From: Amycolatopsis methanolica 239
GTDB taxonomy: Bacteria > Actinomycetota > Actinomycetes > Mycobacteriales > Pseudonocardiaceae
DNA: 64,000 nucleotides
Direction of reading: 5' to 3'
NCBI RefSeq assembly: GCF_000739085.1
Contig: NZ_CP009110.1
Span: 4,588,001-4,652,000, forward strand
The notes under the pieces: model-generated
What the model was told of the DNA's origin: nothing
Database searches by the model: none
The model's input: only the letters and a program-made list of their open reading frames with translations
Position numbers and translations under genes: made by a program
Shown: positions 1 through 64,000 of the stretch, piece after piece
Layout: every line of letters begins with the position of its first letter
Position numbering within the stretch: the first letter of the stretch is position 1

Positions 1-63
1 GACGAGATCGAACGCAACATCATCGCCGAGCGGGTGCTCGGCCTGCCCAAGGAGGCCCGGTGA
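1..63 (+). CDS. Acyl-CoA dehydrogenase, C-terminal end only (5' cut by window)
   Basis: Twenty in-frame codons followed by TGA encode a tail containing RNIIAERVLGLP, the usual C-terminal helix of acyl-CoA dehydrogenases, which introduce a trans-2 double bond into acyl-CoAs using FAD. The next gene starts inside this stop (GTGA overlap), so the two are translationally coupled. In Mycobacterium tuberculosis the acyl-CoA dehydrogenase fadE30 sits immediately before ipdF, and that is the likely identity here, but only the tail is visible, so FadE31- or FadE32-like enzymes cannot be excluded. Confidence 0.75.
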   Translation, partial: DEIERNIIAERVLGLPKEAR

Positions 64-830
64 TCCCCGCCTACCCACCCGGACGCCACCTGCTGGAGGA
101 CAAAGTCGTGGTGGTCACCGCCGCCGCGGGCACCGGCATCGGCTCCGCGGTCGCGAAACGCTGCCTGGAAGAGGGCGCGAGCGTGGTGATCAGCGACTGG
201 CACGAACGCCGCCTCGCCGAGAAGGCCGCCGAGCTGGCGGAGCTGGGCAAGGTCCACGCGATCACCTGCGACGTCACTGACGAATCGCAGGTTCAGGGGT
301 TGGTCGCGGGCGCGGTGCGGCAGTTCGGCCGGATCGATGTGATGATCAACAATGCCGGTCTGGGCGGCACCCGGTCGGTGCTGGAGATGACCGACGAGGA
401 ATGGTCGCGCGTTCTCGACATCACGTTGACCGGCACCTTTCGCTGCACCCGGGCGGTGCTGCGGCAGTTCGTGGCGCAGGGCGGCGGCGGGGCGATCGTC
501 AACAACGCGTCGGTGATCGGATGGCGGGCGCAAGCCGGGCAAGCCCACTACGCCGCCGCCAAGGCCGGAGTCATGGCCCTCACCCGGTGTTCCGCGCTGG
601 ACGCCGCCGAGCACGGGGTGCGGATCAACGCCGTGGCACCGAGTCTGGCGATGCACCCGTTCCTCGCCAAAGTGACCAGCGATGAATTGCTGCGGGAACT
701 GGAGGGACGGGAGGCGTTCGGGCGGGCGGCGGAGCCGTGGGAGGTGGCCAATGTGATGGTGTTCCTCGCCAGCGACTACGCCTCGTATCTGACCGGCGAG
801 GTCGTCTCCGTGTCCAGCCAGCACCCCTAG
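60..830 (+). CDS. ipdF: Short-chain dehydrogenase, IpdF-like (steroid C/D-ring degradation)
   Basis: Classical SDR of 256 residues. The Rossmann glycine motif TAAAGTGIG lies near residue 20, NNAG near 96, catalytic Ser in the NNASVIG segment near 148, and YAAAK (Tyr, Lys) near 161-165. IpdF reduces the ring ketone of a hydroindane CoA-thioester during breakdown of steroid rings C and D. The GTG start overlaps the stop of the acyl-CoA dehydrogenase, and a thiolase follows nine bases later. The name rests on the neighbours (thiolase, ipdABC, echA20), since SDR sequence alone does not fix the substrate. Confidence 0.75.
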   Translation: MIPAYPPGRHLLEDKVVVVTAAAGTGIGSAVAKRCLEEGASVVISDWHERRLAEKAAELAELGKVHAITCDVTDESQVQGLVAGAVRQFGRIDVMINNAGLGGTRSVLEMTDEEWSRVLDITLTGTFRCTRAVLRQFVAQGGGGAIVNNASVIGWRAQAGQAHYAAAKAGVMALTRCSALDAAEHGVRINAVAPSLAMHPFLAKVTSDELLRELEGREAFGRAAEPWEVANVMVFLASDYASYLTGEVVSVSSQHP

Positions 831-839
831 GGAGCCGTT

Positions 840-1991
840 GTGCCTGAAGCCTTTCTCCTCGACGCCGTGCGCACCCCCGTCGGCCGCCGCGGCGGCGCCC
901 TGTCCGGGTGGCACCCCGCCGACCTGGCCGCGCACATCATCCGGGCGGTCGTGTCGCGGGCCGGGGTGGACCCGGACCTGGTCGACGACGTCATCCTCGG
1001 CTGCACCGACACCCTCGGCCCGCAATCCGGCAACATCGCCCGCACCGCGTGGCTGGCCGCCGGCTACCCGGACCACGTGCCCGGGGTGACCGTGGACCGG
1101 CAGTGCGGGTCGAGCCAGCAGGCCGTGCACTTCGCCGCGCAGGCGGTGCTGTCCGGGACGCAGGACCTGGTGGTGGCCGGCGGGGTGCAGAACATGAGCC
1201 GCATCCCCATCAGCGCCGCCATGCTCGCCGGGCGGGAGTACGGCTTCGACGACCCGTTCTCCGGCTCCAAGGGCTGGCAGGAACGCTACGGCAGCGCCGA
1301 GGTGTCCCAGTTCCGCAGCGCCGACATGATCGCCGAACACTGGGACATCACTCGCGAAGCCATGGAAGCCTACGCACTGCGCAGCCACCAGCGCGCCCTC
1401 GCCGCCATCGACACCGGCCGATTCACCGCAGAGATCGCCCCGGTCGACGGCTTCTCGGTGGACGAGGGCCCGCGCCGCGACACCAGCCTCGAACGCATGC
1501 AGGGACTCAAGCCACTCTCCGAAGGCTCCCGTTTGACGGCCGCCGTGGCGAGCCAGATCTCCGACGGCGCCAGCGCGGCGCTGATCGCCTCCGAAGCGTT
1601 CGTCCAGGAACACGGACTCACCCCACGCGCCCGCATCCACCACATCTCCGTCCGGGCGGCCGACCCGGTGTGGATGCTCATCGGCCCCATCCCCGCCACC
1701 GCCCACGCCCTCCGCAAGGCCGGCCTCACGGTGGACGACATCGACCTCTTCGAGGTCAACGAAGCCTTCGCCAGCGTCGTCCTGGCCTGGCTCGACGAAA
1801 CCGGCGCCAACCCCGACCGAGTCAACGTCAACGGCGGCGGCATCGCCCTCGGCCACCCCATCGGCGCCACCGGCACCAAACTGCTGGCCACCCTCCTGCA
1901 CGAACTGGAACGCCGCAACGGCCGCTACGGCCTGCAAACCATGTGCGAAGGCGGCGGCACCGCCAACGTCACGATCACCGAAAGGTTGTGA
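840..1991 (+). CDS. fadA6: Acetyl-CoA acyltransferase, FadA6-like thiolase
   Basis: Thiolase of 383 residues with a GTG start. The nucleophilic Cys is in VDRQCGSS (about residue 88), the NEAF motif is near 307, the catalytic His is in GHPIGATG near 339, and the second Cys is in TMCEGGGT near the C-terminus. In the steroid C/D-ring pathway FadA6 releases acetyl-CoA from a beta-keto diacid CoA-thioester formed after IpdAB opens ring C. It is the last gene of the plus-strand unit and converges on ipdC; the 180 bases between them (1992-2171) hold only GC-rich imperfect hairpins. Confidence 0.8.
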   Translation: MPEAFLLDAVRTPVGRRGGALSGWHPADLAAHIIRAVVSRAGVDPDLVDDVILGCTDTLGPQSGNIARTAWLAAGYPDHVPGVTVDRQCGSSQQAVHFAAQAVLSGTQDLVVAGGVQNMSRIPISAAMLAGREYGFDDPFSGSKGWQERYGSAEVSQFRSADMIAEHWDITREAMEAYALRSHQRALAAIDTGRFTAEIAPVDGFSVDEGPRRDTSLERMQGLKPLSEGSRLTAAVASQISDGASAALIASEAFVQEHGLTPRARIHHISVRAADPVWMLIGPIPATAHALRKAGLTVDDIDLFEVNEAFASVVLAWLDETGANPDRVNVNGGGIALGHPIGATGTKLLATLLHELERRNGRYGLQTMCEGGGTANVTITERL

Positions 1992-2171
1992 CCGAGCGGG
2001 AAACCGGCGCAGCGTTGGACGGCTCGCCCAGGAGCCCAGCCGAGGGGCGCGCCGCCGTGGACCGCACGTTCAGCCCCGGCGCGGCGGGCGGGCACCCCCG
2101 GCGGAGCGGGGCGGGCAGCCCGACTCGGGCCGCCGGGCACCGCACCCTTCCCTGGACGCGCCGCCCTCCCC

Positions 2172-3221
2172 TCAACCACCCAGCCGCTGGAGGATCTCCT
2201 CTGCCTGGTGCACGGTTCCCGCCACGATGTCGGCCACCGTTGGCAGGTCGTCGATCATGCCGACGACTTGGCCGGAGGCGAGGACGCCCGCGTCGGTGCG
2301 GCCTTCGGCCAGGCCGGCGCGCAGGAGCATCGGGGTGTTGGCGGCCATGATGATCTGGCTCCAGGTCATCTCGTTGCCGTGTTTCATCGCGAGGCCTTCG
2401 CGGATCATGGCGGGCAGTGAGAGGCCGGTGAGCTTGCGGAAGCGCAGGGCGTTGCGGGCCGCCTGCAGTGTGCCCCGAACCCGGCCGGTGTCTTCCAGTT
2501 TCTCGACCAGCTCGGTGCGCAATACGCGGTGCGGCAGGCCGTCGACGCGCCGCGTCACCACCGTGCCCGCCAGGCCCTGGGCGAGGTAGACCCGCTTGAC
2601 CTCCTCCGGCACGGTGCTTTCCTTGCTCAGCAGGAACCGTGTCCCCATCGCGACCCCGGCCGCGCCGTAGGCGAGTGCGGCGGCGAGTCCGCGGCCGTCG
2701 AAGAACCCGCCCGCCGCGACGACGGGGATGTCCACCGCGTCGAGAACCGAGGGCAACAGGAGGGTGGTAGCGACTCCCCCGGTGTGGCCGCCGCCCTCGC
2801 CACCCTGCACGATGACCGCATCGGCGCCCCAGGCGGCGACTTTTTCGGCGTGCCGGGCCGCGCCGATGGAGGGGATCACCACGATGCCGTGATCGCGGAG
2901 TTTGGCGATCATCTCCTGGCGCGGCGCGAGCGCGAAGGAGGCGACCCGCACGCCCTCCCGGATCAGCAGGTCCACCCGGTCCCCCGCGTCTCCCGCGTCC
3001 GCGCGGAGGTTCACCCCGAAGGGCTGGTCGGTGCGCTGCTTGACCTCCGTGATGGCGGCTTCGAGTTCGAGGTAGGTCATCGTGGCCGACGCGAGGATGC
3101 CCAACCCGCCGGCTTCGGCGGTGGCCGACACCAGCCGCGGCCCCGCGACCCAGCCCATCCCGGTCTGCACGACCGGGTGCCGCACCCCGACCAGGCGGGT
3201 CAGCGCGGTGTCCATGGTCAT
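2172..3221 (-). CDS. ipdC: FMN-dependent nitronate monooxygenase family protein, IpdC-like
   Basis: TIM-barrel flavoprotein of 349 residues. It shows the family N-terminus (HPVVQTGMGWVAGPRLV), a Gly-rich GGEGGGHTGG flavin loop near residue 140, and AAGGFFDGRGL followed by GAAGVAMGTRF near 165-190, which bind the FMN phosphate. IpdC acts as a reductase on the hydroxylated HIC-CoA intermediate of the steroid pathway rather than as a nitroalkane oxidase. Its ATG overlaps the ipdB stop (ATGA). It is the last gene of the minus-strand operon that starts at 7181. Confidence 0.78.
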   Translation of the reverse strand: MTMDTALTRLVGVRHPVVQTGMGWVAGPRLVSATAEAGGLGILASATMTYLELEAAITEVKQRTDQPFGVNLRADAGDAGDRVDLLIREGVRVASFALAPRQEMIAKLRDHGIVVIPSIGAARHAEKVAAWGADAVIVQGGEGGGHTGGVATTLLLPSVLDAVDIPVVAAGGFFDGRGLAAALAYGAAGVAMGTRFLLSKESTVPEEVKRVYLAQGLAGTVVTRRVDGLPHRVLRTELVEKLEDTGRVRGTLQAARNALRFRKLTGLSLPAMIREGLAMKHGNEMTWSQIIMAANTPMLLRAGLAEGRTDAGVLASGQVVGMIDDLPTVADIVAGTVHQAEEILQRLGG

Positions 3222-3937
3222 GACGGGACTTCCTTGTCCCGCAAGCCCTTCGGGTCCAGATCGCGGATCAGCCGCAGCTCCTCGTCAGTGGGCTCGCGGC
3301 TCACGCCTGCCGAGGACAGGTCGATGTCGAAACCGCTTGCCGCCGCGACCTCTTCGGGGGTGACGCCGGGGTGCAGTGAGACGGCGCGCATGGAGTGGTC
3401 GGGGGTGGCGAAGTCGAACACGCCGAGGTTGGTCACCACCCGGTGCACGTCGTGGTACTTCAGTCCGGCCTTGGCGGCGTTGTCGTAGCCCACGCCGGAC
3501 ACGATGTCCACGGATTCGACGAACACGCGGGGGCTGTGGCGGGGCACCCAGTAGCTGGTGCGGTGGTTGGCGGTGTTGCCCGGCGCGCCCCGCACCCCGA
3601 GCAGCTGCTTGGCCGGGCGGGCGTGGTCGCCGATGGCGGAGATGTTCTGGTTGCCGAACTTGTCGATCTGGTTGGCGCCCATCACCACGTGCCGCCGTCC
3701 GTGCGGGACGATCGTGTCCAGCATCTTGCGGAACGGCTGCCACCCCTCCACAGTGCCCTCGACATCGATCAGATACGCCTCGCCGTCGGAGAGCAGCAGG
3801 TCGGGTTCGAAGGTCAGCCGGGCGAGTTTCGCGCCCAGTGACGGGATGTAACCCATCGGGCTGGCCACGATCTCGCCGTCGCCGCGGAACAGTTCGGCCA
3901 CCGCCACCACGGCGATCTCGGCCCTGGTCGCGCTCAT
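3218..3937 (-). CDS. ipdB: IpdB-like CoA-transferase family beta subunit (ring C hydrolase)
   Basis: Protein of 239 residues, the partner of the preceding ipdA product. IpdAB belongs to the family I CoA-transferase fold but is known to hydrolyse ring C of the COCHEA-CoA intermediate of steroid breakdown. I chose ATG at 3937 because it overlaps the ipdA stop (ATGA) and begins with the family-like MSATRAEIAVVAVAELFRG; the frame is open further upstream only as antisense of ipdA. The gene ends overlapping the ipdC start, so alpha, beta and reductase are translated in tight coupling. Confidence 0.8.
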   Translation of the reverse strand: MSATRAEIAVVAVAELFRGDGEIVASPMGYIPSLGAKLARLTFEPDLLLSDGEAYLIDVEGTVEGWQPFRKMLDTIVPHGRRHVVMGANQIDKFGNQNISAIGDHARPAKQLLGVRGAPGNTANHRTSYWVPRHSPRVFVESVDIVSGVGYDNAAKAGLKYHDVHRVVTNLGVFDFATPDHSMRAVSLHPGVTPEEVAAASGFDIDLSSAGVSREPTDEELRLIRDLDPKGLRDKEVPS

Positions 3938-4788
3938 GCCGCCGCCTCGAATCGATCCACCTCGGACAAATACTGCCGCTCGTCGCCGGACAGGAACCGG
4001 TCTACGAACCCGGGCCAGGCGTCCAGGTCTTTCGCGCAGGCCACGTAGTGCTTCTGGAAGCGTTCGTCCCGGCCGTAATCGGGCACCGCGGTGGTGAAGT
4101 GCGCGCCGCGCGGCGCCTCCACCACCCCGTCCACGCAGCCGCGGTTGAGCAGCAACGACTGCACCGGCCCAGTCAACTCGGCCGTCTCCACCACCTTCTC
4201 CACGGAGACGAACCGCTTCTTCGCGGCCAGGCAGAACACGTCGTCGAAGTAGGGATCCGGGCCGAGGTACTGCGCATTCCCGCGGGCGTCGGCGCGGTTC
4301 AAATGCACCAGCGCCACATCGAGCTCCTGCGCGGGCACGGCCACCAATTCTTCTCCACCGGCATAGGGCGAGCGCACGGTGCGCAGACCGGGATTGACCC
4401 GCATCACCTCGGAGCCCAGCCCCGCCCGCAGCGGCAGGAACGGCAACCGCTGCGCCGCCGCCGAGAGCGCCGCCGCGAACATGCCCTCGTCGTATTCGGT
4501 CACCTCGATCGCCCCGGTCTCCCGGGCGCGGCCGAACCACGGGTCGAACGGGATCGAGTCCAGCGTGACGAACCCGAACACCACCCGCCGCACCTTCCCC
4601 GCCGCGTACAACAACCCCACGTCGGGCCCGCCGTAGGACACCACGGTCAGGTCCTTCACGGGAGTCCGCAGCAATGCTCGCACCAGCGCCATCGGCTTAC
4701 GGCGCGATCCCCAGCCGCCGATGCCGATCGTCATGCCGTCCCGGACCTCCGCCGCCACGTCATCGGCGGTCATGCGCTTATCGGCCAT
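3934..4788 (-). CDS. ipdA: IpdA-like CoA-transferase family alpha subunit (ring C hydrolase)
   Basis: Protein of 284 residues with the family I CoA-transferase alpha fold; GIGGWGSRRKPMALVRAL near residues 23-40 is the CoA-binding Gly-rich loop. Together with IpdB it forms the hydrolase that opens the last steroid ring. ATG at 4788 was chosen because it has GGGAGGAG seven bases upstream; an open stretch extends to 4821 but lacks such a site. It overlaps the 3' end of the enoyl-CoA hydratase gene by 11 bases. Confidence 0.8.
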   Translation of the reverse strand: MADKRMTADDVAAEVRDGMTIGIGGWGSRRKPMALVRALLRTPVKDLTVVSYGGPDVGLLYAAGKVRRVVFGFVTLDSIPFDPWFGRARETGAIEVTEYDEGMFAAALSAAAQRLPFLPLRAGLGSEVMRVNPGLRTVRSPYAGGEELVAVPAQELDVALVHLNRADARGNAQYLGPDPYFDDVFCLAAKKRFVSVEKVVETAELTGPVQSLLLNRGCVDGVVEAPRGAHFTTAVPDYGRDERFQKHYVACAKDLDAWPGFVDRFLSGDERQYLSEVDRFEAAA

Positions 4789-5518
4789 TGAGAAACTCCT
4801 CCCGGGCCTCATCCGAGGCACCCAGCAGGTTCAGTTCGAAGGTGAACCCCTGCTCGAACCGGTAACTGCGGTGCACGTGCTGGGTGTCGATACCGTTCAA
4901 CGCCTCCTTCGCCGCCCGGATCACCCGCGGATCCTTCGCGGCGATGTCCCGCGCCACCGCCAGCGCCGCCTCGTCCAGCTCCGCCCGCGGCACCACCCGA
5001 TACACCGAGCCATGCCGATGCAACTCCGCCGCACTGATCTGCCGCGCCGTGAAATACAACGTGCGCATCAAATGCTGCGGCACCAACCGCGCCAAGTGCG
5101 TCGCCGCGCCCAGCGCACCCCGCTCCACCTCCGGCACCCCGAACGTCGCATCCTCCGACGCGACGATCACGTCCGCGTTCCCGACCAGGCCGATCCCGCC
5201 GCCCAGACAGAACCCGTGCACCGCCGCCACCACCGGCACCGCACAGTCATACACCGCACCAAAAGCCGCATAGCAACCCTTGTTCGCGCCCACGAGTGCC
5301 TCGTACCCGGCGGTGCGCTGGATCTCCTTGATATCCACCCCGGCGTTGAACCCGCGACCCTCCGCCCGCAGCACCACCACGCGCACATCCGGATCCTCCC
5401 CCGCGGCCCGCACAACGGCAGCGAGGTCGAACCAGCCATGCACCGGCAACGCGTTCACCGGCGGGAAATCCACCGTGATCGTCTCGACGTGACTGTCGCG
5501 TTTGGTCAGAACCGGCAT
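4778..5518 (-). CDS. echA20: Enoyl-CoA hydratase/isomerase family protein, EchA20-like
   Basis: Crotonase-fold protein of 246 residues. The oxyanion-hole segments are FNAGVDIKEIQ near residues 56-66 and VHGFCLGGGIGLVGNADV near 100-117. In the steroid pathway EchA20 opens ring D of the HIEC-CoA intermediate hydrolytically, just before IpdAB acts; that order matches the order in this operon. Its ATG overlaps the upstream SDR stop (TGATG). The assignment is by family plus context. Confidence 0.78.
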   Translation of the reverse strand: MPVLTKRDSHVETITVDFPPVNALPVHGWFDLAAVVRAAGEDPDVRVVVLRAEGRGFNAGVDIKEIQRTAGYEALVGANKGCYAAFGAVYDCAVPVVAAVHGFCLGGGIGLVGNADVIVASEDATFGVPEVERGALGAATHLARLVPQHLMRTLYFTARQISAAELHRHGSVYRVVPRAELDEAALAVARDIAAKDPRVIRAAKEALNGIDTQHVHRSYRFEQGFTFELNLLGASDEAREEFLNGR

Positions 5519-6423
5519 CAGGACGCTCCATACACGGGTTCAGGCGCGGGCGCCTCGGCGATCAACTTCTGCACCACCGGCCCCAGCTCCGACGGCTCCC
5601 ACCGGGCGCCCTTGTCGACCGACGGGCCATGCCGCCACGCCTTCGCCAGCGACACCTTCCCGCCCTCCACCTCGAACACCCGGCCCGTCACACCCGCGGA
5701 CTCCACGCTCCCCAGCCACACCACCAACGGCGAGACGTTCTCCGGCGCCATCGCATCAAACCCCTCATCCGGCCGGGCCATCGTCTCCGCGAACACACCC
5801 TCGGTCATCCGCGTCCGGGCCGAGGGCGCGATCGCGTTCACCGTCACGCCGTAGCGGGCCAGCTCCGCGGCAGCCACGACCGTCAATCCGGCGATGCCTG
5901 CTTTCGCGGCCGAATAGTTCGACTGGCCGACACTGCCCAGCAGACCGGCGCCGGAACTGGTGTTGATCACCCGTGCGCTCGGCATCCGGCCGGCCTTCGC
6001 CTCACCGCGCCAGTACTCCGCCGCATGCCGCAACGGCGCGAAGTGGCCCTTGAGGTGCACGCGGATCACCGCGTCCCACTCCACCTCACCCAGGTTGACC
6101 AGCATCCGATCGCGCACGAAACCGGCGTTGTTCACCAGCACGTCCAGGCGGCCGAAGTGCTCAACGGCGGTGCCGATCAGGTTCCGCGCCCCGGCCCAAT
6201 CCGCCACGTCATCGGTGTTGGCGACCGCTTTGCCGCCCGCCGCCTCGATCTCCGCCACCACCTGGGCGGCCGGACCGTCCCCGGCCGCGGAACCATCCAG
6301 GGCCACACCGACGTCGTTGACCACCACCCGCGCACCCTCCGCCGCGAACGCCAGCGCATGCGCCCGCCCGATCCCGCGCCCCGCGCCGGTCACGATCACC
6401 ACCCGGTCCTGGCACACAGTCAT
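5518..6423 (-). CDS. Short-chain dehydrogenase in the steroid ring operon
   Basis: SDR of 301 residues, longer than the classical 250, with TGAGRGIG near residue 12, NNAG near 98, a catalytic Ser in INTSSGAGL near 160 and YSAAK near 174. Length and the C-terminal extension resemble the Rv3549c/3548c-type SDRs and the multifunctional-enzyme-2 class of dehydrogenases. It overlaps the next SDR upstream (ATGA) and echA20 downstream. An oxidation step on a ring-derived hydroxyacyl-CoA is likely; the exact substrate is not visible in sequence. Confidence 0.75.
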   Translation of the reverse strand: MTVCQDRVVIVTGAGRGIGRAHALAFAAEGARVVVNDVGVALDGSAAGDGPAAQVVAEIEAAGGKAVANTDDVADWAGARNLIGTAVEHFGRLDVLVNNAGFVRDRMLVNLGEVEWDAVIRVHLKGHFAPLRHAAEYWRGEAKAGRMPSARVINTSSGAGLLGSVGQSNYSAAKAGIAGLTVVAAAELARYGVTVNAIAPSARTRMTEGVFAETMARPDEGFDAMAPENVSPLVVWLGSVESAGVTGRVFEVEGGKVSLAKAWRHGPSVDKGARWEPSELGPVVQKLIAEAPAPEPVYGAS

Positions 6424-7181
6424 GAACCCTCCCGATCGACATCCGCGGCCGCCTGGAACGCGGGCACCTCACCACCGCCATGCACCTTCAACGTCGCACC
6501 CGACACATACGAAGCCAGCGGCGAAGCCAAAAACGCCGCACACCGCCCAACCTCCTCCGGCTCCGCCAGCCGCCCCAACGGCACCGTCTTGCCCACCGCC
6601 GCCACGTCACTGCCGTAATGCAGATGCGCCTGCTCCGTACGCACCAAACCCACATCCAGCGCGTTGACCCGCACCTTCGGCGCCCACTCCACCGCCAAAC
6701 TCGCCGTCAAGTTGTCCAGCCCGGCCTTGGCCGCCCCATAGGCGGCCGTCCCGGGCGAGGGGCGCGTGGCGGACACGCTGGAGATCATTACGATCGACCC
6801 GACACCGTCCTGGCGCTGCATCACCGCGTTCGCCTGCTGCGCCACCAGCAACGGCGCCAACAGGTTCAACTGCACGATCTTGTCGTGAAACCGCGGCGAC
6901 GCCTCCGCAGCGGAGGCCAACGGACTGCCACCCGCGTTGTTCACCACCACATCCAGACGACCACGCTCGTCCACGATCCGGCCGATCAACGCCGACACCT
7001 GCTCCGGATCCCGCACATCGCACGCGATGAAGTCGCCTGCCGGTTCCTCGGGCTCGCGCCTGGCGCAGGTCACCACGTGCGCGCCGCAGTCCTGGAACAC
7101 CCGCGTGATGCCGCGGCCCACGCCACGGACACCCCCGGTCACCAGGACCACGGCACCGGCCAGGCCCAGATCGCTCTCCAC
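6420..7181 (-). CDS. Short-chain dehydrogenase, first gene of the ipd operon
   Basis: Classical SDR of 253 residues: TGGVRGVGRG near residue 15, NNAGGS near 85, Ser in IVMISSVSA near 133 and YGAAK near 148. The start is GTG at 7181 with no convincing ribosome binding site. A KstR-like palindrome lies only 8-26 bases upstream, which leaves little room for a leader, so a leaderless message is likely. It heads the six-gene overlapping operon SDR-SDR-echA20-ipdA-ipdB-ipdC. Confidence 0.75.
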   Translation of the reverse strand: MESDLGLAGAVVLVTGGVRGVGRGITRVFQDCGAHVVTCARREPEEPAGDFIACDVRDPEQVSALIGRIVDERGRLDVVVNNAGGSPLASAAEASPRFHDKIVQLNLLAPLLVAQQANAVMQRQDGVGSIVMISSVSATRPSPGTAAYGAAKAGLDNLTASLAVEWAPKVRVNALDVGLVRTEQAHLHYGSDVAAVGKTVPLGRLAEPEEVGRCAAFLASPLASYVSGATLKVHGGGEVPAFQAAADVDREGS

Positions 7182-7189
7182 ACCCCAAA

Positions 7190-7207
7190 ACTAGAACATG
7201 TTCTCAT
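7190..7207. promoter_or_regulatory. KstR-like operator at head of the ipd operon
   Basis: The perfect 12-bp palindrome AGAACATGTTCT (7193-7204) sits in ACTAGAACATGTTCTCAT. It matches the KstR steroid-repressor consensus TNNAACNNGTTNNA at all positions but the last. It lies just before the GTG of the first SDR, positioned to occlude the promoter. Known KstR2 sites (AnCAAGnnCTTGnT) look different, so this HIP-type operon appears to be under KstR-type control. Confidence 0.7.
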
Positions 7208-7237
7208 CTGGGACAAGCTTGCTGGTCTGCGCGCTGT

Positions 7238-8172
7238 TCACGCAGCACGAGAACCGGTTTCCATCCGGGTGCGGACCGCCCAGCGAGCCGCCGGGGCCGT
7301 GCCCAGCCCGGCGGCGAGGAACACCGCTGCGAGCACGAACCAGCCGGGGCGGCCCCACGTGCGTGGCGGCCAGGCCCTGGTAGCGGCCGGTCGCGCCGGG
7401 CGGGGTCAGGTCGAGCGTGAGCGCCCACTTCGCGGCGATGAACCACAGCTCGCCGGCCAGGTGGGCGGCCGCGGCGAGCAACACCAGGCCGACGGCGATG
7501 GCGCCGCTGCCGCCACCCGTCGCGGCGAACAGCAGGCAGGCCAGCGCGAGGGCGGCGCCCGACCAGACCGCCCGCGCGGCGCCGCGGCGCGGGCCGGTGC
7601 AGCCGCGGCTCGCGACGACCTGCAGGAGCGCGACGCCGAGCGAGTTGACGATGACGACCACGCCCGCCAGCCCAGCGGGCAGGTGCGTGTCGCGGACCAG
7701 CCACAGCGGAAGCGCGGTCGAAACCAGGCCCCAGCACAGCGAAAGCAGGCCGGTCGTCGAGACGACGGCGAGGAACGCGGGGTCGGCGAGCACGGTCGCG
7801 CGGCCTGCGCGCCCGCGCGACCGGCCGCACCACCGGAAAACGGGTGAGCAGCGCGGCGTACGCCAGTGAGGTGACCGCGTTGACCGCAATCAGGACGTGG
7901 AACGCGGCCGGACTGCCCAGCGTGAGACAAACCGCGCCGGCCCCCGCGCCGACGGTGTAGCCGAGGTGACTGGCGACCCGCTGCCGGGCCAGGTGCGCCA
8001 CCCGGGTCCCCTCGTCGGCCAGCTGCGCGACGTAGGCGGTGCGGACCCCGGCGGTGGCGCGGTCGGCGGCCGTGTTGACGACCGCGACGGCCAGGAATAC
8101 CGCGACGTGGTGGGCGAACACGAACGCGGCCATCGACAGACCCTCGACCGCGATCAGGAGGATTCTGGGCAT
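7238..8172 (-). pseudogene. MFS transporter, frame-broken and 5'-truncated
   Basis: Three reading frames must be joined to read a drug-efflux type MFS protein. The first runs from ATG at 8172 through ILLIAVEGLSMAAFVFAHHV to LLTRFPVV. A frameshift near 7810-7850 leads to VLADPAFLAVVSTTGLLSL and on to GRYQGLAATHVG. A second shift near 7340 leads to GWFVLAAVFLAAGLGTAP and a TGA at 7238. The first one or two membrane helices expected upstream are missing, because the start abuts the remnant of an ArsR gene on the other strand. Either a decayed gene or one damaged by sequencing indels. Confidence 0.65.
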
Positions 8173-8399
8173 CGACGCGGACTCCCTGACGGCGGGCCGC
8201 CGCAAGACGGCGACGAGCTGCCTGGACCGCACGTTGCGCCGCCCGCACCTGGGAGGCGCCCTCGGGCATGCGATCCTGACCCGGCTGCGCACGGAGGGCC
8301 TGGTGGAGGTCGACGCGAACGGCCGAACGCTGACCCTCCGCACCCGACGCGGGCGACCACCTGGGCGACCGGTTGCCGGGGCTGGTGCTCGACCGCTGA
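8170..8399 (+). pseudogene. ArsR-family regulator, C-terminal remnant
   Basis: The plus strand reads GIDADSLTAGRRKTATSCLD, then RRPHLGGALGHAILTRL and VEVDANGRTLTLR. This is the typical C-terminal half of an ArsR winged-helix regulator (consensus CLDWTERRPHLAGALGA). A one-base shift near 8350 restores DHLGDRLPGLVLDR and a TGA at 8397. The N-terminal half is absent; it stops exactly where the divergent MFS remnant begins. ArsR and MFS genes of this kind are commonly paired. Confidence 0.5.
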
Positions 8400-8550
8400 C
8401 CATGATCCCACCGGCGATTGCCAGGCCCGAGCGCGCCCGGCCGCATCGAGCGGCTGAGCGCCCGGGCGATCGGCCACCGGGCCAGCCCTCGACCGCAGAC
8501 CCGCGAGCCCACCGGTGAATCCCGACCGCAGAGTGGCGCCGCAGGCCCAG

Positions 8551-8596
8551 CGGCCTGTGCGGCCGGCGCCAGGCCTGGCGCCGGCCGCACAGGCCG
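8551..8596. terminator. Perfect 46-bp palindrome, likely bidirectional terminator
   Basis: Bases 8551-8573 and 8574-8596 are exact reverse complements with no spacer (23-bp arms, centre AGG/CCT). It lies between the end of the ArsR remnant (plus strand) and the end of the NTF2-like gene (minus strand), the normal place for a shared terminator. No T-run follows on either strand. The rest of 8400-8637 shows no gene. Confidence 0.6.
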
Positions 8597-8637
8597 GGCG
8601 TGTGAACCTCAGCGCCCAGGACGCCAGCCCCGAAGGC

Positions 8638-8943
8638 TCAGGGAGCGATCGTCAGCACAGCGATCCGCTCCCCGCGCAGCCGGAACCGGTAGCTCAGGTC
8701 CACCTCCCCACCAGGGAACTCCCCGGTCAGGTGCTGCGTCACCGTCCACTCGCCCGCCGCGGGGGAAACCCCCATCAGCGTGGCCGTGTACTGGTATTCC
8801 GTGGCCGCGCGGCGTAGCCACCCGTCGATCTCGTCTCGCCCCCGGTAGGTCCGGCCGTCGTCGGTGACCACGGCATCAGGGGTGAAGCCCGCGGCGCTCG
8901 GACCAGCCAAGTAGTCGCGGATCGCCGGTGGCAGTTCGGCCAT
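8638..8943 (-). CDS. NTF2/SnoaL-like small protein
   Basis: Protein of 101 residues. The pattern LPPAIRDYLAG, then FTPDAVVTDDGRTYRGRDEIDGW, is the start of a SnoaL-like or nuclear transport factor 2 fold: a cone-shaped alpha/beta barrel often used as a small-molecule binding pocket or cyclase. The C-terminus (DLSYRFRLRGERIAVLTIAP) fits the last two strands. An SDR gene ends nine bases upstream on the same strand, so the two may be co-transcribed. No catalytic residues can be assigned. Confidence 0.7.
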   Translation of the reverse strand: MAELPPAIRDYLAGPSAAGFTPDAVVTDDGRTYRGRDEIDGWLRRAATEYQYTATLMGVSPAAGEWTVTQHLTGEFPGGEVDLSYRFRLRGERIAVLTIAP

Positions 8944-8952
8944 CGTTCCTCC

Positions 8953-9724
8953 TCAGACGGTCGGCACCGTGCCGCCGTCGATCGTGTGTTCCGCGCCCGT
9001 GATGGCGGCCGCCCGGTCGGACACCAGGAACGCCACCAGCTCCGCCACCTCCTCCGGCAGCGCGGGCCTGCCCATCGGGATGCCGCCGAGCGCGGCCATC
9101 AGCCGGTCCCACGCGGCCCGCTCGTCGACGCCGTCCGCCTCGGCCAGGCGCGCGACCAGGGCATCCGCCGCGGAGGTGCGGATCGCGCCCGGGGGAGACC
9201 ACGTTCACCCGCACCCCGCGCGGCGCCAGCTCCGTCGCCAGCCCCTTGCTGTACGTGGTGAGCGCGGCCTTCGCGGCCGCGTATCCGAGCGTCGCCTCGA
9301 ACAGCGGCAGCGGCCGCTGGATGGACGACACGTGCACGACCGCCCCCGCCCGCCGCCACGTCCGGCAGCAGCGCCGCGCCCGGTCCAGGCGCACGGCGGC
9401 CAGCAGGTTCAGGTCGAGCTCGTCCTGCCAGTGCCGGTCGGTCAGCGCCGCGAACCCGCCGCCCGGCGCGGACGACCCGCCCACCGTGTGCACCAGGATG
9501 TCCAGCGCCCCGAACCGGTCACGCACCTCCCGCACCACCGTGTCGACCCCGCCGGGCGCCGTGACGTCAGCCGTGACGAACGGGCCGTCGGCGTGTTCCG
9601 GGCGGGTGCGGGCGGTGGCCAGGACATCAGCACCGGCAGCACGCAGGCGGGCGACGACGGCCGCGCGGGTGCCCCGCCCGCCGCCGGTCACCAGGGCGCG
9701 CCGCCCCTCCAGGGATTCGTTCAT
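8953..9724 (-). pseudogene. Short-chain dehydrogenase with frameshifts
   Basis: From ATG at 9724 the frame reads an SDR: ALVTGGGRGTRAAVVARL, a catalytic Ser in VHVSSIQRPLP, and YAAAK. Just after RVNVVSPG the frame fails at a run of five C near 9190. Deleting one base there gives [19 protein letters not shown] and a normal SDR end ([16 protein letters not shown]) with TGA at 8953. A short out-of-frame patch near 9350-9370 looks like a compensated indel pair. Either a recent pseudogene or homopolymer sequencing errors. It is divergent from the merR gene, which may regulate it. Confidence 0.65.
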
Positions 9725-9766
9725 GCCCCGCACACTCCGGCGTGCCCGCGCGAGAGGGTCAAGCGC

Positions 9767-9797
9767 TCGACCCTCCCCCCGGGAGAGGGTGCAGAAT
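9767..9797 (+). promoter_or_regulatory. MerR-type promoter with 19-bp spacer and dyad
   Basis: TCGACC (9767-9772) and CAGAAT (9792-9797) are separated by 19 bases, the over-long spacing characteristic of MerR-controlled promoters. The spacer carries a dyad with ACCCTC (9770-9775) and GAGGGT (9785-9790) arms. The site sits seven bases before the merR GTG start, consistent with autoregulation and with control of the divergent SDR gene. Confidence 0.5.
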
Positions 9798-9803
9798 CCG
9801 CTG

Positions 9804-10603
9804 GTGCTGGCCATCGGCGAGTTCGCGAAGCTGACCCACCTGAGCATCCGCACGCTGCGCCGCTACCACGACGCCGGACTGCTCGAACCCGCCCGCGTCG
9901 ACCCGGCCACCGGCTACCGCTACTACGACGCGGCGCAGATCCCGGCCGCGCAGGTGATTCACCGGCTGCGCGAGCTCGACGTGCCACTGTCCGAGGTGCG
10001 CCGCATCCTGGGCAGCCCCGCCCCGGAAGCCAGGGCCCTGCTGGTCGGCGAGCACCTGCGGCGGCTGGAGGACCAGCTGGAACGCACCCGCGCGGCGGTC
10101 ACGTCGCTGCGCAGGCTGCTCACCCCCGAGCCCGGCGAACTGGCGGTCGAGCTGCGCCGGACACCGGCCACGACCGTCGCCGCGGTCGGGGGACCGTCGC
10201 GGAGGCGGACGTGCTCGCCTGGTACGCGGGCGCGATGGCCGAGCTGGACGCGGTGGTGGCCGACCCGGCCGGCCCGCCCGGCGGCCTGTACGGCAACGAG
10301 CTGTTCACCCACGGCCGCGGCCGCATGCTGGTCCACCTGCCGGTCACCGAACCACCCACGCCCACCGGTCGGGTGCGGCCGGTGACGCTGCCCGCCGCGG
10401 AACTCGCGGTCGCCACCCACCCGGGCGACCACGACACGATCGACGTCACCTACGGCGAACTCGGCCGCTGGGTGGTGGAGCACGCGCTCGCCGTGACCGG
10501 CCCGGTGCGCGAGGTCTACCTCAGCGGTCCACGCGACACCTCCGCCCCGGCGGCGTGGCGGACCGAGATCGGGTGGCCGGTCTTCCGCGTCACCCCGGCC
10601 TGA
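9804..10603 (+). pseudogene. MerR-family regulator with effector-binding domain, frameshifted
   Basis: GTG at 9804 starts LAIGEFAKLTHLSIRTLRRY, a MerR helix-turn-helix with the LRRYHDAGLLEPARVD wing, followed by a dimerisation coiled coil. The frame breaks near 10185, after LRRTPATTVAAVGG. The second frame continues with AEADVLAWYAGAMAELDAVV and YGNELFTHGRGRMLVHLPV to a TGA at 10601: a GyrI-like effector-binding domain typical of BltR/TipA-type MerR proteins. A single base change would restore about 266 residues. Whether it is functional depends on whether the shift is real. Confidence 0.65.
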
Positions 10604-10694
10604 GGAGTCCACAAGGGACGTGGCGCGGAATACTGGACCGGCACGCGGGGTTGACCCGGTGCAAGCCGGACTACTGGGTGAGAGGTGATGCGAG

Positions 10695-11216
10695 ATGCGG
10701 ACGTTCGTGCTGGCCGGCGGGTGCTTCTGGTGCCTTGACGCGGTCTACCGGACGATGCGCGGGGTGCAGGACGTGGTGTCCGGCTACACCGGCGGCGACA
10801 CGGCCCAGCCGTCGTACGAGCAGGTGTGCACCGGGCGGACCGGGCACGCGGAGGCCGTCGCGGTGACGTTCGACGAGACGGTCATCCCGGCCGAGGTCAT
10901 CCTCGACGTGTTCTTCACCCTGCACGACCCGCGGCAGCTGAACCGCCAGGGCGCCGACGTCGGCACCCAGTACCGCTCGGCGATGTTCTACGCCGACGAC
11001 ACGCAGCGCGCCGAGTTCGAAGCGGCCATCAAGCGCGCCGGCGACTGGTGGGACGGCCAGATCGTGACCACCCTGGAGCCGCTGGGCGAGTTCTACCGCG
11101 CCGAGGAGTACCACCAGGACTTCTTCGCCAAGAACCCCGGCCAGGGCTACTGCCTCGCGGTCGCGCTGCCGAAGGTGAACAAGGTGCGCAAGTCCTTCGC
11201 GCAGTACGTCGTCTGA
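10695..11216 (+). CDS. msrA: Peptide-methionine (S)-S-oxide reductase
   Basis: MsrA of 173 residues. The catalytic motif GCFWC lies at about residues 9-13, and the substrate pocket motifs SGYTGG near 29 and YHQDFF near 138 are present. A second Cys in GQGYCLAVA near 152 can act as the resolving cysteine. The enzyme reduces methionine-S-sulfoxide in damaged proteins, using thioredoxin. GAGAGGTG precedes the ATG. It stands alone between a merR gene and a convergent SRPBCC gene; the stops are two bases apart. Confidence 0.93.
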   Translation: MRTFVLAGGCFWCLDAVYRTMRGVQDVVSGYTGGDTAQPSYEQVCTGRTGHAEAVAVTFDETVIPAEVILDVFFTLHDPRQLNRQGADVGTQYRSAMFYADDTQRAEFEAAIKRAGDWWDGQIVTTLEPLGEFYRAEEYHQDFFAKNPGQGYCLAVALPKVNKVRKSFAQYVV

Positions 11217-11218
11217 CC

Positions 11219-11674
11219 TCAGCGTTCGACGAACGCGGCCAGCTTGGCCAGCGCCATCCGGGTTCCGGTCTCGTTGTCCTCCGGGGCGACCGAGGCCGGC
11301 ACCCCGTCGTGCCGGATGACCACCTTCGTGCCGCCCTCGGCGTCGGCGAGGGTGGTCGTCATGGTCATCGTGCCCTGGGAAGCCGGGTCGGCGCTGTCGA
11401 ACTCGATCACCTCGACGACCCGCCGCCCCGGCTCGAGCACCGCGAAGTGGCCGGTGTAGGTGTCGGCGGCACCGCCGGACTTGCCCTCGCGGCCGGGGTC
11501 GTCGTAGACCAGCGACACCCGGAACCGCCCGCCCTCGCGGGCGTCGAACTCGTGCACCCTGGCCGTCATCCGGTCCGGCACCCGCCACGTCGCGATCGCC
11601 TCGCCGTCGACCAGAGCGCGGTAGACCTCCCGGCGCGGCGCGCGCACGAACCCGGAAACGCTCGTCGAAGTCAT
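11219..11674 (-). CDS. SRPBCC (AHSA1-like) domain protein
   Basis: Protein of 151 residues with the START/AHSA1 layout: [22 protein letters not shown] at the N-terminus, [13 protein letters not shown] in the middle, and [14 protein letters not shown] as the long C-terminal helix. These proteins form a helix-grip pocket for hydrophobic ligands; the ligand here is unknown. The ATG overlaps the stop of the DUF5131 gene (ATGA), so the two are co-translated. Confidence 0.8.
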
Positions 11675-12441
11675 GGCGACACCCTGGCGCGCCGGCCGCC
11701 GGGTGTCCAGCCTCCCGGCATCTCGTCCCAGGTGCGCCCGTCGAGGAGCCGCCCGCCGGCGTTGCGGGTCCGGCCGCCCCACTGCTTGAACAGGAACGGG
11801 ATCCCCGCCGCCACGCACCGGTCCCGCACCGGCCGGACCCACTCGGCCGCCATCGGGCGCGCGTGCGGCCCCGACTCGCCGCCGGCGTAGACCCAGTCGA
11901 GCCCCGTCAGATCCAGGTCCGGCAGCGGGCCGAGCAGCGGTTGCAGGGACAGGAACCGCACCGCGGCCGGGGTTTCGCGGAGCCGGTCGGCGCGCCCGGC
12001 CTGGTCGTTGCTCTCGATCGTCACGCCCCACCACACGTGCGGCAGCGGCTCCGGCGCGAGCCGCGCCAGCACGGCCGCCATCCGCGCCGGCCGTTTGGTG
12101 AGCGCGAAGTACGTGTGCTGCGGGGCGCGCGCCATCGCGTCGAGCACGTCGGCGAGGAAGTCCTCGGGCACGCGGGGGTGGAACAGGTCGGTCATCGAGC
12201 CGGTGAACACCAGCCGGGGCGCTCGCCAGCGCGACGGGACCGCCAGCCGCCCGGGGTGCAGGGTGAGGGCGAAACCCGGTCCGCTGGTGCGGGGGTCGCC
12301 GTCGCGGGTGTAGGCGGGGCTGCCCATGGCCTGCAGCCGCCGCGCGAAGGTCATCGCGTAGCAGTTGTCGCATCCGGGGCTGACCCGATCGCAACCGGTG
12401 GCCGGGTTCCACGTCGCGGTCTCGATGGTGCCGTCCCGCAT
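11671..12441 (-). CDS. DUF5131 (phage Gp37/Gp68-like) family protein
   Basis: Protein of 256 residues. The N-terminus carries [21 protein letters not shown], the cysteine-rich signature of the Gp37/Gp68 (DUF5131) family, followed by [23 protein letters not shown] and [11 protein letters not shown]. The cysteine pattern and barrel-like repeats resemble radical-SAM proteins, and a metal-cluster role is possible but unproven. Start ATG at 12441; upstream the frame is antisense to glnA. No other phage genes are nearby, so this is a chromosomal member rather than evidence of a prophage. Confidence 0.8.
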
Positions 12442-12507
12442 CCTTCCATTGAACCCCCGACGCGAGGACTCTGGGACTCCACGGCCGCGACGGCAAAGGA
12501 GCCCGCC

Positions 12508-13932
12508 ATGTTCGCCAACGCAGACGAAGTCCTGCGCTACCTCGCCGACGAGAACGTGGAGTTCGTCGACGTCCGGTTCTGCGACCTGCCCGGCATCATG
12601 CAGCACTTCACCGTGCCCGCCGCGGCGTTCGACGCCGACGCCTTCGAGTACGGGATCGCCTTCGACGGCTCGTCCGTACGCGGGTTCCAGTCGATCCACG
12701 AGTCGGACATGCTGCTGCTGCCCGACCCCTACACGGCGCGCGTCGACCCGTTCCGCGCGGAGAAGACGCTGTTGATGAACTTCTTCGTGCACGACCCGTT
12801 CACCCGCGAGTCCTACAGCCGCGACCCGCGCAACATCGCCCGCAAGGCCGAGGAGTACATCAGCGAGTCGACCATCGCCGACCGCGCGTTCTTCGGCCCG
12901 GAGGCGGAGTTCTACATCTTCGACTCGGTGCGGTTCGGCAACGTGGAGAACACCGCGTTCTACGAGGTCGACTCGGTGGAGGGCTGGTGGAACACCGGCC
13001 GCGACGAGGAACACGGCAACCTCGGCTACAAGACCCCGTTCAAGGCGGGCTACTTCCCGGTGTCGCCGCGCGACCACTTCGCCGACCTGCGCGACCAGAT
13101 GGTGCGCAACCTGGCCGGCGTCGGGATCGAGGTGGAGAAGGCCCACCACGAGGTCGGCAGCGGCGGCCAGGCCGAGATCAACTACCGGTTCAACACGCTG
13201 CTGCACGCGGCCGACGACCTGCAGCTGTTCAAGTACGTCGTGAAGAACACGGCGTGGGAGCAGGGCAAGACGGTTACTTTCATGCCGAAGCCGCTGTACA
13301 ACGACAACGGCTCAGGCATGCACTGCCACCAGTCGCTGTGGGACGAGAACGGCCCGCTGTTCTACGACGAGGCCGGTTACGGCGGGCTGTCCGACCTGGC
13401 GCGGCACTACGTCGGCGGGATCCTGCACCACGCGCCGAGCCTGCTCGCGTTCACCAACCCGACGGCGAACTCCTACCACCGGCTGGTGCCGGGCTTCGAG
13501 GCGCCGATCAACCTGGTGTACTCGCAGCGGAACCGGTCGGCGTGCGTGCGGATCCCGGTGACCGGCTCGTCGCCGAAGGCCAAGCGGATCGAGTTCCGCT
13601 GCCCGGACTCCTCGGGCAACCCGTACCTGGCGTTCTCCGCGATGCTGATGGCGGGGCTGGACGGGGTGCGCAACAAGCTGGAGCCGCCATCGCCGATCGA
13701 CAAGGACCTGTACGAGCTGCCGCCCGAGGAGGCGCGGGACGTGGCGCAGGTGCCCGCGTCGCTGGAGGCGGTGATCGACCGGCTCGAATCCGATCACGAG
13801 TTCCTCCTCGCGGGCGGCGTGTTCACCGAGGACGTGATCGAGACGTGGATCGATTTCAAGCGCGAAACGGAGATCGACCCGCTCCGGCTGCGGCCGCACC
13901 CGTACGAATTCGCGCTCACCTACGACGTCTAG
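12508..13932 (+). CDS. glnA: Type I glutamine synthetase
   Basis: GSI of 474 residues, the usual length for GlnA1. The N-terminal beta-grasp domain has [16 protein letters not shown] near residue 52; the catalytic domain has [10 protein letters not shown] near 130, [12 protein letters not shown] near 268, and [19 protein letters not shown] near 368. The adenylylation tyrosine is Tyr402 in [12 protein letters not shown], so the enzyme is probably regulated by GlnE. It makes glutamine from glutamate, ammonia and ATP. AAAGGA lies eight bases before the ATG. In this neighbourhood it could capture ammonia from choline nitrogen, but there is no operon link. Confidence 0.95.
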
Positions 13933-13995
13933 GTGTTGACCGCCGCGCGGCAGGGGCGGACCATGACCTCTCCCGGGGCTGAAAAGGAGCGGGAA

Positions 13996-14292
13996 ATGAC
14001 TTTCGTACAGGTTATCGAGTACAAGACCGAGCACCCGGAACAGATGAACGACATGATGGACCGCTGGCTGGCGGAGACGCAGGGCAAGCGGACCGCCACG
14101 CACGCGGTGCTGATGAGCGACCGGGAACGCCCCGGCACCTACATGGAGTTCGTCGAGTTCCCGTCCTATGAGGACGCCATGCGCAACTCGTCCCTGCCGG
14201 AGACGGACCGGTTCGCGAAGGAGATGATGGCCCTCTGCGAGGGCGACCCGGTGTTCCACAACCTGGAAGTGATGCGCGACGAGCGCCTCTGA
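13996..14292 (+). CDS. Small ABM/dimeric alpha-beta barrel-like protein
   Basis: Protein of 98 residues preceded by AAGGAG seven bases before the ATG. The pattern TFVQVIEYKTEHPEQMNDMM, then RPGTYMEFVEFPSYEDAM, resembles the ferredoxin-like dimeric barrel of antibiotic-biosynthesis monooxygenase (ABM) domains. Function unknown. A possible own promoter (TTGACC at 13937) lies in the short gap after glnA. Confidence 0.65.
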   Translation: MTFVQVIEYKTEHPEQMNDMMDRWLAETQGKRTATHAVLMSDRERPGTYMEFVEFPSYEDAMRNSSLPETDRFAKEMMALCEGDPVFHNLEVMRDERL

Positions 14293-14820
14293 GCGACGCG
14301 CGGGCCTGCTCCGCGCGCACGTGGTAGCCGCGGTGCATGAGCCACGCGGGCAGCCCGGTGACGACGATCCGCCGGTGCTGGAAGTGCCGTGTGGTGCACG
14401 TACGGCTCCGTGGGGCGCGAGCCCTCGACCCAGGAGAACCCGCCGCCGACGATGAGGCGCCCCTTTCTTCCCGGGCCCTGGTGCCGCGGATCACGTCAGT
14501 GGGACCAGAGCCAGTCGCGGTAGCAGGTGGTGGCGGGACGTCGCCCTTGGCCGCGGCGCACAGGCCTGCCGTCTCGTCGGTGACGCCCCGGCGGCCGTCG
14601 CCGGTCGCGGCGAGCGTGATGCGGCCCAGGGAAGACCCGGGGCCCAGCGGCCGCCGACGCGCCGGACGTCCGCCGCGTGCGCGGCGGCCACCGGGTTCGT
14701 CACTCGCCGGTGGGCGGTTCATGGGGAGCCTGCACGGCGCCGTGCGCACCATGTTCGAGGCGGGCAAGACGTGGCGGGCCTGGGCCGGGTCGGCAAGTGG
14801 CTGAGCGGTTCCGGACCGTC
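14293..14820. other. No intact gene; possible oxidoreductase scraps on minus strand
   Basis: No continuous frame looks like protein. On the minus strand, VVTGLPAWLMHRGYH (around 14320-14370) resembles the C-terminal segment of actinobacterial type II NADH dehydrogenases, and RLIVGGGFS (around 14440) could be the Rossmann start of the same gene after an internal deletion. Both matches are short. The rest is unassigned. Confidence 0.3.
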
Positions 14821-15602
14821 CTAACGGGACTGCCAGTGCCAGCCGGAGCGGCGTAGCGCGTCGGCGCGGGCCAGGACGCTTTCCAGGCGCGCCGCGGCTT
14901 CGGCCTTGTCCCAGTAGCGGTCGTCGGCCGTGGTCTGGGCATCGTGCTTGCGGTAGAGCACGCCCGGCTCGGCGATGAACTCCCCCGCCACCACCGCCTC
15001 GGCGGCCAGCAGCAGCCCGACGGTCTCCGCGCCGGTCAGGGCCGGCCAGCCGCCCAGGGCGCGCACCAGGTCCGTGTACGCCGCGACGTGTTGGCATGCA
15101 CGGACAGGCGGTCGTCGAGCTGCTCGGCGTAGAACCGGCCCGGCGGGACCGGGCCTGCCGGCGGGTCGTAGGGGCCGGGCCGCGTCGAGCCGTCCGGCAG
15201 CAGATCGACGCACGCCGAGGTGCACCACGCCACCCGGCCCAGCGCCTCGATGTCCCTGGCCAGTGCGCCGGGCAGCAGCACGTCGTCCGCGTCCAGCGTG
15301 CGCACCACCGAGCCGGTCGCCCGCGCCAGCGCCATCGTGCGCGCGACCGCGGCCCGGCCGGGCAGCCCCGAACCGGGCAAGACGCGCTCATCGGGCGGCA
15401 GGCAGTCCACCACGCCGCTGTCGCCGTCCTCCTGCAGGCACCACTCCCACTCCCAGCCGGGCGGCAGTTCCTGGTCGCGCAGCGAGGTGTAGGCCTCCCG
15501 CAGGAAGTGGTGTCCCCCGTCGTGGACAGCCGTGATCACACTGACCTTCGGCAACGGATCCCCCAGATCGAGACGATGTCCGTGACCATCAAACCAGTTC
15601 AC
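14821..15602 (-). pseudogene. Family 2 glycosyltransferase with one frameshift
   Basis: From ATG at 15602 the frame gives PKVSVITAVHDGGHHFLREA, then LQEDGDSGVVD, the nucleotide-binding LDADDVLLPG near residue 100, and YAEQLDDRLSVHANT. Near 15090 the frame must shift by one base to continue VAAYTDLVRALGGWPAL, GEFIAEPGVLYRKHDAQTT and a TAG at 14821. This is a GT-A type glycosyltransferase that would add sugars to an unknown acceptor. No other cell-envelope genes are adjacent. One missing base separates this from an intact 260-residue enzyme. Confidence 0.7.
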
Positions 15603-15749
15603 GATCCGGTACGCCGCACCTCCACCGCGGGCAGCAGGACCGCGGCGGGCAGGAGGCCCCGCGCCGCGGTGAACTGCGGTTTCACCGATCTTTCATCGCC
15701 CGCCCCTACCGTTCGCCGGGATTTCGTCCACACGAACCGGGAGGGTTCG

Positions 15750-16361
15750 ATGAAGAAGATCGCGGCACTGCTGACCGGACTGGCGGTCGCGGCGGCGGCG
15801 TACCTGCGGACCTCCACCATCGACGTCGGCGGGACCGGCGACAACGACTCCGACGACCCGTACTGGCAGGGCGACATCAGCCAGCGCGTCGGCTACCCGG
15901 CGATCCCGGTCGCCATCAACGCGCGGCAGGGCGTCGACGAGCTGAACCGGCTGATCCGCGACCAGCGCAACGCCTGCCCTGGACAGCACGTGAAGGCCGT
16001 CGGGTTCTCGCTCGGCGCCGCTGTGGTGCACACGTGGGTGACCGAGAACTGGCCGACGATCGACAACGTGAACGCCGTGCTGATCGCCGACCCGAAGCGG
16101 GCGGCCGGCCCGGGCAACGCCGGCGCCGCGGCGCACGCTGGTCGCCCCGGTGGTCGGCGCGCCACTCGCCGGAGCGGACGACTTCTTCGGCGACATCCCC
16201 ACCCTGACGCTCTGCACGGACGACATCATCTGCGACGCCAACGCGGCCTCCGGCCTGCCGGGCTACCTGTGGGAAGGCGGGCACGGGAACTACAACTTCA
16301 ACGTCGACGTCTACTCCGCCGACGCGAGCGGCAGTGGTTCAACGGGGTCTACATCCCCTGA
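15750..16361 (+). pseudogene. Secreted cutinase/PE-PPE-like serine hydrolase, two compensating frameshifts
   Basis: ATG at 15750 (GGGAGGG upstream) starts MKKIAALLTGLAVAAAAYL, a short signal peptide, then TIDVGGTGDNDSDDPYWQGD and the nucleophile elbow VGFSLGAAV near residue 90. A shift near 16130 leads to TLVAPVVGAPLAGADDFFGD and CTDDIICDANAASG (catalytic Asp region). A second shift near 16330 restores QWFNGVYIP and TGA at 16359. This is a cutinase-like or PE-PPE-type esterase of actinobacteria. The two opposite shifts leave only about 65 residues out of frame, which is more like sequence error than decay. Confidence 0.6.
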
Positions 16362-16469
16362 TCGCCCCGCGGCGGCCCCGGGTTCCGGTGTACCGGCCCG
16401 GGGCCGCCGTCCTGCGCCAGTCCCCTGGCGACCACCCGTGCGCCACAACCCCGGGAATCGAACGGCTGA

Positions 16470-16594
16470 GGGCGGGCGGCACGGTGACGACGGTGGCGCA
16501 CCCCACCGTCCGAAGCGCCGACCGCGTCGTCTTCCTGGACGGCGGCCGGTACGCGCGGTTCTGGAACCTCTCCCTGGAGCCGGCGAACGACTGA
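16470..16594 (+). pseudogene. Possible ABC transporter ATPase C-terminal scrap
   Basis: A short frame reads GGTVTTVAHPTV, then SADRVVFLDGGRYARFW and ends at TGA 16592. ADRVVFLxxGR is the usual segment after the H-loop of ABC ATPases. Nothing upstream supports the rest of such a gene, so this is at most a 40-residue remnant. Confidence 0.25.
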
Positions 16595-16626
16595 ACCGGG
16601 CGCCCGCCCCAGCGGGCGCCCGGTTC
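16593..16626. terminator. 15-bp hairpin terminator after the BCCT gene
   Basis: A perfect inverted repeat: arm 16593-16607 (GAACCGGGCGCCCGC), loop CCCA, arm 16612-16626. It directly follows the stop of the betaine transporter on the minus strand and also the plus-strand scrap, so it can act in both directions. Confidence 0.75.
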
Positions 16627-18399
16627 TCACTCCGCCTTCTCCGCCGGCACGCGGCCGTTCCCGCTCGGCGCGCCTTCGCCGGTGGGCGCCACCTGCAGGC
16701 AGAAGTCGCCGTCGTAGTGGCGGTTTCCGGTCAGCACCGCCTGCTCCACGATCTCCGCGCTCTTCTGCTCCCGCCGGATCATCGGGTCGCTGCGGAGGTC
16801 CTTCGCCAGCGCCACGCACAGCACCACCATGACCAGCGCGAACGGCGCCGCGGCGATGATCGTCAGGTTCTGCAGCCCGGTGAGCGCCTCGTCGCCACCA
16901 CCGCCGACCAGCAGCATCACCGCGGCCACCCCACCGGTCGCCACGCCCCAGAACACCACCAGCCAGCGCTTCGGCTCGATCGCGCCGCGTTGCGACATCG
17001 ACCCCATCACCAGCGACGCGGCGTCCGCGCCGGAAACGAAGAAGATCGCCACCAGCACCATCACCAGCACGCTCACCACGGCCGCCAGCGGGAACTGGTC
17101 GAGCAGGCCGAACATCTGCGACTGCGCGCTGCCCGCGCTCGCCAGATCCGTCCCACTCCGCTGGAGCGTGATCGCCGTACCCCCCATGATGCTGAACCAC
17201 ACCAGGCTCACCACGGACGGAACGAGGATCACGCCGACCACGAACTGCTTGATCGTGCGGCCGCGGCTGATCCGCGCGATGAACATGCCCACGAACGGCG
17301 TCCACGAGATCCACCACGCCCAGTAGAAGATCGTCCACGAGGACAGCCAGCTCTCCATGTTGTCGCCGCCGGAAGCGCCCGACCGCGAGATCATCTCGCC
17401 CATCTCGCGGAAGTAGTCGCCGATCGTCGAGGGCACCAGGTTGAGGATGAAGATCGTCGGCCCGACCACGAAGACGAACACCGCGAGCACGGCGGCAAGC
17501 ACCATGTTGATGTTGGACAGCCACTGGATGCCCTTCGCCACCCCGGACACCGCGGAGGCGACGAACGCCACCGTCAGCACCGCGATCACGCCGATGAGCA
17601 GGCCGGTGCCCGGGTTGTCCGACAGCCAGCCCCGCTGCACGAGCCCGCTGCCGATCTGCAGCGCGCCCAGCCCGAGCGACGCGGCGGACCCGAACAGCGT
17701 CGCGAAGATCGCCAGGATGTCGATGAGCCTGCCCAGCGGCCCCTCGCTCACCCGCTCGCCGAACAGCGGCGCGAACGCCGAGCTGATCAGCTGTTTGCGG
17801 CCGCGACGGAAGGTGCCGTAGGCGATGGCGAGCCCGACCACCGCGTACATCGACCACGGGTGGATGGCCCAGTGGAACAGCGAGGTCGCCATCGCGGTCT
17901 CCACCGCCGCGTCGGTGGTGCCCGCGACCGTGCCCGGTGGCGGCTCGACGAAGTGCGACAACGGTTCGGCGACCCCGTAGAACATGAGCCCGATGCCCAT
18001 GCCGGCGCTGAACATCATCGCGATCCACGACACCGTGCGGAACTCCGGCCGCTCGCCGTCGTGGCCGAGCGGGATCTTGCCGTACCGGCTGAACGCCAGC
18101 CAGATCGCGAACAGGACGAACCCGGTCGCGGCGAGCAGGAACGCCCAGCCGGTGTTCCGGATCAGCCAGTCCAGCACCGCCGCGGACACGCTGGAGAGGC
18201 TGTCGGTGGCGAACACGCCCCAGGCCAGGAACGCCGCCGCGACCACCGCCGCGACGACGAACACCACGCGATCCATCCCGCCGCGCGCTCTGGGTTCCGT
18301 GGGTTTCCGGGTCGATGCTTCCGTACTGGGCACGACGCTCACCGCCTCTTTCTCGAGTTGGTTGTCCGGTTGCCCCCCTGCGCTCTGCGAGATGGTCAC
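16627..18399 (-). CDS. BCCT family glycine betaine/choline transporter
   Basis: Integral membrane protein of 590 residues with about 12 helices from residue 45 onward. The family signature WAWWISWTPFVGMFIARISRG is present, as is the substrate-site helix FSAGMGIGLMFYG. BCCT proteins take up quaternary amines (betaine, choline, carnitine) with Na+ or H+. The GTG start at 18399 lies four bases after the stop of the Rieske oxygenase gene, so the pair is one transcript: uptake plus first demethylation of betaine. The N-terminus has about 40 charged residues before the first helix. Transcription ends at the hairpin just downstream. Confidence 0.9.
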   Translation of the reverse strand: MTISQSAGGQPDNQLEKEAVSVVPSTEASTRKPTEPRARGGMDRVVFVVAAVVAAAFLAWGVFATDSLSSVSAAVLDWLIRNTGWAFLLAATGFVLFAIWLAFSRYGKIPLGHDGERPEFRTVSWIAMMFSAGMGIGLMFYGVAEPLSHFVEPPPGTVAGTTDAAVETAMATSLFHWAIHPWSMYAVVGLAIAYGTFRRGRKQLISSAFAPLFGERVSEGPLGRLIDILAIFATLFGSAASLGLGALQIGSGLVQRGWLSDNPGTGLLIGVIAVLTVAFVASAVSGVAKGIQWLSNINMVLAAVLAVFVFVVGPTIFILNLVPSTIGDYFREMGEMISRSGASGGDNMESWLSSWTIFYWAWWISWTPFVGMFIARISRGRTIKQFVVGVILVPSVVSLVWFSIMGGTAITLQRSGTDLASAGSAQSQMFGLLDQFPLAAVVSVLVMVLVAIFFVSGADAASLVMGSMSQRGAIEPKRWLVVFWGVATGGVAAVMLLVGGGGDEALTGLQNLTIIAAAPFALVMVVLCVALAKDLRSDPMIRREQKSAEIVEQAVLTGNRHYDGDFCLQVAPTGEGAPSGNGRVPAEKAE

Positions 18400-18403
18400 C
18401 GCG

Positions 18404-19561
18404 TCACCGCCCGCCGGCCAGTGTCCGCTCGACCCACTGGTGGAATTCGCCGATGTGGTGTTCGGAGGGCACCAGGACCCCGCCGCGGGCGTAGGCACGG
18501 GAGGACATCGCGGGCTGGCAGCGTTCGCAGGCGTCGAAGTCCTGCTGGTTCACGCGGTGGAACAGCTCGACCGAATGTGACACGTCGCGGCCGGACTCCA
18601 CCACTTCGCGGGCGTACAGCCAATCGCATTCGACGATCGTGCGGTCGACCGCCATCGGGAACATCCGGTGGATGATCACGTGGTCGGGCACGAGGTTGAC
18701 GAACACCTGCGGTCGCACGGTGATCGCGTAGTAGCGGCGGTCCTGGTGCTCGTCCACCCCGCCGAGCCGGTCGAACCCGGCGCTGCCGTCCACCGTGAAC
18801 CCGCTGACGTCCTCGCCGAACTCCGCGCCGTGGCCCACGTAGTACTGCGCGGCGTAACCGTCGGCGAACTCCGGCAGCACCTCGGTCAGCTCGGGGTGGA
18901 TCGTCGCGCAGTGGTAGCACTCCATGAAGTTCTCGATGATGAGCTTCCAGTTGGCCTTGACGTCGTAGGTGATCCGCCTGCCCAGGGCCAGCTCGTCGAT
19001 GCCGTAGTTGCCGATCGCGTCCAGCTGCCCGAGCCGGCCCGCCACGTCCGCCTGCACTGTCTCCTCGAACGAGGGCGGCTCCTCGGCCAGGCACAGCCAC
19101 GCGTAGCCGAGCCACTCCCGCAGGTGCACCGGCTTGAGGCCGTATTCGGTGCGGTCGATATCCGGCATCGAGGTCAGGTTCGGCGCCGCGACGAGCTTGC
19201 CGTCCAGGCCGTAGGTCCACGCGTGGTAGGGGCACTGGAAGTTCCGCTTGACCGTGCCGCTCTCTTCCACGCACAGGCGTGCGCCGCGGTGGCGGCAGAT
19301 GTTGAGGAAGGCCCGCAGTGCGCCGTCCCGCGAGCGGGTCACCAACACGCTCTCGCGGCCGATCCGCACGGTGCGGAAGTCGCCGGGTTGTGGCAGGTCC
19401 GCGCCGCGGACCGCGCAGAACCACATCTGCTCGAATATCTTCTCCTGCTCCAGCGCGAAGATCGTCTCGTCGGTGTAGGTGATCCCGCCTAGCGTGGGGA
19501 TCAGGCTCGACGGAAGCCCGGACTGGTCGGTGGACGGTGCCGTGGTGGTGTTCTCGGTCAA
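18404..19561 (-). CDS. gbcA: Rieske oxygenase alpha subunit, glycine betaine monooxygenase (GbcA-like)
   Basis: Ring-hydroxylating-type oxygenase of about 385 residues. The Rieske cluster ligands are in CRHRGARLC and CPYHAW (about residues 80-105); the mononuclear iron ligands are in ENFMECYHCATIHPEL near 200. GbcA-type enzymes demethylate glycine betaine to dimethylglycine plus formaldehyde. That role is supported by the BCCT transporter in the same operon and by the dimethylglycine and sarcosine oxidases divergently transcribed. Electrons probably come from the ferredoxin and reductase at 34991-36483. I chose TTG at 19561 (GGAG seven bases upstream); the longer ATG at 19720 gives an implausible, cysteine/arginine-rich extension. 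Confidence 0.85.
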   Translation of the reverse strand: MTENTTTAPSTDQSGLPSSLIPTLGGITYTDETIFALEQEKIFEQMWFCAVRGADLPQPGDFRTVRIGRESVLVTRSRDGALRAFLNICRHRGARLCVEESGTVKRNFQCPYHAWTYGLDGKLVAAPNLTSMPDIDRTEYGLKPVHLREWLGYAWLCLAEEPPSFEETVQADVAGRLGQLDAIGNYGIDELALGRRITYDVKANWKLIIENFMECYHCATIHPELTEVLPEFADGYAAQYYVGHGAEFGEDVSGFTVDGSAGFDRLGGVDEHQDRRYYAITVRPQVFVNLVPDHVIIHRMFPMAVDRTIVECDWLYAREVVESGRDVSHSVELFHRVNQQDFDACERCQPAMSSRAYARGGVLVPSEHHIGEFHQWVERTLAGGR

Positions 19562-19599
19562 CGAACGCTCCGTGGTGGTGTGAGTGACCGGGGACTGGT

Positions 19600-19618
19600 T
19601 GTTGCCTCTTCCGCAACA
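19600..19618. promoter_or_regulatory. Inverted repeat upstream of the Rieske oxygenase
   Basis: TGTTGC and GCAACA arms flank a 7-base spacer (19-bp dyad, IclR/TetR size). It lies 39 bases upstream of the TTG start. Its reverse complement begins TGTTGCGGA, and the same nine bases recur at 34943 before the ferredoxin genes. The surrounding 19562-19867 has no gene; it carries this dyad plus the glyA promoter and operator. Confidence 0.5.
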
Positions 19619-19783
19619 CCTGCGTGATGTGCAACTGCGACGCGGACCACAGTGCGGCCTGCGCACCGGCTCTGTCAAGACCTGAACCGGGGGGGCGCGG
19701 AGTTTTCCTGCCGGCAACACGAGGGGTGGAATCCCTGCGACACAAGGGACTCACGGGTAACAAAGGTTCGCCGGAATCGGCTC

Positions 19784-19813
19784 TTGACCCCGCCGGACGC
19801 CGAGCCGTAGCGT
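19784..19813 (+). promoter_or_regulatory. Probable glyA-sox operon promoter
   Basis: TTGACC (19784-19789) and TAGCGT (19808-19813) with an 18-base spacer. The GTTGATATATCAG palindrome follows nine bases after the -10, where a bound repressor would block initiation. Confidence 0.5.
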
Positions 19814-19821
19814 GACGGCCA

Positions 19822-19834
19822 GTTGATATATCAG
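19822..19834. promoter_or_regulatory. GTTGATATATCAG operator before glyA
   Basis: The 10-bp perfect palindrome TGATATATCA (19824-19833) sits inside GTTGATATATCAG. The same 13-mer with one change (GTTGATATACCAG, minus strand) lies before sdaA at 31568-31580, next to a GntR-family gene. AT-rich palindromes of this form are typical GntR/FCD operators. Confidence 0.6.
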
Positions 19835-19867
19835 TCGGCGAACAGAGGTAAGAGACCGGGAGGCAGC

Positions 19868-21169
19868 ATGTCGGTGGCCATCGGCCGCGCTGGCGCACTC
19901 AGCCCCCAGCGCGTGCTCGGGCGTTCCCTGCTCCAGACCGATCCGGAGGTGCACGCGGCGATAGGGCGTGAGCTCGGCCGCCAGCGGGACACCCTGGAGA
20001 TGATCGCGAGCGAGAACTTCGCGCCGCTGGCGGTGATGCAGGCGCAGGGGTCGGTGCTGACCAACAAGTACGCCGAGGGCTACGCCGGCCGCCGCTACTA
20101 CGGGGGCTGCGAACACGTCGACGAGATCGAGACGCTCGCCATCGACCGGCTCAAGGCGCTCTTCGGCGCCGAGTACGCCAACGTGCAGCCGCACTCCGGC
20201 GCCCAGGCCAACGCCGCCGCCATGGCCGCGCTGCTGGAGCCCGGCGACACGATCCTGGGCCTGGACCTCGCGCACGGCGGGCACCTGACGCACGGGATGA
20301 AGCTCAACTTCTCCGGCCGCCTCTACAACGTGGCCGCCTACCACGTGCGCGCCGAGGACCACCGCGTCGACATGGAGGAGGTCGAGCGGCTGGCCCGGGA
20401 GCGCAGGCCGAAGCTGATCGTCGCCGGCTGGTCGGCCTATCCGCGGCACCTGGACTTCGCCGCGTTCCGCCGGATCGCCGACGAGGTGGGCGCGTACCTG
20501 ATGGTCGACATGGCGCACTTCGCCGGACTGGTCGCGGCGGGCCTGCACCCCTCCCCCGTGCCGCACGCGCATGTCGTCACCTCGACCACGCACAAGACGC
20601 TCGGCGGGCCGCGCGGCGGCGTGATCCTGGCCGAGCGGTCGCTGGCGAAGAAGCTGAACAACAGCGTGTTCCCCGGCCAGCAGGGCGGGCCGCTGGAGCA
20701 CGTCATCGCGGGCAAGGCGGTGGCGTTCAAGCTGGCCGCCGAGCCGGAGTTCCGGGAGCGCCAGGAACGCACGCTGCAGGGCGCGAAGATCCTCGCCGAC
20801 CGGTTCCTGCGCGAGACCGGGATCGGGGTGCTGACCGGCGGCACCGACGTGCACCTGGTGCTGGCCGACCTCCGGGAGTCCGAATTGGACGGCAAGCAGG
20901 CCGAGGACCGGCTGCACGAGGTCGGCATCACCGTCAACCGCAACGCCGTCCCGTTCGACCCGCGTCCGCCGATGATCAGCTCGGGCCTGCGGTTCGGCAC
21001 GCCCGCGCTGGCCGCCCGCGGGTTCGGCCCCGACGACTTCGCCGAGGTCGCCGACATCGCCGCGCTGGCGCTGCGCCCGGACGCCTCCGCCGCCGACCTG
21101 GACAAGCTCTCCGCCCGCGTCGCCGACCTCACCGCCCGCCACCCCCTCTACCCGGAGCTGACTGCATGA
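19868..21169 (+). CDS. glyA: Serine hydroxymethyltransferase
   Basis: PLP enzyme of 433 residues. MIASENFAP near residue 40, [18 protein letters not shown] near 68, HSGAQAN near 100, and the PLP lysine in [14 protein letters not shown] near 240. It interconverts glycine plus methylene-THF with serine plus THF. As first gene of the sarcosine/dimethylglycine oxidase operon it converts the glycine end product and the methylene-THF into serine, which sdaA then deaminates. GGGAGG precedes the ATG. A housekeeping copy probably exists elsewhere. Confidence 0.93.
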
Positions 21170-22401
21170 CCACCCCCCAGCCCCCTGGCGCGCACCTGCC
21201 CGACCACCCGGACTTCCTGTGGCGTAACCCAGAACCGAAGCGCAGCTACGACGTCGTGATCGTCGGCGGCGGCGGGCACGGCCTGGCCACCGCGCACTAC
21301 CTGGCGCGCAACCACGGCATCACCGACGTCGCCGTGCTGGAGCGTGGCTGGCTGGCCGGCGGGAACATGGCCCGCAACACCACGCTGATCCGCTCGAACT
21401 ACCTGTGGGACGCCTCCGCGGCGATCTACGAGCACGCCCTGAAGCTGTGGGAGGGTCTTGAGGACGACCTGGGTTACCCGATCCTGTTCTCCCAGCGCGG
21501 CGTGCTGAACCTGGCGCACACCGAGCAGGACGTCCGCGACAGCGTGCGCCGGGTGGAGGCCAACAAGCTCAACGGCATCGACGCCGAATGGCTCTCCCCC
21601 GACGAGGTCGCCAAGATCTGCCCGATCGTCAACGTCTCCGGCGACCTCCGGTACCCGGTACTGGGCGCGACCTACCAGCCGCGCGCGGGCATCGCCAAGC
21701 ACGACTACGTCGCCTGGGGTTTCGCCCGCCGGGCCGACGAGGCCGGGATCGACCTGATCCAGGACTGCGAGGTCACCGGGTTCACTGTGGACGGTGACCG
21801 GGTGACCAGGGTGCGGACCAGCCGCGGCGACATCGGCTGCGGCACCGTCGCCCTGTGCGCGGCCGGGCACACCTCGGTGCTGCTGGACCAGCTGGGCGTG
21901 CGGGCGCCGCTGCAGTCGCACCCGTTGCAGGCCCTGGTGTCCGAGCTGCTGGAACCGGTGCACCCGACGATCGTGATGTCCAACGCCGTGCACGTCTACG
22001 TGTCCCAGGCGCACAAGGGCGAACTGGTGATGGGCGCGGGCGTGGACTCCTACAACGGGTACGGCCAGCGCGGCGCCTTCCACATCATCGAGCGGCAGAT
22101 GGCTGCCGCGGTGGAGCTGTTCCCCGTGTTCGCCCGGGCGCACCTGCTGCGCACCTGGGCTGGGATCGTCGACGTCACGCCGGACGCCTCGCCGATCGTC
22201 GGCCGCACGCCCTACGACAACGTCTACCTCAACTGCGGCTGGGGCACCGGCGGTTTCAAGGCCACCCCGGGTCTGGGCTGGTGCCTGGCCGACACCGTCG
22301 CCAACGGCGAGCCGCACCCGTTCGTCGAGCCGTTCGGCCTGGACCGCTTCGTCACCGGCGCGCTCGTCGACGAGCACGGCGCCGCCGCCGTCGCCCACTA
22401 G
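21166..22401 (+). CDS. soxB: Sarcosine oxidase subunit beta
   Basis: FAD enzyme of 411 residues: [19 protein letters not shown] near residue 29 is the dinucleotide motif. [15 protein letters not shown] near 66 is typical of heterotetrameric sarcosine oxidase SoxB, and the C-terminal FAD contact [13 protein letters not shown] is present. SoxB oxidises sarcosine to glycine, using its covalent FMN/FAD centre with SoxA. ATGA overlap with glyA; followed by soxD. Confidence 0.93.
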
Positions 22402-22410
22402 GAGCCACGC

Positions 22411-22692
22411 ATGCAACTCATCACCTGCCCGTGGTGCGGGCCGCGCGAGGAAGTGGAGTTCCACTACGGCGGCCAGGCCCACCTCGCCTACCCGGACGAC
22501 CCTGCCGCGTTGTCCGACGAGGAGTGGGCGCACTTCGTCTTCTTCCGCGACAACCCCAAGGGCCCGTTCGCCGAACGCTGGAGCCACGCCGCAGGCTGCC
22601 GGCGCTGGTTCAACGCGGTCCGCGACACCCGGACCTACGAGTTTCTGGCCGTGTACCCGATGGGGCAATCCGCACCGGAGGTGGCGTCATGA
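22411..22692 (+). CDS. soxD: Sarcosine oxidase subunit delta
   Basis: Small zinc-binding subunit of 93 residues. CPWCGPREEVEFHYGG at the N-terminus and HAAGCRRWF near 70 supply the Cys/His ligands seen in SoxD proteins. It completes the heterotetramer with SoxB, SoxA and SoxG. The stop overlaps the soxA start (ATGA). Confidence 0.92.
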   Translation: MQLITCPWCGPREEVEFHYGGQAHLAYPDDPAALSDEEWAHFVFFRDNPKGPFAERWSHAAGCRRWFNAVRDTRTYEFLAVYPMGQSAPEVAS

Positions 22693-25461
22693 GCCGCATC
22701 AAGGGCTACGGCCGGATCGACCGCACCCGCACCGTCGGGTTCACCTTCGACGGGGTCGCCTACACCGGCCACCCGGGCGACACACTGGCGTCGGCACTGC
22801 TCGCGCACGGCGTGCACGGGGTGGGCACGAGCGTGAAGTTCGGCCGCCCGCGCGGGATCGGCGCGGCGTGGGTGGAGGACCCGACCGGGCTGGTGCAAAT
22901 CGAGGAGCCGTTCCCGGAGCCGATGCTGCTCGCCGCGACCGTGGAGCTGACCGACGGGCTCGTGGCGCGCGGGGTGGCCGGGCAGGGACGGCTCGCGGAG
23001 GTGGCCGACACCGCCCGCTACGACCGCAAGCACACGCATTGCGACACGCTCGTCGTCGGGGCGGGCCCGGCCGGGTTGCTGGCCGCGCGGTCCGCGGCGC
23101 GGCGCGGGGAACGGGTCGTGCTCGTCGACGACCGCGCCGACGCGGGCGGTTCACTGACCGGCGCCGAGGTGATCGACGGACGGCCGTCGCGGGAGTTCGT
23201 CGCCGAGGTGGTGGCCGAGCTGGCCGCCGCCCCGGAGGTGCTGCACCTGCAACGCACCACGGCGTTCGGGCAGTACGACGACGGGTTCGTGCTGGCGCTG
23301 GAACGGCGCACCGACCACCTGGGCACCGCGGCGCCGCGCAACGTCTCGCGCCAGCGGGTGCACCGGATCCGCGCCCGGCACGTCGTGGTCGCGACCGGCG
23401 CGCACGAGCGGCCGGTGGTGTTCGCCGACAACGACCGGCCGGGCATCATGCTCGCTTCCGCGGCACGGGACTACCTGCACCGCTACGGCGTGCTCGCCGG
23501 GCGCGAGGTCGTCGTGTTCACCACCAACGACTCCGCCTACGCCGCCGCGCTCGACCTGGAGCACGCCGGAGCGCGAGTCACCGTCCTCGACGCCCGCCCG
23601 AACGCGCCGGAGCACTGGGCCGCGCTGTGCCGGGAACGGTCGATCGCCGTGCGCCCGGGCAGCGCCGTCGCCGGCACCACCGGCGAGGACCGGATCACCG
23701 GCGTGGACACGGTCACCGCGGGCAAGGCCGAGCCGCTGCCGTGCGACCTGCTGCTGACCTCCGGTGGCTGGAACCCCGCCGCGCACCTGTTCAGTCACGT
23801 CCGCGGCGCGTTGCGGTACGACCCGGCCCTGGGCGCGTTCCGCCCGGCCGAGCCGGTTCCCGGGGTGTCGGTGATCGGCGCCGCGAACGGAACGTTCGAC
23901 CTCGCCGGCTGCCTGCGCGACGGCGCCGGGGACGACGCCCCCGCTACGCCCGCGGAGCCGCAGATCACGCCGCCGCTGGTGCTGTGGCGCACCGAGGGCG
24001 ACCCGGCCCGCCAGTTCGTGGACATCCAGCGCGACGCGACGGTAGCCGACATCGAGAGGGCGGTGGGCGCCGGGCTGCGGTCGGTCGAGCACATCAAGCG
24101 CTACACCACGATCGGCACCGCGCACGACCAGGGCAAGACGTCCGGGGTGATCGCCTCCGGCATCGTCGCCGAGCTGCTCGGGAAACCGGTCGAGGACACC
24201 GGCACCACGACGTTCCGCCCGCCCTACACCCCGGTGGCGTTCGCCGCCCTGGCCGGGCGCGAGCGCGGGAAGCTGTTCGACCCCGAGCGGATCACCTCGC
24301 TGCACAGCTGGCACGTCGCGGCCGGCGCGGTGTTCGAGGACGTCGGGCAGTGGAAGCGCGCCCGCTACTACCCGGCGCCGCACGAGAACATGGACGCCGC
24401 CGTGCTGCGCGAGTGCGCCGCGGTCCGCGGCGGGGTCGGCATCCTGGACGGCTCCACCCTGGGCAAGATCGACGTGCAGGGCCCGGACGCCGCCGAACTG
24501 CTGGACCGGCTCTACACCAACATGATGAGCACGCTCAAGGTCGGGCGCGTGCGCTACGGCGTCATGTGCGGCAACGACGGCATGGTGTTCGACGACGGCA
24601 CCGTGCTGCGCCTGGCCGAAGACCGGTTCCTGGTCGTCACCACCACCGGCGGCGCGGCGCGCGTGCTGGACTGGATGGAGGAGTGGCTGCAGACCGAGTG
24701 GCCGGACCTGCGCGTGCACCTGACTTCGGTGACCGAGCAGTGGTCGGTGTTCCCGGTGGTCGGGCCGCGCTCCCGCGACGTGATCGCCGCGGCCTTCCCG
24801 CATCTGGACGTGTCCAACGAGGCGTTCCCGTTCATGTCCTGGCAGGACACCGAAGCCGACGGCGTCCCGGTGCGCATCGCCCGCATCTCGTTCTCCGGCG
24901 AGCTGGCCTTCGAGGTCAACGTGAACTCCTGGTACGCCAGGGCGATGTGGCTGCGCCTGCTGTCGGCCGGCGCGCGCTGGAACATCACCCCGTACGGCAC
25001 GGAAACCATGCACGTCCTGCGTGCGGAGAAGGGCTACCCGATCGTCGGGCAGGACACCGACGGCACCGTCAGCCCGCACGACCTCGGCCTGGGCTGGGCG
25101 GTGTCGAAGAAGAAGCGGGACTTCGTCGGCAAGCGCTCGTTCTCCCGCCCGGAGAACACCAACCCGGAGCGCAAGCAGCTGGTGTCGCTCCTGCCCGCCG
25201 ATGCCCGGACCAAGCTGCCGGAGGGCTCACAGGTCGTGGAGTTCCGCCCGGACGGCACCCTGCCCCCGCCGCCGGTGCCGATGCTCGGCCACGTCACCTC
25301 CAGCTACCACAGCGCCGAGCTGGGCCGCCCGTTCGCGCTGGCCCTCGTCAAGGGCGGGCAGTCGCGCATCGGCGACACCGTGCACGTCCCGGTCGACGGC
25401 GCCCTGGTGCCCGCCGAGATCGGCGGGATCGTGCTGGTCGACCCGGAAGGAGCCCGCCGCG

Positions 25462-25469
<8 letters not shown>
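22689..25469 (+). CDS. soxA: Sarcosine oxidase subunit alpha
   Basis: Large subunit of 926 residues. N-terminal 2Fe-2S-like/thioredoxin-fold region (GYGRIDRTRTVGFTFDGVAY), then an NAD-binding domain with DTLVVGAGPAGLLAARSA near 120, and a C-terminal GcvT-like folate-binding domain from about 560 (LDGSTLGKIDVQGPDAAELL, later RAEKGYPIVGQDTDG). With THF the methyl group leaves as 5,10-methylene-THF, without it as formaldehyde. Overlaps soxD by four bases and soxG by eight. Confidence 0.93.
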
Positions 25470-28535
<3,066 letters not shown>

Positions 28536-28547
28536 GGACGGACACCG

Positions 28548-29168
28548 ATGCGCACACTCACCCTCGAAGCGTTCCTCGACGCGCTCGCCGCCCGGGTGCC
28601 CGCCCCGGGCGGCGGCGCCACCGCCGCGCTGCACGCCGCCCAGGGCGCGGCGCTGGTCGCGATGGTGGCCCGGTACAGCGACGGCGAGAAGTACCGGCAG
28701 GACGCCGACGCGATCGCGCAGATCCGGGCCAACGCCGACGATCTGCGCGCCCTCGCCCTGGCGCTGGCCGAAAAGGACGCGGCCGCGTTCCAGGCCGTCA
28801 CCCGCGCCTACGCGCTGCCGAAATCCACCGAGCGCGAGAAGGTGGCCCGGTCGCGGGCGATCGGTGCGGCCCTGGTGGAGGCCGGGCGGGTGCCGGCCCG
28901 CGTCATCGCGGTCGCCAAGCAGATCGTCAACCTCACCGAACGGCTCCAGCCGATCGGCAACCGCAACGTGATCAGCGACGTCGCCGCGGCGGCCGACGCA
29001 GCGCGGGCGGCGCTGTCCACGGCCAGGGTGAACGTCGAGATCAACCTGTCCGGCATCGGCGAGGGCCCGGCCCGCGACGAGCTGACCGCGGCGATCGCCA
29101 CGGTGGACCAGGCGATCGCCCGCGCCGACGACGTGACCACCGCCGTACGGAAGCAGATCACGCGATGA
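28548..29168 (+). CDS. fchA: Methenyltetrahydrofolate cyclohydrolase/cyclodeaminase family (FchA-like)
   Basis: Helical protein of 206 residues with the FTCD_C family start TLEAFLDALAARVPAPGGGA and the conserved ALVEAGRVPARVIAVAKQIV and NVISDVAAAADAA segments. FchA opens 5,10-methenyl-THF to 10-formyl-THF. It precedes folD with an ATGA overlap, so both enzymes of methylene-to-formyl oxidation are made together. FolD alone can do both steps, so FchA may raise flux when methylene-THF is produced rapidly by DMGO and Sox. Confidence 0.85.
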   Translation: MRTLTLEAFLDALAARVPAPGGGATAALHAAQGAALVAMVARYSDGEKYRQDADAIAQIRANADDLRALALALAEKDAAAFQAVTRAYALPKSTEREKVARSRAIGAALVEAGRVPARVIAVAKQIVNLTERLQPIGNRNVISDVAAAADAARAALSTARVNVEINLSGIGEGPARDELTAAIATVDQAIARADDVTTAVRKQITR

Positions 29169-30004
29169 CGGCCATCCTCAGTGGAACCGAGCTGGGCCGG
29201 CAGATCCGGGCCAAGGTCTCGGCCGAGGCCGCGGCTCTGTCCGAGCGGGGCGTGCACCCCCGCCTGGCCGTCGTGGTCGCCACCGACGACGAGTCCAGCG
29301 CCTGGTACGTGCGCTCGATCGCGAAGACCGCAGCCCGCAGCGGGGTGCGGTGCGATGTGGTGGACCTCGGCGCGGCCGCCACCCCGGCCGGGATCACCGC
29401 CGAGCTGGCGCGGCTGAGCGCCGATCCGGCGGTGCACGGGATCATCCTGCAGACCCCGCTGCCCGGCGGCGCCCGGCTGGAGGAGCTGGCCACCGCCATA
29501 GACCCGGCCAAGGACATCGACGGCGCCAATCCGCTGTCGCTCGGCCGTCTCACCGCCGGCCTGCCCGCGCACCCGCCGGCGACGGCCGCGGCGGTGCTGG
29601 CGCTGCTCGACCACTACGCGGTGCCCCTGGCCGGGCGACGCGCGGTGGTGGTGGGGCGCTCCACCGTGGTCGGCAAGCCCGCGGCGCAGCTGCTGCTGGC
29701 CCGGAACGCGACCGTGACGATCTGCCACCGCCACACCGCGGACCTCGCCGCCTGCACGCGGGAGGCCGACGTCCTCGTGGTGGCCGTCGGCAGGGCCGGG
29801 CTGATCACCGCCGAGCACGTCGCCCCGCACGCGGTGGTCGTCGACGTGGGCACCAACCCCACCACGGACGGCGGTCTCGCCGGCGATGCCGACGCGCGGT
29901 CGCTCACCGGCCGCGTCGCGGCGCTGACGCCGGTGCCGGGCGGGGTCGGCCCGGTGACCACCGCGCTGCTGCTGCGGCACACCATCGCCGCCGCGTCCCG
30001 TTAG
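29165..30004 (+). CDS. folD: Methylenetetrahydrofolate dehydrogenase/cyclohydrolase
   Basis: FolD of 279 residues. SSAWYVRSIAKTAARSG holds the catalytic Tyr and Lys near 48-56, QTPLPGG near 98, DIDGANPLSLG near 118, and the NADP domain GRSTVVGKPAAQLLL near 163. It oxidises methylene-THF to methenyl-THF and on to formyl-THF. Start overlaps fchA stop; folP follows seven bases after the stop. Confidence 0.93.
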   Translation: MTAILSGTELGRQIRAKVSAEAAALSERGVHPRLAVVVATDDESSAWYVRSIAKTAARSGVRCDVVDLGAAATPAGITAELARLSADPAVHGIILQTPLPGGARLEELATAIDPAKDIDGANPLSLGRLTAGLPAHPPATAAAVLALLDHYAVPLAGRRAVVVGRSTVVGKPAAQLLLARNATVTICHRHTADLAACTREADVLVVAVGRAGLITAEHVAPHAVVVDVGTNPTTDGGLAGDADARSLTGRVAALTPVPGGVGPVTTALLLRHTIAAASR

Positions 30005-30011
30005 GACAGTC

Positions 30012-30857
30012 ATGACCAGTACCGGGAACCCCCTCGCCGTCCGCACACCGGTGCCGAAGCTGCTGCCCGAGCCACGCACCCTGGTGTGCGGCATCGTCAA
30101 CGTCACGCCGGATTCGTTCTCCGACGGCGGCCTCTTCCACTCCCACGCAGCCGCGGTCGAGCACGGCGAACGGCTGGCGGCCGAGGGAGCCGACCTGCTC
30201 GACGTGGGCGGCGAGTCCACCCGGCCCGGCGCGCGTCCGCCTGCGCCGGCCGAGGAGCTGGACCGGGTGGTGCCGGTGATCGCCCGGCTGGCCCGCGTGG
30301 TGGACGTGCCGATCTCGGTCGACACGTCCCGTCCCGAAGTGATGCGCGCCGCGGTGGACGCCGGGGCCGCGATGATCAACGACGTGCGCGCGCTGCGGCA
30401 TCCCGGCGCTCTGCAGGCCGCAGCCGAGCTCGGGGTGCCGGTGTGCCTGACGCACATGCTGCGGCCACCGCATCTGATGCAGCGCGATCCGCGCTACACC
30501 GACGTGGTGGCCGAGGTGCGGGACTTCCTGCGGGCCCGCATCGATTCCTGCCTGGCGGCCGGTATCCCGGCGGAGCACGTGATCGTCGATCCGGGGTTCG
30601 GCTTCGGCAAGACGCTGGAGCACAACCTCGCCCTGCTCGGCGCGCTGCCCGCGTTCCGGTCGCTGGGCGTGCCGGTCATGGTCGGGCTGTCCCGCAAGAC
30701 GATGCTCGGTCAGGTCACCAGTCGTCCGGTCGGGCAGCGCACGGTCGCGTCGGTGACCGCCGCGGTCCTGGCCGCGCAGCGCGGCGCGAAGATCGTGCGG
30801 GTGCACGACGTCGCCGCCACGCGCGACGGCCTCGCGGTCCTGGAGGCGCTGCCGTGA
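30012..30857 (+). CDS. folP: Dihydropteroate synthase
   Basis: TIM-barrel enzyme of 281 residues with the signatures GIVNVTPDSFSDGG (about 27) and DVGGESTRPGA (about 66); VDPGFGFGKTLEHN and GLSRKTMLG follow. It joins pterin diphosphate to p-aminobenzoate. Located at the end of the demethylation operon rather than in a folate operon, it may be a second copy that enlarges the THF pool for C1 transfer, or a FolP2-type paralog; sequence cannot decide. Converges with the GntR gene. Confidence 0.88.
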   Translation: MTSTGNPLAVRTPVPKLLPEPRTLVCGIVNVTPDSFSDGGLFHSHAAAVEHGERLAAEGADLLDVGGESTRPGARPPAPAEELDRVVPVIARLARVVDVPISVDTSRPEVMRAAVDAGAAMINDVRALRHPGALQAAAELGVPVCLTHMLRPPHLMQRDPRYTDVVAEVRDFLRARIDSCLAAGIPAEHVIVDPGFGFGKTLEHNLALLGALPAFRSLGVPVMVGLSRKTMLGQVTSRPVGQRTVASVTAAVLAAQRGAKIVRVHDVAATRDGLAVLEALP

Positions 30858-30862
30858 ACCGG

Positions 30863-31537
30863 TCAGATGATCGCGCGGATCGCCTTCTCGAAGCCGGTGA
30901 CGTGCACGAGGGCCAGCTCGGCCGCGGTGTCCGCGTCGCCGTCGGCGATCGCCCGCAGCAGGGCGGTGTGCTCGCCGACGTGCCGGTCGAAGTGCGGCAT
31001 CCGGTCGAGGAACAGGCAGAAGATGCGGGTCGCCAGGTTGTCGTAGCGGACCAGCGTGTCCTCCAGGTGCGGGTTGCCGGCCGCGCGGTAGATCGCGCGG
31101 TGCACCCGCAGGTCGCAGCGCATCAGCTCGGTGCGTTCGAGCGACCGCACGTCCAGGTCGGCGACCTCGTCGGCGAGCTCGGCGAGCTCGGACTTCACGC
31201 CTGGTCCGGCGGTCTCGGCGGCGCGCCGGGCGGCGAGCGGTTCGAGCTGGACCCGGATCTCGGAGATGTAGGCCAGGTCGGTGATGTCGACGCCGGTGGC
31301 GAACGTGCCGCGCCGCGGGTAGGACACGACGAGCCGGTCGACCTCCAGGCGTTTGAGCGCCTCCCGCACCGGGGTGCGGCCGAGCCCGAGCGACGCGGAC
31401 AACGCGCTGTCGTCGATCGGCGCCATCGGCGGGATGTCCAGCATGATCAGCTGGTCCTGAATCGCCGTGTAGGCGCGCTCGGCCAGCGAGACCGGCGGCC
31501 CCTCGAGTTCCTGCTGTCGAACGGTCACGAACGCCAT
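30863..31537 (-). CDS. GntR-family (FCD) transcriptional regulator
   Basis: Regulator of 224 residues. Winged helix at about 15-80 ([20 protein letters not shown], then [20 protein letters not shown], then PRRGTFAT) and an all-helical FCD ligand domain at 90-215 with the His-containing motif [18 protein letters not shown] at 31537. It is divergent from sdaA, and a GTTGATATACCAG site lies between them; the same site precedes glyA. It is therefore the best candidate regulator of both glyA-sox and sdaA-purU, with a small-acid inducer such as glycine, sarcosine or serine (inferred). Confidence 0.88.
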
Positions 31538-31567
31538 CCTATCCACTGAAAACCACGATCCGTCACT

Positions 31568-31580
31568 CTGGTATATCAAC
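31568..31580. promoter_or_regulatory. GTTGATATACCAG operator between gntR and sdaA
   Basis: On the minus strand it reads GTTGATATACCAG; 12 of 13 bases equal the site before glyA at 19822-19834. It lies 19 bases before the sdaA start and 31 bases before the gntR start, so one protein bound here can control both. Confidence 0.65.
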
Positions 31581-31598
31581 CCTACATCAGGAGGGACC

Positions 31599-32972
31599 AT
31601 GACGGTCTCCGTCTTCGACCTCTTCAAGGTCGGCATCGGTCCGTCCAGTTCGCACACGGTCGGCCCGATGCGAGCCGCGTACCTGTTCGCCTCCCGCCTG
31701 GCGGACACCGGTCTCCTGCCGCGCACGGCGGGGCTGCGCTGCGAGCTGTTCGGCTCGCTGGGCGCGACCGGGCACGGGCACGGCAGCGTCAAGGCGGTCG
31801 TGCTGGGGCTGTCCGGGGAGCAGCCGCACCTGGTCGACCCGGTCGCCGCCGAGCCCGCGGTGACCGCGGCCCGGGCGGACGGCGCGATCTCACTGCTCGG
31901 CAAGCACCGGATCGCCTTCTCCGTCGACGAGGACATCGTGCTGCACCGCCGGAAGCGGCTGGACTTCCACAGCAACGGGATGGTGTTCACGGCCTTCGGC
32001 GACGGCGGCGAGGTCCTCGACCGGCGCGAGTACTACTCGGTCGGCGGCGGGTTCGTGCTCGACCAGGACGAGACCGGCCGCCGGGCGCTGGTGCCCGACC
32101 CCACCCCCGTGCGCTACCCGTTCACCACCGCTGACGGGCTGCTGGCCCGCACGCGCGAAACGGGCCTGCGCATCAGCGATCTGATGCTGGCCAACGAGTT
32201 GTCCTGGCGGGGCGAGGCGGAGATCCGCGCCGGGCTGCTGCGGATCTGGTCGGTGATGCGCGAGTGCGTGCACCGCGGCACACACACCGGCGGTGTGCTG
32301 CCGGGCGGGCTGAAGGTGCGCCGCCGCGCCAACGACCTGCGGGAGCGGCTGGAACGCGACTCGGGTGAGCCGGACGCGTTGCACGCGATGGAGTGGGTCA
32401 CCCTGTTCGCCCTCGCGGTGAACGAGGAGAACGCGGCGGGCGGCCGGGTGGTCACCGCGCCCACCAACGGCGCGGCCGGGATCGTGCCCGCGGTGCTGCA
32501 CTACGCGGAGAAGTTCCTGCCCGCCTTCGACGACGACGCGGCCGTGCGGTTCCTGCTCACCGCCGGGGCGATCGGGTCGCTGTTCAAGGAGAACGCCTCG
32601 ATCTCCGGCGCCGAGGTCGGGTGCCAGGGCGAGGTCGGGTCCGCGTGCTCGATGGCCGCGGCCGGTCTCGCGGAGATCATCGGCGGGACCCCGGAGCAGG
32701 TGGAGAACGCGGCCGAGATCGGCATCGAGCACAACCTCGGCCTGACCTGCGATCCGGTGGGCGGGCTCGTGCAGATCCCGTGCATCGAGCGCAACGCGAT
32801 CGCCTCGGTCAAGGCGATCACCGCCGCCCGGATGGCGGTGCGCGGGGACGGCCGCCACCACGTGTCGCTGGACAAGGCCATCAAGACGATGCGCGAGACC
32901 GGCGCCGACATGAAGGACAAGTACAAGGAGACCGCCCGCGGCGGGCTGGCTCTCAACATCGTGGAATGCTGA
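31599..32972 (+). CDS. sdaA: L-serine ammonia-lyase (iron-sulfur type)
   Basis: Single-chain enzyme of 457 residues. The beta domain opens with [20 protein letters not shown]; the alpha domain holds the 4Fe-4S cysteines in [16 protein letters not shown] near 342 and [18 protein letters not shown] near 385. It converts serine to pyruvate and ammonia, the exit to central metabolism for glycine and C1 units from betaine. CAGGAGGG precedes the ATG. purU follows 11 bases later. Confidence 0.95.
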
Positions 32973-32983
32973 GGAGACAACCG

Positions 32984-33832
32984 ATGACGCGCTCGTTCAC
33001 GCTCACCCTGGACTGCCCGAACCGGACCGGGATCGTCCACGCCGTCAGCGCCTACCTCGTCGAGCACGGCGGCGACATCGAGGAGTACCAGCAGTTCGAC
33101 GACCCGGTGCGCAAGCGGCTTTTCCTGCGCACCAAGGTCACCACGGACGCCGAGGTGGACCTCGGCGAGCTGTCCCGCGGCTTCGAGCCGGTCGCCGCGG
33201 ATTTCGCCATGTCGTATGCGTTCCACCCGGACCGCAACGCCCGCGTCCTGGTGATGGTGTCCAAGCAGGGCCACTGCCTCAACGACCTCATCTTCCGCTG
33301 GCGCGCGGGCAGCCTGGGCGCGGACATCGTCGCGGTGGTGTCCAATCACGACGATCTTCGCCCGATGGCGGAGGCGGCCGGGTTGCCGTTCCTCCACATC
33401 CCGGTGACCCCGGAGACCAAGCCCCAGGCGGAGGCGCGGCTGCTGGAGGTGGTGGAGGAGTTCGAGGCGGAGCTGGTGGTGCTCGCCCGGTACATGCAGG
33501 TGCTGTCCGACCAGCTGTGCAAGGCGCTGCACGGCCGGGCGATCAACATCCACCACTCGTTCCTGCCCGGGTTCAAGGGCGCGAAGCCCTACCACCAGGC
33601 CTACGACCGGGGAGTGAAGCTCGTCGGCGCGACGGCGCATTACGTGACGCCCGACCTGGACGAGGGCCCGATCATCGAGCAGGAGGTCATCCGCATCGAC
33701 CACACCTACGACCCACGCGCACTGCAAACGGTAGGCCGCGACGCGGAGGCGCTGGCGCTGTCCCGAGCGGTCCGCTGGCACTGCGAACGCCGCGTGCTGC
33801 TCAACGGCAACAGCACCGTGGTCTTCCCCTGA
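32984..33832 (+). CDS. purU: Formyltetrahydrofolate deformylase
   Basis: Protein of 282 residues: an N-terminal ACT domain (TLDCPNRTGIVHAVSAYLVE) and a C-terminal formyltransferase-fold domain. The latter has VSNHDDLRPMAEAAGLPF, INIHHSFLPGFKGAKPYHQA (catalytic His) and TAHYVTPDLDEGPIIEQ (catalytic Asp). It hydrolyses 10-formyl-THF to formate and free THF. With FolD/FchA it regenerates THF for DMGO and SoxA. In the sdaA operon it links C1 release to serine breakdown. Confidence 0.93.
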   Translation: MTRSFTLTLDCPNRTGIVHAVSAYLVEHGGDIEEYQQFDDPVRKRLFLRTKVTTDAEVDLGELSRGFEPVAADFAMSYAFHPDRNARVLVMVSKQGHCLNDLIFRWRAGSLGADIVAVVSNHDDLRPMAEAAGLPFLHIPVTPETKPQAEARLLEVVEEFEAELVVLARYMQVLSDQLCKALHGRAINIHHSFLPGFKGAKPYHQAYDRGVKLVGATAHYVTPDLDEGPIIEQEVIRIDHTYDPRALQTVGRDAEALALSRAVRWHCERRVLLNGNSTVVFP

Positions 33833-34081
33833 CCCGCGACGACCTCGGGCCAGTTGCTGCACGCGGACCGTCGCCCGCTGCAGAGCGCGCGCCGCGCAGC
33901 CGGAGCCCCCGCCAACCGGCCGGCCCGTGCACTATGGACACCCTTCCCGCGGATCCCCAAACGCCAAGGCCGCGATGCCGAGGCACTGCGCTGCCCCGAG
34001 CACTCCGCTGGCACGTGGTCATCCCCCGGCCCCGCGGACCGGCCGGGCCGCGAATGTGCGCGCGGGCGGCCAGGTGGTCCG

Positions 34082-34870
34082 CTACCGGGGCCCGAGGTAG
34101 CCGACGCGGAAGCTGATCTCCTCGGCCCCGGCGACGATCTTCTCCGCGATGTCCGGATAGGACGATGGCTCCATCCGGTACGCCGGCCCGGAGACCGACA
34201 GCGCCGCGATCACGTCCCCGTTCGCGGCGCGGATCGGGGCGGCCACCGCGTTGAGCCCGACCTCCAGCTCCTCCACGGTGCACGCCCAGCCGCGCTCGCG
34301 GACCTGCTCCAGCTCCTCGGCGAGCTTGCCCCGGTCGGTGCGGGTGTTCGGTGTGAACGCGGGCAGCTCGGCCAGCGCGGCTTCCCGGTCGTCGTCGCCT
34401 GCCCAGGCCAGCAGGACCTTGCCACTGGACGTGGCGTGCAGCGGGGTGCGCTGGCCAATCCAGTTCCGCGCGGTCACCGCCGCCGAGCCGTAGACCTGCA
34501 TGATGTTGGTCGCCTGATCCTGGTCCACCACGGCGACGTTCACGGTCTCGTCGAGTTCCGCGGCGAGCCGCTCGCACACCGCGCGGCTCTCCCGCGACAG
34601 GTCGAGCCGGGCCGTGGTGGCCCCGGCAAGGCGCACGATGCCGAACCCGAGGCGGTACTTGCCGCGCTCGCTGACCTGTTCCACCAGCTGCCACGCCTCG
34701 AGCGCGCCGACCAGGCGGAACGCCGTCGACTTGTGCACGTCCAGTTCCTGGGCGATCTCGGTGACGCCGGCCTCGCCCCGTCTGGCCAGGATGTCCAGGA
34801 TGGCGATCGCCCGGTCCACCGACTGGACCTGACTCGCGGACCCGTTCGTAGAGCGCTCGTTGTTCCGCAT
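34082..34870 (-). CDS. IclR-family transcriptional regulator
   Basis: Regulator of 262 residues. Winged helix at about 14-75 (VQSVDRAIAILDILARRGEA, then LDVHKSTAFRLVGALEAW) and IclR effector domain from about 90 (NVAVVDQDQATNIMQVYG, TPLHATSSGKVLLAW, VEELEVGLNAVAAPI). Divergent from the ferredoxin/reductase genes, with dyads in the 120-bp intergenic region. The adjacent genes suggest glycine betaine or a derivative as effector (inference). The 249 bases downstream (33833-34081) hold no gene. Confidence 0.9.
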   Translation of the reverse strand: MRNNERSTNGSASQVQSVDRAIAILDILARRGEAGVTEIAQELDVHKSTAFRLVGALEAWQLVEQVSERGKYRLGFGIVRLAGATTARLDLSRESRAVCERLAAELDETVNVAVVDQDQATNIMQVYGSAAVTARNWIGQRTPLHATSSGKVLLAWAGDDDREAALAELPAFTPNTRTDRGKLAEELEQVRERGWACTVEELEVGLNAVAAPIRAANGDVIAALSVSGPAYRMEPSSYPDIAEKIVAGAEEISFRVGYLGPR

Positions 34871-34942
34871 ACCGCAACTCTACTCACATGACACAATTTC
34901 CCACTTCCAGGCCTTGACCGCTCCCCCCGCACTGCCGCACTC

Positions 34943-34979
34943 TGTTGCGGATAGCACGTGTAGTTGTGCATTACACAAC
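34943..34979. promoter_or_regulatory. Two dyads between iclR and the ferredoxin gene
   Basis: TGTTGCGGATAGCAC (34943-34957) shares its first nine bases with the reverse complement of the dyad at 19600-19618. Next to it is the perfect inverted repeat GTTGTG-CATTA-CACAAC (34963-34979), 11 bases before the ferredoxin ATG. Both fit IclR-type operator size and are placed to control the divergent pair. Confidence 0.5.
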
Positions 34980-34990
34980 GGAGCCGCCTC

Positions 34991-35311
34991 ATGATTTCCG
35001 TCTGCGCTCTCCAGGACCTCCCCGTCGGCGAAGCCGTCCGCATCGAAGCCGAGGTGCCGATCGCGGTGTTCAACGTCGACGGCACGCTGTACGCGATCGA
35101 CGACACCTGCACCCACCAGGACGCCTCGCTGGCCGACGGCTGGCTGGACGGCTGCGCGGTGGAGTGCCCCCTGCACGCCGCCTGCTTCGACCTGCGCACC
35201 GGCATGCCGAGCGGGCCCCCGGCGAAGAAGCCGGTGCGCACGCACGAGGTCGTCGTGGTCGACGGGCAGATCTACGTCAACGTCAACGCGCCGCAGCGGA
35301 TGGGGGTCTGA
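34991..35311 (+). CDS. Rieske [2Fe-2S] ferredoxin
   Basis: Protein of 106 residues with both Rieske boxes: CTHQDASL near 42 and CPLHAACFDLRTG near 61. It resembles the ferredoxins of three-component oxygenases. The likely partner is the betaine monooxygenase at 18404-19561, which has no reductase beside it. The stop overlaps the reductase start (TGATG). ATG at 34991 gives the canonical start ISVCALQDLPVGEAVRIE; an ATG at 34964 lies inside the operator region. Confidence 0.9.
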   Translation: MISVCALQDLPVGEAVRIEAEVPIAVFNVDGTLYAIDDTCTHQDASLADGWLDGCAVECPLHAACFDLRTGMPSGPPAKKPVRTHEVVVVDGQIYVNVNAPQRMGV

Positions 35312-36483
35312 TGCGCGTGATCGCCATCGCCGGCGCGTCGCTGGCCGGCCTGTCCACGGCACGCGCGCTGCGGGAGGCCGGCTTCGACGGGCGGGTGGTC
35401 GTCGTCGGCGACGAGCCGCACCGGCCCTACGACCGGCCGCCGCTGTCGAAGGAGTTCCTCGCCGGCACGATGTCCGCGGCCGACCTGGCGCTGGAGAGCG
35501 ACGACGAGGACCTGGACGCGGACTGGTGCCTGGGCGCACGGGCCGTGGCCCTGGACCCGGCGCTGCGGACGATCGTGCTCGACTCGGGCAAGCGGATCAC
35601 CTGCGACGGCGTCGTCCTGGCGACCGGTGCACGGGCCCGCCGCCTGCCGGGCTCGACGCCGGCGGGTGTGCACACGCTGCGCACCCTGGACGACGCGATC
35701 GCGCTACGGGCGGAGCTCGTCCCGGGCGCGCGGCTGGTGGTGATCGGAGCCGGGTTCATCGGCGCCGAAGTGGCCTCGACCGCGCGCGGGCTCGGCCTGG
35801 CGGTCACGGTGGTCGAACAGCAGGCCGTGCCGCTCGCCGGGCCGCTCGGCGCCGAGCTGGGCGGCGTGTGCGCGGCGTTGCACGGCGAGCACGGGGTCGA
35901 GCTGATCACCGGCGTCGGCGTGGCCGGGCTGACCGGCGCGAAACGGGTGCGGTCGGTGCACCTGACCGACGGCCGCGAACTGCCTGCCGACGTCGTGGTG
36001 GTGGGCGTCGGCGCGGTGCCGAACACCGAGTGGCTGGCCGGGTCCGGTTTGGACGCGGAGCGGGGCGTGCGCACGGACGCGCGGTGCGCGACCGGCATCC
36101 CGTCCGTGGTGGCGGTCGGCGACTGCGCGGTGTCGCACAACCCGTTCGCCGACGCCGAGATCCGGCTCGAACACTGGACCAACGCGCTGGAGCAACCGGC
36201 CACCGCCGCGGCGACCCTGCTCGGACACGAGCAGCTGCCCGGCCCGCGCGCGCCCTACTTCTGGTCGGATCAGTACGGGGCGCGCCTGCAGTTCGCGGGC
36301 CACCGCCGCGACGGCGACCGGATGGAAGTCGTCGACGGCGACCCGGCGGCGCGCCGGTTCACCGCCGTGTTCCGGCGGGGCGACCGCCCGGTGGCGGTGT
36401 TCGCGATGAACCAGCCGAAGGTGTTCGGCCGCTGGCGCCGCGAGCTGCGCGCCACCGCTCCGGAACCGGTCGCGGGCCGGTAA
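35311..36483 (+). CDS. NAD(P)/FAD-dependent ferredoxin reductase
   Basis: Protein of 390 residues of the rubredoxin/putidaredoxin reductase type. FAD motif IAGASLAGLSTARALREAGF, PYDRPPLSKEFLAG near 38, NAD motif VVIGAGFIGAEVASTARGLG near 146, and VVAVGDCA near 265. It passes electrons from NAD(P)H to the Rieske ferredoxin, completing an oxygenase electron chain. In Pseudomonas GbcB is a single flavin/ferredoxin protein, so the split ferredoxin plus reductase is a different arrangement. Confidence 0.9.
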   Translation: MRVIAIAGASLAGLSTARALREAGFDGRVVVVGDEPHRPYDRPPLSKEFLAGTMSAADLALESDDEDLDADWCLGARAVALDPALRTIVLDSGKRITCDGVVLATGARARRLPGSTPAGVHTLRTLDDAIALRAELVPGARLVVIGAGFIGAEVASTARGLGLAVTVVEQQAVPLAGPLGAELGGVCAALHGEHGVELITGVGVAGLTGAKRVRSVHLTDGRELPADVVVVGVGAVPNTEWLAGSGLDAERGVRTDARCATGIPSVVAVGDCAVSHNPFADAEIRLEHWTNALEQPATAAATLLGHEQLPGPRAPYFWSDQYGARLQFAGHRRDGDRMEVVDGDPAARRFTAVFRRGDRPVAVFAMNQPKVFGRWRRELRATAPEPVAGR

Positions 36484-36487
36484 CGAC

Positions 36488-37075
36488 TCAGGAGGCAGGA
36501 CCGGCGATCGCGCGGCGGAACAGCGCCTCGATGTCCGAAGGGGACGGTGTGCCGTCCGCGATCGCCAACTGCATCAGCAAACCGCAGAACAGCCCCGCGA
36601 GCAGGCGCCCGGTCAGCGCGTCCGTCCGGGAGCCGAACAGCTCGACCAGCGCGTCGTCCCACGCCGCGCTCACCGGCCGCAGCCGGGGCCGGTGCATGGC
36701 CGCCACGTAGAGGTCGTACTCGACCACCGTGTGCGGGCCCTCGTCACGCACGTACCGCATCACCAGCTCCGCCAGCGCGGCCGCGAAGTCCGCGTCCGGC
36801 GGCACGCCGCGCTCCCACTCCCGCAGGCGGCGGACGTTGTCCTCGGCCGCCTGGCTCAGCGCGACCTCGAGCAGGTCGTCCAGCGTCCGGAAGTGGTACG
36901 TGGTCGAGCCCAGCGGCACCCCCGCGGCCGCGGCGACCGCCCGGTGCGTCAGCCCGTCGATCCCCCGCTCCGCCACCACGTCGATGGCGGCGCGCGCGAT
37001 CTTCGTGCGCCGTCCGGGATCGTTGGGACGCTGCCGGCGCGATCCGGCCGTCTGCCCAGACACCACCGCGCACAC
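36488..37075 (-). CDS. TetR-family regulator, BetI-like position
   Basis: TetR regulator of 195 residues. The helix-turn-helix spans about 22-68 (KIARAAIDVVAERGIDGLTH, then VAAAAGVPLGSTTYHFRTLD). The C-terminal ligand domain is short and not assigned. It is divergent from betB, with a 20-bp imperfect palindrome in between, which is the arrangement of BetI, the choline-responsive repressor. Sequence similarity to BetI itself was not tested. The start is GTG at 37075; GTG codons a few residues further in are possible. Confidence 0.85.
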   Translation of the reverse strand: MCAVVSGQTAGSRRQRPNDPGRRTKIARAAIDVVAERGIDGLTHRAVAAAAGVPLGSTTYHFRTLDDLLEVALSQAAEDNVRRLREWERGVPPDADFAAALAELVMRYVRDEGPHTVVEYDLYVAAMHRPRLRPVSAAWDDALVELFGSRTDALTGRLLAGLFCGLLMQLAIADGTPSPSDIEALFRRAIAGPAS

Positions 37076-37118
37076 CCCTCACCTGCGAAGACACCCGGTT
37101 AACACGATCGTAGCCGAC

Positions 37119-37138
37119 GAGTATGGACATCCGTACTC
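37119..37138. promoter_or_regulatory. TetR-type operator between regulator and betB
   Basis: GAGTATGGACATCCGTACTC is a 20-bp palindrome (9 of 10 pairs match). It lies 43 bases before the regulator start and 86 bases before betB, in a position to control both directions. Confidence 0.6.
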
Positions 37139-37224
37139 ACTCTCATGTACAAATGTACGCACTGACGTGCCGCGCATCACATTCCCCGCGCCGGCGTTGC
37201 CCGCTACCGCATCGGAAAGGGCTC

Positions 37225-38694
37225 ATGAAGGACCTGTACATCGACGGGAACTGGACCGAGGGGCGCGACGGGTCCCGCACCGACGTCCGCAACCCCTACG
37301 ACGCCTCGGTCATCCAGACGGTCGCCCTCGCCGCGCCCGAGGACGTCGACCGGGCCGTCACCGCCGCGCGAGCGGCGTTCCGCCCCGGCTCACCGTGGCG
37401 CCGCACCACCGCGGGCGAACGCGCCGAACTGCTCCACCGCATCGCCGACCTGCTGGTCCGCGACCGCGAGGACATCGCCCGCACGGAAACCCTCGACACC
37501 GGCAAGACCCTCGCCGAGGGCCGCATCGACGTCGACGATGTGGTCGCGGTGTTCCGCTACTACGCCGCGGCGATCGCGCAGGAAGCCGGGCGCGTGGTGG
37601 ACACCGGCAACCCGGCCGCGATCAGCCGGATCGTGCACGAGCCGGTGGGCGTCTGCGCGTTGATCGCCCCGTGGAACTACCCGCTGCTGCAGATCTCCTG
37701 GAAGATCGCCCCCGCGCTGGCCGCGGGGAACACGATGGTGCTCAAACCGAGCGAGCTCACCCCGCTGACCACCATCCGGCTCGTCGCGCTCGCCGAGGAG
37801 GCCGGTGTGCCGCCGGGCGTGGTCAACCTGCTGCTCGGCCCTGGCGCGGTCGGCGCGGCGATGGTCGAGCACCCCGGCGTCGACCTCGTGTCGTTCACCG
37901 GCGGGCTGGCGACCGGCGAGAAGATCATGGCCGCCGCGGCGCGCGGCGTCCGCCGGGTGGCGCTGGAGCTCGGCGGCAAGAACCCCAACGTGGTCTTCGA
38001 CGACGCCGACTTCGACACCGCCGTCGACCACGCCCTCAACGCCGCGTTCGTCCACTCCGGACAGGTCTGCTCGGCGGGCGCCCGGCTGATCGTGCAGAAC
38101 GGGATCCACGACCGGTTCGTCGGCGAGCTCGCCCGGCGCGCCGAGCGGATCCGGCTGGGCAACGGGCTCGACCCCGGCACCGAGTGCGGTCCGCTCATCT
38201 CCGCGCAGCACCGCGCGAAGGTCGAGGGCTACATCGCCGGGGCGATCGCCGAGGGCGCCACCCTGCACGCCGGCGGCGCGCGGCCGGAAGATCCCGCGCT
38301 GCGCCACGGTTTCTTCCTCCGGCCGACCGTGTTCGGCGACTGCACCCGCGACATGGCCGTGGTGCGCGAGGAAGTGTTCGGCCCGGTCGTCACGGTGGAA
38401 CGGTTCGCCACCGAGGCGGAGGCCGTCGAGCTGGCCAACGACACCGACTACGGCCTCGCCGGCGCGGTGTGGACCTCCGACGCCGGCCGCGCCCAGCGCG
38501 TGGCCGGGGCGCTGCGCCACGGCACGGTCTGGATCAACGACTACCACCCGTACCTGCCCCAGGCGGAGTGGGGCGGCTTCGGCAAGTCCGGCATCGGCCG
38601 CGAACTGGGCCCGTCCGGCCTGCACGAGTACCGCGAGACCAAGCACATCTACCACAACATCGATCCCCGGCCGCAGCACTGGTTCAAGGGCTGA
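37225..38694 (+). CDS. betB: Betaine aldehyde dehydrogenase
   Basis: Aldehyde dehydrogenase of 489 residues. NAD motif FTGGLATGEKIM near 225, catalytic Glu in LELGGKNPNVVF near 250 and catalytic Cys in FVHSGQVCSAG near 285. ALIAPWNYPLLQ near 145 binds cofactor. It oxidises betaine aldehyde to glycine betaine. GAAAGG lies seven bases before ATG 37225; the longer upstream frame runs through the operator region. The name rests on the adjacent choline dehydrogenase and BetI-like regulator. Confidence 0.88.
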   Translation: MKDLYIDGNWTEGRDGSRTDVRNPYDASVIQTVALAAPEDVDRAVTAARAAFRPGSPWRRTTAGERAELLHRIADLLVRDREDIARTETLDTGKTLAEGRIDVDDVVAVFRYYAAAIAQEAGRVVDTGNPAAISRIVHEPVGVCALIAPWNYPLLQISWKIAPALAAGNTMVLKPSELTPLTTIRLVALAEEAGVPPGVVNLLLGPGAVGAAMVEHPGVDLVSFTGGLATGEKIMAAAARGVRRVALELGGKNPNVVFDDADFDTAVDHALNAAFVHSGQVCSAGARLIVQNGIHDRFVGELARRAERIRLGNGLDPGTECGPLISAQHRAKVEGYIAGAIAEGATLHAGGARPEDPALRHGFFLRPTVFGDCTRDMAVVREEVFGPVVTVERFATEAEAVELANDTDYGLAGAVWTSDAGRAQRVAGALRHGTVWINDYHPYLPQAEWGGFGKSGIGRELGPSGLHEYRETKHIYHNIDPRPQHWFKG

Positions 38695-38739
38695 CCGGGA
38701 CTCCCCTCTCCACGCCGCAGTACTGAAGAGGAGGCGCGC

Positions 38740-40260
38740 GTGAGCACCAGCAACGACCACGGACTGTCCGAGTTCGGGTACCGGCAGTCCCTCGACCGCA
38801 GCATCGGCAAGTTCGCGAGTTTCGCCGCCGGGGTCAGCTACATCTCCATCCTCACCGGCACGTTCCAGCTGTTCTACTTCGGGTTCGGCACCGGCGGGCC
38901 GGCCTACTGGTGGTCCTGGCCGATGGTCTTCGCCGGGCAGATCGCCGTGGCCCTGTGCTTCGCCGAGCTGGCCGCCCGCTACCCGGTCGCCGGTTCGGTC
39001 TACAACTGGTCGAAGAGACTCGCCGGGCCCACCACGTCGTGGCTGGCCGGCTGGATGATGTTCACCGCCTCCGTGGTCACCCTGGCCGGCGTGGTGCTGG
39101 CCTACCAGGTCACGCTGCCACAGCTGTGGTCCGGCTTCCAGCTGATCGGCGACGGCGGCGGCGCACACGACTTCGGGATCTCCGCGGTGATCTGGGGCGC
39201 CGTGCTGATCCTGTTCACCACGGTGGTCAACGCCTTCGGCGTCAAGCTGATGGCACGCATCAACAGCATCGGCGTGTTCATCGAGCTGATCGCGGCGGTC
39301 CTGCTGGTCGTCATCCTCGCGGTGAACGTGGTGCGCGGTCCCGGTGTCTTCGTCGACACGCACGGGCTCGGCGAGGGGCACACCGGTGGCTACGCCGGCG
39401 TGTTCCTGGTGGCCGCGATCGCCTCGGCCTACGTCATGTACGGCTTCGACACGGCGAGTTCGCTGGGCGAGGAGACCGTCAACCCGCGGCGCACCGCGCC
39501 GGTGGCGATCCTGCGCGCGGTCATCGCGTCGTTCGTGATCGGCGGGCTGATCCTGCTGTTCGCCATCATGGCCGCGCCCGACCTGTCCGATCCGCGGCTG
39601 AGCACGTCGTCGGGCGGGCTGCAGCTGATCGTGCTGCAGGTGCTCGGCGGGCCGTTGGGCAAGGTGTTCCTGTGCTGCATCGTCGTCGCCATCACGGTGT
39701 GCGCGCTGGCCGTGCACACCGCCGGGATCCGGCTGATGTTCGCGATGGCCAGGGACAACGCCCTGCCGTTCGGGGTGCGGCTGGCCCGGATCAACGCCAA
39801 GACCGGCACCCCGGTGGTCGCGGCGATCCTCATCGGCGCGGTCGCGGTGGCGATCCTGCTGGTCAACATCGGCACGCCGCAGATCTTCACCGCGGTCACC
39901 AGCGTCGCGGTGGTGATGATCTACCTGGCCTACCTGCTGGTGACGGTGCCGATGCTGGTCAAGCGGGTGCGCGGCGGGTGGTCGGGCCGCGACGCGGGCG
40001 GTCACTTCTCGCTCGGCCGGTTCGGACTGCCGGTCAACATGGTCGCCGTGCTGTGGGGCGCCGGGATGTCCGTGAACCTGGCGTGGCCGCGCGAGCAGAT
40101 CTACGGCGGCGGGGTGCTGCGCTGGATGGCCCTGATCTTCATCGGGATCGTCGCCGCGATCGGCCTGGCGTGGTTCCGGCTCCGCGGCTGCCGCCGCCTC
40201 GGCACGCTCCCCGAACACCAGGCCGACCGCGGCGACCGGCTCGTCGACGAGCTTTCCTGA
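38740..40260 (+). CDS. APC-superfamily amino acid/amine permease
   Basis: Membrane protein of 506 residues with about 12 helices. The first helix region is [20 protein letters not shown]; the APC consensus is seen in [20 protein letters not shown] and [20 protein letters not shown]. It sits between betB and betA, so choline or a related amine is the probable substrate. Choline importers in bet operons are usually BCCT or ABC types, so an APC permease here is unusual. GTG start with GAGGAG upstream. Confidence 0.85.
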
Positions 40261-40271
40261 GGAGGACGAAC

Positions 40272-41930
40272 GTGAGCACCGAGAACTACGACTTCATCAT
40301 CGTCGGCGGCGGCTCGGCCGGGTGCGTGCTGGCCAACCGGCTCTCGGCCGACCCGAAGGTGAAGGTGCTGGTGCTGGAGGCAGGCCGGCCGGACGCCAAG
40401 TGGGACGTGTTCGTGCACATGCCCGCCGCGCTGACCTTCCCGATCGGCAGCCGCTTCTACGACTGGGGCTACCGCAGCGAACCCGAGCCGTTCATGAACC
40501 GGCGGCGCATCTACCACGCGCGCGGCAAGATCCTCGGCGGGTCGAGCAGCATCAATGGCATGATCTTCCAGCGGGGCAACCCGATGGACTACGAACGGTG
40601 GGCCGCCGACCCGGGGATGTCCGGCTGGGACTACGCGCACTGCCTGCCCTATTTCCAGCGCATGGAGAACTGCCTCGCCGATCCACCGGACGGGCGCTGG
40701 CGCGGGCACGACGGCCCGCTGGAGCTGGAACGCGGACCGGCGTCGAACCCGTTGTTCCAGGCGTTCTTCGAAGCCGCCGAACAAGCCGGGTACCCGCGCA
40801 CGGACGACGTGAACGGCTACCGGCAGGAGGGGTTCGCACCCTTCGACCGGAACGTGCGCCGCGGCCGCAGGCTCTCCGCCGCCCGCGCCTACCTGCACCC
40901 GGTGCGGCACCGGAAGAACCTGACCGTGCAGACCCGCGCGTTCGTGTCGCAGGTCCTGTTTCGCGGCAACCGCGCCGTCGGGGTCGAGTACTCGACCGGG
41001 CGGAGCGCGCCGCGCGAGGTGTACGGCAAGGAGGTCGTGCTGTGCGGCGGAGCGATCAACACGCCGCAACTGCTGCAGCTGTCGGGCGTGGGCAACGCGG
41101 CCGAGCTGCGCCGGCTCGGCATCGACGTGGTCCACGACCTGCCCGGCGTCGGTGAGAACCTGCAGGACCACCTCGAGGTGTACATCCAGTACGCCTGCAA
41201 GGAACCGGTGTCGATGCAGCCGCACCTGGCGACGTGGAAGCGCCCGCTGATCGGCGCGCAGTGGTTGTTCCTGCGGTCCGGCCCGGGCGCCACGAACCAC
41301 TTCGAGGGCGGCGGTTTCGTGCGCAGCAACGACACCGTGGCCTACCCGAACCTGATGTTCCACTTCCTGCCGATCGCGATCCGCTACGACGGCTCGGTGC
41401 CCGCCGGTGGGCACGGCTACCAGGTCCACGTGGGACCGATGTACGCCGACACGCGCGGCAGCGTGAAGATCACGTCCACGGATCCGCGGCGGCACCCGGC
41501 GCTGCGGTTCAACTACCTGTCCACCGAGAACGACCGGCGCGAGTGGGTGGAGGCCGTGCGGGTGGCCCGCAAGATCCTCAACCAGCCCGCGCTGGACCGC
41601 TACAACGGCGGCGAGATCTCCCCCGGCCCCGGCGTGGAGACCGACGAACAGATCCTGGACTGGGTGGCGAAGGACGCGGAGACCGCGCTGCACCCGTCCT
41701 GCACGGCGAAGATGGGCGTCGACGACATGTCCGTTGTGGACCCTGGGTCGATGCGGGTGCACGGGACGGAGAGCCTGCGCGTCGTCGACGCCTCGGTGAT
41801 GCCCTACATCACCAACGGCAACATCTACGCGCCGGTGATCATGACCGCGGAGAAGGCGGCGGACCTGATCCTCGGCAACACCCCGCTGGCGCCGATCAAG
41901 GAGCCCTTCTACCGGCATACCACCGGCTGA
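40272..41930 (+). CDS. betA: Choline dehydrogenase (GMC oxidoreductase)
   Basis: GMC flavoprotein of 552 residues. FAD motif [19 protein letters not shown] at the start, GMC signature [20 protein letters not shown] near 85, second signature [15 protein letters not shown] near 258, and active-site His in [10 protein letters not shown] near 475. It oxidises choline to betaine aldehyde at the membrane. It is the last gene of the betB-permease-betA operon (GGAGGA before GTG start). Confidence 0.9.
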
Positions 41931-42039
41931 GGGGCACGCGGGCGTGGGTCGGCACCGTCCGCTCCACGCCGGTCCCAGCGGCGGTGTTCATGCCGACTCC
42001 AGTCGCCTACGACTGCCAGCCAGGAGGTGGTGGTCCGGA

Positions 42040-42290
42040 CGCCGCGCCCGCGGACCCCACCCGTGATCCTGGTCCGCCCGATCAAGAGGCGGTCGACGGC
42101 CTCGACCGCGCGCGGCGTGCTGATCGCGTAGATGTCCTGTCCCGCGGCGGACACGCGGCCGTTCCACACCGCCGGAACCGACGACCACGCCGATGACGAA
42201 GGTCTGCGCGGAGCGGCCCGCTCGTCGACGGAGCCGACGCCACGGGGCCGGGCGCGGACACGTCCGCGGCCGCCTTGGCCGTCATGTAGG
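42040..42290 (-). pseudogene. Possible saccharopine dehydrogenase-like remnant
   Basis: Two minus-strand frames together read GDGTYMTAKAAADV and VSAAGQDIYAISTPRAVEAV followed by DRLLIGRTR. These resemble the C-terminal part of saccharopine dehydrogenase-family proteins (GQDIYA...AVEA...GRTR). At least one frameshift and loss of most of the gene make this a scrap. The 110 bases before it (41931-42040) hold nothing recognisable. Confidence 0.3.
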
Positions 42291-42329
42291 TGCCGTCGCC
42301 GACCGCGACCGCGGCCGTCCCCCGAGTCC

Positions 42330-42530
42330 CCGGGATCAGATCAGTCCCGGTACCGTCTACGGTTCGCGGACGCGATCACCCTCACCGCCGGTGGTTCGGT
42401 AGTGCTCTACGATCGCGCGCACCGGGTCGTCGCCTACTCGGTCCAGGGGTTCGAAATCGCCGAAGTCGGGCGGGACACGATCCTCACCAAGCGTACGCCC
42501 GACCAGCCGCAGTTGATGGTGTCCGCGTGT
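42330..42530 (+). pseudogene. PucR/CdaR-type regulator N-terminal remnant
   Basis: The plus strand encodes LRFADAITLTAGGSVVLYD, RVVAYSVQGFEIAEVGRDTI and LTKRTPDQPQLMV. This is the GAF-like sensory start of actinobacterial PucR-type regulators (consensus VLAYS...DE.R..TILGRR.PE). Neither a start codon nor the helix-turn-helix end is present. Confidence 0.4.
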
Positions 42531-42669
42531 TCACCTGGGCCGGGATGCCCGATATCATGTCGAGGGCGTCGTGGGCCTGCTGGGCGACACTCGGTTGCGG
42601 GCCGTTCTGGCCGGTCTTGAGTGCCGATGGTCCGCGCAGGCCGATCTTGGCCGAGCCCATTCCCGCACT

Positions 42670-42825
42670 CCCAGTGCCCGGAGCGTGACCATCGACCTGA
42701 AGAGCCCGGAGGGGCAGCGGCGGTGCGCCTGGCGGCGAGCGCGGACGTGGTCGTGGACAACTTCCGGCCTGGTGTGCTCGACCAGCTGGGCGTCGGCTAC
42801 GACATGCTCACCGAACAACGCCCGT
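42670..42825 (+). pseudogene. CaiB/BaiF CoA-transferase fragment truncated by ISL3 element
   Basis: One frame gives RSVTIDLKSPEGQRR, and after an indel near 42720 another gives VRLAASADVVVDNFRPGVLD and QLGVGYDMLTE. This is the highly conserved N-terminal block of family III CoA-transferases. It ends where the minus-strand transposase sequence begins, near 42825, so the insertion or a later deletion removed the rest. Confidence 0.65.
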
Positions 42826-43423
42826 CGAAGAACGCGGCCAGCGTGGCTTTGTCGTTGCCCGGCGCTGCCCAGACCAGTCTGCCGGTGTCGTGATCGACCA
42901 CCACGGTGAGATACCGGTGATTCTTCTTGTAGCTGATCTCGTCGATCCCGATCCGGCGCAGCCCGGCCAGCCGATCAACCTGGGCGTCGATATCGGCCCG
43001 GACCCGGGTGATGATTGCCCCGACGGTCGGCCAGGCGACCCGCATCAGCTGCCGGACCGAGGTTCTCGACGACTGGGTCGCCAGCCACGCCACGGTGTCA
43101 TCGAAGGCGCGAGTGTGCCCGGCACCATGGCGAGCCCACGGCACCGCGGCCACCACCACACCGTGCTCGCGGCACTGCACCCGCGGCGCGTCCGCCTCGA
43201 CAAACGCCTGCACGGTGCCCAGATCCAGGGCACGCCACCGCCGCCGGCCCCGCCCAGCGTCATAGCGCGGACACCGCCGAGAGCACGCCCCGCACCGGTG
43301 TCGATCCCGCCGCCGCAACCGTACCCGGGCCACCAGTACCTGCTCGGCCTCGTCTAACTCCACTGATTCCACAACCGCGGGATGCACACCCAGCAGCCGA
43401 CACCATACCCTGGCAGAGGGCAC
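42826..43423 (-). pseudogene. ISL3-family transposase, C-terminally truncated
   Basis: From GTG at 43423 about 199 residues read as an ISL3 transposase. A zinc ribbon is visible (HRCGACSRRCPRYDAGRGRR), then the start of the DDE domain (RRIGIDEISYKKNHRYLTVV and VDHDTGRLVWAAPG). It stops after KATLAAFFD, where the open frame runs into the CoA-transferase scrap. Roughly the C-terminal half, with the remaining acidic residues, is missing, so it cannot transpose on its own. Confidence 0.8.
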
Positions 43424-43492
43424 GTCGTTCTCCGTCTGTTCGTTTCTGTTCCTCGACAGCTCAGAAACCTAGACCCAGCAACGACGTGCCCC
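42826..43492 (-). mobile_element. Truncated ISL3-family insertion sequence
   Basis: The transposase-proximal end is marked by GGGCACGTCGTT (minus strand, ending at about 43492), which recurs as its inverse at 43419-43430 overlapping the GTG start: a 12-bp inverted repeat 52 bases apart. GGGCACGTCGTTG is typical of ISL3 termini in actinobacteria. The other end is lost at about 42825. Confidence 0.65.
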
Positions 43493-43524
43493 TTCTACCA
43501 GGTCAAACCCGGCCCACACATAGA

Positions 43525-43820
43525 TCAACAGAGCCCTTTTTTGCCCTGACGGATGCTCCGTCCAGGACTGCGCGCGACCAATCGATCATGCCTTTGCCGC
43601 CCAGCTCGTCCAGCACTGCCTCGTGCAGCTGCCACCACAGCCCGGCCTCGGTCCACTCGGTGAACCGGCGATGCACCGTCGGTACGGTGACCCGAAGCTG
43701 GGCGGCAGATGACGCCAGGCACACCCGCTGGTCAGCACAAACACGATTGCGGTGAACACCACCCGATCGTCCACCCGTGACATTCCACCACCTTGTGGAC
43801 GCGTCTTGCCCGGTGGAATG
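43525..43820 (-). pseudogene. IS5-family transposase, N-terminal remnant
   Basis: The minus strand reads IPPGKTRPQGGGMSRVDDRV, FTAIVFVLTSGCAWRHLPPS, then in another frame TVPTVHRRFTEWTEAGLWWQ and LHEAVLDELGGKGMIDWSRA, ending at SVRAKKG. This is the N-terminal half of an IS5-group transposase. At 43525 it is cut by DNA leading to the ISL3 end. At 43820 it is joined to inverted sequence (see the plus-strand piece). Confidence 0.7.
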
Positions 43821-43880
43821 ATGTCGCGGGGGCTGGTGCCCGACGAGTTGTGGGCGCTGGTTAAGCAGCTGGATCATGGG
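43818..43880 (+). pseudogene. IS5-family transposase start codon region, opposite orientation
   Basis: The plus strand reads MMSRGLVPDELWALVKQL, the expected first residues of the same IS5-group transposase whose continuation is on the minus strand. The two pieces meet at 9-bp inverted repeats CATTCCACC (43781-43789) and GGTGGAATG (43812-43820). This suggests inversion or a head-to-head double insertion. Confidence 0.5.
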
Positions 43881-43929
43881 GGATGCGCGGGCAAGATCAT
43901 GGCGTGCTGGACGAGTTGAAGTGAGACAC

Positions 43930-45120
43930 GCTCTCAAACTCGATAGGTGGCAGGCCGCCGAGTCGGGGCTTGGTGGCGTCGGCGGTGGTAGGTGCGTTCG
44001 ATCCAGGTGACGATTGCGAGTCGGAGTTCAGCGCGGGTTGTCCCGCGTTTCCGGTCGAGCACTTTTTTGGAGTAGGGCGAAGAAAGGATTCCATCGCGGC
44101 GTTGTCGCCGCAGGCTCCGACTCGGCCCATTGATCCGCGTAAACCGTGCCGCGAGTGTGGCGACGTATTTTCGGGATCGGAATTGGCTGCCGCGGTCGGA
44201 ATGGACGTTTGTCGCCGTCGGTTTCCGGGTGACAATCGCGTGGCTCAGGGTGTTGACCGCAAGGTCGTAAGTCATTCGCTGGTCGATCGAGTATCCGACG
44301 ATGTGGTTGGAGAAGACGTCTTTGATGGCGCAGAGATACAGTTTCCCTTCACTGGTGGGTGTTCCCTGATGTCGGTGAGCCAGCGCTGGCCGGCCGCGGT
44401 GGCGGTGAAGCGGCGAGTGGCGAGGTCGTCGTGCGCCGGCGGTCCGCTGTGCGGGTCGGGCCGCGATTCTTGGCGAACACGCTCCAGATCCGCTGCTTAC
44501 GAGACAGACTCCCGCCCCGGGGGATCACCGCCGGCCACAACCGGGTCGCCCGCCTTCGTCGGCGATGAACCGGTAGCCGAACGCGGGGTCGTCGTGGTGA
44601 ATGCCGTACGCGGCGTTGATCAGGTGCGCATCGTCCCAATCCCGCTGCGACACAGGATTCTTGCGCCATTGATAGAAGGCTTGAGTGGAGAAGCCCAGAA
44701 CCCGGCAGGTCACCGCGACGGGTATTCCGTCGGCGGCGAGGTCGAGGACCAGCGGGTAGATTATTTTGGGTTGACATCCCGAGAGAGATACGCGACCGCG
44801 CGGCGCATCACGTCCGCTTCCTGCTCCAATTGCCGGATCCGCTTCTTCGTTTCCCTCAATTCTGCGGATTCCTGCCGGACACCCCGGGTGCGGCGCCATC
44901 GTCGATGTCGGCTTGCTTGAGCCAGCGATGCAGGCACCCTTCGGAAATCCCGAAGTCCCGGGCGATCTGCTCGCCACCCTCCTGCAACGCTTCGAGCCGT
45001 CTGCCCGACCCGGAACGGCTCCCGGGTAGCCGCTGGCGCGAACCGCCCAGCTCAGCTCCATCACTTCCTGGGTCCGGGCGCGCGACGGTGCGTTCAGCAA
45101 CAGCTGCCTGCTCGATCACG
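43930..45120 (-). mobile_element. Degenerate IS3-family element (orfA and orfB broken)
   Basis: orfA is readable as QIARDFGISEGCLHRWLKQA followed, after a shift near 44880, by SAELRETKKRIRQLEQEADV and AYLSRDVNPK with a stop at 44759. orfB begins KIIYPLVLDLAADGIPVAVT, then HLINAAYGIHHDDPAFGYRF. It needs further shifts to reach VHSDRGSQFRSRKYVATLA (DDE motif) and ends LPPIEFESVSHFNSSSTP near 43900. Only the orfA-to-orfB shift is normal for IS3 elements; the others are damage. Terminal repeats were not identified with confidence. Confidence 0.7.
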
Positions 45121-45161
45121 GCAGGCGGCTAGCCGACACTTCCGCCGCGCGGCCCTTCACC

Positions 45162-46358
45162 TCACCGCAACTTGTAGTCCTCCAGGAGCCGGCGCCCGAT
45201 GATCATCCGCTGGATGTCCGCGGTGCCCTCCCCGATCAGGAGCATCGGCGCCTCGCGGTAGAGCCGTTCGACCTCATACTCCTTCGAGAAGCCGTAACCG
45301 CCGTGGATGCGGAAGGAGTCCTCCACCACCTGCGCGCAGTACTCCGAGGCCAGGTACTTCGCCATCCCGGCCTCCAGGTCGTTGCGCTCGCCGAAGTCCT
45401 TCTTGCGCGCCGCCCGCACCATCATCTGGTGCGCCGCCTCGACCTTGGTGCCCATTTCGGCCAGGCGGAAGAGCACCGCCTGGTGATCGGCGATCGGCCG
45501 GCCGAAGGTCTCCCGCTGTTGCGCGTAGGCGACGCCGAGTTCGAACGCACGCCAGGCCACCCCGCACCCGCGGGCCGCGACGTTGACCCGCCCGACCTCG
45601 ACGCCGTCCATCATCTGGTAGAACCCGCGACCGGGCTCGCCGCCGAGGATCTGCGAGGCGGCGATCCCGTAGTCGTCGAAGACGAGTTCGGTGGTGTCGA
45701 CGCCCTTGTAACCCATCTTCTCGATCCTGCCCGGAACCGTCAGGCCCGGCGCCACCTCACCGAAGCCGGCGGGTTTGTCCACCAGGAAGGTGGTCAGGTT
45801 CCGGTGCGCAGGCCCGGCGCCGGCGCCGGTTTTGACCAGCACGGCGACCAGGGTCGACGATCCCCCGTTCGTCAGCCACATCTTCTGGCCGTTGATCAGG
45901 TACCGACCGTCGTGCGGGGTGGCGCGGGTGCGGATGGCGGACACGTCGGAGCCGCAGCCGGGCTCGGACATGGAGAACGCGCCGCGGATCTCGCCGGTGG
46001 CCATCTTCGGCAGGTAGTGGCGTTTCTGCTCCTCGGTGCCGTGGTGCATGAGCAGGTGAGCCACGATGAAGTGGGTGTTGATGATGCCCGACACGCTCAT
46101 CCAGCCGCGGGCGATCTCCTCGGCCACCAGCGCGTAGGTCAGCAGCGACTCGCCGATCCCGCCGTACTCCTCGGGAATCGTCAACCCGAACAGGCCCAGT
46201 TCCCGCATCCCCTCGACGATCTCGGCGGGGTAGGCGTCGGCGTGTTCCAGTTCGGTCGCGACCGGGATGATCCGGTCGTCCACGAACGCGCGGACGGTCT
46301 TGAGGATCTCGTCCTGGACGTCGGTCAACCCTTCGGTCCGGCACAGTTCACGCGCCAT
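45162..46358 (-). CDS. Acyl-CoA dehydrogenase
   Basis: Flavoenzyme of 398 residues: FAD/acyl contact FSMSEPGCGSDVSAIRTRA near 130, WLTNGG near 160, and the catalytic Glu in LLIGEGTADIQRMIIGRRLL near 375. ATG 46358 has GGAGA nine bases upstream; ATG 46367 lies too close to that site. It is the last gene of the minus-strand operon starting at 53482 and overlaps the CoA-transferase gene. It introduces the 2,3-double bond into the unknown acyl-CoA handled by this operon. Confidence 0.9.
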   Translation of the reverse strand: MARELCRTEGLTDVQDEILKTVRAFVDDRIIPVATELEHADAYPAEIVEGMRELGLFGLTIPEEYGGIGESLLTYALVAEEIARGWMSVSGIINTHFIVAHLLMHHGTEEQKRHYLPKMATGEIRGAFSMSEPGCGSDVSAIRTRATPHDGRYLINGQKMWLTNGGSSTLVAVLVKTGAGAGPAHRNLTTFLVDKPAGFGEVAPGLTVPGRIEKMGYKGVDTTELVFDDYGIAASQILGGEPGRGFYQMMDGVEVGRVNVAARGCGVAWRAFELGVAYAQQRETFGRPIADHQAVLFRLAEMGTKVEAAHQMMVRAARKKDFGERNDLEAGMAKYLASEYCAQVVEDSFRIHGGYGFSKEYEVERLYREAPMLLIGEGTADIQRMIIGRRLLEDYKLR

Positions 46359-47577
46359 CGCTCTCATCTCTCCTCGTCCTGATCAGCCCGTTGTCGGCGA
46401 GCCTCCCGATCTCCCGGCGGGACATCCCCAGCACCTCGGCCAGCGCCCACTCCGTGTCCGCACCGAACTCCGGCGCCGGCTCGGCCTCGCGGTAGCGCGA
46501 GTTCCAGCGCAGCGGCGAGGTGGCGGTGACCATCGGGCCTACTCCGGCCTGCTCGACCTCGGTGAGTACCGGTGACTCCGCACCCCGCCGCCAGGCCGCC
46601 ACGACCTCCGAGGGCGAACGGAACTCGCCGGCCATCACCCGGGTGCCGCGCGCCGCCTCGAGCACCTCTTCCACGGTGCGCGCGGTGAACCACGGTGCGA
46701 GCACCGCCTCGATCAGGCCGCGGTGCCGGTACCGCTCCCCCTCGACGTCGAAATCGGTGCCGTGCACCGAAGACAGGGCCACGAACACCGCTTCCGTCCC
46801 GGTCATCCGCATCAGGTCCCGCCACTGGGCGCGGGTGATCGCCACCGCGACCACCCGGCGACCGTCGGCGCACGCGAAATCCACCCCGAACGCGCCGAAC
46901 AGGTGGTTGCCGAGCCGGGGCCGGTCCTGGCCGGCCTCGGCCACCTCGGCGAACCAGCCCAGATGCGCCACGTGCGCCGCGGCCACATCGGCCAGGGCCA
47001 GCTCGACCAGGCACCCGTCACCGTCCACCGCCCGCCGGTGCAACCCGGCCAGCAGCCCGGACACCGCGAGCAGCCCGGTGGTGATGTCCCAGGCAGGCAG
47101 GACGTGGTTGACCGGACGGCGCGAATCGGCTGGACCGGTCAGCGCCGGCACGCCGTAGCGCGGGTTGACCGCGTAGTCCATGGCGGCCCGGCCGTCGGGA
47201 TAGCCCTGGATGTGGACGTGCACGAGGTCGGCTCGGCGAGCGCGCAACCGGTTGTGGGACAGGAAATCCCGGCCGATCGTGTTGTCGACGAACAAGCCGG
47301 CGTGCGGGCCGGGGGCGGTGATCAACGCGGCCGCGAGTTCCTGGCCTTCCGGCACGCGGAAGTCGACGGCGACGGACTTCACGCCCTTGTTCATCCCGGC
47401 CCAGAACAGGCTCCGGCCGGTCCCGCTCAACGGCCACCGGCCCGCGTCCACCGGCCCGGTGACCGGGTCCAGCCGCAGCACCTGCGCCCCCATCTGCGCC
47501 AGCGTCATGCCGGCCAGCGGACCGGCGACGAAACTCGTGGCCTCCACGACCCGGAGCCCGCGCAGCGGAGCGGTCAT
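46348..47577 (-). CDS. CaiB/BaiF family III CoA-transferase
   Basis: Protein of 409 residues starting LRGLRVVEATSFVAGPLAGM, with GAQVLRLDPVTGPVDAGRW, GMNKGVKSVAVDFRVPEGQE and PAWDITTGLLAVSGLLAGLH. Family III enzymes move CoA between carboxylates through Asp-anhydride intermediates; some are racemases or dehydratase partners. ATGA overlap with the thiolase gene. The usual ADVVVENFRPG block is altered to PHAGLFVDNTIG, so substrate specificity may be unusual. Confidence 0.85.
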   Translation of the reverse strand: MTAPLRGLRVVEATSFVAGPLAGMTLAQMGAQVLRLDPVTGPVDAGRWPLSGTGRSLFWAGMNKGVKSVAVDFRVPEGQELAAALITAPGPHAGLFVDNTIGRDFLSHNRLRARRADLVHVHIQGYPDGRAAMDYAVNPRYGVPALTGPADSRRPVNHVLPAWDITTGLLAVSGLLAGLHRRAVDGDGCLVELALADVAAAHVAHLGWFAEVAEAGQDRPRLGNHLFGAFGVDFACADGRRVVAVAITRAQWRDLMRMTGTEAVFVALSSVHGTDFDVEGERYRHRGLIEAVLAPWFTARTVEEVLEAARGTRVMAGEFRSPSEVVAAWRRGAESPVLTEVEQAGVGPMVTATSPLRWNSRYREAEPAPEFGADTEWALAEVLGMSRREIGRLADNGLIRTRRDESDGA

Positions 47578-48794
47578 TCGACCAGCTCCAGGACGGCAGC
47601 GAGTCCCTGGCCGCCGCCGATGCACATCGTCTCCAGGCCGTAGCGCGCCCCGCGGCGGCGCATCTCGTGAGCCAGCGTGGCCAGGATCCGGGCGCCGGTG
47701 GCACCGACCGGATGGCCAAGCGAGATACCCGATCCACTGACGTTGACCCGCTCCAGGTCGCGATCGGTGAGGTCCCATTCCCGGAAGCAGGCGATCACCT
47801 GGGCGGCGAACGCCTCGTTGATCTCCACCAGTTCGATGTCGGACAGTGCGAGGCCGGCGCGGTCCAGTGCCTTCGCGACCGCCGGTACCGGTCCGAGGCC
47901 CATGGTGCGCGGCGGCACCCCGGCCACCGCCCAGCTGACCAGGCGCAGGATCGGCGTGAGACCCAGCTCCGCCGCGGCGTCCCGGGTGGTGACGATGCAC
48001 GCGGCCGCGCCGTCGTTCTGGCCGCTGGCGTTGCCCGCGGTGACGGTCGCCTCCGGGTCGCTGTTCACCATGACCGGCCGCAGTTCGCTCAGCGCGTCGA
48101 GCGAGACGTCGGGCCTCGGGTGCTCGTCGGTGTCGACGAGGGTGGCGGGCGCACCGCGACGGCCGGGCACGGTGACCGGCAGGATCTCCTCGGCGAAGCG
48201 GCCGTCGGCGGCGGCCTTCACCGCACGCTCGTGGGAGCGCAGCGCCCACTCGTCCTGTTCCCGCCGGGAGATCGAGTACTCGCGCCGCAGGTTCTCGGCC
48301 GTCTCGAGCATCCCGCCCGGCACCGGGTGGTCCTTCCCGCCGGCGGTCACCCGGGCCCGCGCGAGCCTGTCGTGCAGCCGGGGCCCGTCGCCCTTGACAC
48401 CCCAGCGGATCTCGTCGGTATAGAACTCGACGTTGCTCATCGATTCGGCGCCCCCGGCGATGACGACCTCGGCGGCGCCGGTGGCGACGCTCATGGTGGC
48501 GTCGATGACGGCTTGCAGTCCGGATCCGCAGCGGCGGTCGATCTGCGCGCCTGGCACGGTCACCGGCAGGCCGGCGTCGAGCGCGGCGACCCGGCCGATC
48601 GCCGGGCTCTCCCCGCTGGGATAGCACTGCCCGAGACGCACGTCGTCGACCCGGTCCACCGGCAGGCCGGTCCGCTCGATCAGCTGCCGCAGGGTCTGCG
48701 CGGCGAGCTCGGTCGCCGACAGCGTCCGGAACGCGCCGCCGTAGCGGCCGACGGGGGTGCGCAGGGGGTGGCAGATGACGACCTCGTGGTTCAT
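47574..48794 (-). CDS. Thiolase (acetyl-CoA acyltransferase)
   Basis: Protein of 406 residues. Nucleophile Cys in QIDRRCGSGLQAV near 90, NEAF near 330, His in GHPVGATGARIL near 363 and Cys in ETMCIGGGQGLA near 392. It would perform the final cleavage of a 3-ketoacyl-CoA. Overlaps the CoA-transferase start; a two-base gap separates it from the acyl-CoA synthetase stop. Confidence 0.92.
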   Translation of the reverse strand: MNHEVVICHPLRTPVGRYGGAFRTLSATELAAQTLRQLIERTGLPVDRVDDVRLGQCYPSGESPAIGRVAALDAGLPVTVPGAQIDRRCGSGLQAVIDATMSVATGAAEVVIAGGAESMSNVEFYTDEIRWGVKGDGPRLHDRLARARVTAGGKDHPVPGGMLETAENLRREYSISRREQDEWALRSHERAVKAAADGRFAEEILPVTVPGRRGAPATLVDTDEHPRPDVSLDALSELRPVMVNSDPEATVTAGNASGQNDGAAACIVTTRDAAAELGLTPILRLVSWAVAGVPPRTMGLGPVPAVAKALDRAGLALSDIELVEINEAFAAQVIACFREWDLTDRDLERVNVSGSGISLGHPVGATGARILATLAHEMRRRGARYGLETMCIGGGQGLAAVLELVE

Positions 48795-48796
48795 GG

Positions 48797-50413
48797 TCAG
48801 ACTCCCTCTCGCAGTGCCAGCTCGCGCAGTGCGGCGGCGCGGATCTTGGTTCCGTTCGTGCCGGAGGTGGTGGGCATTTCGTCGATCAGGCGGACCCGGG
48901 ATGGCACTTTGAACTTGGCCAGGGTCTGGGCGCACCACTGCTTGAGCTCGTCTTCGCCGGGCCGGGACGGGCCGTAGGGCACCACGAAGGCCACAGCGAT
49001 GGTGCCGCCGTCGCCGCCGGGCACGCCCACGACTTTGACCATCGCGACCGCGGGGTGCGCCGCCAGCCGGGTTTCGATCTCGGCCGGGTCGACCAGGAAT
49101 CCCCGCAACCGCAGCACGTCACCGATCCGGCAGAGGTACTGCACGGTTCCCGGGGCGACCAGCCGGCCGAGGTCGCCGCTGCGGAACCAGCCGTCCTCGG
49201 TGAACACCTCGCCGGCGACCGCGGGATCACCGAGGTAGGCGTCGACGACATTCGGACCGCGGAACTGCATCTCGCCCTCGGCGCCGTCCGGCACGGTTTC
49301 CCCGGTGACCGGGTCGGCCACGCGGACCTCGATCGCCTCCGTGACCACCTGGCCGCCCCCGGACCACCGCAGCTCCGGCGGATACCGCCGGGGCCAGAAC
49401 GCGGTCAGCGCGAACAGCTCCGACGAGCCGTACACGCCGGCGACGGTGGTGCCGAACTCCCGCTCCGCCCAGGCCGCCAGCTGGCGGGACCGGCCCTCGA
49501 AGTCCGCGATCCCGATCCACCGCAACGGCAGGGGCGCGGGGTGGTCCTGCCAGGCCCGCTCGATGCGGCCGAGGAGGTCGTCGGCGCCGATGACGTGGGT
49601 GACCCGGTGGCGCACCATGTCGGTAAGGACGCCCTCGGCGTCGAACACCGGCTCCAGGGCCACCGCGGCGCCGGAGAAGACCGCGGCCATCGCCGCGACG
49701 AACCCGAAGACCCCGGACAACGGGAGGGCGCCCAGCATGACGTCCCCGGGGCCCAGGCCGATGCGCTCGCCGGCGGCGACGAGGTGCTCGGCCATGCCGG
49801 GTTCGCCGTGGGCGGCCAGTTTCGGGCGGCCGGTCGAGCCCGAGGTGGTGAACGCCGTGGCCAGGCCCGGAACCGGGCACGGCCGCAGCTCACCACCACC
49901 GGACGCCTGGGGGAACGCCGACGCCCCACCGCCCACGTCGTAGGCCGCCACCTCGTCGGGGGACGCCGGTGCGGCCCCGGGCGCGGTGGTCACCAGGCAC
50001 ACCGGCGGCTCGGTCGCCGCCGCCTCGCGCGCCGCGCGCAGGACCCGGCCGAGGTCGAGATTCATGAAGTCGTGGGCGATCACCACCGCCCGGGGCCGGG
50101 CCATGCGCAGGACGTGCGCGACCTCGTCGACGTTGTACCGGGTGTTGATCCCGATGACGTGCGCTCCCACCGCCAGGGCGGCGAACTGCGCGGCGACGGC
50201 GTGGGACCAGTTCGGCAGCCAGACACCGACGCAGTCCCCCGCGCCGATCCCGTGCGCGCGCAGATCCTCGGCCATTCCGGCGGCCAGGTCACGCAACTGC
50301 CGCCTGCTGACCGGCCGCACCGGAGAACGGCCGGCGTCGGCGTCGTACAGCACCACGGCGTCGGGTTCGGCGTCGGCGAGTCCGGCGAACACATCGAGCA
50401 GACGCGGGGTCAC
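48797..50413 (-). CDS. AMP-dependent acyl-CoA synthetase
   Basis: Adenylate-forming enzyme of 538 residues. P-loop FTTSGSTGRPKLAAH near 195, aromatic motif GVYGSSELFALTAFW near 325, hinge motif GDLGRL near 415, RLRGFLVDPAEIE near 435, and the C-terminal catalytic Lys in SGTNGTKIRAA near 525. It activates the operon's carboxylic acid to acyl-CoA. GTG start overlapping the hydrolase stop. Confidence 0.92.
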   Translation of the reverse strand: MTPRLLDVFAGLADAEPDAVVLYDADAGRSPVRPVSRRQLRDLAAGMAEDLRAHGIGAGDCVGVWLPNWSHAVAAQFAALAVGAHVIGINTRYNVDEVAHVLRMARPRAVVIAHDFMNLDLGRVLRAAREAAATEPPVCLVTTAPGAAPASPDEVAAYDVGGGASAFPQASGGGELRPCPVPGLATAFTTSGSTGRPKLAAHGEPGMAEHLVAAGERIGLGPGDVMLGALPLSGVFGFVAAMAAVFSGAAVALEPVFDAEGVLTDMVRHRVTHVIGADDLLGRIERAWQDHPAPLPLRWIGIADFEGRSRQLAAWAEREFGTTVAGVYGSSELFALTAFWPRRYPPELRWSGGGQVVTEAIEVRVADPVTGETVPDGAEGEMQFRGPNVVDAYLGDPAVAGEVFTEDGWFRSGDLGRLVAPGTVQYLCRIGDVLRLRGFLVDPAEIETRLAAHPAVAMVKVVGVPGGDGGTIAVAFVVPYGPSRPGEDELKQWCAQTLAKFKVPSRVRLIDEMPTTSGTNGTKIRAAALRELALREGV

Positions 50414-51240
50414 GGTCGTCCCTCCTTCATCTCACCCAGCCAACCGTCCAGGACCTTCGCGAAGTCGTCCATCTCCTCCATCGGGTAGTGCCCGTATCCC
50501 GGCAGGAGCACGAACCGGCCGTCCGGCGCCTGCCGGGCGGACTCGGCCACCGATCGCGCATCGACCCACAGGTCGTCCTCGCCGGCCACGAACGTGATCG
50601 GGCACGGGATGCGCGGCAGCAGCGGGCGCACGTCATGCGCGCCCCACCCGATGAGGTCGCTGGTGGACACCAGCGGGTCCTCCCGGCAGTGCATGCGCGC
50701 GATCAGCTCGGCGCGCCCGCGGGCCACCCGGCGGCCGACGACCGCGCGGGTGCCCAGGTGAGTGCGATCGGCACGCGCGGCGGCGGCGCTGTCCTCCAGT
50801 TCCCGTTCCAGCGCATGCAGCTGGACCCGTCCCGGTCCGGACTCGGCGCACATCGACACCGCCGCGTCCAGCCGGTCGCCGTACCGCGCCGCGAGGTCCT
50901 GGGCGATCTTGCCGCCGATCGAGCAGCCGACCACCACCGGCCGCGTCACCTCCAGGACCTCCAGCAGCCGCACGAGCCAGTCCGCGTACTCGCGCAGGTC
51001 CCGCACCGCGCCCCCGGGCGCAGGCTCGGAATGCCCGTGCCCCGGCAGATCGGGCACGAGCACGCGGTATCCCAGTTCGCTCAGCGACCGCAGCGCGTGC
51101 CGCCACTGCACACCACTCTGCCCTGCGGTGTGTACCAGCACCAACGTGGTTCCGTTCGGCTCCCTCGGCGTAGCGTCCTGCACGAACCCGATGCGGTCGT
51201 GCAGCACCAGGTGGTGTGCGGTCACGGTGTGGACCGTCAT
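50410..51240 (-). CDS. Alpha/beta hydrolase
   Basis: Protein of 276 residues. Oxyanion region LVLVHTAGQSGVQWRHAL near 32, PDLPGHGHSEP near 63, nucleophile elbow VVGCSIGGKIAQDLA (Ser in G-C-S-I-G) near 100, Asp in VAGEDDLWVDA near 223, and His in PGYGHYPMEEM near 253. Could be an ester or C-C bond hydrolase that frees the acid activated by the synthetase downstream. ATGA overlap with the MaoC gene. Confidence 0.88.
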   Translation of the reverse strand: MTVHTVTAHHLVLHDRIGFVQDATPREPNGTTLVLVHTAGQSGVQWRHALRSLSELGYRVLVPDLPGHGHSEPAPGGAVRDLREYADWLVRLLEVLEVTRPVVVGCSIGGKIAQDLAARYGDRLDAAVSMCAESGPGRVQLHALERELEDSAAAARADRTHLGTRAVVGRRVARGRAELIARMHCREDPLVSTSDLIGWGAHDVRPLLPRIPCPITFVAGEDDLWVDARSVAESARQAPDGRFVLLPGYGHYPMEEMDDFAKVLDGWLGEMKEGRP

Positions 51241-52079
51241 GCGACCACCTCGGTGTGCTCGGTCCGGGCGAGCTCGCGGGCGACGTCCACGATGATCTCC
51301 AGGGCCTTGGTCAGCCGGAGGTATTCGTACGGATCACCGCTGGAGGCGAACTCCCCGGTCATCAACCGGGCACCGAACCGGCTCTCCTCCGCGGTCAGCA
51401 GATCCGCCCAGATCCGGTCGGGCGCACCGAAGGTGAACGTGGCGCCGTGCGGCGACCGGCGGGTCACGTCGATGATCCGGCCCCGGTAGATGCGCAGGTG
51501 GACTTCGTGCTCACCACCGCGCAGTCCGATGGTGCCGTCCCAGGACGCCACCGCGGACAGGAACGCCGCGTTCGCCGTCAGCCCCTCGGCAAGCGCTTTC
51601 CCCCATGCCACCGTGCCCACGTCCCGGTTCACGGGTCGCGGCCCTCCGTCGCCCGCCCGCACGAGCGCGGTGGCCGTGCCCGACTGGATCACGGTGCCGG
51701 CACCGTCGCGCAGCTCGTTGTACCGGGTCACCAGTCCCTGGCCGCCCCCGCGGCTGTCCTGCAGGCGGACGATCGTCACCGCGAGCGAGAGCTCGTCCCC
51801 CACCTTGATCGGCCGGTGGTAGGTCCAGCTCTCCTCGGTCGCCGCCACGATCGACGCGCTCACCAGCCCCAGCCGGGTCCACAGGCCGGCCGCCACCGCC
51901 GCACCGAAGGAACCCTGCAGGACCGGTTCCCCGAACGACGTGCCCCGGGCGTACTCGACGCTGGTGTGCAGGGGGTGGTCGTCGCCGCTGAGGGCGGTGA
52001 ACCGCGCCAGGTCCTCCTCGGTCACCACCCTCGGTCCCGCCGTGAACCGCTGCCCGACCCGGAAGTCCTCGAAGTACAT
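51237..52079 (-). CDS. MaoC-like hydratase fused to an SCP2-like domain
   Basis: Protein of 280 residues. Residues 1-150 are a MaoC hot-dog domain: YFEDFRVGQRFTAGPRVVTE, FTALSGDDHPLHTSVEYARG, then PIKVGDELSLAVTI and GQGLVTRYNELRDGAGT. Residues 165-280 have the look of an SCP2 sterol-carrier-like domain: ASWDGTIGLRGGEHEVHLRI, then FGAPDRIWADLLTAEES and SGDPYEYLRLTKALEIIVDV. This gives a hydratase with its own lipid-binding or substrate-binding partner domain. It is in the operon between the hydrolase and the transporter. Confidence 0.8.
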   Translation of the reverse strand: MYFEDFRVGQRFTAGPRVVTEEDLARFTALSGDDHPLHTSVEYARGTSFGEPVLQGSFGAAVAAGLWTRLGLVSASIVAATEESWTYHRPIKVGDELSLAVTIVRLQDSRGGGQGLVTRYNELRDGAGTVIQSGTATALVRAGDGGPRPVNRDVGTVAWGKALAEGLTANAAFLSAVASWDGTIGLRGGEHEVHLRIYRGRIIDVTRRSPHGATFTFGAPDRIWADLLTAEESRFGARLMTGEFASSGDPYEYLRLTKALEIIVDVARELARTEHTEVVA

Positions 52080-52093
52080 CCCACCTCCGCCGA

Positions 52094-53482
52094 TCACGCC
52101 GCACCGTCCGCCCGCTCGGACGAAACCGCGTACAGGTCGCGCTGGAACCGTTCCCTGATGGTGCTCACCCCGGCGAAGGTCACCACGGCCATCGCGATGA
52201 TGTACAGCGACACCGCCCACGATCCGCCGGAGGCGGCGACCAGGGCCGTGGTGATCATCGGCGCCAGTCCGCCTGCCAGCACGGACGCCACCTGGAAACC
52301 CAGTGACGCTCCGGAGAGCCGGACATCGGCCGGGAACATCTCGGCGTACATCGCGGTCTGGCACCCGAACATCGACGCGTGAATCGTGAACCCGATGACC
52401 AGCGCGACCCCCAGCCACAGCAGGCTGCCGGTGTCGATCAGCCAGAACATCGGGAACCCCGCGACCGCCATGGCCGCCGCACCCGCGAGGTAGATCCGCT
52501 TGCGCCCGAGCCGGTCGGACAACGCGCCGAACACCGGGATGGTCACCACCTGCGTCAGCCCCGCGAGCATCACCACGAGCAGCATCGGCGTGCGGTCCAG
52601 CCCGAGTGTCTTCGTCCCGTAGTCGAGAATCCCGGAGATGAAGATGTAGAAGGTTCCGTTGACCACGAAGAACGCCGCGATCGCCTGCAGGATCTGCCGC
52701 CAGTAAAGGCGGATCGCCTGCCCGACCGGGGCCTTGCGCACCCCGGCCCGCTGCGCGGCCGCCGAGGAGGCGTAACGGAGCTCGGTGAACACCGGACTCT
52801 CCTCGATCTTGAGCTGGACGTAGATCCCGACGACCACCAGCAGCAGCCCGGACAGGAACGGGATCCGCCAGCCCCACGCCTCGAACGAACCCGCCGGCAC
52901 CAGCGCGGTGAGCACCAGGAAGAACCCGTTGCCGAGGACCGCGCCGAGGATCGTGCCGGTGTTGACCAGCGAGCCGTAGAAGCCGCGCTTCGCCACCGGG
53001 GCGTGCTCCACCAGCAGCATCGCCGCACCACCCCACTGCGCACCGACACCCAGCCCCTGCACGATCCGCGCGACCACGAGCAGGACCGGCGCCCACATCC
53101 CGGCGGTGTCGTAGGTCGGCAGCAATCCCACCACGAACGTCGCCACACCCATCAACAGCATCGAGCCGACCAGCGGGACCTTCCGTCCGTAACGGTCCCC
53201 CACGTGCCCGGCGAGCACCCCGCCGAGCGGCCGCGCGACGAATCCCACCGCCAGCGTCGCGAACGACGCGAGCGTGCCCTGCACGCCGCCCAGCGTGGGG
53301 AAGAACAACGGACCGAACACCAACGCCGCCGCCGTCGAATACACCAGGAAGTCGAACCACTCGAGCACGGTCGACGCGATGGAGGCGAAGGCCAGCTTCC
53401 GCATCCTGCGCTCGTCGACCACGAGACCGCCGTGAGCCGCATCGGCTCGGGCGGACGGGGACACGTCACGGTCCGTAGACAC
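52094..53482 (-). CDS. MFS transporter, metabolite:H+ symporter type
   Basis: Transporter of 462 residues with 12 helices. It has the MHS-family start ASIASTVLEWFDFLVYSTAA, the loop motif GHVGDRYGRK near 93 and LVNTGTILGAVLGNGFFL. MHS members import dicarboxylates, aromatic acids or betaine-like solutes. First gene of the operon (GTG start, AGGAGG upstream). A CTGAACG-type operator lies 40 bases before the start. The substrate is presumably the acid degraded by the following six genes. Confidence 0.9.
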   Translation of the reverse strand: MSTDRDVSPSARADAAHGGLVVDERRMRKLAFASIASTVLEWFDFLVYSTAAALVFGPLFFPTLGGVQGTLASFATLAVGFVARPLGGVLAGHVGDRYGRKVPLVGSMLLMGVATFVVGLLPTYDTAGMWAPVLLVVARIVQGLGVGAQWGGAAMLLVEHAPVAKRGFYGSLVNTGTILGAVLGNGFFLVLTALVPAGSFEAWGWRIPFLSGLLLVVVGIYVQLKIEESPVFTELRYASSAAAQRAGVRKAPVGQAIRLYWRQILQAIAAFFVVNGTFYIFISGILDYGTKTLGLDRTPMLLVVMLAGLTQVVTIPVFGALSDRLGRKRIYLAGAAAMAVAGFPMFWLIDTGSLLWLGVALVIGFTIHASMFGCQTAMYAEMFPADVRLSGASLGFQVASVLAGGLAPMITTALVAASGGSWAVSLYIIAMAVVTFAGVSTIRERFQRDLYAVSSERADGAA

Positions 53483-53521
53483 CGGGGGGACCTCCTCATC
53501 GATCGTCCACCACGGCCGTTC

Positions 53522-53540
53522 AGAACGAACGACCGTTCAG
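53522..53540. promoter_or_regulatory. TetR-type operator upstream of the MFS operon
   Basis: Minus strand CTGAACGGTCGTTCGTTCT; its core GAACGGTCGTTC is a near-perfect palindrome. Two further copies of the 19-mer lie before the tetR gene (54971) and before the SnoaL gene (55700). Confidence 0.7.
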
Positions 53541-53541
53541 G

Positions 53542-54026
53542 CCAGTCAAGCAGGCGGCCCGCCCTGGGTCAACCCCCGGCGGCGCCGGCCTGCACCGCGG
53601 ACGGAGTCGACAGTGGACGCTGGATCGGCCACGACAGGCCACGTAGTCGACACCGACCGGTCCCAGCCGCACTGGCGCGACGGGCACGATCACCCGATGC
53701 TCGCCGCTGCCCCACACCGGGACCGGCCCCAGGCCGTCGAGGCGCCCCCGGTAGCGACCGGACGCGACGACGAGCTCGGTCCTGCCCGTGCCCGCCCGGC
53801 CGGAACGCCCCCTCGACGTGGTGCGGACGGCCGAGTGCTCGCGCCGCCCCGCGCACGTCTCCGCGCCTCGGGCAGGCCCGGACGCGGGTCGAGACGCAGC
53901 GCAAGCCGGCCTCGGCCACGCCGTAACCAAGGACGGGCCGAACCGGGCGGGCACCTCGCCGAGCCCGCCACAGCACGCGTTCTTCCGACGAGGGGCGGGC
54001 CTCAACGCCGAGCGCGGCCGGCCTGG
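53542..54026. other. No recognisable gene
   Basis: Open frames exist on both strands but read as arginine/proline-rich shadow translations. One minus-strand stretch (about 53640-53790, LVVASGRYRGRLDGLGPVPV) looks protein-like but I cannot assign it. It borders a broken enolase-superfamily gene and is probably decayed DNA. Confidence 0.4.
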
Positions 54027-54335
54027 TCACCTCCGGGAGAACGCGCGCACCGCGTCCGGGTCGAGCTCGACCCCGAAGCCGGGCCCGTCGGGCAGGTGCA
54101 GCTCCCCCCTCGTAGCGCAGCGGGGTGGCGAGGTGCTCGGCACGCATCAGCAGGGGCCCGAACAGCTCGCTCCCCCAGGTCACCGCGGGCAGTGCGCACG
54201 CCAGGTGCAGCGAGGCCGCGGTGCCGACCGGACCGTCGATGGACGTGCCCGTGTGGGCGGGGATCCCGGCGGCCGCCGCGACGTCCGCGATGGACCTGGT
54301 TTCCGTCGCCGTCACAGGTGACCACCGTGACCCCG
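54027..54335 (-). pseudogene. Muconate cycloisomerase-like (enolase superfamily) 3' remnant
   Basis: The minus strand reads SIADVAAAAGIPAHTGTSID, then GTAASLHLACALPAVTWGSE and LFGPLLMRAEHLATPLRYEG. After a one-base shift near 54110 it continues ELHLPDGPGFGVELDPDAVR to a TGA at 54027. This is the C-terminal quarter of a muconate or chloromuconate cycloisomerase. The first three quarters are missing. It lies head-to-head with a broken PcaR-like regulator, the common CatR/PcaR neighbourhood. Confidence 0.7.
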
Positions 54336-54375
54336 GTTGTGACACTTCCTGCGGACTGTCAAGAGAACTGAGGAA

Positions 54376-54887
54376 ATGGAGCCGATGGACGACGAGAAGA
54401 CGAGTCAGAACCACATCCAGGGCCTGGAACGCGGCCTTGCGGTGCTCACCGAGTTCGACGCCGACCGTCCGAACCCGACAGTGGCCGAGCTCGCGACGGC
54501 CCGGGCTGTCCCGCCCGGTCGTGCACCCGAGTCCTGTTGACCTTGCAACGACTTGGTTACGTGGCCGCGTCCGGTCCACACTGGACGTTGACGCCGCGGG
54601 TGCCGTCCATCGGCCAGCACTAGACGGCGACGCACGCCCTCACCGAACTGGCTCAACCACACCTGATGCGACAGGCCGAGCGGACCGGGGAGTCGGCCAC
54701 CCTCGCGGTGATGGACGGCAACGAAGTCGTCTACATCGCGCGGGTGCCGGTACGCCGGGTGTTGAGCGTGACCGTGTCCCACGGCACGCGCGTCCCCGTG
54801 CACGCGACGATGCGCGAGGAGGTGGTCCCCGTGCTGCACGAGACCGTGAAGGCGATCAGCGGCGAGCTGGGGCACGAACGCGGGTGA
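54376..54887 (+). pseudogene. PcaR-like IclR regulator, broken
   Basis: ATG at 54376 gives SQNHIQGLERGLAVLTEFDA and PTVAELATA. A frameshift leads to RVLLTLQRLGYVAASGPHWT and an in-frame TAG. The same frame resumes as TELAQPHLMRQAERTGESAT, VVYIARVPVRRVLSVTVSHG and TRVPVHATM, then jumps to REEVVPVLHETVKAISGELG. The jump removes about 80 residues of the effector domain. At least three lesions make it non-functional. Confidence 0.75.
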
Positions 54888-54970
54888 CACGGCGGCCCAC
54901 GGCCGGCGGGACCGTCCCAGCCGAGGGCCGGCGGCGTGTGCGCACTCGCCATGCTCACACCTCCTCGGAC

Positions 54971-54989
54971 CTGAACGAACGTTCTTACT
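54971..54989. promoter_or_regulatory. TetR-type operator upstream of tetR
   Basis: CTGAACGAACGTTCTTACT, containing the palindrome GAACGAACGTTC at 54973-54984 with one mismatched pair. It is 50 bases before the tetR start, consistent with autoregulation. Confidence 0.7.
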
Positions 54990-55039
54990 CCAGAGAACCA
55001 GTCGCTTCGAGTTCCGTCAAGAACGTGTAACCTCGCCGG

Positions 55040-55657
55040 ATGAACAGTCGTTCTGCTGCTGCCGCGCTGATCACCGAAACCGGCCGGGGCACCAAGGCGG
55101 CGATCCTCAACGCAGCCCTGGCCGCGTTCGGCGAAAAGGGCTTCAACGGCGCCTCGACACGCGATGTGGCCGCCGGCGCCGGAACCAGCCTGTCCAACCT
55201 CTACAACTACTTCCCGTCGAAGTCGCACCTGCTCGCCGAACTGCTCCAGCGGGCCAACGACGAGCTGCTGAACCGCACCAGCACCGCGGTCCAGCCCGCC
55301 GGGGACGACCCGGCCGACCGGATGCGGGAAGCGGTCAAGGCCTACGTCGGGTTCGTCGTGGACCACCAGACGGCGGCACTGGTCGCCATCAGCGAGATCC
55401 GCTACCTCCACGGCGAGCACCGGGAACGGGTCGTCCGCGCCCGCGACAGCACCCAGGCCATCTTCGGGGAGATCATCGCCGAGGGCGTCGCCCAGGGCCG
55501 GTTCACCACCCCCTACCCCGACGGCGCCGCACGGAACACCGTGTCGATGTGCTCGGCGATCTCCACCTGGTACCGCGCTGGCGGGCGCCTCTCCCGGAAG
55601 GCCCTCGCCGAGCAGCACGCCCGGTACACGCTCGCCCTGCTCGAAACCCGCGACTGA
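55040..55657 (+). CDS. TetR-family transcriptional regulator
   Basis: Regulator of 205 residues. HTH at about 17-63: TKAAILNAALAAFGEKGFNG, then STRDVAAGAGTSLSNLYNYF and PSKSHLLAELL. The C-terminal half is a helical ligand domain. Three CTGAACG 19-mers around it (before the MFS operon, before itself, before the SnoaL gene) define its likely regulon. TetR proteins near acyl-CoA catabolic genes often respond to acyl-CoA; that is inference. Confidence 0.9.
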   Translation: MNSRSAAAALITETGRGTKAAILNAALAAFGEKGFNGASTRDVAAGAGTSLSNLYNYFPSKSHLLAELLQRANDELLNRTSTAVQPAGDDPADRMREAVKAYVGFVVDHQTAALVAISEIRYLHGEHRERVVRARDSTQAIFGEIIAEGVAQGRFTTPYPDGAARNTVSMCSAISTWYRAGGRLSRKALAEQHARYTLALLETRD

Positions 55658-55699
55658 CCGCAGGCACGCCTTGCCAACCGGCCCGCTCCCGCCTATCGT

Positions 55700-55718
55700 C
55701 TGAACGATCGTTCGTACT
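55700..55718. promoter_or_regulatory. TetR-type operator upstream of the SnoaL-like gene
   Basis: CTGAACGATCGTTCGTACT with a perfect 12-bp palindrome GAACGATCGTTC (55702-55713). It lies 24 bases before the start at 55743. Confidence 0.7.
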
Positions 55719-55742
55719 GAGGCGGAGAGCGGGGAGGCGCGC

Positions 55743-56231
55743 ATGGGTGACCTGGAGGCCAGGATCCGGCGGCTCGAAGACGTCCAGGAGATCGGCCAGC
55801 TGCGTGCGCGGTACTGCCAGTACCTGGACGACGGGCACTGGGACGAGCTCGCCGGCCTGTTCACCGAGGAGGGCCGGTTCGTCGGCCTGTCCACCGCCAG
55901 CGGGCGCAGTGAACTGCGGACGTTCTTCGCCGGCCTGCAGGGCGGTCCGCTCACCGCGTGGTGGCACTTCAGCGCCAACGAGACGGTGACGGTCGACGGC
56001 GACACCGCCTCCGGGGAAACCTGGCTCTACCAGCCCTGCGTGGTCGACGGCGAGGCCCAGGTGGCCGCGGGCCGCTACACCGATTCGCTGGTGCGCCAGG
56101 ACGGGAAGTGGCTGTTCACCGAGCGGAAGGTCACCTTCTTCTGGTGGGTGCCCCTGACCGCCGGGTGGGACGCCGGGAGAATCGGCTGGGCCCCGGCCGA
56201 CGGGGCCCTGGACCCTCGCTACCGGGGATGA
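55743..56231 (+). CDS. SnoaL-like (NTF2 fold) protein
   Basis: Protein of 162 residues. It starts with a short helix (DLEARIRRLEDVQEIGQLRA), then RYCQYLDDGHWDELAGLFTE, the usual SnoaL_4 pattern also found in dehydratases such as scytalone dehydratase. AWWHFSANETVTVDGDTASG follows. Preceded by its own CTGAACG operator, so it is likely co-controlled with the 45-53 kb operon. A dehydration or isomerisation role is possible but not shown. Confidence 0.78.
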   Translation: MGDLEARIRRLEDVQEIGQLRARYCQYLDDGHWDELAGLFTEEGRFVGLSTASGRSELRTFFAGLQGGPLTAWWHFSANETVTVDGDTASGETWLYQPCVVDGEAQVAAGRYTDSLVRQDGKWLFTERKVTFFWWVPLTAGWDAGRIGWAPADGALDPRYRG

Positions 56232-56298
56232 GTGAAGCCCTGCCCCGCGGGGTGCCGGCGGATCATTTCGTACCGCGGTGACTTCGCGCCGAGCTGGT

Positions 56299-56716
56299 TC
56301 AACCCGCTTCGAATCGACGGAGCAGCAGCGTTAGCAGGCCGGCCAGTTCGGTGCGCTGCTGCCGCGTCAGGGGCGCGAGCAGGTCGTCCTCGAAGGCGAA
56401 GTGGTCGGCGATGTCGTCGTCCAGGTCGGACACCGCCTCCGGGGTCAGGGTGACCAGGACGCTGCGCTGGTCGTCGGCCGAGGCTCGCGCATGATCCAGC
56501 CGTCGCGCTCCAGCCGGTGCAACCGTCCGGTGAGGCCGGAGGACGAGATCAGCATCTCCGCGCGCAACTGGGACGGCGTCATCGCGTATGGCGGCCCGAT
56601 GCGGCGCAGCGCCCGCAGCACCTCGAAGTCGCCCACGTTGGCGACCATCCGCCCGCGCCGGCGGCGCAGCCGGCCGTTCTCCGCGCCCTCCACGTGCTGC
56701 GCGATCCGCAGGATCG
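56299..56716 (-). pseudogene. MarR-family regulator, 3' part (separated from its start)
   Basis: The minus strand reads [40 protein letters not shown], the recognition helix segment [20 protein letters not shown] and MREP. After a one-base shift near 56494 it continues [20 protein letters not shown] to RRFEAG and TGA at 56299. It lacks its own start: upstream, at 56709-56723, the frame is fused to the beginning of ctaD. Its missing start is on the plus strand at 57073. Confidence 0.75.
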
Positions 56717-56984
56717 GGGTCGCGTACAGCAGCATGATCGTGCCGTGCATGGTGAACAGCTGATTGTACTGCTCCTGCGACAGGAACTGCTGCCCTGGGC
56801 GCGCCAGCTCGGTGCGGATCAGCATCGCCATCGCGCCGCCCACCATGAAGAACGCGAACGACGTGACCAGGTACATGATGCCGATCTGCTTGTGGTCCGT
56901 CGTGCGCAACAACCGCAGCAGCACCGAACCCCTGGCGGAGCGGCGCGCGACCGGCCGGGCGGGCGCCGAGGGGGAGGCAGTCAC
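56713..56984 (-). pseudogene. Cytochrome c oxidase subunit I (ctaD), 5' part
   Basis: GTG at 56984 starts an N-terminal tail, then [40 protein letters not shown] and [19 protein letters not shown]. This is the first membrane helix and the start of the second, including the heme-a ligand region of aa3 oxidase subunit I. The frame then passes without a stop into marR sequence. The true continuation lies on the plus strand from 57154. Not a real fusion protein. Confidence 0.8.
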
Positions 56985-56998
56985 GAAGGCGAGGTTAT

Positions 56999-57014
56999 TT
57001 CGCTCGCGAGCGAA
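56999..57014. promoter_or_regulatory. Perfect 16-bp palindrome, likely MarR operator
   Basis: TTCGCTCGCGAGCGAA lies midway between the divergent starts of ctaD (56984) and marR (57073). Its size and position fit autoregulation by the MarR protein encoded here. Confidence 0.6.
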
Positions 57015-57072
57015 GTATCTACCCGAGGGGCCGTGCGGGTGTCCGGAGAGACACGAGGTACTACTTCACGAC

Positions 57073-57160
57073 ATGGATGGTGATGTCGTCGGCCGCTCGG
57101 TGGCGCTGTGGGCCGAGCAGATGCCTGGCCTGGACGTCTCGGCCTCGGAGGTGCGACGCC
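57073..57160 (+). pseudogene. MarR-family regulator, 5' part
   Basis: ATG at 57073 reads [20 protein letters not shown] then DVSASEV, after which one missing base and the join to ctaD sequence at 57153-57167 end the match. This is the N-terminal helix expected before the LRIAQHVEG segment found on the minus strand at 56716. Confidence 0.6.
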
Positions 57161-57644
57161 GATCCTGTTCGGGTTCGCCAACTTCGTGCTGCCGCTGCAG
57201 ATCGGCGCCCCGGACGTCGCGTTCCCCCGTCTCAACGCGCTGTCCTACTGGCTCTTCCTGTTCGGCGGCGTCATCACCGTCTCCGGCTTCCTGACCCCGG
57301 GCGGTGCGGCCGACTTCGGCTGGTTCGCCTACACCCCGCCGTCGGGCGCGATCTACTCGCCCGGCGCGGGCGGCGACCTGTGGATCGCCGGGCTGACGGT
57401 GTCCGGTCTGGGCACTATCCTCGGCGCGGTCAACATGGTCACCACGATCGTGTGCCTGCGCGCGCCAGGCATGACGATGTTCCGGATGCCGATCTTCACC
57501 TGGAACGTCCTGGTGACGAGCGTGATGACCCTGATCGCGTTCCCGATCCTGACCGCCGCGCTGCTCGGTCTGGCGGCCGACCGGCATCTCGGGGCGCACG
57601 TGTTCGACCCGGCCAACGGCGGCGTGATCCTGTGGCAGCACCTG
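57154..57644 (+). pseudogene. Cytochrome c oxidase subunit I (ctaD), middle part, 3'-truncated
   Basis: The plus strand reads [60 protein letters not shown] and [20 protein letters not shown] up to GGVILWQHL. Normal CtaD would continue with the FWFFGHPEVYI copper/heme helix, but the match stops at 57644. So this copy lacks the CuB-ligand half even if the inversion is reversed. It must be a non-essential extra copy. Confidence 0.8.
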
Positions 57645-57659
57645 AGCCAACCGAACTCG

Positions 57660-58079
57660 GTGCAGTCCCTCGTGACCTCTTTGGACAGGTTTCGAGCAGG
57701 CCCCCACCGCGTACTTGCTGGCGCAGTAGCAGGCCCCCAGGCACGGCCATCGAGCTCACCGGGAGGATGCTCCAACCGGCGCTGCCGCATCCCGGGGCAG
57801 CACCGCGTACACGGTGGTGGCGACTCCGAAGACACCGCGTTACCCGGCCACGTCGAACACCGCCTTGTCGTCGGTCACGTCGAAGAGCCGCCCGTGGGCG
57901 CGCGTCGGCGCCAGGGCCTCGAACCGGGCCAGGTCGTCGTCCTTGCGCACCGTGCCGACGACCGTGTGGCCCGCGGCCAGCGCCCGCTGCGCGAAGGCGC
58001 GGCCCAAACCGCTGCTCGCACCGGTGATCAGCAAGGTTCGCGTCGGGGTCACCAGTAGCGGACCCAGCATACCGGGCAT
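57660..58079 (-). pseudogene. Short-chain dehydrogenase remnant
   Basis: Start region [20 protein letters not shown], then [32 protein letters not shown] and a stop at 57840. Beyond it, after a deletion and shifts, [33 protein letters not shown] and [13 protein letters not shown] follow in different frames. All are SDR blocks in correct order. The gene is cut near 57655, where it meets the truncated ctaD. The 240 bases upstream (58080-58320) show no gene. Confidence 0.65.
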
Positions 58080-58320
58080 GGCGGCGAACTGCCGTCGTGA
58101 TCGCACAAGACGTTGCGCGCGGCGGCGCTGTGCCGGACGTCGGCCAGCCACAGCCGGAACCACTCGCGCACGGTGAGCCGCCGCAGGCCGGGGATGCGCC
58201 ACTCGGACGCGCGCTCGTCTCGCGATCGCACGTCAGCTGCCCGAGCGTGCGGACGGAGCAAGAAAACCGGACATCACGCTCAGCCCCTTCGGCGAGACAA
58301 CCTGCGTTCGCACCAAAATA

Positions 58321-59703
58321 TCAGCAGAACCCGCTGGAAATCCTCTCCCGCGCGGCGACCGCGCCGAACTCCGCGGGCTGGCAGGTGGTTTCGAGCACCG
58401 ACATCCACAGGTCCCCGTCCGGGTCGACCTGGTTGCGCCGGCGCGTCATCAGGGAGAAGGGGACGTGCACGAACCGCCGCCGCCAGCGCGCCACCGCCGC
58501 CTCGGTGCGGCCTGCCATCGCCGCGTGCACCGCGGCGTGCGCCAGCCGCAGGCAGTAAACGCTGTCGTAGGCGTTCGCCGGGATGCTGCGGATCGCATAG
58601 CTGGGGTCGATGTACCGCATCGTGGGGGCCAGACCCGCAGCCGTCAGGTGCGCCTCGATGCTCGTCCGCAGCAGTTCCCCGATGTTGCCGAGCTTGACGT
58701 TGCCCGAGGCGTCGGTGCCGCGCCCGTTGAGCTGCGGAAGACCGTGCGCGTCGAACAGATCCTGCCCGGCGCCCTCGGCCACCACGACCACCGCGAAACC
58801 CTTGGCACGCACCAGGCGTTCGACGTGGGCCAGCAGGCCGTCGTCGCCGTCGAGCGCGAACGGCACCTCGGGGATCAGCACGACGTCAGCGGAGTTCGCC
58901 GCCAGTGCGGCGTAGGCGGCGATGAAACCGGAGTGCCGCCCCATCAGCTTCACGATCCCCACGCCGTTCGGGCTCGCCGCGGCTTCCACCGACACCGCGG
59001 AGATGAAGTCGGTGGCCCGCGCGAACGCGCTCTGGAACCCGAACGACTGATCGGTGAAGGGCAGGTCGTTGTCGATCGTCTTCGGCACACCGATCACCGC
59101 GATGTCCAGACCGCGCGCCCGGATCGCGCCGCTGAGGAACGTGGCCGCGCGCATCCCGCCGTCGCCGCCGATGACGAACATGACGTCGACGCCGTGCAGC
59201 GCGAGGGTCTCCACCATCTCGTCCGCATCCTGGCCGCCGCGGGAGCTGCCCAGGATGGTGCCGCCGAGGTTGTGGATGTCGCGCACCACCTCCGGGGTCA
59301 GTTCGACGGTGTCGTCGCGGTGCGCGGCCGTCAGCCCCTGCAGGCCGTTGCGGAACCCGACGATCCGCTTGACCCGGTAGTGCACCGACAGCTCCTGCAC
59401 CAGTCCGCGGATGACGTTGTTGAGGCCGGGGCACAGCCCGCCGCAGGTGACGATGCCCGCCGTCACGCGTGCCGGGTCGAAGTAGATCTTCCGCCGCGGC
59501 CCAGCAGCCTCGAAACTCGGCGCCTGCACCGAGGGCAGGCTGTGCTCGGCGAGCATCGCCACGGTGTCCTCGAGCAGGACGCGGTCGCCTTCCGCGACGT
59601 AGTGCGGCGAGGTTCGCTTCGTCGACAGCACCTCGGCGAACGGCGAATCGTAACGGCATTCGCCGAGCAGGCGAACGCGGAGGTCGTCCAGGTGCAGCGT
59701 CAC
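58321..59703 (-). CDS. 6-phosphofructokinase, plant-like (group III) type
   Basis: Protein of 460 residues. GIVTCGGLCPGLNNVIRGLV near 83, GGDGGMRAA at 179-187, PKTIDND at 207-213 (catalytic Asp), MGRHSGFIAAYAALA near 255, and a long C-terminus. Position 104 (E. coli numbering) is Gly and position 124 is Lys, the combination seen in plant-type ATP-dependent enzymes; PPi-dependent enzymes usually have Asp and Lys. It phosphorylates fructose 6-phosphate for the cleavage part of the RuMP cycle. GTG start with AAGGAGA upstream. Last gene of phi-glpX-pfk. Confidence 0.88.
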   Translation of the reverse strand: MTLHLDDLRVRLLGECRYDSPFAEVLSTKRTSPHYVAEGDRVLLEDTVAMLAEHSLPSVQAPSFEAAGPRRKIYFDPARVTAGIVTCGGLCPGLNNVIRGLVQELSVHYRVKRIVGFRNGLQGLTAAHRDDTVELTPEVVRDIHNLGGTILGSSRGGQDADEMVETLALHGVDVMFVIGGDGGMRAATFLSGAIRARGLDIAVIGVPKTIDNDLPFTDQSFGFQSAFARATDFISAVSVEAAASPNGVGIVKLMGRHSGFIAAYAALAANSADVVLIPEVPFALDGDDGLLAHVERLVRAKGFAVVVVAEGAGQDLFDAHGLPQLNGRGTDASGNVKLGNIGELLRTSIEAHLTAAGLAPTMRYIDPSYAIRSIPANAYDSVYCLRLAHAAVHAAMAGRTEAAVARWRRRFVHVPFSLMTRRRNQVDPDGDLWMSVLETTCQPAEFGAVAARERISSGFC

Positions 59704-59748
59704 CTAATCTCCTTGAACGTCAACGAAAACCGGATCGAGGCGGCGCGG

Positions 59749-60717
59749 TCAGCCGCGCGCTTTCTCGAACGTGGTGTGGGTGATGTGGCGGACCTGCCCG
59801 TCGGTGATCAGGAGCGACTCGGCGATTGTGACGCCGTCGCGTTCCCGCGGCCTGCCGAGCAGCGGCCCGCCGCTGACCCCGGTGGCGACGAAGAACGCGT
59901 CACCGGACACCAGTTCGTCGCAGTCGTAGACGCGGTCGAGGGACAGGCCCGCGGCGCGGATCGCGTCCGCTTCCTCCGCGCGCTGCGGGGCGAGGCGGCC
60001 GAGCATGCCGCCACCGAGCGCGCGCACCGCCGCGGCGGTCATCACACCCTCCGGGGTGCCACCGACGCCGAGGAGCAGGTCGACGTCCAGCGTCGGCAGG
60101 AGCACGGCGAGACTCCCCCCGACGTCCCCACCCGCCGGTGCCTGCACCGCCGCGCCGGCCCGCACCACCCGCCGGATCAGATCCTGGTGCCGCGGCTTGT
60201 CCATGATGACGACGCGGAGCTCGCGGACCTGCTTGCCGAGCGCGCCGGCCACCTTCTCCAGCGTGCGCTCGGGCGGGTCATCGAGGTCGATGACGTCCTT
60301 CGCGGGCGCGGGCACCACAATCTTGTCCATGTAGAACCCCGGCCCCGGCGACCAGAAGGCGCCGCGCACGCCGAACGCGATCGTGGCGAGCGCGCCGGGA
60401 TGGTCCCTGGCGCAGAACGAGGTTCCCTCCAGCGGGTCGACCGCGATATCGAAGTCGGGCCCCCGCCCGGTGCCGACGACCTCGCCGTTGAACAACATCG
60501 GCGCGTCGTCCTTCTCCCCCTCGCCGATGACGACGGTTCCCCGCCCGGGAGCGTCGGCCAGCGCCGCGCGCATGGCCGCGGTCGCGGCCGCGTCGGCCGC
60601 CTTCTGGTCGCGCCTGCCGACCCAGGCGTAGCTGGCCACCGCCGCGCTGCGGGTGGCGGTCAGAGCCACCGCCTCCAGTGTGTGGATGTCGGTGGTGGCG
60701 GCGTCGTCGTGCTGCAT
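59749..60717 (-). CDS. glpX: Fructose-1,6-bisphosphatase class II
   Basis: Protein of 322 residues, normal GlpX length. Metal and substrate motifs: VVIGEGEKDDAPMLFNGEVV near 61, DIAVDPLEGTSFCARD near 89, GDVGGSLAVLLP near 185, and GVGGTPEGVMTAAAVRALGG near 205. It hydrolyses FBP to F6P in the rearrangement part of the RuMP cycle, opposite in direction to the adjacent pfk. The two could also form a regulated pair. GAGGAG precedes ATG 60717. Confidence 0.92.
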   Translation of the reverse strand: MQHDDAATTDIHTLEAVALTATRSAAVASYAWVGRRDQKAADAAATAAMRAALADAPGRGTVVIGEGEKDDAPMLFNGEVVGTGRGPDFDIAVDPLEGTSFCARDHPGALATIAFGVRGAFWSPGPGFYMDKIVVPAPAKDVIDLDDPPERTLEKVAGALGKQVRELRVVIMDKPRHQDLIRRVVRAGAAVQAPAGGDVGGSLAVLLPTLDVDLLLGVGGTPEGVMTAAAVRALGGGMLGRLAPQRAEEADAIRAAGLSLDRVYDCDELVSGDAFFVATGVSGGPLLGRPRERDGVTIAESLLITDGQVRHITHTTFEKARG

Positions 60718-60758
60718 GGGGAACTCCTCGTCGGGTACGGAGGGGACGGACGGGGCGG

Positions 60759-61346
60759 TCACTCGAGGTTGGCGTGGCGGCGCCACAGTTCGCGGGCCTG
60801 GCTCCCGCCGGTCTTCCAGAGCGTGTGGAACAGCGCATCGGTGATCAGCAGCACGGACTGTTCGAACAGGCTGCCCGCGTACTGGACGGAGGTGTTGCCG
60901 TCGAAGTCCTGCTTGTCGGCGGCCGGGACGATCAGCACCTCGGTCGCGAGCTTGGCCAGCGGCGAATCGGCGGCCGTGGTCAGCGCGATCACGTCGGCCC
61001 CCTGATCACGAGCGGTCTGCGCGGCGCGCACCACCCGCGCGGTCTTGCCGGAGCCCGAGGCCGCCACCAGGACGTCGCGCGCACCGATCGCCGGAGCGGT
61101 CGTCTCGCCCACGACGTGGGTGGCCAGGCCCAGGTGCATGAACCGCATCGCGGCCATCTGCAGGGCGAGCCCGCTGCGCCCGGTGCCGATTGTGAACACG
61201 TGCGGCGCCTCGAGCAGCAGCTCCGCCGCCCGGATCCAGGACGGCGAATCCACGCCCGCCCGCACCTTGTCCACTTCACCGACAACGGCGCGCGTAGCGT
61301 CGAGGAAATGATCGGCGTCGAGTTTCCGCGACAATGATTTCGTCAA
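60759..61346 (-). CDS. hxlB: 6-phospho-3-hexuloisomerase
   Basis: SIS-domain protein of 195 residues. VFTIGTGRSGLALQMAAMRF near 49, LATHVVGETTAPAIGARDVL, ASGSGKTARVV near 91, and QYAGSLFEQSVLLITDALF near the end, a run typical of PHI enzymes. It isomerises hexulose 6-phosphate to fructose 6-phosphate, the second step of formaldehyde fixation. TTG at 61346 has GGAGGAGGAG upstream; the longer ATG frame at 61436 adds an unlikely Arg/Ser-rich tail. The hps partner is in a separate transcript with tkt. Confidence 0.9.
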   Translation of the reverse strand: MTKSLSRKLDADHFLDATRAVVGEVDKVRAGVDSPSWIRAAELLLEAPHVFTIGTGRSGLALQMAAMRFMHLGLATHVVGETTAPAIGARDVLVAASGSGKTARVVRAAQTARDQGADVIALTTAADSPLAKLATEVLIVPAADKQDFDGNTSVQYAGSLFEQSVLLITDALFHTLWKTGGSQARELWRRHANLE

Positions 61347-61510
61347 CGAACTCCTCCTCCACCCGGAGACACCCAAAGAATTGATGGAACTCGAGCATCG
61401 CCCACTAGCGCGGAAACCGGCAAGATTCCGCGGCATTGGGAAACGCTATCCCGTGGTCACCGGAACGAATACCATTCCTTAACACCCGTCACGATTCGGC
61501 CGTTTACACG

Positions 61511-61544
61511 CCGGCGGCCCCGGCTCACACGCCGGGGCCGCCGG
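61511..61544. terminator. 14-bp hairpin terminator downstream of tkt
   Basis: Arms CCGGCGGCCCCGGC (61511-61524) and its exact complement at 61531-61544 around a TCACAC loop. It lies 40 bases after the tkt stop on the minus strand. It separates the hps-tkt transcript from phi-glpX-pfk, so the latter needs its own promoter in 61347-61510. Confidence 0.75.
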
Positions 61545-61583
61545 GGCGCACGGCGTTCACCGCCGCCGTGCGCGGGCAGGGCA

Positions 61584-63716
61584 TCACCCCTGTCGTACGG
61601 AGTGCAGGCTCCGCCGGGCCGCGTCCACGACGGCCTCAGTGGTGATGCCGAATTGGCTGAACAACGTCCGGAAATCGGCCGAGGCGCCGAACCGCTCGAG
61701 CGAGACGATCTCACCGGCGTCGCCGGCGAACCGGTGCCACGGCTGCGCCGTGCCCGCCTCGACCACCACCCGCGCGCGCACCGACGGGGGCAGCACCCGC
61801 TCCCGGTAGGCGCGGTCCTGCCGGTCGAACCACTCCACACACGGCATCGACACCACCCGCGTGGGCACCCCGTCGGCCTCGAGGACCTCCCGCGCGGCGA
61901 CCGCGAGCTGCACCTCCGAGCCGGTGCCGACGAGCACCACCTCGGGTGCTCCCGACGACGCCTCGGCGAGCACGTACCCGCCGCGGGCCACCCCCTCGGC
62001 GGAGGTGCCCTCCAGCACCGGCAGGTCCTGCCTGCTCAACGCCAGCCCGGCCGGGCCGGTGGTGTCCTCCAGCACGGCCTTCCACGCATGCGCGGTCTCG
62101 TTGGCGTCGGCGGGCCGCACCACTGACATCCCGGGAATGGCGCGCAGGGACGCGAGCTGTTCCACGGGCTGGTGGGTCGGACCGTCCTCACCGAGGCCGA
62201 TCGAATCGTGCGTCCACACGTAGATCACGGGCAACCGCATCAGCGCGGCGAGGCGGACCGCCGGGCGCATGTAGTCGCTGAAGATGAGGAACGTGCCACC
62301 GTAGGGACGCGTTCCGCCGTGCAGCGCGATGCCGTTGAGGATGGAGCCCATCGCGTGCTCGCGGATGCCGAAGTGCAACGTGCGGCCGTAGGGCTGCGCG
62401 CGCCACGCCCTGGTCGAGATCTCGGCGGGCCCGAAGGAGTCGGCGCCCGCGATGGTGGTGTTGTTGCTCTCGGCCAGGTCCGCCGATCCGCCCCACAACT
62501 CGGGCAGGACCGGTCCGAGCGCGGCGAGAACGGCGGCGGAGGCCTTGCGGGTGGCGACGCCCTTCGGGTCGGTTTGCCAGGTGGGCAGGCCCGCGGACCA
62601 GCCCTCGGGCAGCTCGCGCCGGGACAGCCGGTCCAGCAGCGCCTTGCGCTCGGGGTTGGCGCGCGCCCACGCGTCGAACTCGACCTGCCACTTCTCCCGG
62701 TCGGCCCGGGCGCGGTCGGCCACCCCCCTGGCATGGTGCAACACCTCGTCGTCGACGTCGAAGCTGCGCGCCGGGTCCATGCCGAGCGCGCGTTTCACCG
62801 CGGCGAGCTCGTCGGCGCCCAGCGCCGCGCCGTGCACCTTGCCGGTGTTCATCTTGGTGGGCGCGGGGTATCCGATCACGGTTCGCAGCACGATCAGCGT
62901 GGGACGGGTGGTCTCGGCCTTCGCCTGCTCGATCGCGTCGAGAAAGCCCGCCACGTTCTCACCGCCGTCGACGGTGAGAACGTGCCAGCCGTAGGCCTCG
63001 TACCGCTTCGCGGTGTCCTCCGACAGCGCGATCCGCGTGTCGTCCTCGATGGAGATCTCGTTGCTGTCGTAGATCACCGTGAGGTTCCCGAGCCGTTGCG
63101 TGCCCGCCAGGGACGACGCCTCGGCCGTCACGCCCTCCTCGATGTCCCCGTCGGACGCGATCACGTACACGTGGTGGTCGAACACGCTCTTGCCGGGCTC
63201 AGCGTCCGGGTCGAACAGCCCACGTTCCCGCCGCGCGGCCATGGCCATCCCGACGGCGTTGGCCAAGCCCTGACCCAGCGGACCCGTCGTGGTCTCCACC
63301 CCGTCGGTGTGCCCGTACTCGGGGTGTCCCGGGGTGAGCGATCCCCACGTGCGCAGCGCCTTGAGGTCCTCCAGTTCCAGGCCGTAGCCGGAGAGGTACA
63401 GCTGGATGTAGAGGGTGAGGCTGGAATGGCCCGCGGAGAGCACGAACCGGTCGCGGCCGACCCAGTGCGGGTCGCCCGGGTCGTGCCGCATGACCCGCTG
63501 GAACAACGCGTACGCGACGGGCGCCAGGCTCATGGCCGTTCCGGGGTGCCCGCTCCCGCACCGCTCGACCGCGTCGGCGGCCAGGACGCGGGCGGTGTCC
63601 ACCGCGCGCCGGTCCAGCTCGGTCCAGTCGTCGGGAAGCCGCGGAGTGGTGAGGCGGACGACATCGGCGGGCGAGTCGATCGCGCGATCCGCGGAAATCG
63701 CTTCGTGTGCTGCCAT
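61584..63716 (-). CDS. tkt: Transketolase
   Basis: TPP enzyme of 710 residues. SGHPGTAMSLAPVAYALFQR near 54, GHTDGVETTTGPLGQGLANA near 134, TPP motif ASDGDIEEGVTAEASSLAG near 187, and FGIREHAMGSILNGIALHGG near 450, then WTHDSIGLGEDGPTHQPVEQ. It moves two-carbon units in the RuMP rearrangement. It is 41 bases after hps on the same strand, so probably in one transcript with it, which favours a dedicated methylotrophy copy over a housekeeping one. Confidence 0.94.
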   Translation of the reverse strand: MAAHEAISADRAIDSPADVVRLTTPRLPDDWTELDRRAVDTARVLAADAVERCGSGHPGTAMSLAPVAYALFQRVMRHDPGDPHWVGRDRFVLSAGHSSLTLYIQLYLSGYGLELEDLKALRTWGSLTPGHPEYGHTDGVETTTGPLGQGLANAVGMAMAARRERGLFDPDAEPGKSVFDHHVYVIASDGDIEEGVTAEASSLAGTQRLGNLTVIYDSNEISIEDDTRIALSEDTAKRYEAYGWHVLTVDGGENVAGFLDAIEQAKAETTRPTLIVLRTVIGYPAPTKMNTGKVHGAALGADELAAVKRALGMDPARSFDVDDEVLHHARGVADRARADREKWQVEFDAWARANPERKALLDRLSRRELPEGWSAGLPTWQTDPKGVATRKASAAVLAALGPVLPELWGGSADLAESNNTTIAGADSFGPAEISTRAWRAQPYGRTLHFGIREHAMGSILNGIALHGGTRPYGGTFLIFSDYMRPAVRLAALMRLPVIYVWTHDSIGLGEDGPTHQPVEQLASLRAIPGMSVVRPADANETAHAWKAVLEDTTGPAGLALSRQDLPVLEGTSAEGVARGGYVLAEASSGAPEVVLVGTGSEVQLAVAAREVLEADGVPTRVVSMPCVEWFDRQDRAYRERVLPPSVRARVVVEAGTAQPWHRFAGDAGEIVSLERFGASADFRTLFSQFGITTEAVVDAARRSLHSVRQG

Positions 63717-63757
63717 GAACGCGCACTCCTGGAGGTATCGGGCCGGTTTCGGGTTGG

Positions 63758-64000
63758 TCAGTGGGTGGCGTGGTGTTTGAGTTCGCGGGCTGCGGTGGCG
63801 GGGTCTGGGGCGTTGTAGATGGCTCCGCCTGCGACGGCGACGGTGGCGCCGGCGTCGCGGACGGCGGTGATGGTGTCGGCTTTGATGCCGCCGGCGATGG
63901 AGAAGGGCACGCCGGCTTCGCGTCCGTCGCGCAGCAGGGTGTCGATGGTGTAGCCGGGGCGGGCTTGTTCGTCCAGGCCGGCGTGGATTTCGACGAACGC
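63758..64000 (-). CDS. hxlA: 3-hexulose-6-phosphate synthase, C-terminal part (5' beyond window)
   Basis: Eighty codons to TGA (63758-63760). They read FVEIHAGLDEQARPGYTID, then FSIAGGIKADTITAVRDAG and VAVAGGAIYNAPDPATAARE, the C-terminal half of HPS. HPS condenses formaldehyde with ribulose 5-phosphate. The VxIHAGLDEQA block is characteristic of RuMP-pathway HPS and separates it from orotidine decarboxylases. The start and first half are outside the window. Confidence 0.9.
   Translation of the reverse strand, partial: AFVEIHAGLDEQARPGYTIDTLLRDGREAGVPFSIAGGIKADTITAVRDAGATVAVAGGAIYNAPDPATAARELKHHATH

Follow-up and report, generated by a model that had tools for sequence, protein, structure and literature searches.

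Gene clusters for the catabolism of methylated glycines have been described for Arthrobacter (soxBDAG and dmg clusters) and Corynebacterium (glyA-soxBDAG-purU), as outlined in excerpts of PMC3534580 and PMC3691474 (Meskys 2001, Suzuki 2005, Chlumsky 1995), and the basic pathway is already known from these two genera. According to excerpts on the betaine clusters of Vibrio natriegens (PMC12093977) and Colwellia (PMC3691474), gbcA is clustered with glyA, soxBDAG and purU, and in Vibrio also with sdaB. Beyond the known pathway, the locus studied here, lying in a window of 64,000 nucleotides from Amycolatopsis methanolica 239, appears to add a palindrome-marked regulon, an island FolD lacking a lysine and a clade of FolP found only inside the cluster among the 297 family genomes searched.

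Family models and open reading frames revealed an intact choline/betaine island at 16.6-41.9 kb, in which the genes for a BCCT transporter and a Rieske oxygenase are divergent from glyA-soxBDAG-dmgO-fchA-folD-folP, followed in order by gntR, sdaA-purU, iclR, the ferredoxin and reductase genes, tetR and betB-permease-betA (Table 1). All gene families named in an earlier sequence-only reading of this DNA, from BCCT through betA, were recovered as intact ORFs; folP had gone unmentioned there, as had the regulators GntR, IclR and TetR. SoxBDAG was assigned as a heterotetrameric sarcosine oxidase based on soxB and soxA scores above the curated cut-offs, the soxG domain and the order B-D-A-G, with soxD assigned by homology alone. 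The BCCT protein scored 526.2 bits with TIGR00842 (cut-off 407.55) and 559.9 bits with the glycine-betaine BCCT model NF047988, below the cut-off of 650. BetA passed the choline dehydrogenase cut-off (TIGR01810); BetB missed that of TIGR01804, yet this model was its top match among 43 families. Scores below the nearest NCBIfam equivalogs were also obtained for the Rieske oxygenase, FchA and the reductase. Because the APC-family permease reached 534.6 bits with its nearest model, short of the required 740.45, its role in choline uptake is put here as a suggestion. The start of folD overlaps the stop of fchA, and no Rfam family was found in the window at the gathering score.

Table 1. Features of the choline/betaine island and of the neighbouring RuMP unit (positions in the window).
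Feature	Position	Strand	Evidence and remarks
BCCT-family transporter	16627..18399	-	predicted start 18399; longest ORF begins 18498
Rieske oxygenase, probable glycine betaine N-demethylase	18404..19561	-	predicted start TTG 19561
Operator-like palindrome TTGATATATCAG	19823..19834	.	upstream of glyA
glyA, serine hydroxymethyltransferase	19868..21169	+	NF000586 592.4 bits, cut-off 335; predicted start 19868
soxB	21166..22401	+	TIGR01373 607.1 bits, cut-off 529.45
soxD	22411..22692	+	position, reading frame; homologue in 70/80 loci
soxA	22689..25469	+	TIGR01372 1199.1 bits, cut-off 1164 (scored on longer frame)
soxG	25462..26049	+	PF04268 55.9 bits, cut-off 21 (scored on longer frame)
Dimethylglycine oxidase/dehydrogenase-type enzyme (DMGO)	26070..28535	+	PF01266, PF16350, PF01571, PF08669 in order; predicted start 26070
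fchA-like cyclohydrolase	28548..29168	+	NF045657 141 bits, below cut-off 275
FolD-like methylene-THF dehydrogenase without YxxxK lysine	29165..30004	+	PF00763, PF02882 (scored on longer frame)
folP, dihydropteroate synthase	30012..30857	+	TIGR01496 317 bits, cut-off 162.6
GntR-family regulator	30863..31546	-	family judged from sequence; homologue in 71/80 loci
Second palindrome copy CTGGTATATCAA	31568..31579	.	between gntR and sdaA
sdaA, L-serine ammonia-lyase	31599..32972	+	TIGR00720 669.6 bits, cut-off 345.1
purU, 10-formyl-THF deformylase	32984..33832	+	PF00551 143.5 bits (longer frame); homologue in 72/80 loci
IclR-family regulator	34082..34870	-	NF045644 (BhcR) 185.4 bits, below cut-off 350
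Rieske-type ferredoxin	34991..35311	+	CTHQ...CPLHAACFD by eye in translation; homologue in 50/80 loci
Ferredoxin reductase	35311..36483	+	PF07992, PF14759; HcaD-like 262.2 bits, below cut-off 450
TetR-family regulator, weakly BetI-like	36488..37075	-	TIGR03384 29.6 bits, below cut-off 201.3
betB, betaine-aldehyde dehydrogenase	37123..38694	+	TIGR01804 623 bits, slightly under cut-off 668.6
APC-family permease	38740..40260	+	TIGR03428 534.6 bits, below cut-off 740.45
betA, choline dehydrogenase	40272..41930	+	TIGR01810 848.6 bits, cut-off 732.1 (longer frame); predicted start GTG 40272
6-phosphofructokinase	58321..59703	-	
glpX	59749..60786	-	
hxlB	60759..61436	-	HxlB 221.4 bits, cut-off 160
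tkt	61584..63716	-	
hxlA	63758..64396 (window numbering, past window end)		HxlA 234.3 bits, cut-off 200

For comparison, the best 80 of at least 595 actinobacterial DMGO loci were used, the DMGO relatives being 73-99% identical. Related loci of this kind are non-independent observations. Near DMGO, homologues of soxA and purU were each found in 72 of the 80 loci, of gntR in 71 and of the Rieske oxygenase in 59; a homologue of the APC permease adjoined betB in 6. Since the core recurs across the compared loci, its arrangement is not due to chance. The gene families and the conservation of the cluster support the order of steps that had been read from the window, i.e., choline to betaine, dimethylglycine, sarcosine, glycine, serine and pyruvate.

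Careful examination of the glyA and gntR/sdaA promoters revealed the same 12-bp palindrome at both. With up to 2 mismatches allowed, it matched 124 times in the 1.64 Mb of DNA compared from relatives. Of these matches, 116 were close to where a cluster gene starts, and they were spread over 67 of the 80 loci, whereas 40 shuffled palindromes gave on average 1.2 and at most 7 matches. By this pattern the palindrome can be regarded as marking a regulon, which is probably that of GntR, with the palindrome as its predicted operator. No copy was present in the window before betB or the ferredoxin gene, even at 3 mismatches, so that in the window the choline part and the ferredoxin and reductase genes probably have regulators of their own, TetR and IclR, respectively; 7 of the 80 relatives, however, have a site close to the ferredoxin gene. 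The proposal of one regulated module is supported for the core but probably does not extend to the choline part or to the ferredoxin and reductase genes. By eye, an inverted repeat close to the ferredoxin gene resembles one close to the Rieske gene; a candidate IclR operator was dropped. In the whole genome, the palindrome occurred in 9 places at up to 2 mismatches, vs. 3 for the reversed pattern. The single other copy with 1 mismatch (genome position 3,055,586) precedes an ArsR-type gene, as judged by eye, and was taken as unrelated; no island homologues were found at this or the 6 other outside places.

The island FolD has YVRSI in place of YVxxK and lacks the lysine of the YxxxK motif that marks the bifunctional enzyme, the catalytic role of which is described in an excerpt of PMC3368264. 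In 28 of 28 FchA-paired rows (the window and 27 aligned loci, a 28th locus being dropped for coverage below 0.8), this lysine was replaced, by Ile in 27 and by Val in 1, whereas it was kept in the two loci having a FolD match but no FchA. As the two other FolDs of this genome, one of which is encoded at genome position 795,419, also keep it, FchA probably supplies the cyclohydrolase step. FchA itself fell short of NF045657 membership, and its nearest solved structure was 7vg4, a methenyl-THF cyclohydrolase (108.8 bits). According to the same excerpt of PMC3368264, Lys56 of the human homologue also aids the dehydrogenase step, so that loss of the lysine might harm both activities of FolD. The genes fchA and folD occurred together in 28 of the 80 clusters, and an fchA-like gene without folD in 6 loci.

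The island FolP, one of three dihydropteroate synthase proteins in this genome, passed the family cut-off (TIGR01496) and carries the conserved motifs. All five (NVTPDSF, GGESTRPG, DPGFGFGK, SRK and RVHD), which we take to be catalytic, were unchanged in 26 of 26 rows. The cluster FolPs of these rows, coming from three bacterial families, formed one clade with a support of 98/98. When the best 8 candidates per genome were scored, members of this clade were found at E<=1e-80 in 18 of 297 family genomes, and all 18 were inside the cluster. In a class-wide search of 394 genomes, the single match came from the genome of the window itself, but this search may miss relatives because the best 6 candidates per genome were scored, and the family search was relied on instead. 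The folP gene was present in 29 of the 80 clusters, in 10 loci without fchA or folD. Thus, with these frequencies, neither folP nor the fchA-folD pair is essential to the pathway. Literature searches, with subscription papers outside their scope, returned no actinobacterial betaine cluster, by title, among the matches listed for FolD with FchA, and no cluster joining dihydropteroate synthase with sarcosine oxidase, by title or start of abstract.

Two features of the island could be read differently. The Rieske oxygenase had as its best NCBIfam match the GbcA model NF058607, with a score (222.8 bits) far under the equivalog cut-off of 670, and its best solved relatives were PDB 3vca/4qup, presumably a stachydrine demethylase (187 bits), and carnitine monooxygenase (157 bits). 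It might hence act on another quaternary ammonium compound, such as stachydrine or carnitine, and be linked to the betaine pathway by location alone. We consider this very unlikely, since 59 of the 80 loci have its homologue in the DMGO flanks that were retrieved, which is most simply explained by a product that joins the pathway at dimethylglycine; although not classed as GbcA, the enzyme probably works like GbcA, judging from its context. As to FolP and FolD/FchA, the majority of the 80 clusters lack them, which, together with the two lysine-bearing FolDs and two other FolPs of this genome, would fit redundant or neutral passengers, the housekeeping enzymes doing the work. Such passengers would hardly be expected to keep the FolP motifs unchanged across three bacterial families, to be found, for this FolP clade, solely inside the cluster in the 297 genomes, or to show loss of the FolD lysine tracking FchA in all 30 rows, and we regard this explanation as unlikely.

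It had also been proposed that formaldehyde from betaine feeds the neighbouring RuMP genes, i.e., that both gene sets form one C1 module with assimilation through hexulose 6-phosphate. Both lie within 48 kb with hxlA, hxlB and tkt together, HxlA (two copies) and HxlB pass the RuMP family cut-offs, and the island of the window lacks a linked homologue of mycothiol-dependent formaldehyde dehydrogenase, unlike 30 of the 80 relatives, where one is found no more than 1.5 kb from a core gene; such an enzyme is, however, encoded elsewhere in this genome, at position 3,883,029. Collinearity with a sister species (G017) stops at 42,293 and the RuMP unit begins at 58,321, with no palindrome in 42-100 kb. 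This unit recurs in two genomes (G009 and G010) having neither DMGO (E<=1e-50) nor an island-type Rieske oxygenase (E<=1e-80), whereas the sisters G002 and G017 have the island and no HxlB match above 58 bits (cut-off 160). Among 61 genomes, HxlB exceeded the cut-off in 8, DMGO (E<=1e-50) was present in 30 and both in 4 (G000, G004, G011 and G023), with 3.9 expected from independence; if G001 and G005, a few bits under the HxlB cut-off, are counted, the numbers are 10, 30 and 5, with 4.9 expected. Neither conserved linkage nor a common operator thus joins the betaine and RuMP genes, and the module was rejected on linkage and synteny, with one locus kept as a partial counter-example: in G023, of another genus, hxlB and a DMGDH-like gene (product 37% identical to DMGO) are about 1 kb apart, with gntR and a palindrome-like site (2 mismatches) between them and ETF-like genes following. 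The island-type DMGO is about 400 kb away from HxlB in this genome, and on a different contig in the draft assemblies of G004 and G011. Taken together, a single C1 module is quite improbable, and the RuMP unit, at a distance of 16 kb, is probably a separate element beyond the synteny break and no more than a neighbour, though formaldehyde could still reach RuMP by diffusion. It is tempting to assign adjacent RuMP genes to betaine degradation; the comparison makes this less convincing and suggests mycothiol-dependent formaldehyde oxidation as a common partner.

We therefore consider it quite likely that the island is an actinobacterial glycine-betaine catabolic regulon with folate-assisted demethylation, its own FolD, FchA and FolP, GntR control and a separate RuMP unit. 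In the proposed scheme, BetA and BetB would convert choline to betaine, the three-part Rieske system would take off the first methyl group as formaldehyde, and DMGO and SoxBDAG would transfer the next two to THF as methylene-THF. GlyA would consume one methylene-THF in turning glycine into serine, which SdaA would convert to pyruvate, and the surplus methylene-THF would be oxidized by the lysine-less FolD, with FchA opening the ring and PurU freeing formate and THF. A FolP dedicated to the pathway would probably increase the folate pool when needed, and GntR, acting on TTGATATATCAA, would control the glyA-to-folP and sdaA-purU operons. More tentatively, it is possible, if somewhat doubtful, that this regulon brings its own cofactor supply, in that a substrate-induced, perhaps laterally acquired FolP lifts the folate pool when THF is the methyl acceptor, and a cyclohydrolase-less FolD with a separate FchA commits surplus C1 units to formate. 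Whether bacteria size a coenzyme pool to the flux of one catabolic pathway can seldom be tested cleanly; here a cofactor gene is part of a catabolic operon that is preceded by a predicted operator, and the housekeeping copies elsewhere can serve as a control. In addition, loss of the FolD lysine in company with FchA may serve as a simple rule by which dehydrogenase-only FolDs of actinobacteria can be recognized from sequence.

A split FolD/FchA pair was reportedly described in Clostridium perfringens by Aluri in 2016; as there, dehydrogenase and cyclohydrolase are separate proteins in the window, but here they are encoded in a catabolic operon and two lysine-bearing FolDs are found elsewhere in the genome. 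The methanol metabolism of Amycolatopsis methanolica uses RuMP and is said to have been treated by Alves in 1994; the hxlA, hxlB and tkt of the window resemble it, and this RuMP unit is separate from the island. With the betaine clusters of Vibrio natriegens (PMC12093977) and Colwellia (PMC3691474), as far as the excerpts describe them, the island shares an identical sequence of intermediates, but these proteobacterial clusters have gbcB and dgcAB; the window instead encodes a stand-alone Rieske ferredoxin, an HcaD-like reductase and a single-chain DMGO. The locus numbers given for folD in the excerpt on Colwellia are distant ones, and no folP appears in the excerpts on either cluster. As in the partial accounts of Arthrobacter and Corynebacterium, glyA, soxBDAG, sdaA and purU lie together, consistent with a route from glycine through serine to pyruvate, and as in Arthrobacter a dimethylglycine oxidase belongs to the cluster; unlike the clusters of these two genera in those accounts, the window adds a Rieske system, a BCCT transporter, betBA, fchA, a lysine-less folD and folP.

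The genome is a single contig of 7,237,391 bases with a G+C content of 71%, and the window lies at positions 4,588,001-4,652,000. Family searches and translations of the window revealed that each gene family named for the choline/betaine island in the sequence-only reading was present as an intact ORF. That observation thus stood, although folP had been overlooked and the regulators had gone unmentioned, whereas the interpretation held only in part, since the proposed link to the RuMP (formaldehyde-fixing) genes was not supported.

Layout of the island and positions of neighbouring and related features (window numbering unless a locus is named)
Feature	Coordinates	Strand	Remarks
BCCT, Rieske oxygenase		minus	
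glyA, soxB, soxD, soxA, soxG, dmgO, fchA, folD, folP	dmgO, 26070-28535	plus	in this order; tight spacing, several overlaps
gntR		minus	after folP
sdaA, purU		plus	after gntR
iclR		minus	after purU
ferredoxin, reductase		plus	after iclR
tetR		minus	after reductase
betB, permease, betA		plus	after tetR
Inverted repeat	19600-19618		near Rieske promoter
Inverted repeat	34963-34979		before ferredoxin gene
ISL3-family transposase fragment	42797-43423		just past island end and synteny break
Acyl-CoA dehydrogenase, CoA transferase/isomerase-like, thiolase, acyl-CoA synthetase, hydrolase and metabolite:H+ symporter genes	45162-53482		between island and RuMP unit
Two cytochrome aa3 oxidase subunit I pieces	56445-58058	opposite	model positions 2-92 and 66-229
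RuMP unit	from about 58,321		
hxlA, two copies	63753-64531 and 84578-85354	inverted pair	about 20 kb apart; first copy runs past window end
folP-like remnant, 33 residues	L014, 6630-6728; L015, 6628-6726		after fchA, where other loci carry folD-folP
FdhF/YdeP-type molybdopterin oxidoreductase	L010 (Saccharopolyspora rosea), 17513-19885		downstream of purU
hxlB, gntR, DMGDH-like gene, two ETF-like genes	L171 (genome G023), 9025-15043		

Species genomes were scanned with the DMGO (dimethylglycine oxidase/dehydrogenase-type) protein, and the best 80 of at least 595 confirmed loci were compared using 21 island proteins as queries, with a match defined as at least 60 bits; the closest named relatives by DMGO among these were Amycolatopsis tucumanensis, A. 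thermalba and A. deserti (98-99% identity). Core matches were found for soxA and purU (72 loci each) and gntR (71), followed by glyA and sdaA (59 each), ferredoxin reductase (52), fchA (34), folD (30), folP (29) and betB (11), while betA (2) and the permease (6) lie mostly outside the 10-kb flank, so that their counts are hardly informative. Contig ends cut some of the loci; in the 58 with full flanks, soxA was matched in 57, purU in 53, the Rieske oxygenase in 49 and folP in 25. By score the Rieske oxygenase is not a GbcA equivalog (222.8 versus 670), and its closest solved relatives are 3vca/4qup, which we take to be stachydrine demethylase, and carnitine monooxygenase. Betaine is its probable substrate, judging from gene position, because it lies near DMGO in 59 of the 80 loci.

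A palindrome is common to the promoter regions of glyA and gntR/sdaA (TTGATATATCAG and CTGGTATATCAA). Allowing 2 mismatches, TTGATATATCAA had 124 matches in the 80 loci (1,643,175 bases), 116 of them, in 67 loci, within a span reaching from 450 bases ahead of an aligned cluster gene's start to 60 bases inside it, most often at gntR, dmgO, glyA or sdaA. As a control, 40 palindromes made by shuffling its letters averaged 1.2 matches and never exceeded 7; the 124 are not independent, since the loci are kin, but the contrast is still large. GntR is predicted to be the natural binder, because palindromes adjoin its gene in 40 loci. At the same stringency the whole genome contained 9 such places versus 3 for the reversed control, and the 100 kb from the window start contained the two island sites only, even at 3 mismatches. 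No palindrome precedes betB or the ferredoxin gene in the window, and one was found near the ferredoxin gene in 7 of the 80 loci. The two inverted repeats listed in the table look similar by eye and are possible IclR sites.

In FolD-type enzymes the catalytic lysine sits in a YxxxK motif, and the available part of PMC3368264 lists seven key residues (human numbering Tyr52, Lys56, Gln100, Leu101, Asp125, Gly273 and Gly276). The window FolD, aligned without gaps to solved FolDs in the YxxxK region, has YVRSI at this position and QTPLP in place of QLPLP. Among 30 aligned rows (the window and 29 loci), the lysine was replaced in 28 (Ile in 27, Val in 1), namely the window and 27 of the 28 loci that carry fchA together with folD (the remaining one was excluded by its low coverage); YVAAK and QLPLP were retained in L081 and L083 (35% identical), both loci without fchA. 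The lysine is retained in both remaining FolDs of the genome. Like the island FolD, yeast Mtd1, a dehydrogenase-only enzyme, lacks it. On these sequences, the island FolD may be read as a dehydrogenase and FchA as the cyclohydrolase. Against this, the lysine of the human enzyme serves the dehydrogenase step too, according to the portion of PMC3368264 consulted; an fchA-like gene without folD occurs in six loci (four at 35-51% identity), and FchA scores under its model's cut-off.

Three FolP-type proteins are encoded at genome positions 4618012 (island), 6726381 and 3093664, besides two pterin-binding proteins in frames of 1367 and 1183 codons, which were taken for methionine synthases. The island FolP is 47% identical to the copy at 6726381. 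In a tree, all 26 island-type FolPs (25 loci and the window) fell on one side of a branch with support 98/98, with a long-branch warning among the background rows, and this clade spans Pseudonocardiaceae, Nocardiaceae and Geodermatophilaceae. A lateral origin is hinted at by the higher score against 1aj0 (266 bits), presumably the E. coli structure, than against 1eye (186 bits), presumably DHPS I of Mycobacterium tuberculosis. Five motifs, which we assume to be substrate-binding or catalytic, were identical in all 26 rows. When the search started from FolP instead of DMGO, 18 genomes out of the 297 in the family gave a match at E<=1e-80. Every match was surrounded by genes of the cluster, 17 being next to gntR together with folD or dmgO, and one between glyA and sdaA. 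Of the 80 loci, folP co-occurred with both fchA and folD in 17 and with neither in 10. FolP would provide extra folate for a pathway using THF twice as methyl acceptor.

The sequence-only reading had inferred that formaldehyde from betaine demethylation feeds the RuMP genes; the synteny break at 42.3 kb and the independent occurrence of the two in genomes argue against such a link. By blastn, 100 kb of this genome and 80 kb of the sister species G017 were collinear, with some gaps, from 5.6 kb (the end of the fetched stretch) to 42.3 kb, blocks over 600 bases having 92-97% identity; past 42,293, no match over 150 bases was found in a further 36.7 kb of G017. The RuMP unit is conserved in G009, G010 and, to the contig end, G004 (main blocks 77-93% identity), and what was retrieved from them beyond its start, away from the unit, had no match. 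The aa3 subunit I pieces just before it are a broken or rearranged copy, and the two hxlA copies are 99.7% identical over 779 bases. HxlB was above cut-off without DMGO (E<=1e-50) or an island-type Rieske oxygenase (E<=1e-80) in G009, G010, G013 and G018, and the island was present without HxlB in G002 and G017 (best scores 56.5 and 57.8 bits). Of 61 genomes, 8 had HxlB above cut-off (two more were just under it), 30 had DMGO and 4 had both, with 3.9 expected under independence. A counter-example is G023, of another genus, in which hxlB (183 bits) and a DMGDH-like gene (37% identity to DMGO) are separated by about 1 kb that contains gntR; hxlB is divergent to gntR, the DMGDH-like gene and two following ETF-like genes that score under their models' cut-offs; a TGATATATC-like site with 2 mismatches precedes gntR, between it and hxlB. 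Therefore, RuMP-type genes may be linked to such demethylases elsewhere.

Genes with 65% identity or more to any of three reference formaldehyde dehydrogenases occurred in 31 of the 80 loci, and in 30 of these a core gene lay no more than 1.5 kb away; all three references score above the cut-off of TIGR03451, S-(hydroxymethyl)mycothiol dehydrogenase (666-692 bits versus 512.9). Formaldehyde from the Rieske step would have oxidative routes at hand in A. methanolica, because this genome has one match (the sole one at E<=1e-150) at position 3,883,029 and a thiol-independent formaldehyde dehydrogenase is also mentioned in the part of PMC11577753 consulted. Homologues of the FdhF/YdeP-type oxidoreductase, found in 5 of the 80 loci including L010, are possible formate oxidases of the betaine pathway.

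No description of the island's folate arrangement was found in the literature searched. The island itself is a known kind of pathway, and its basic course matches the one summarised for Arthrobacter and Corynebacterium in the available parts of PMC3534580 and PMC3691474.
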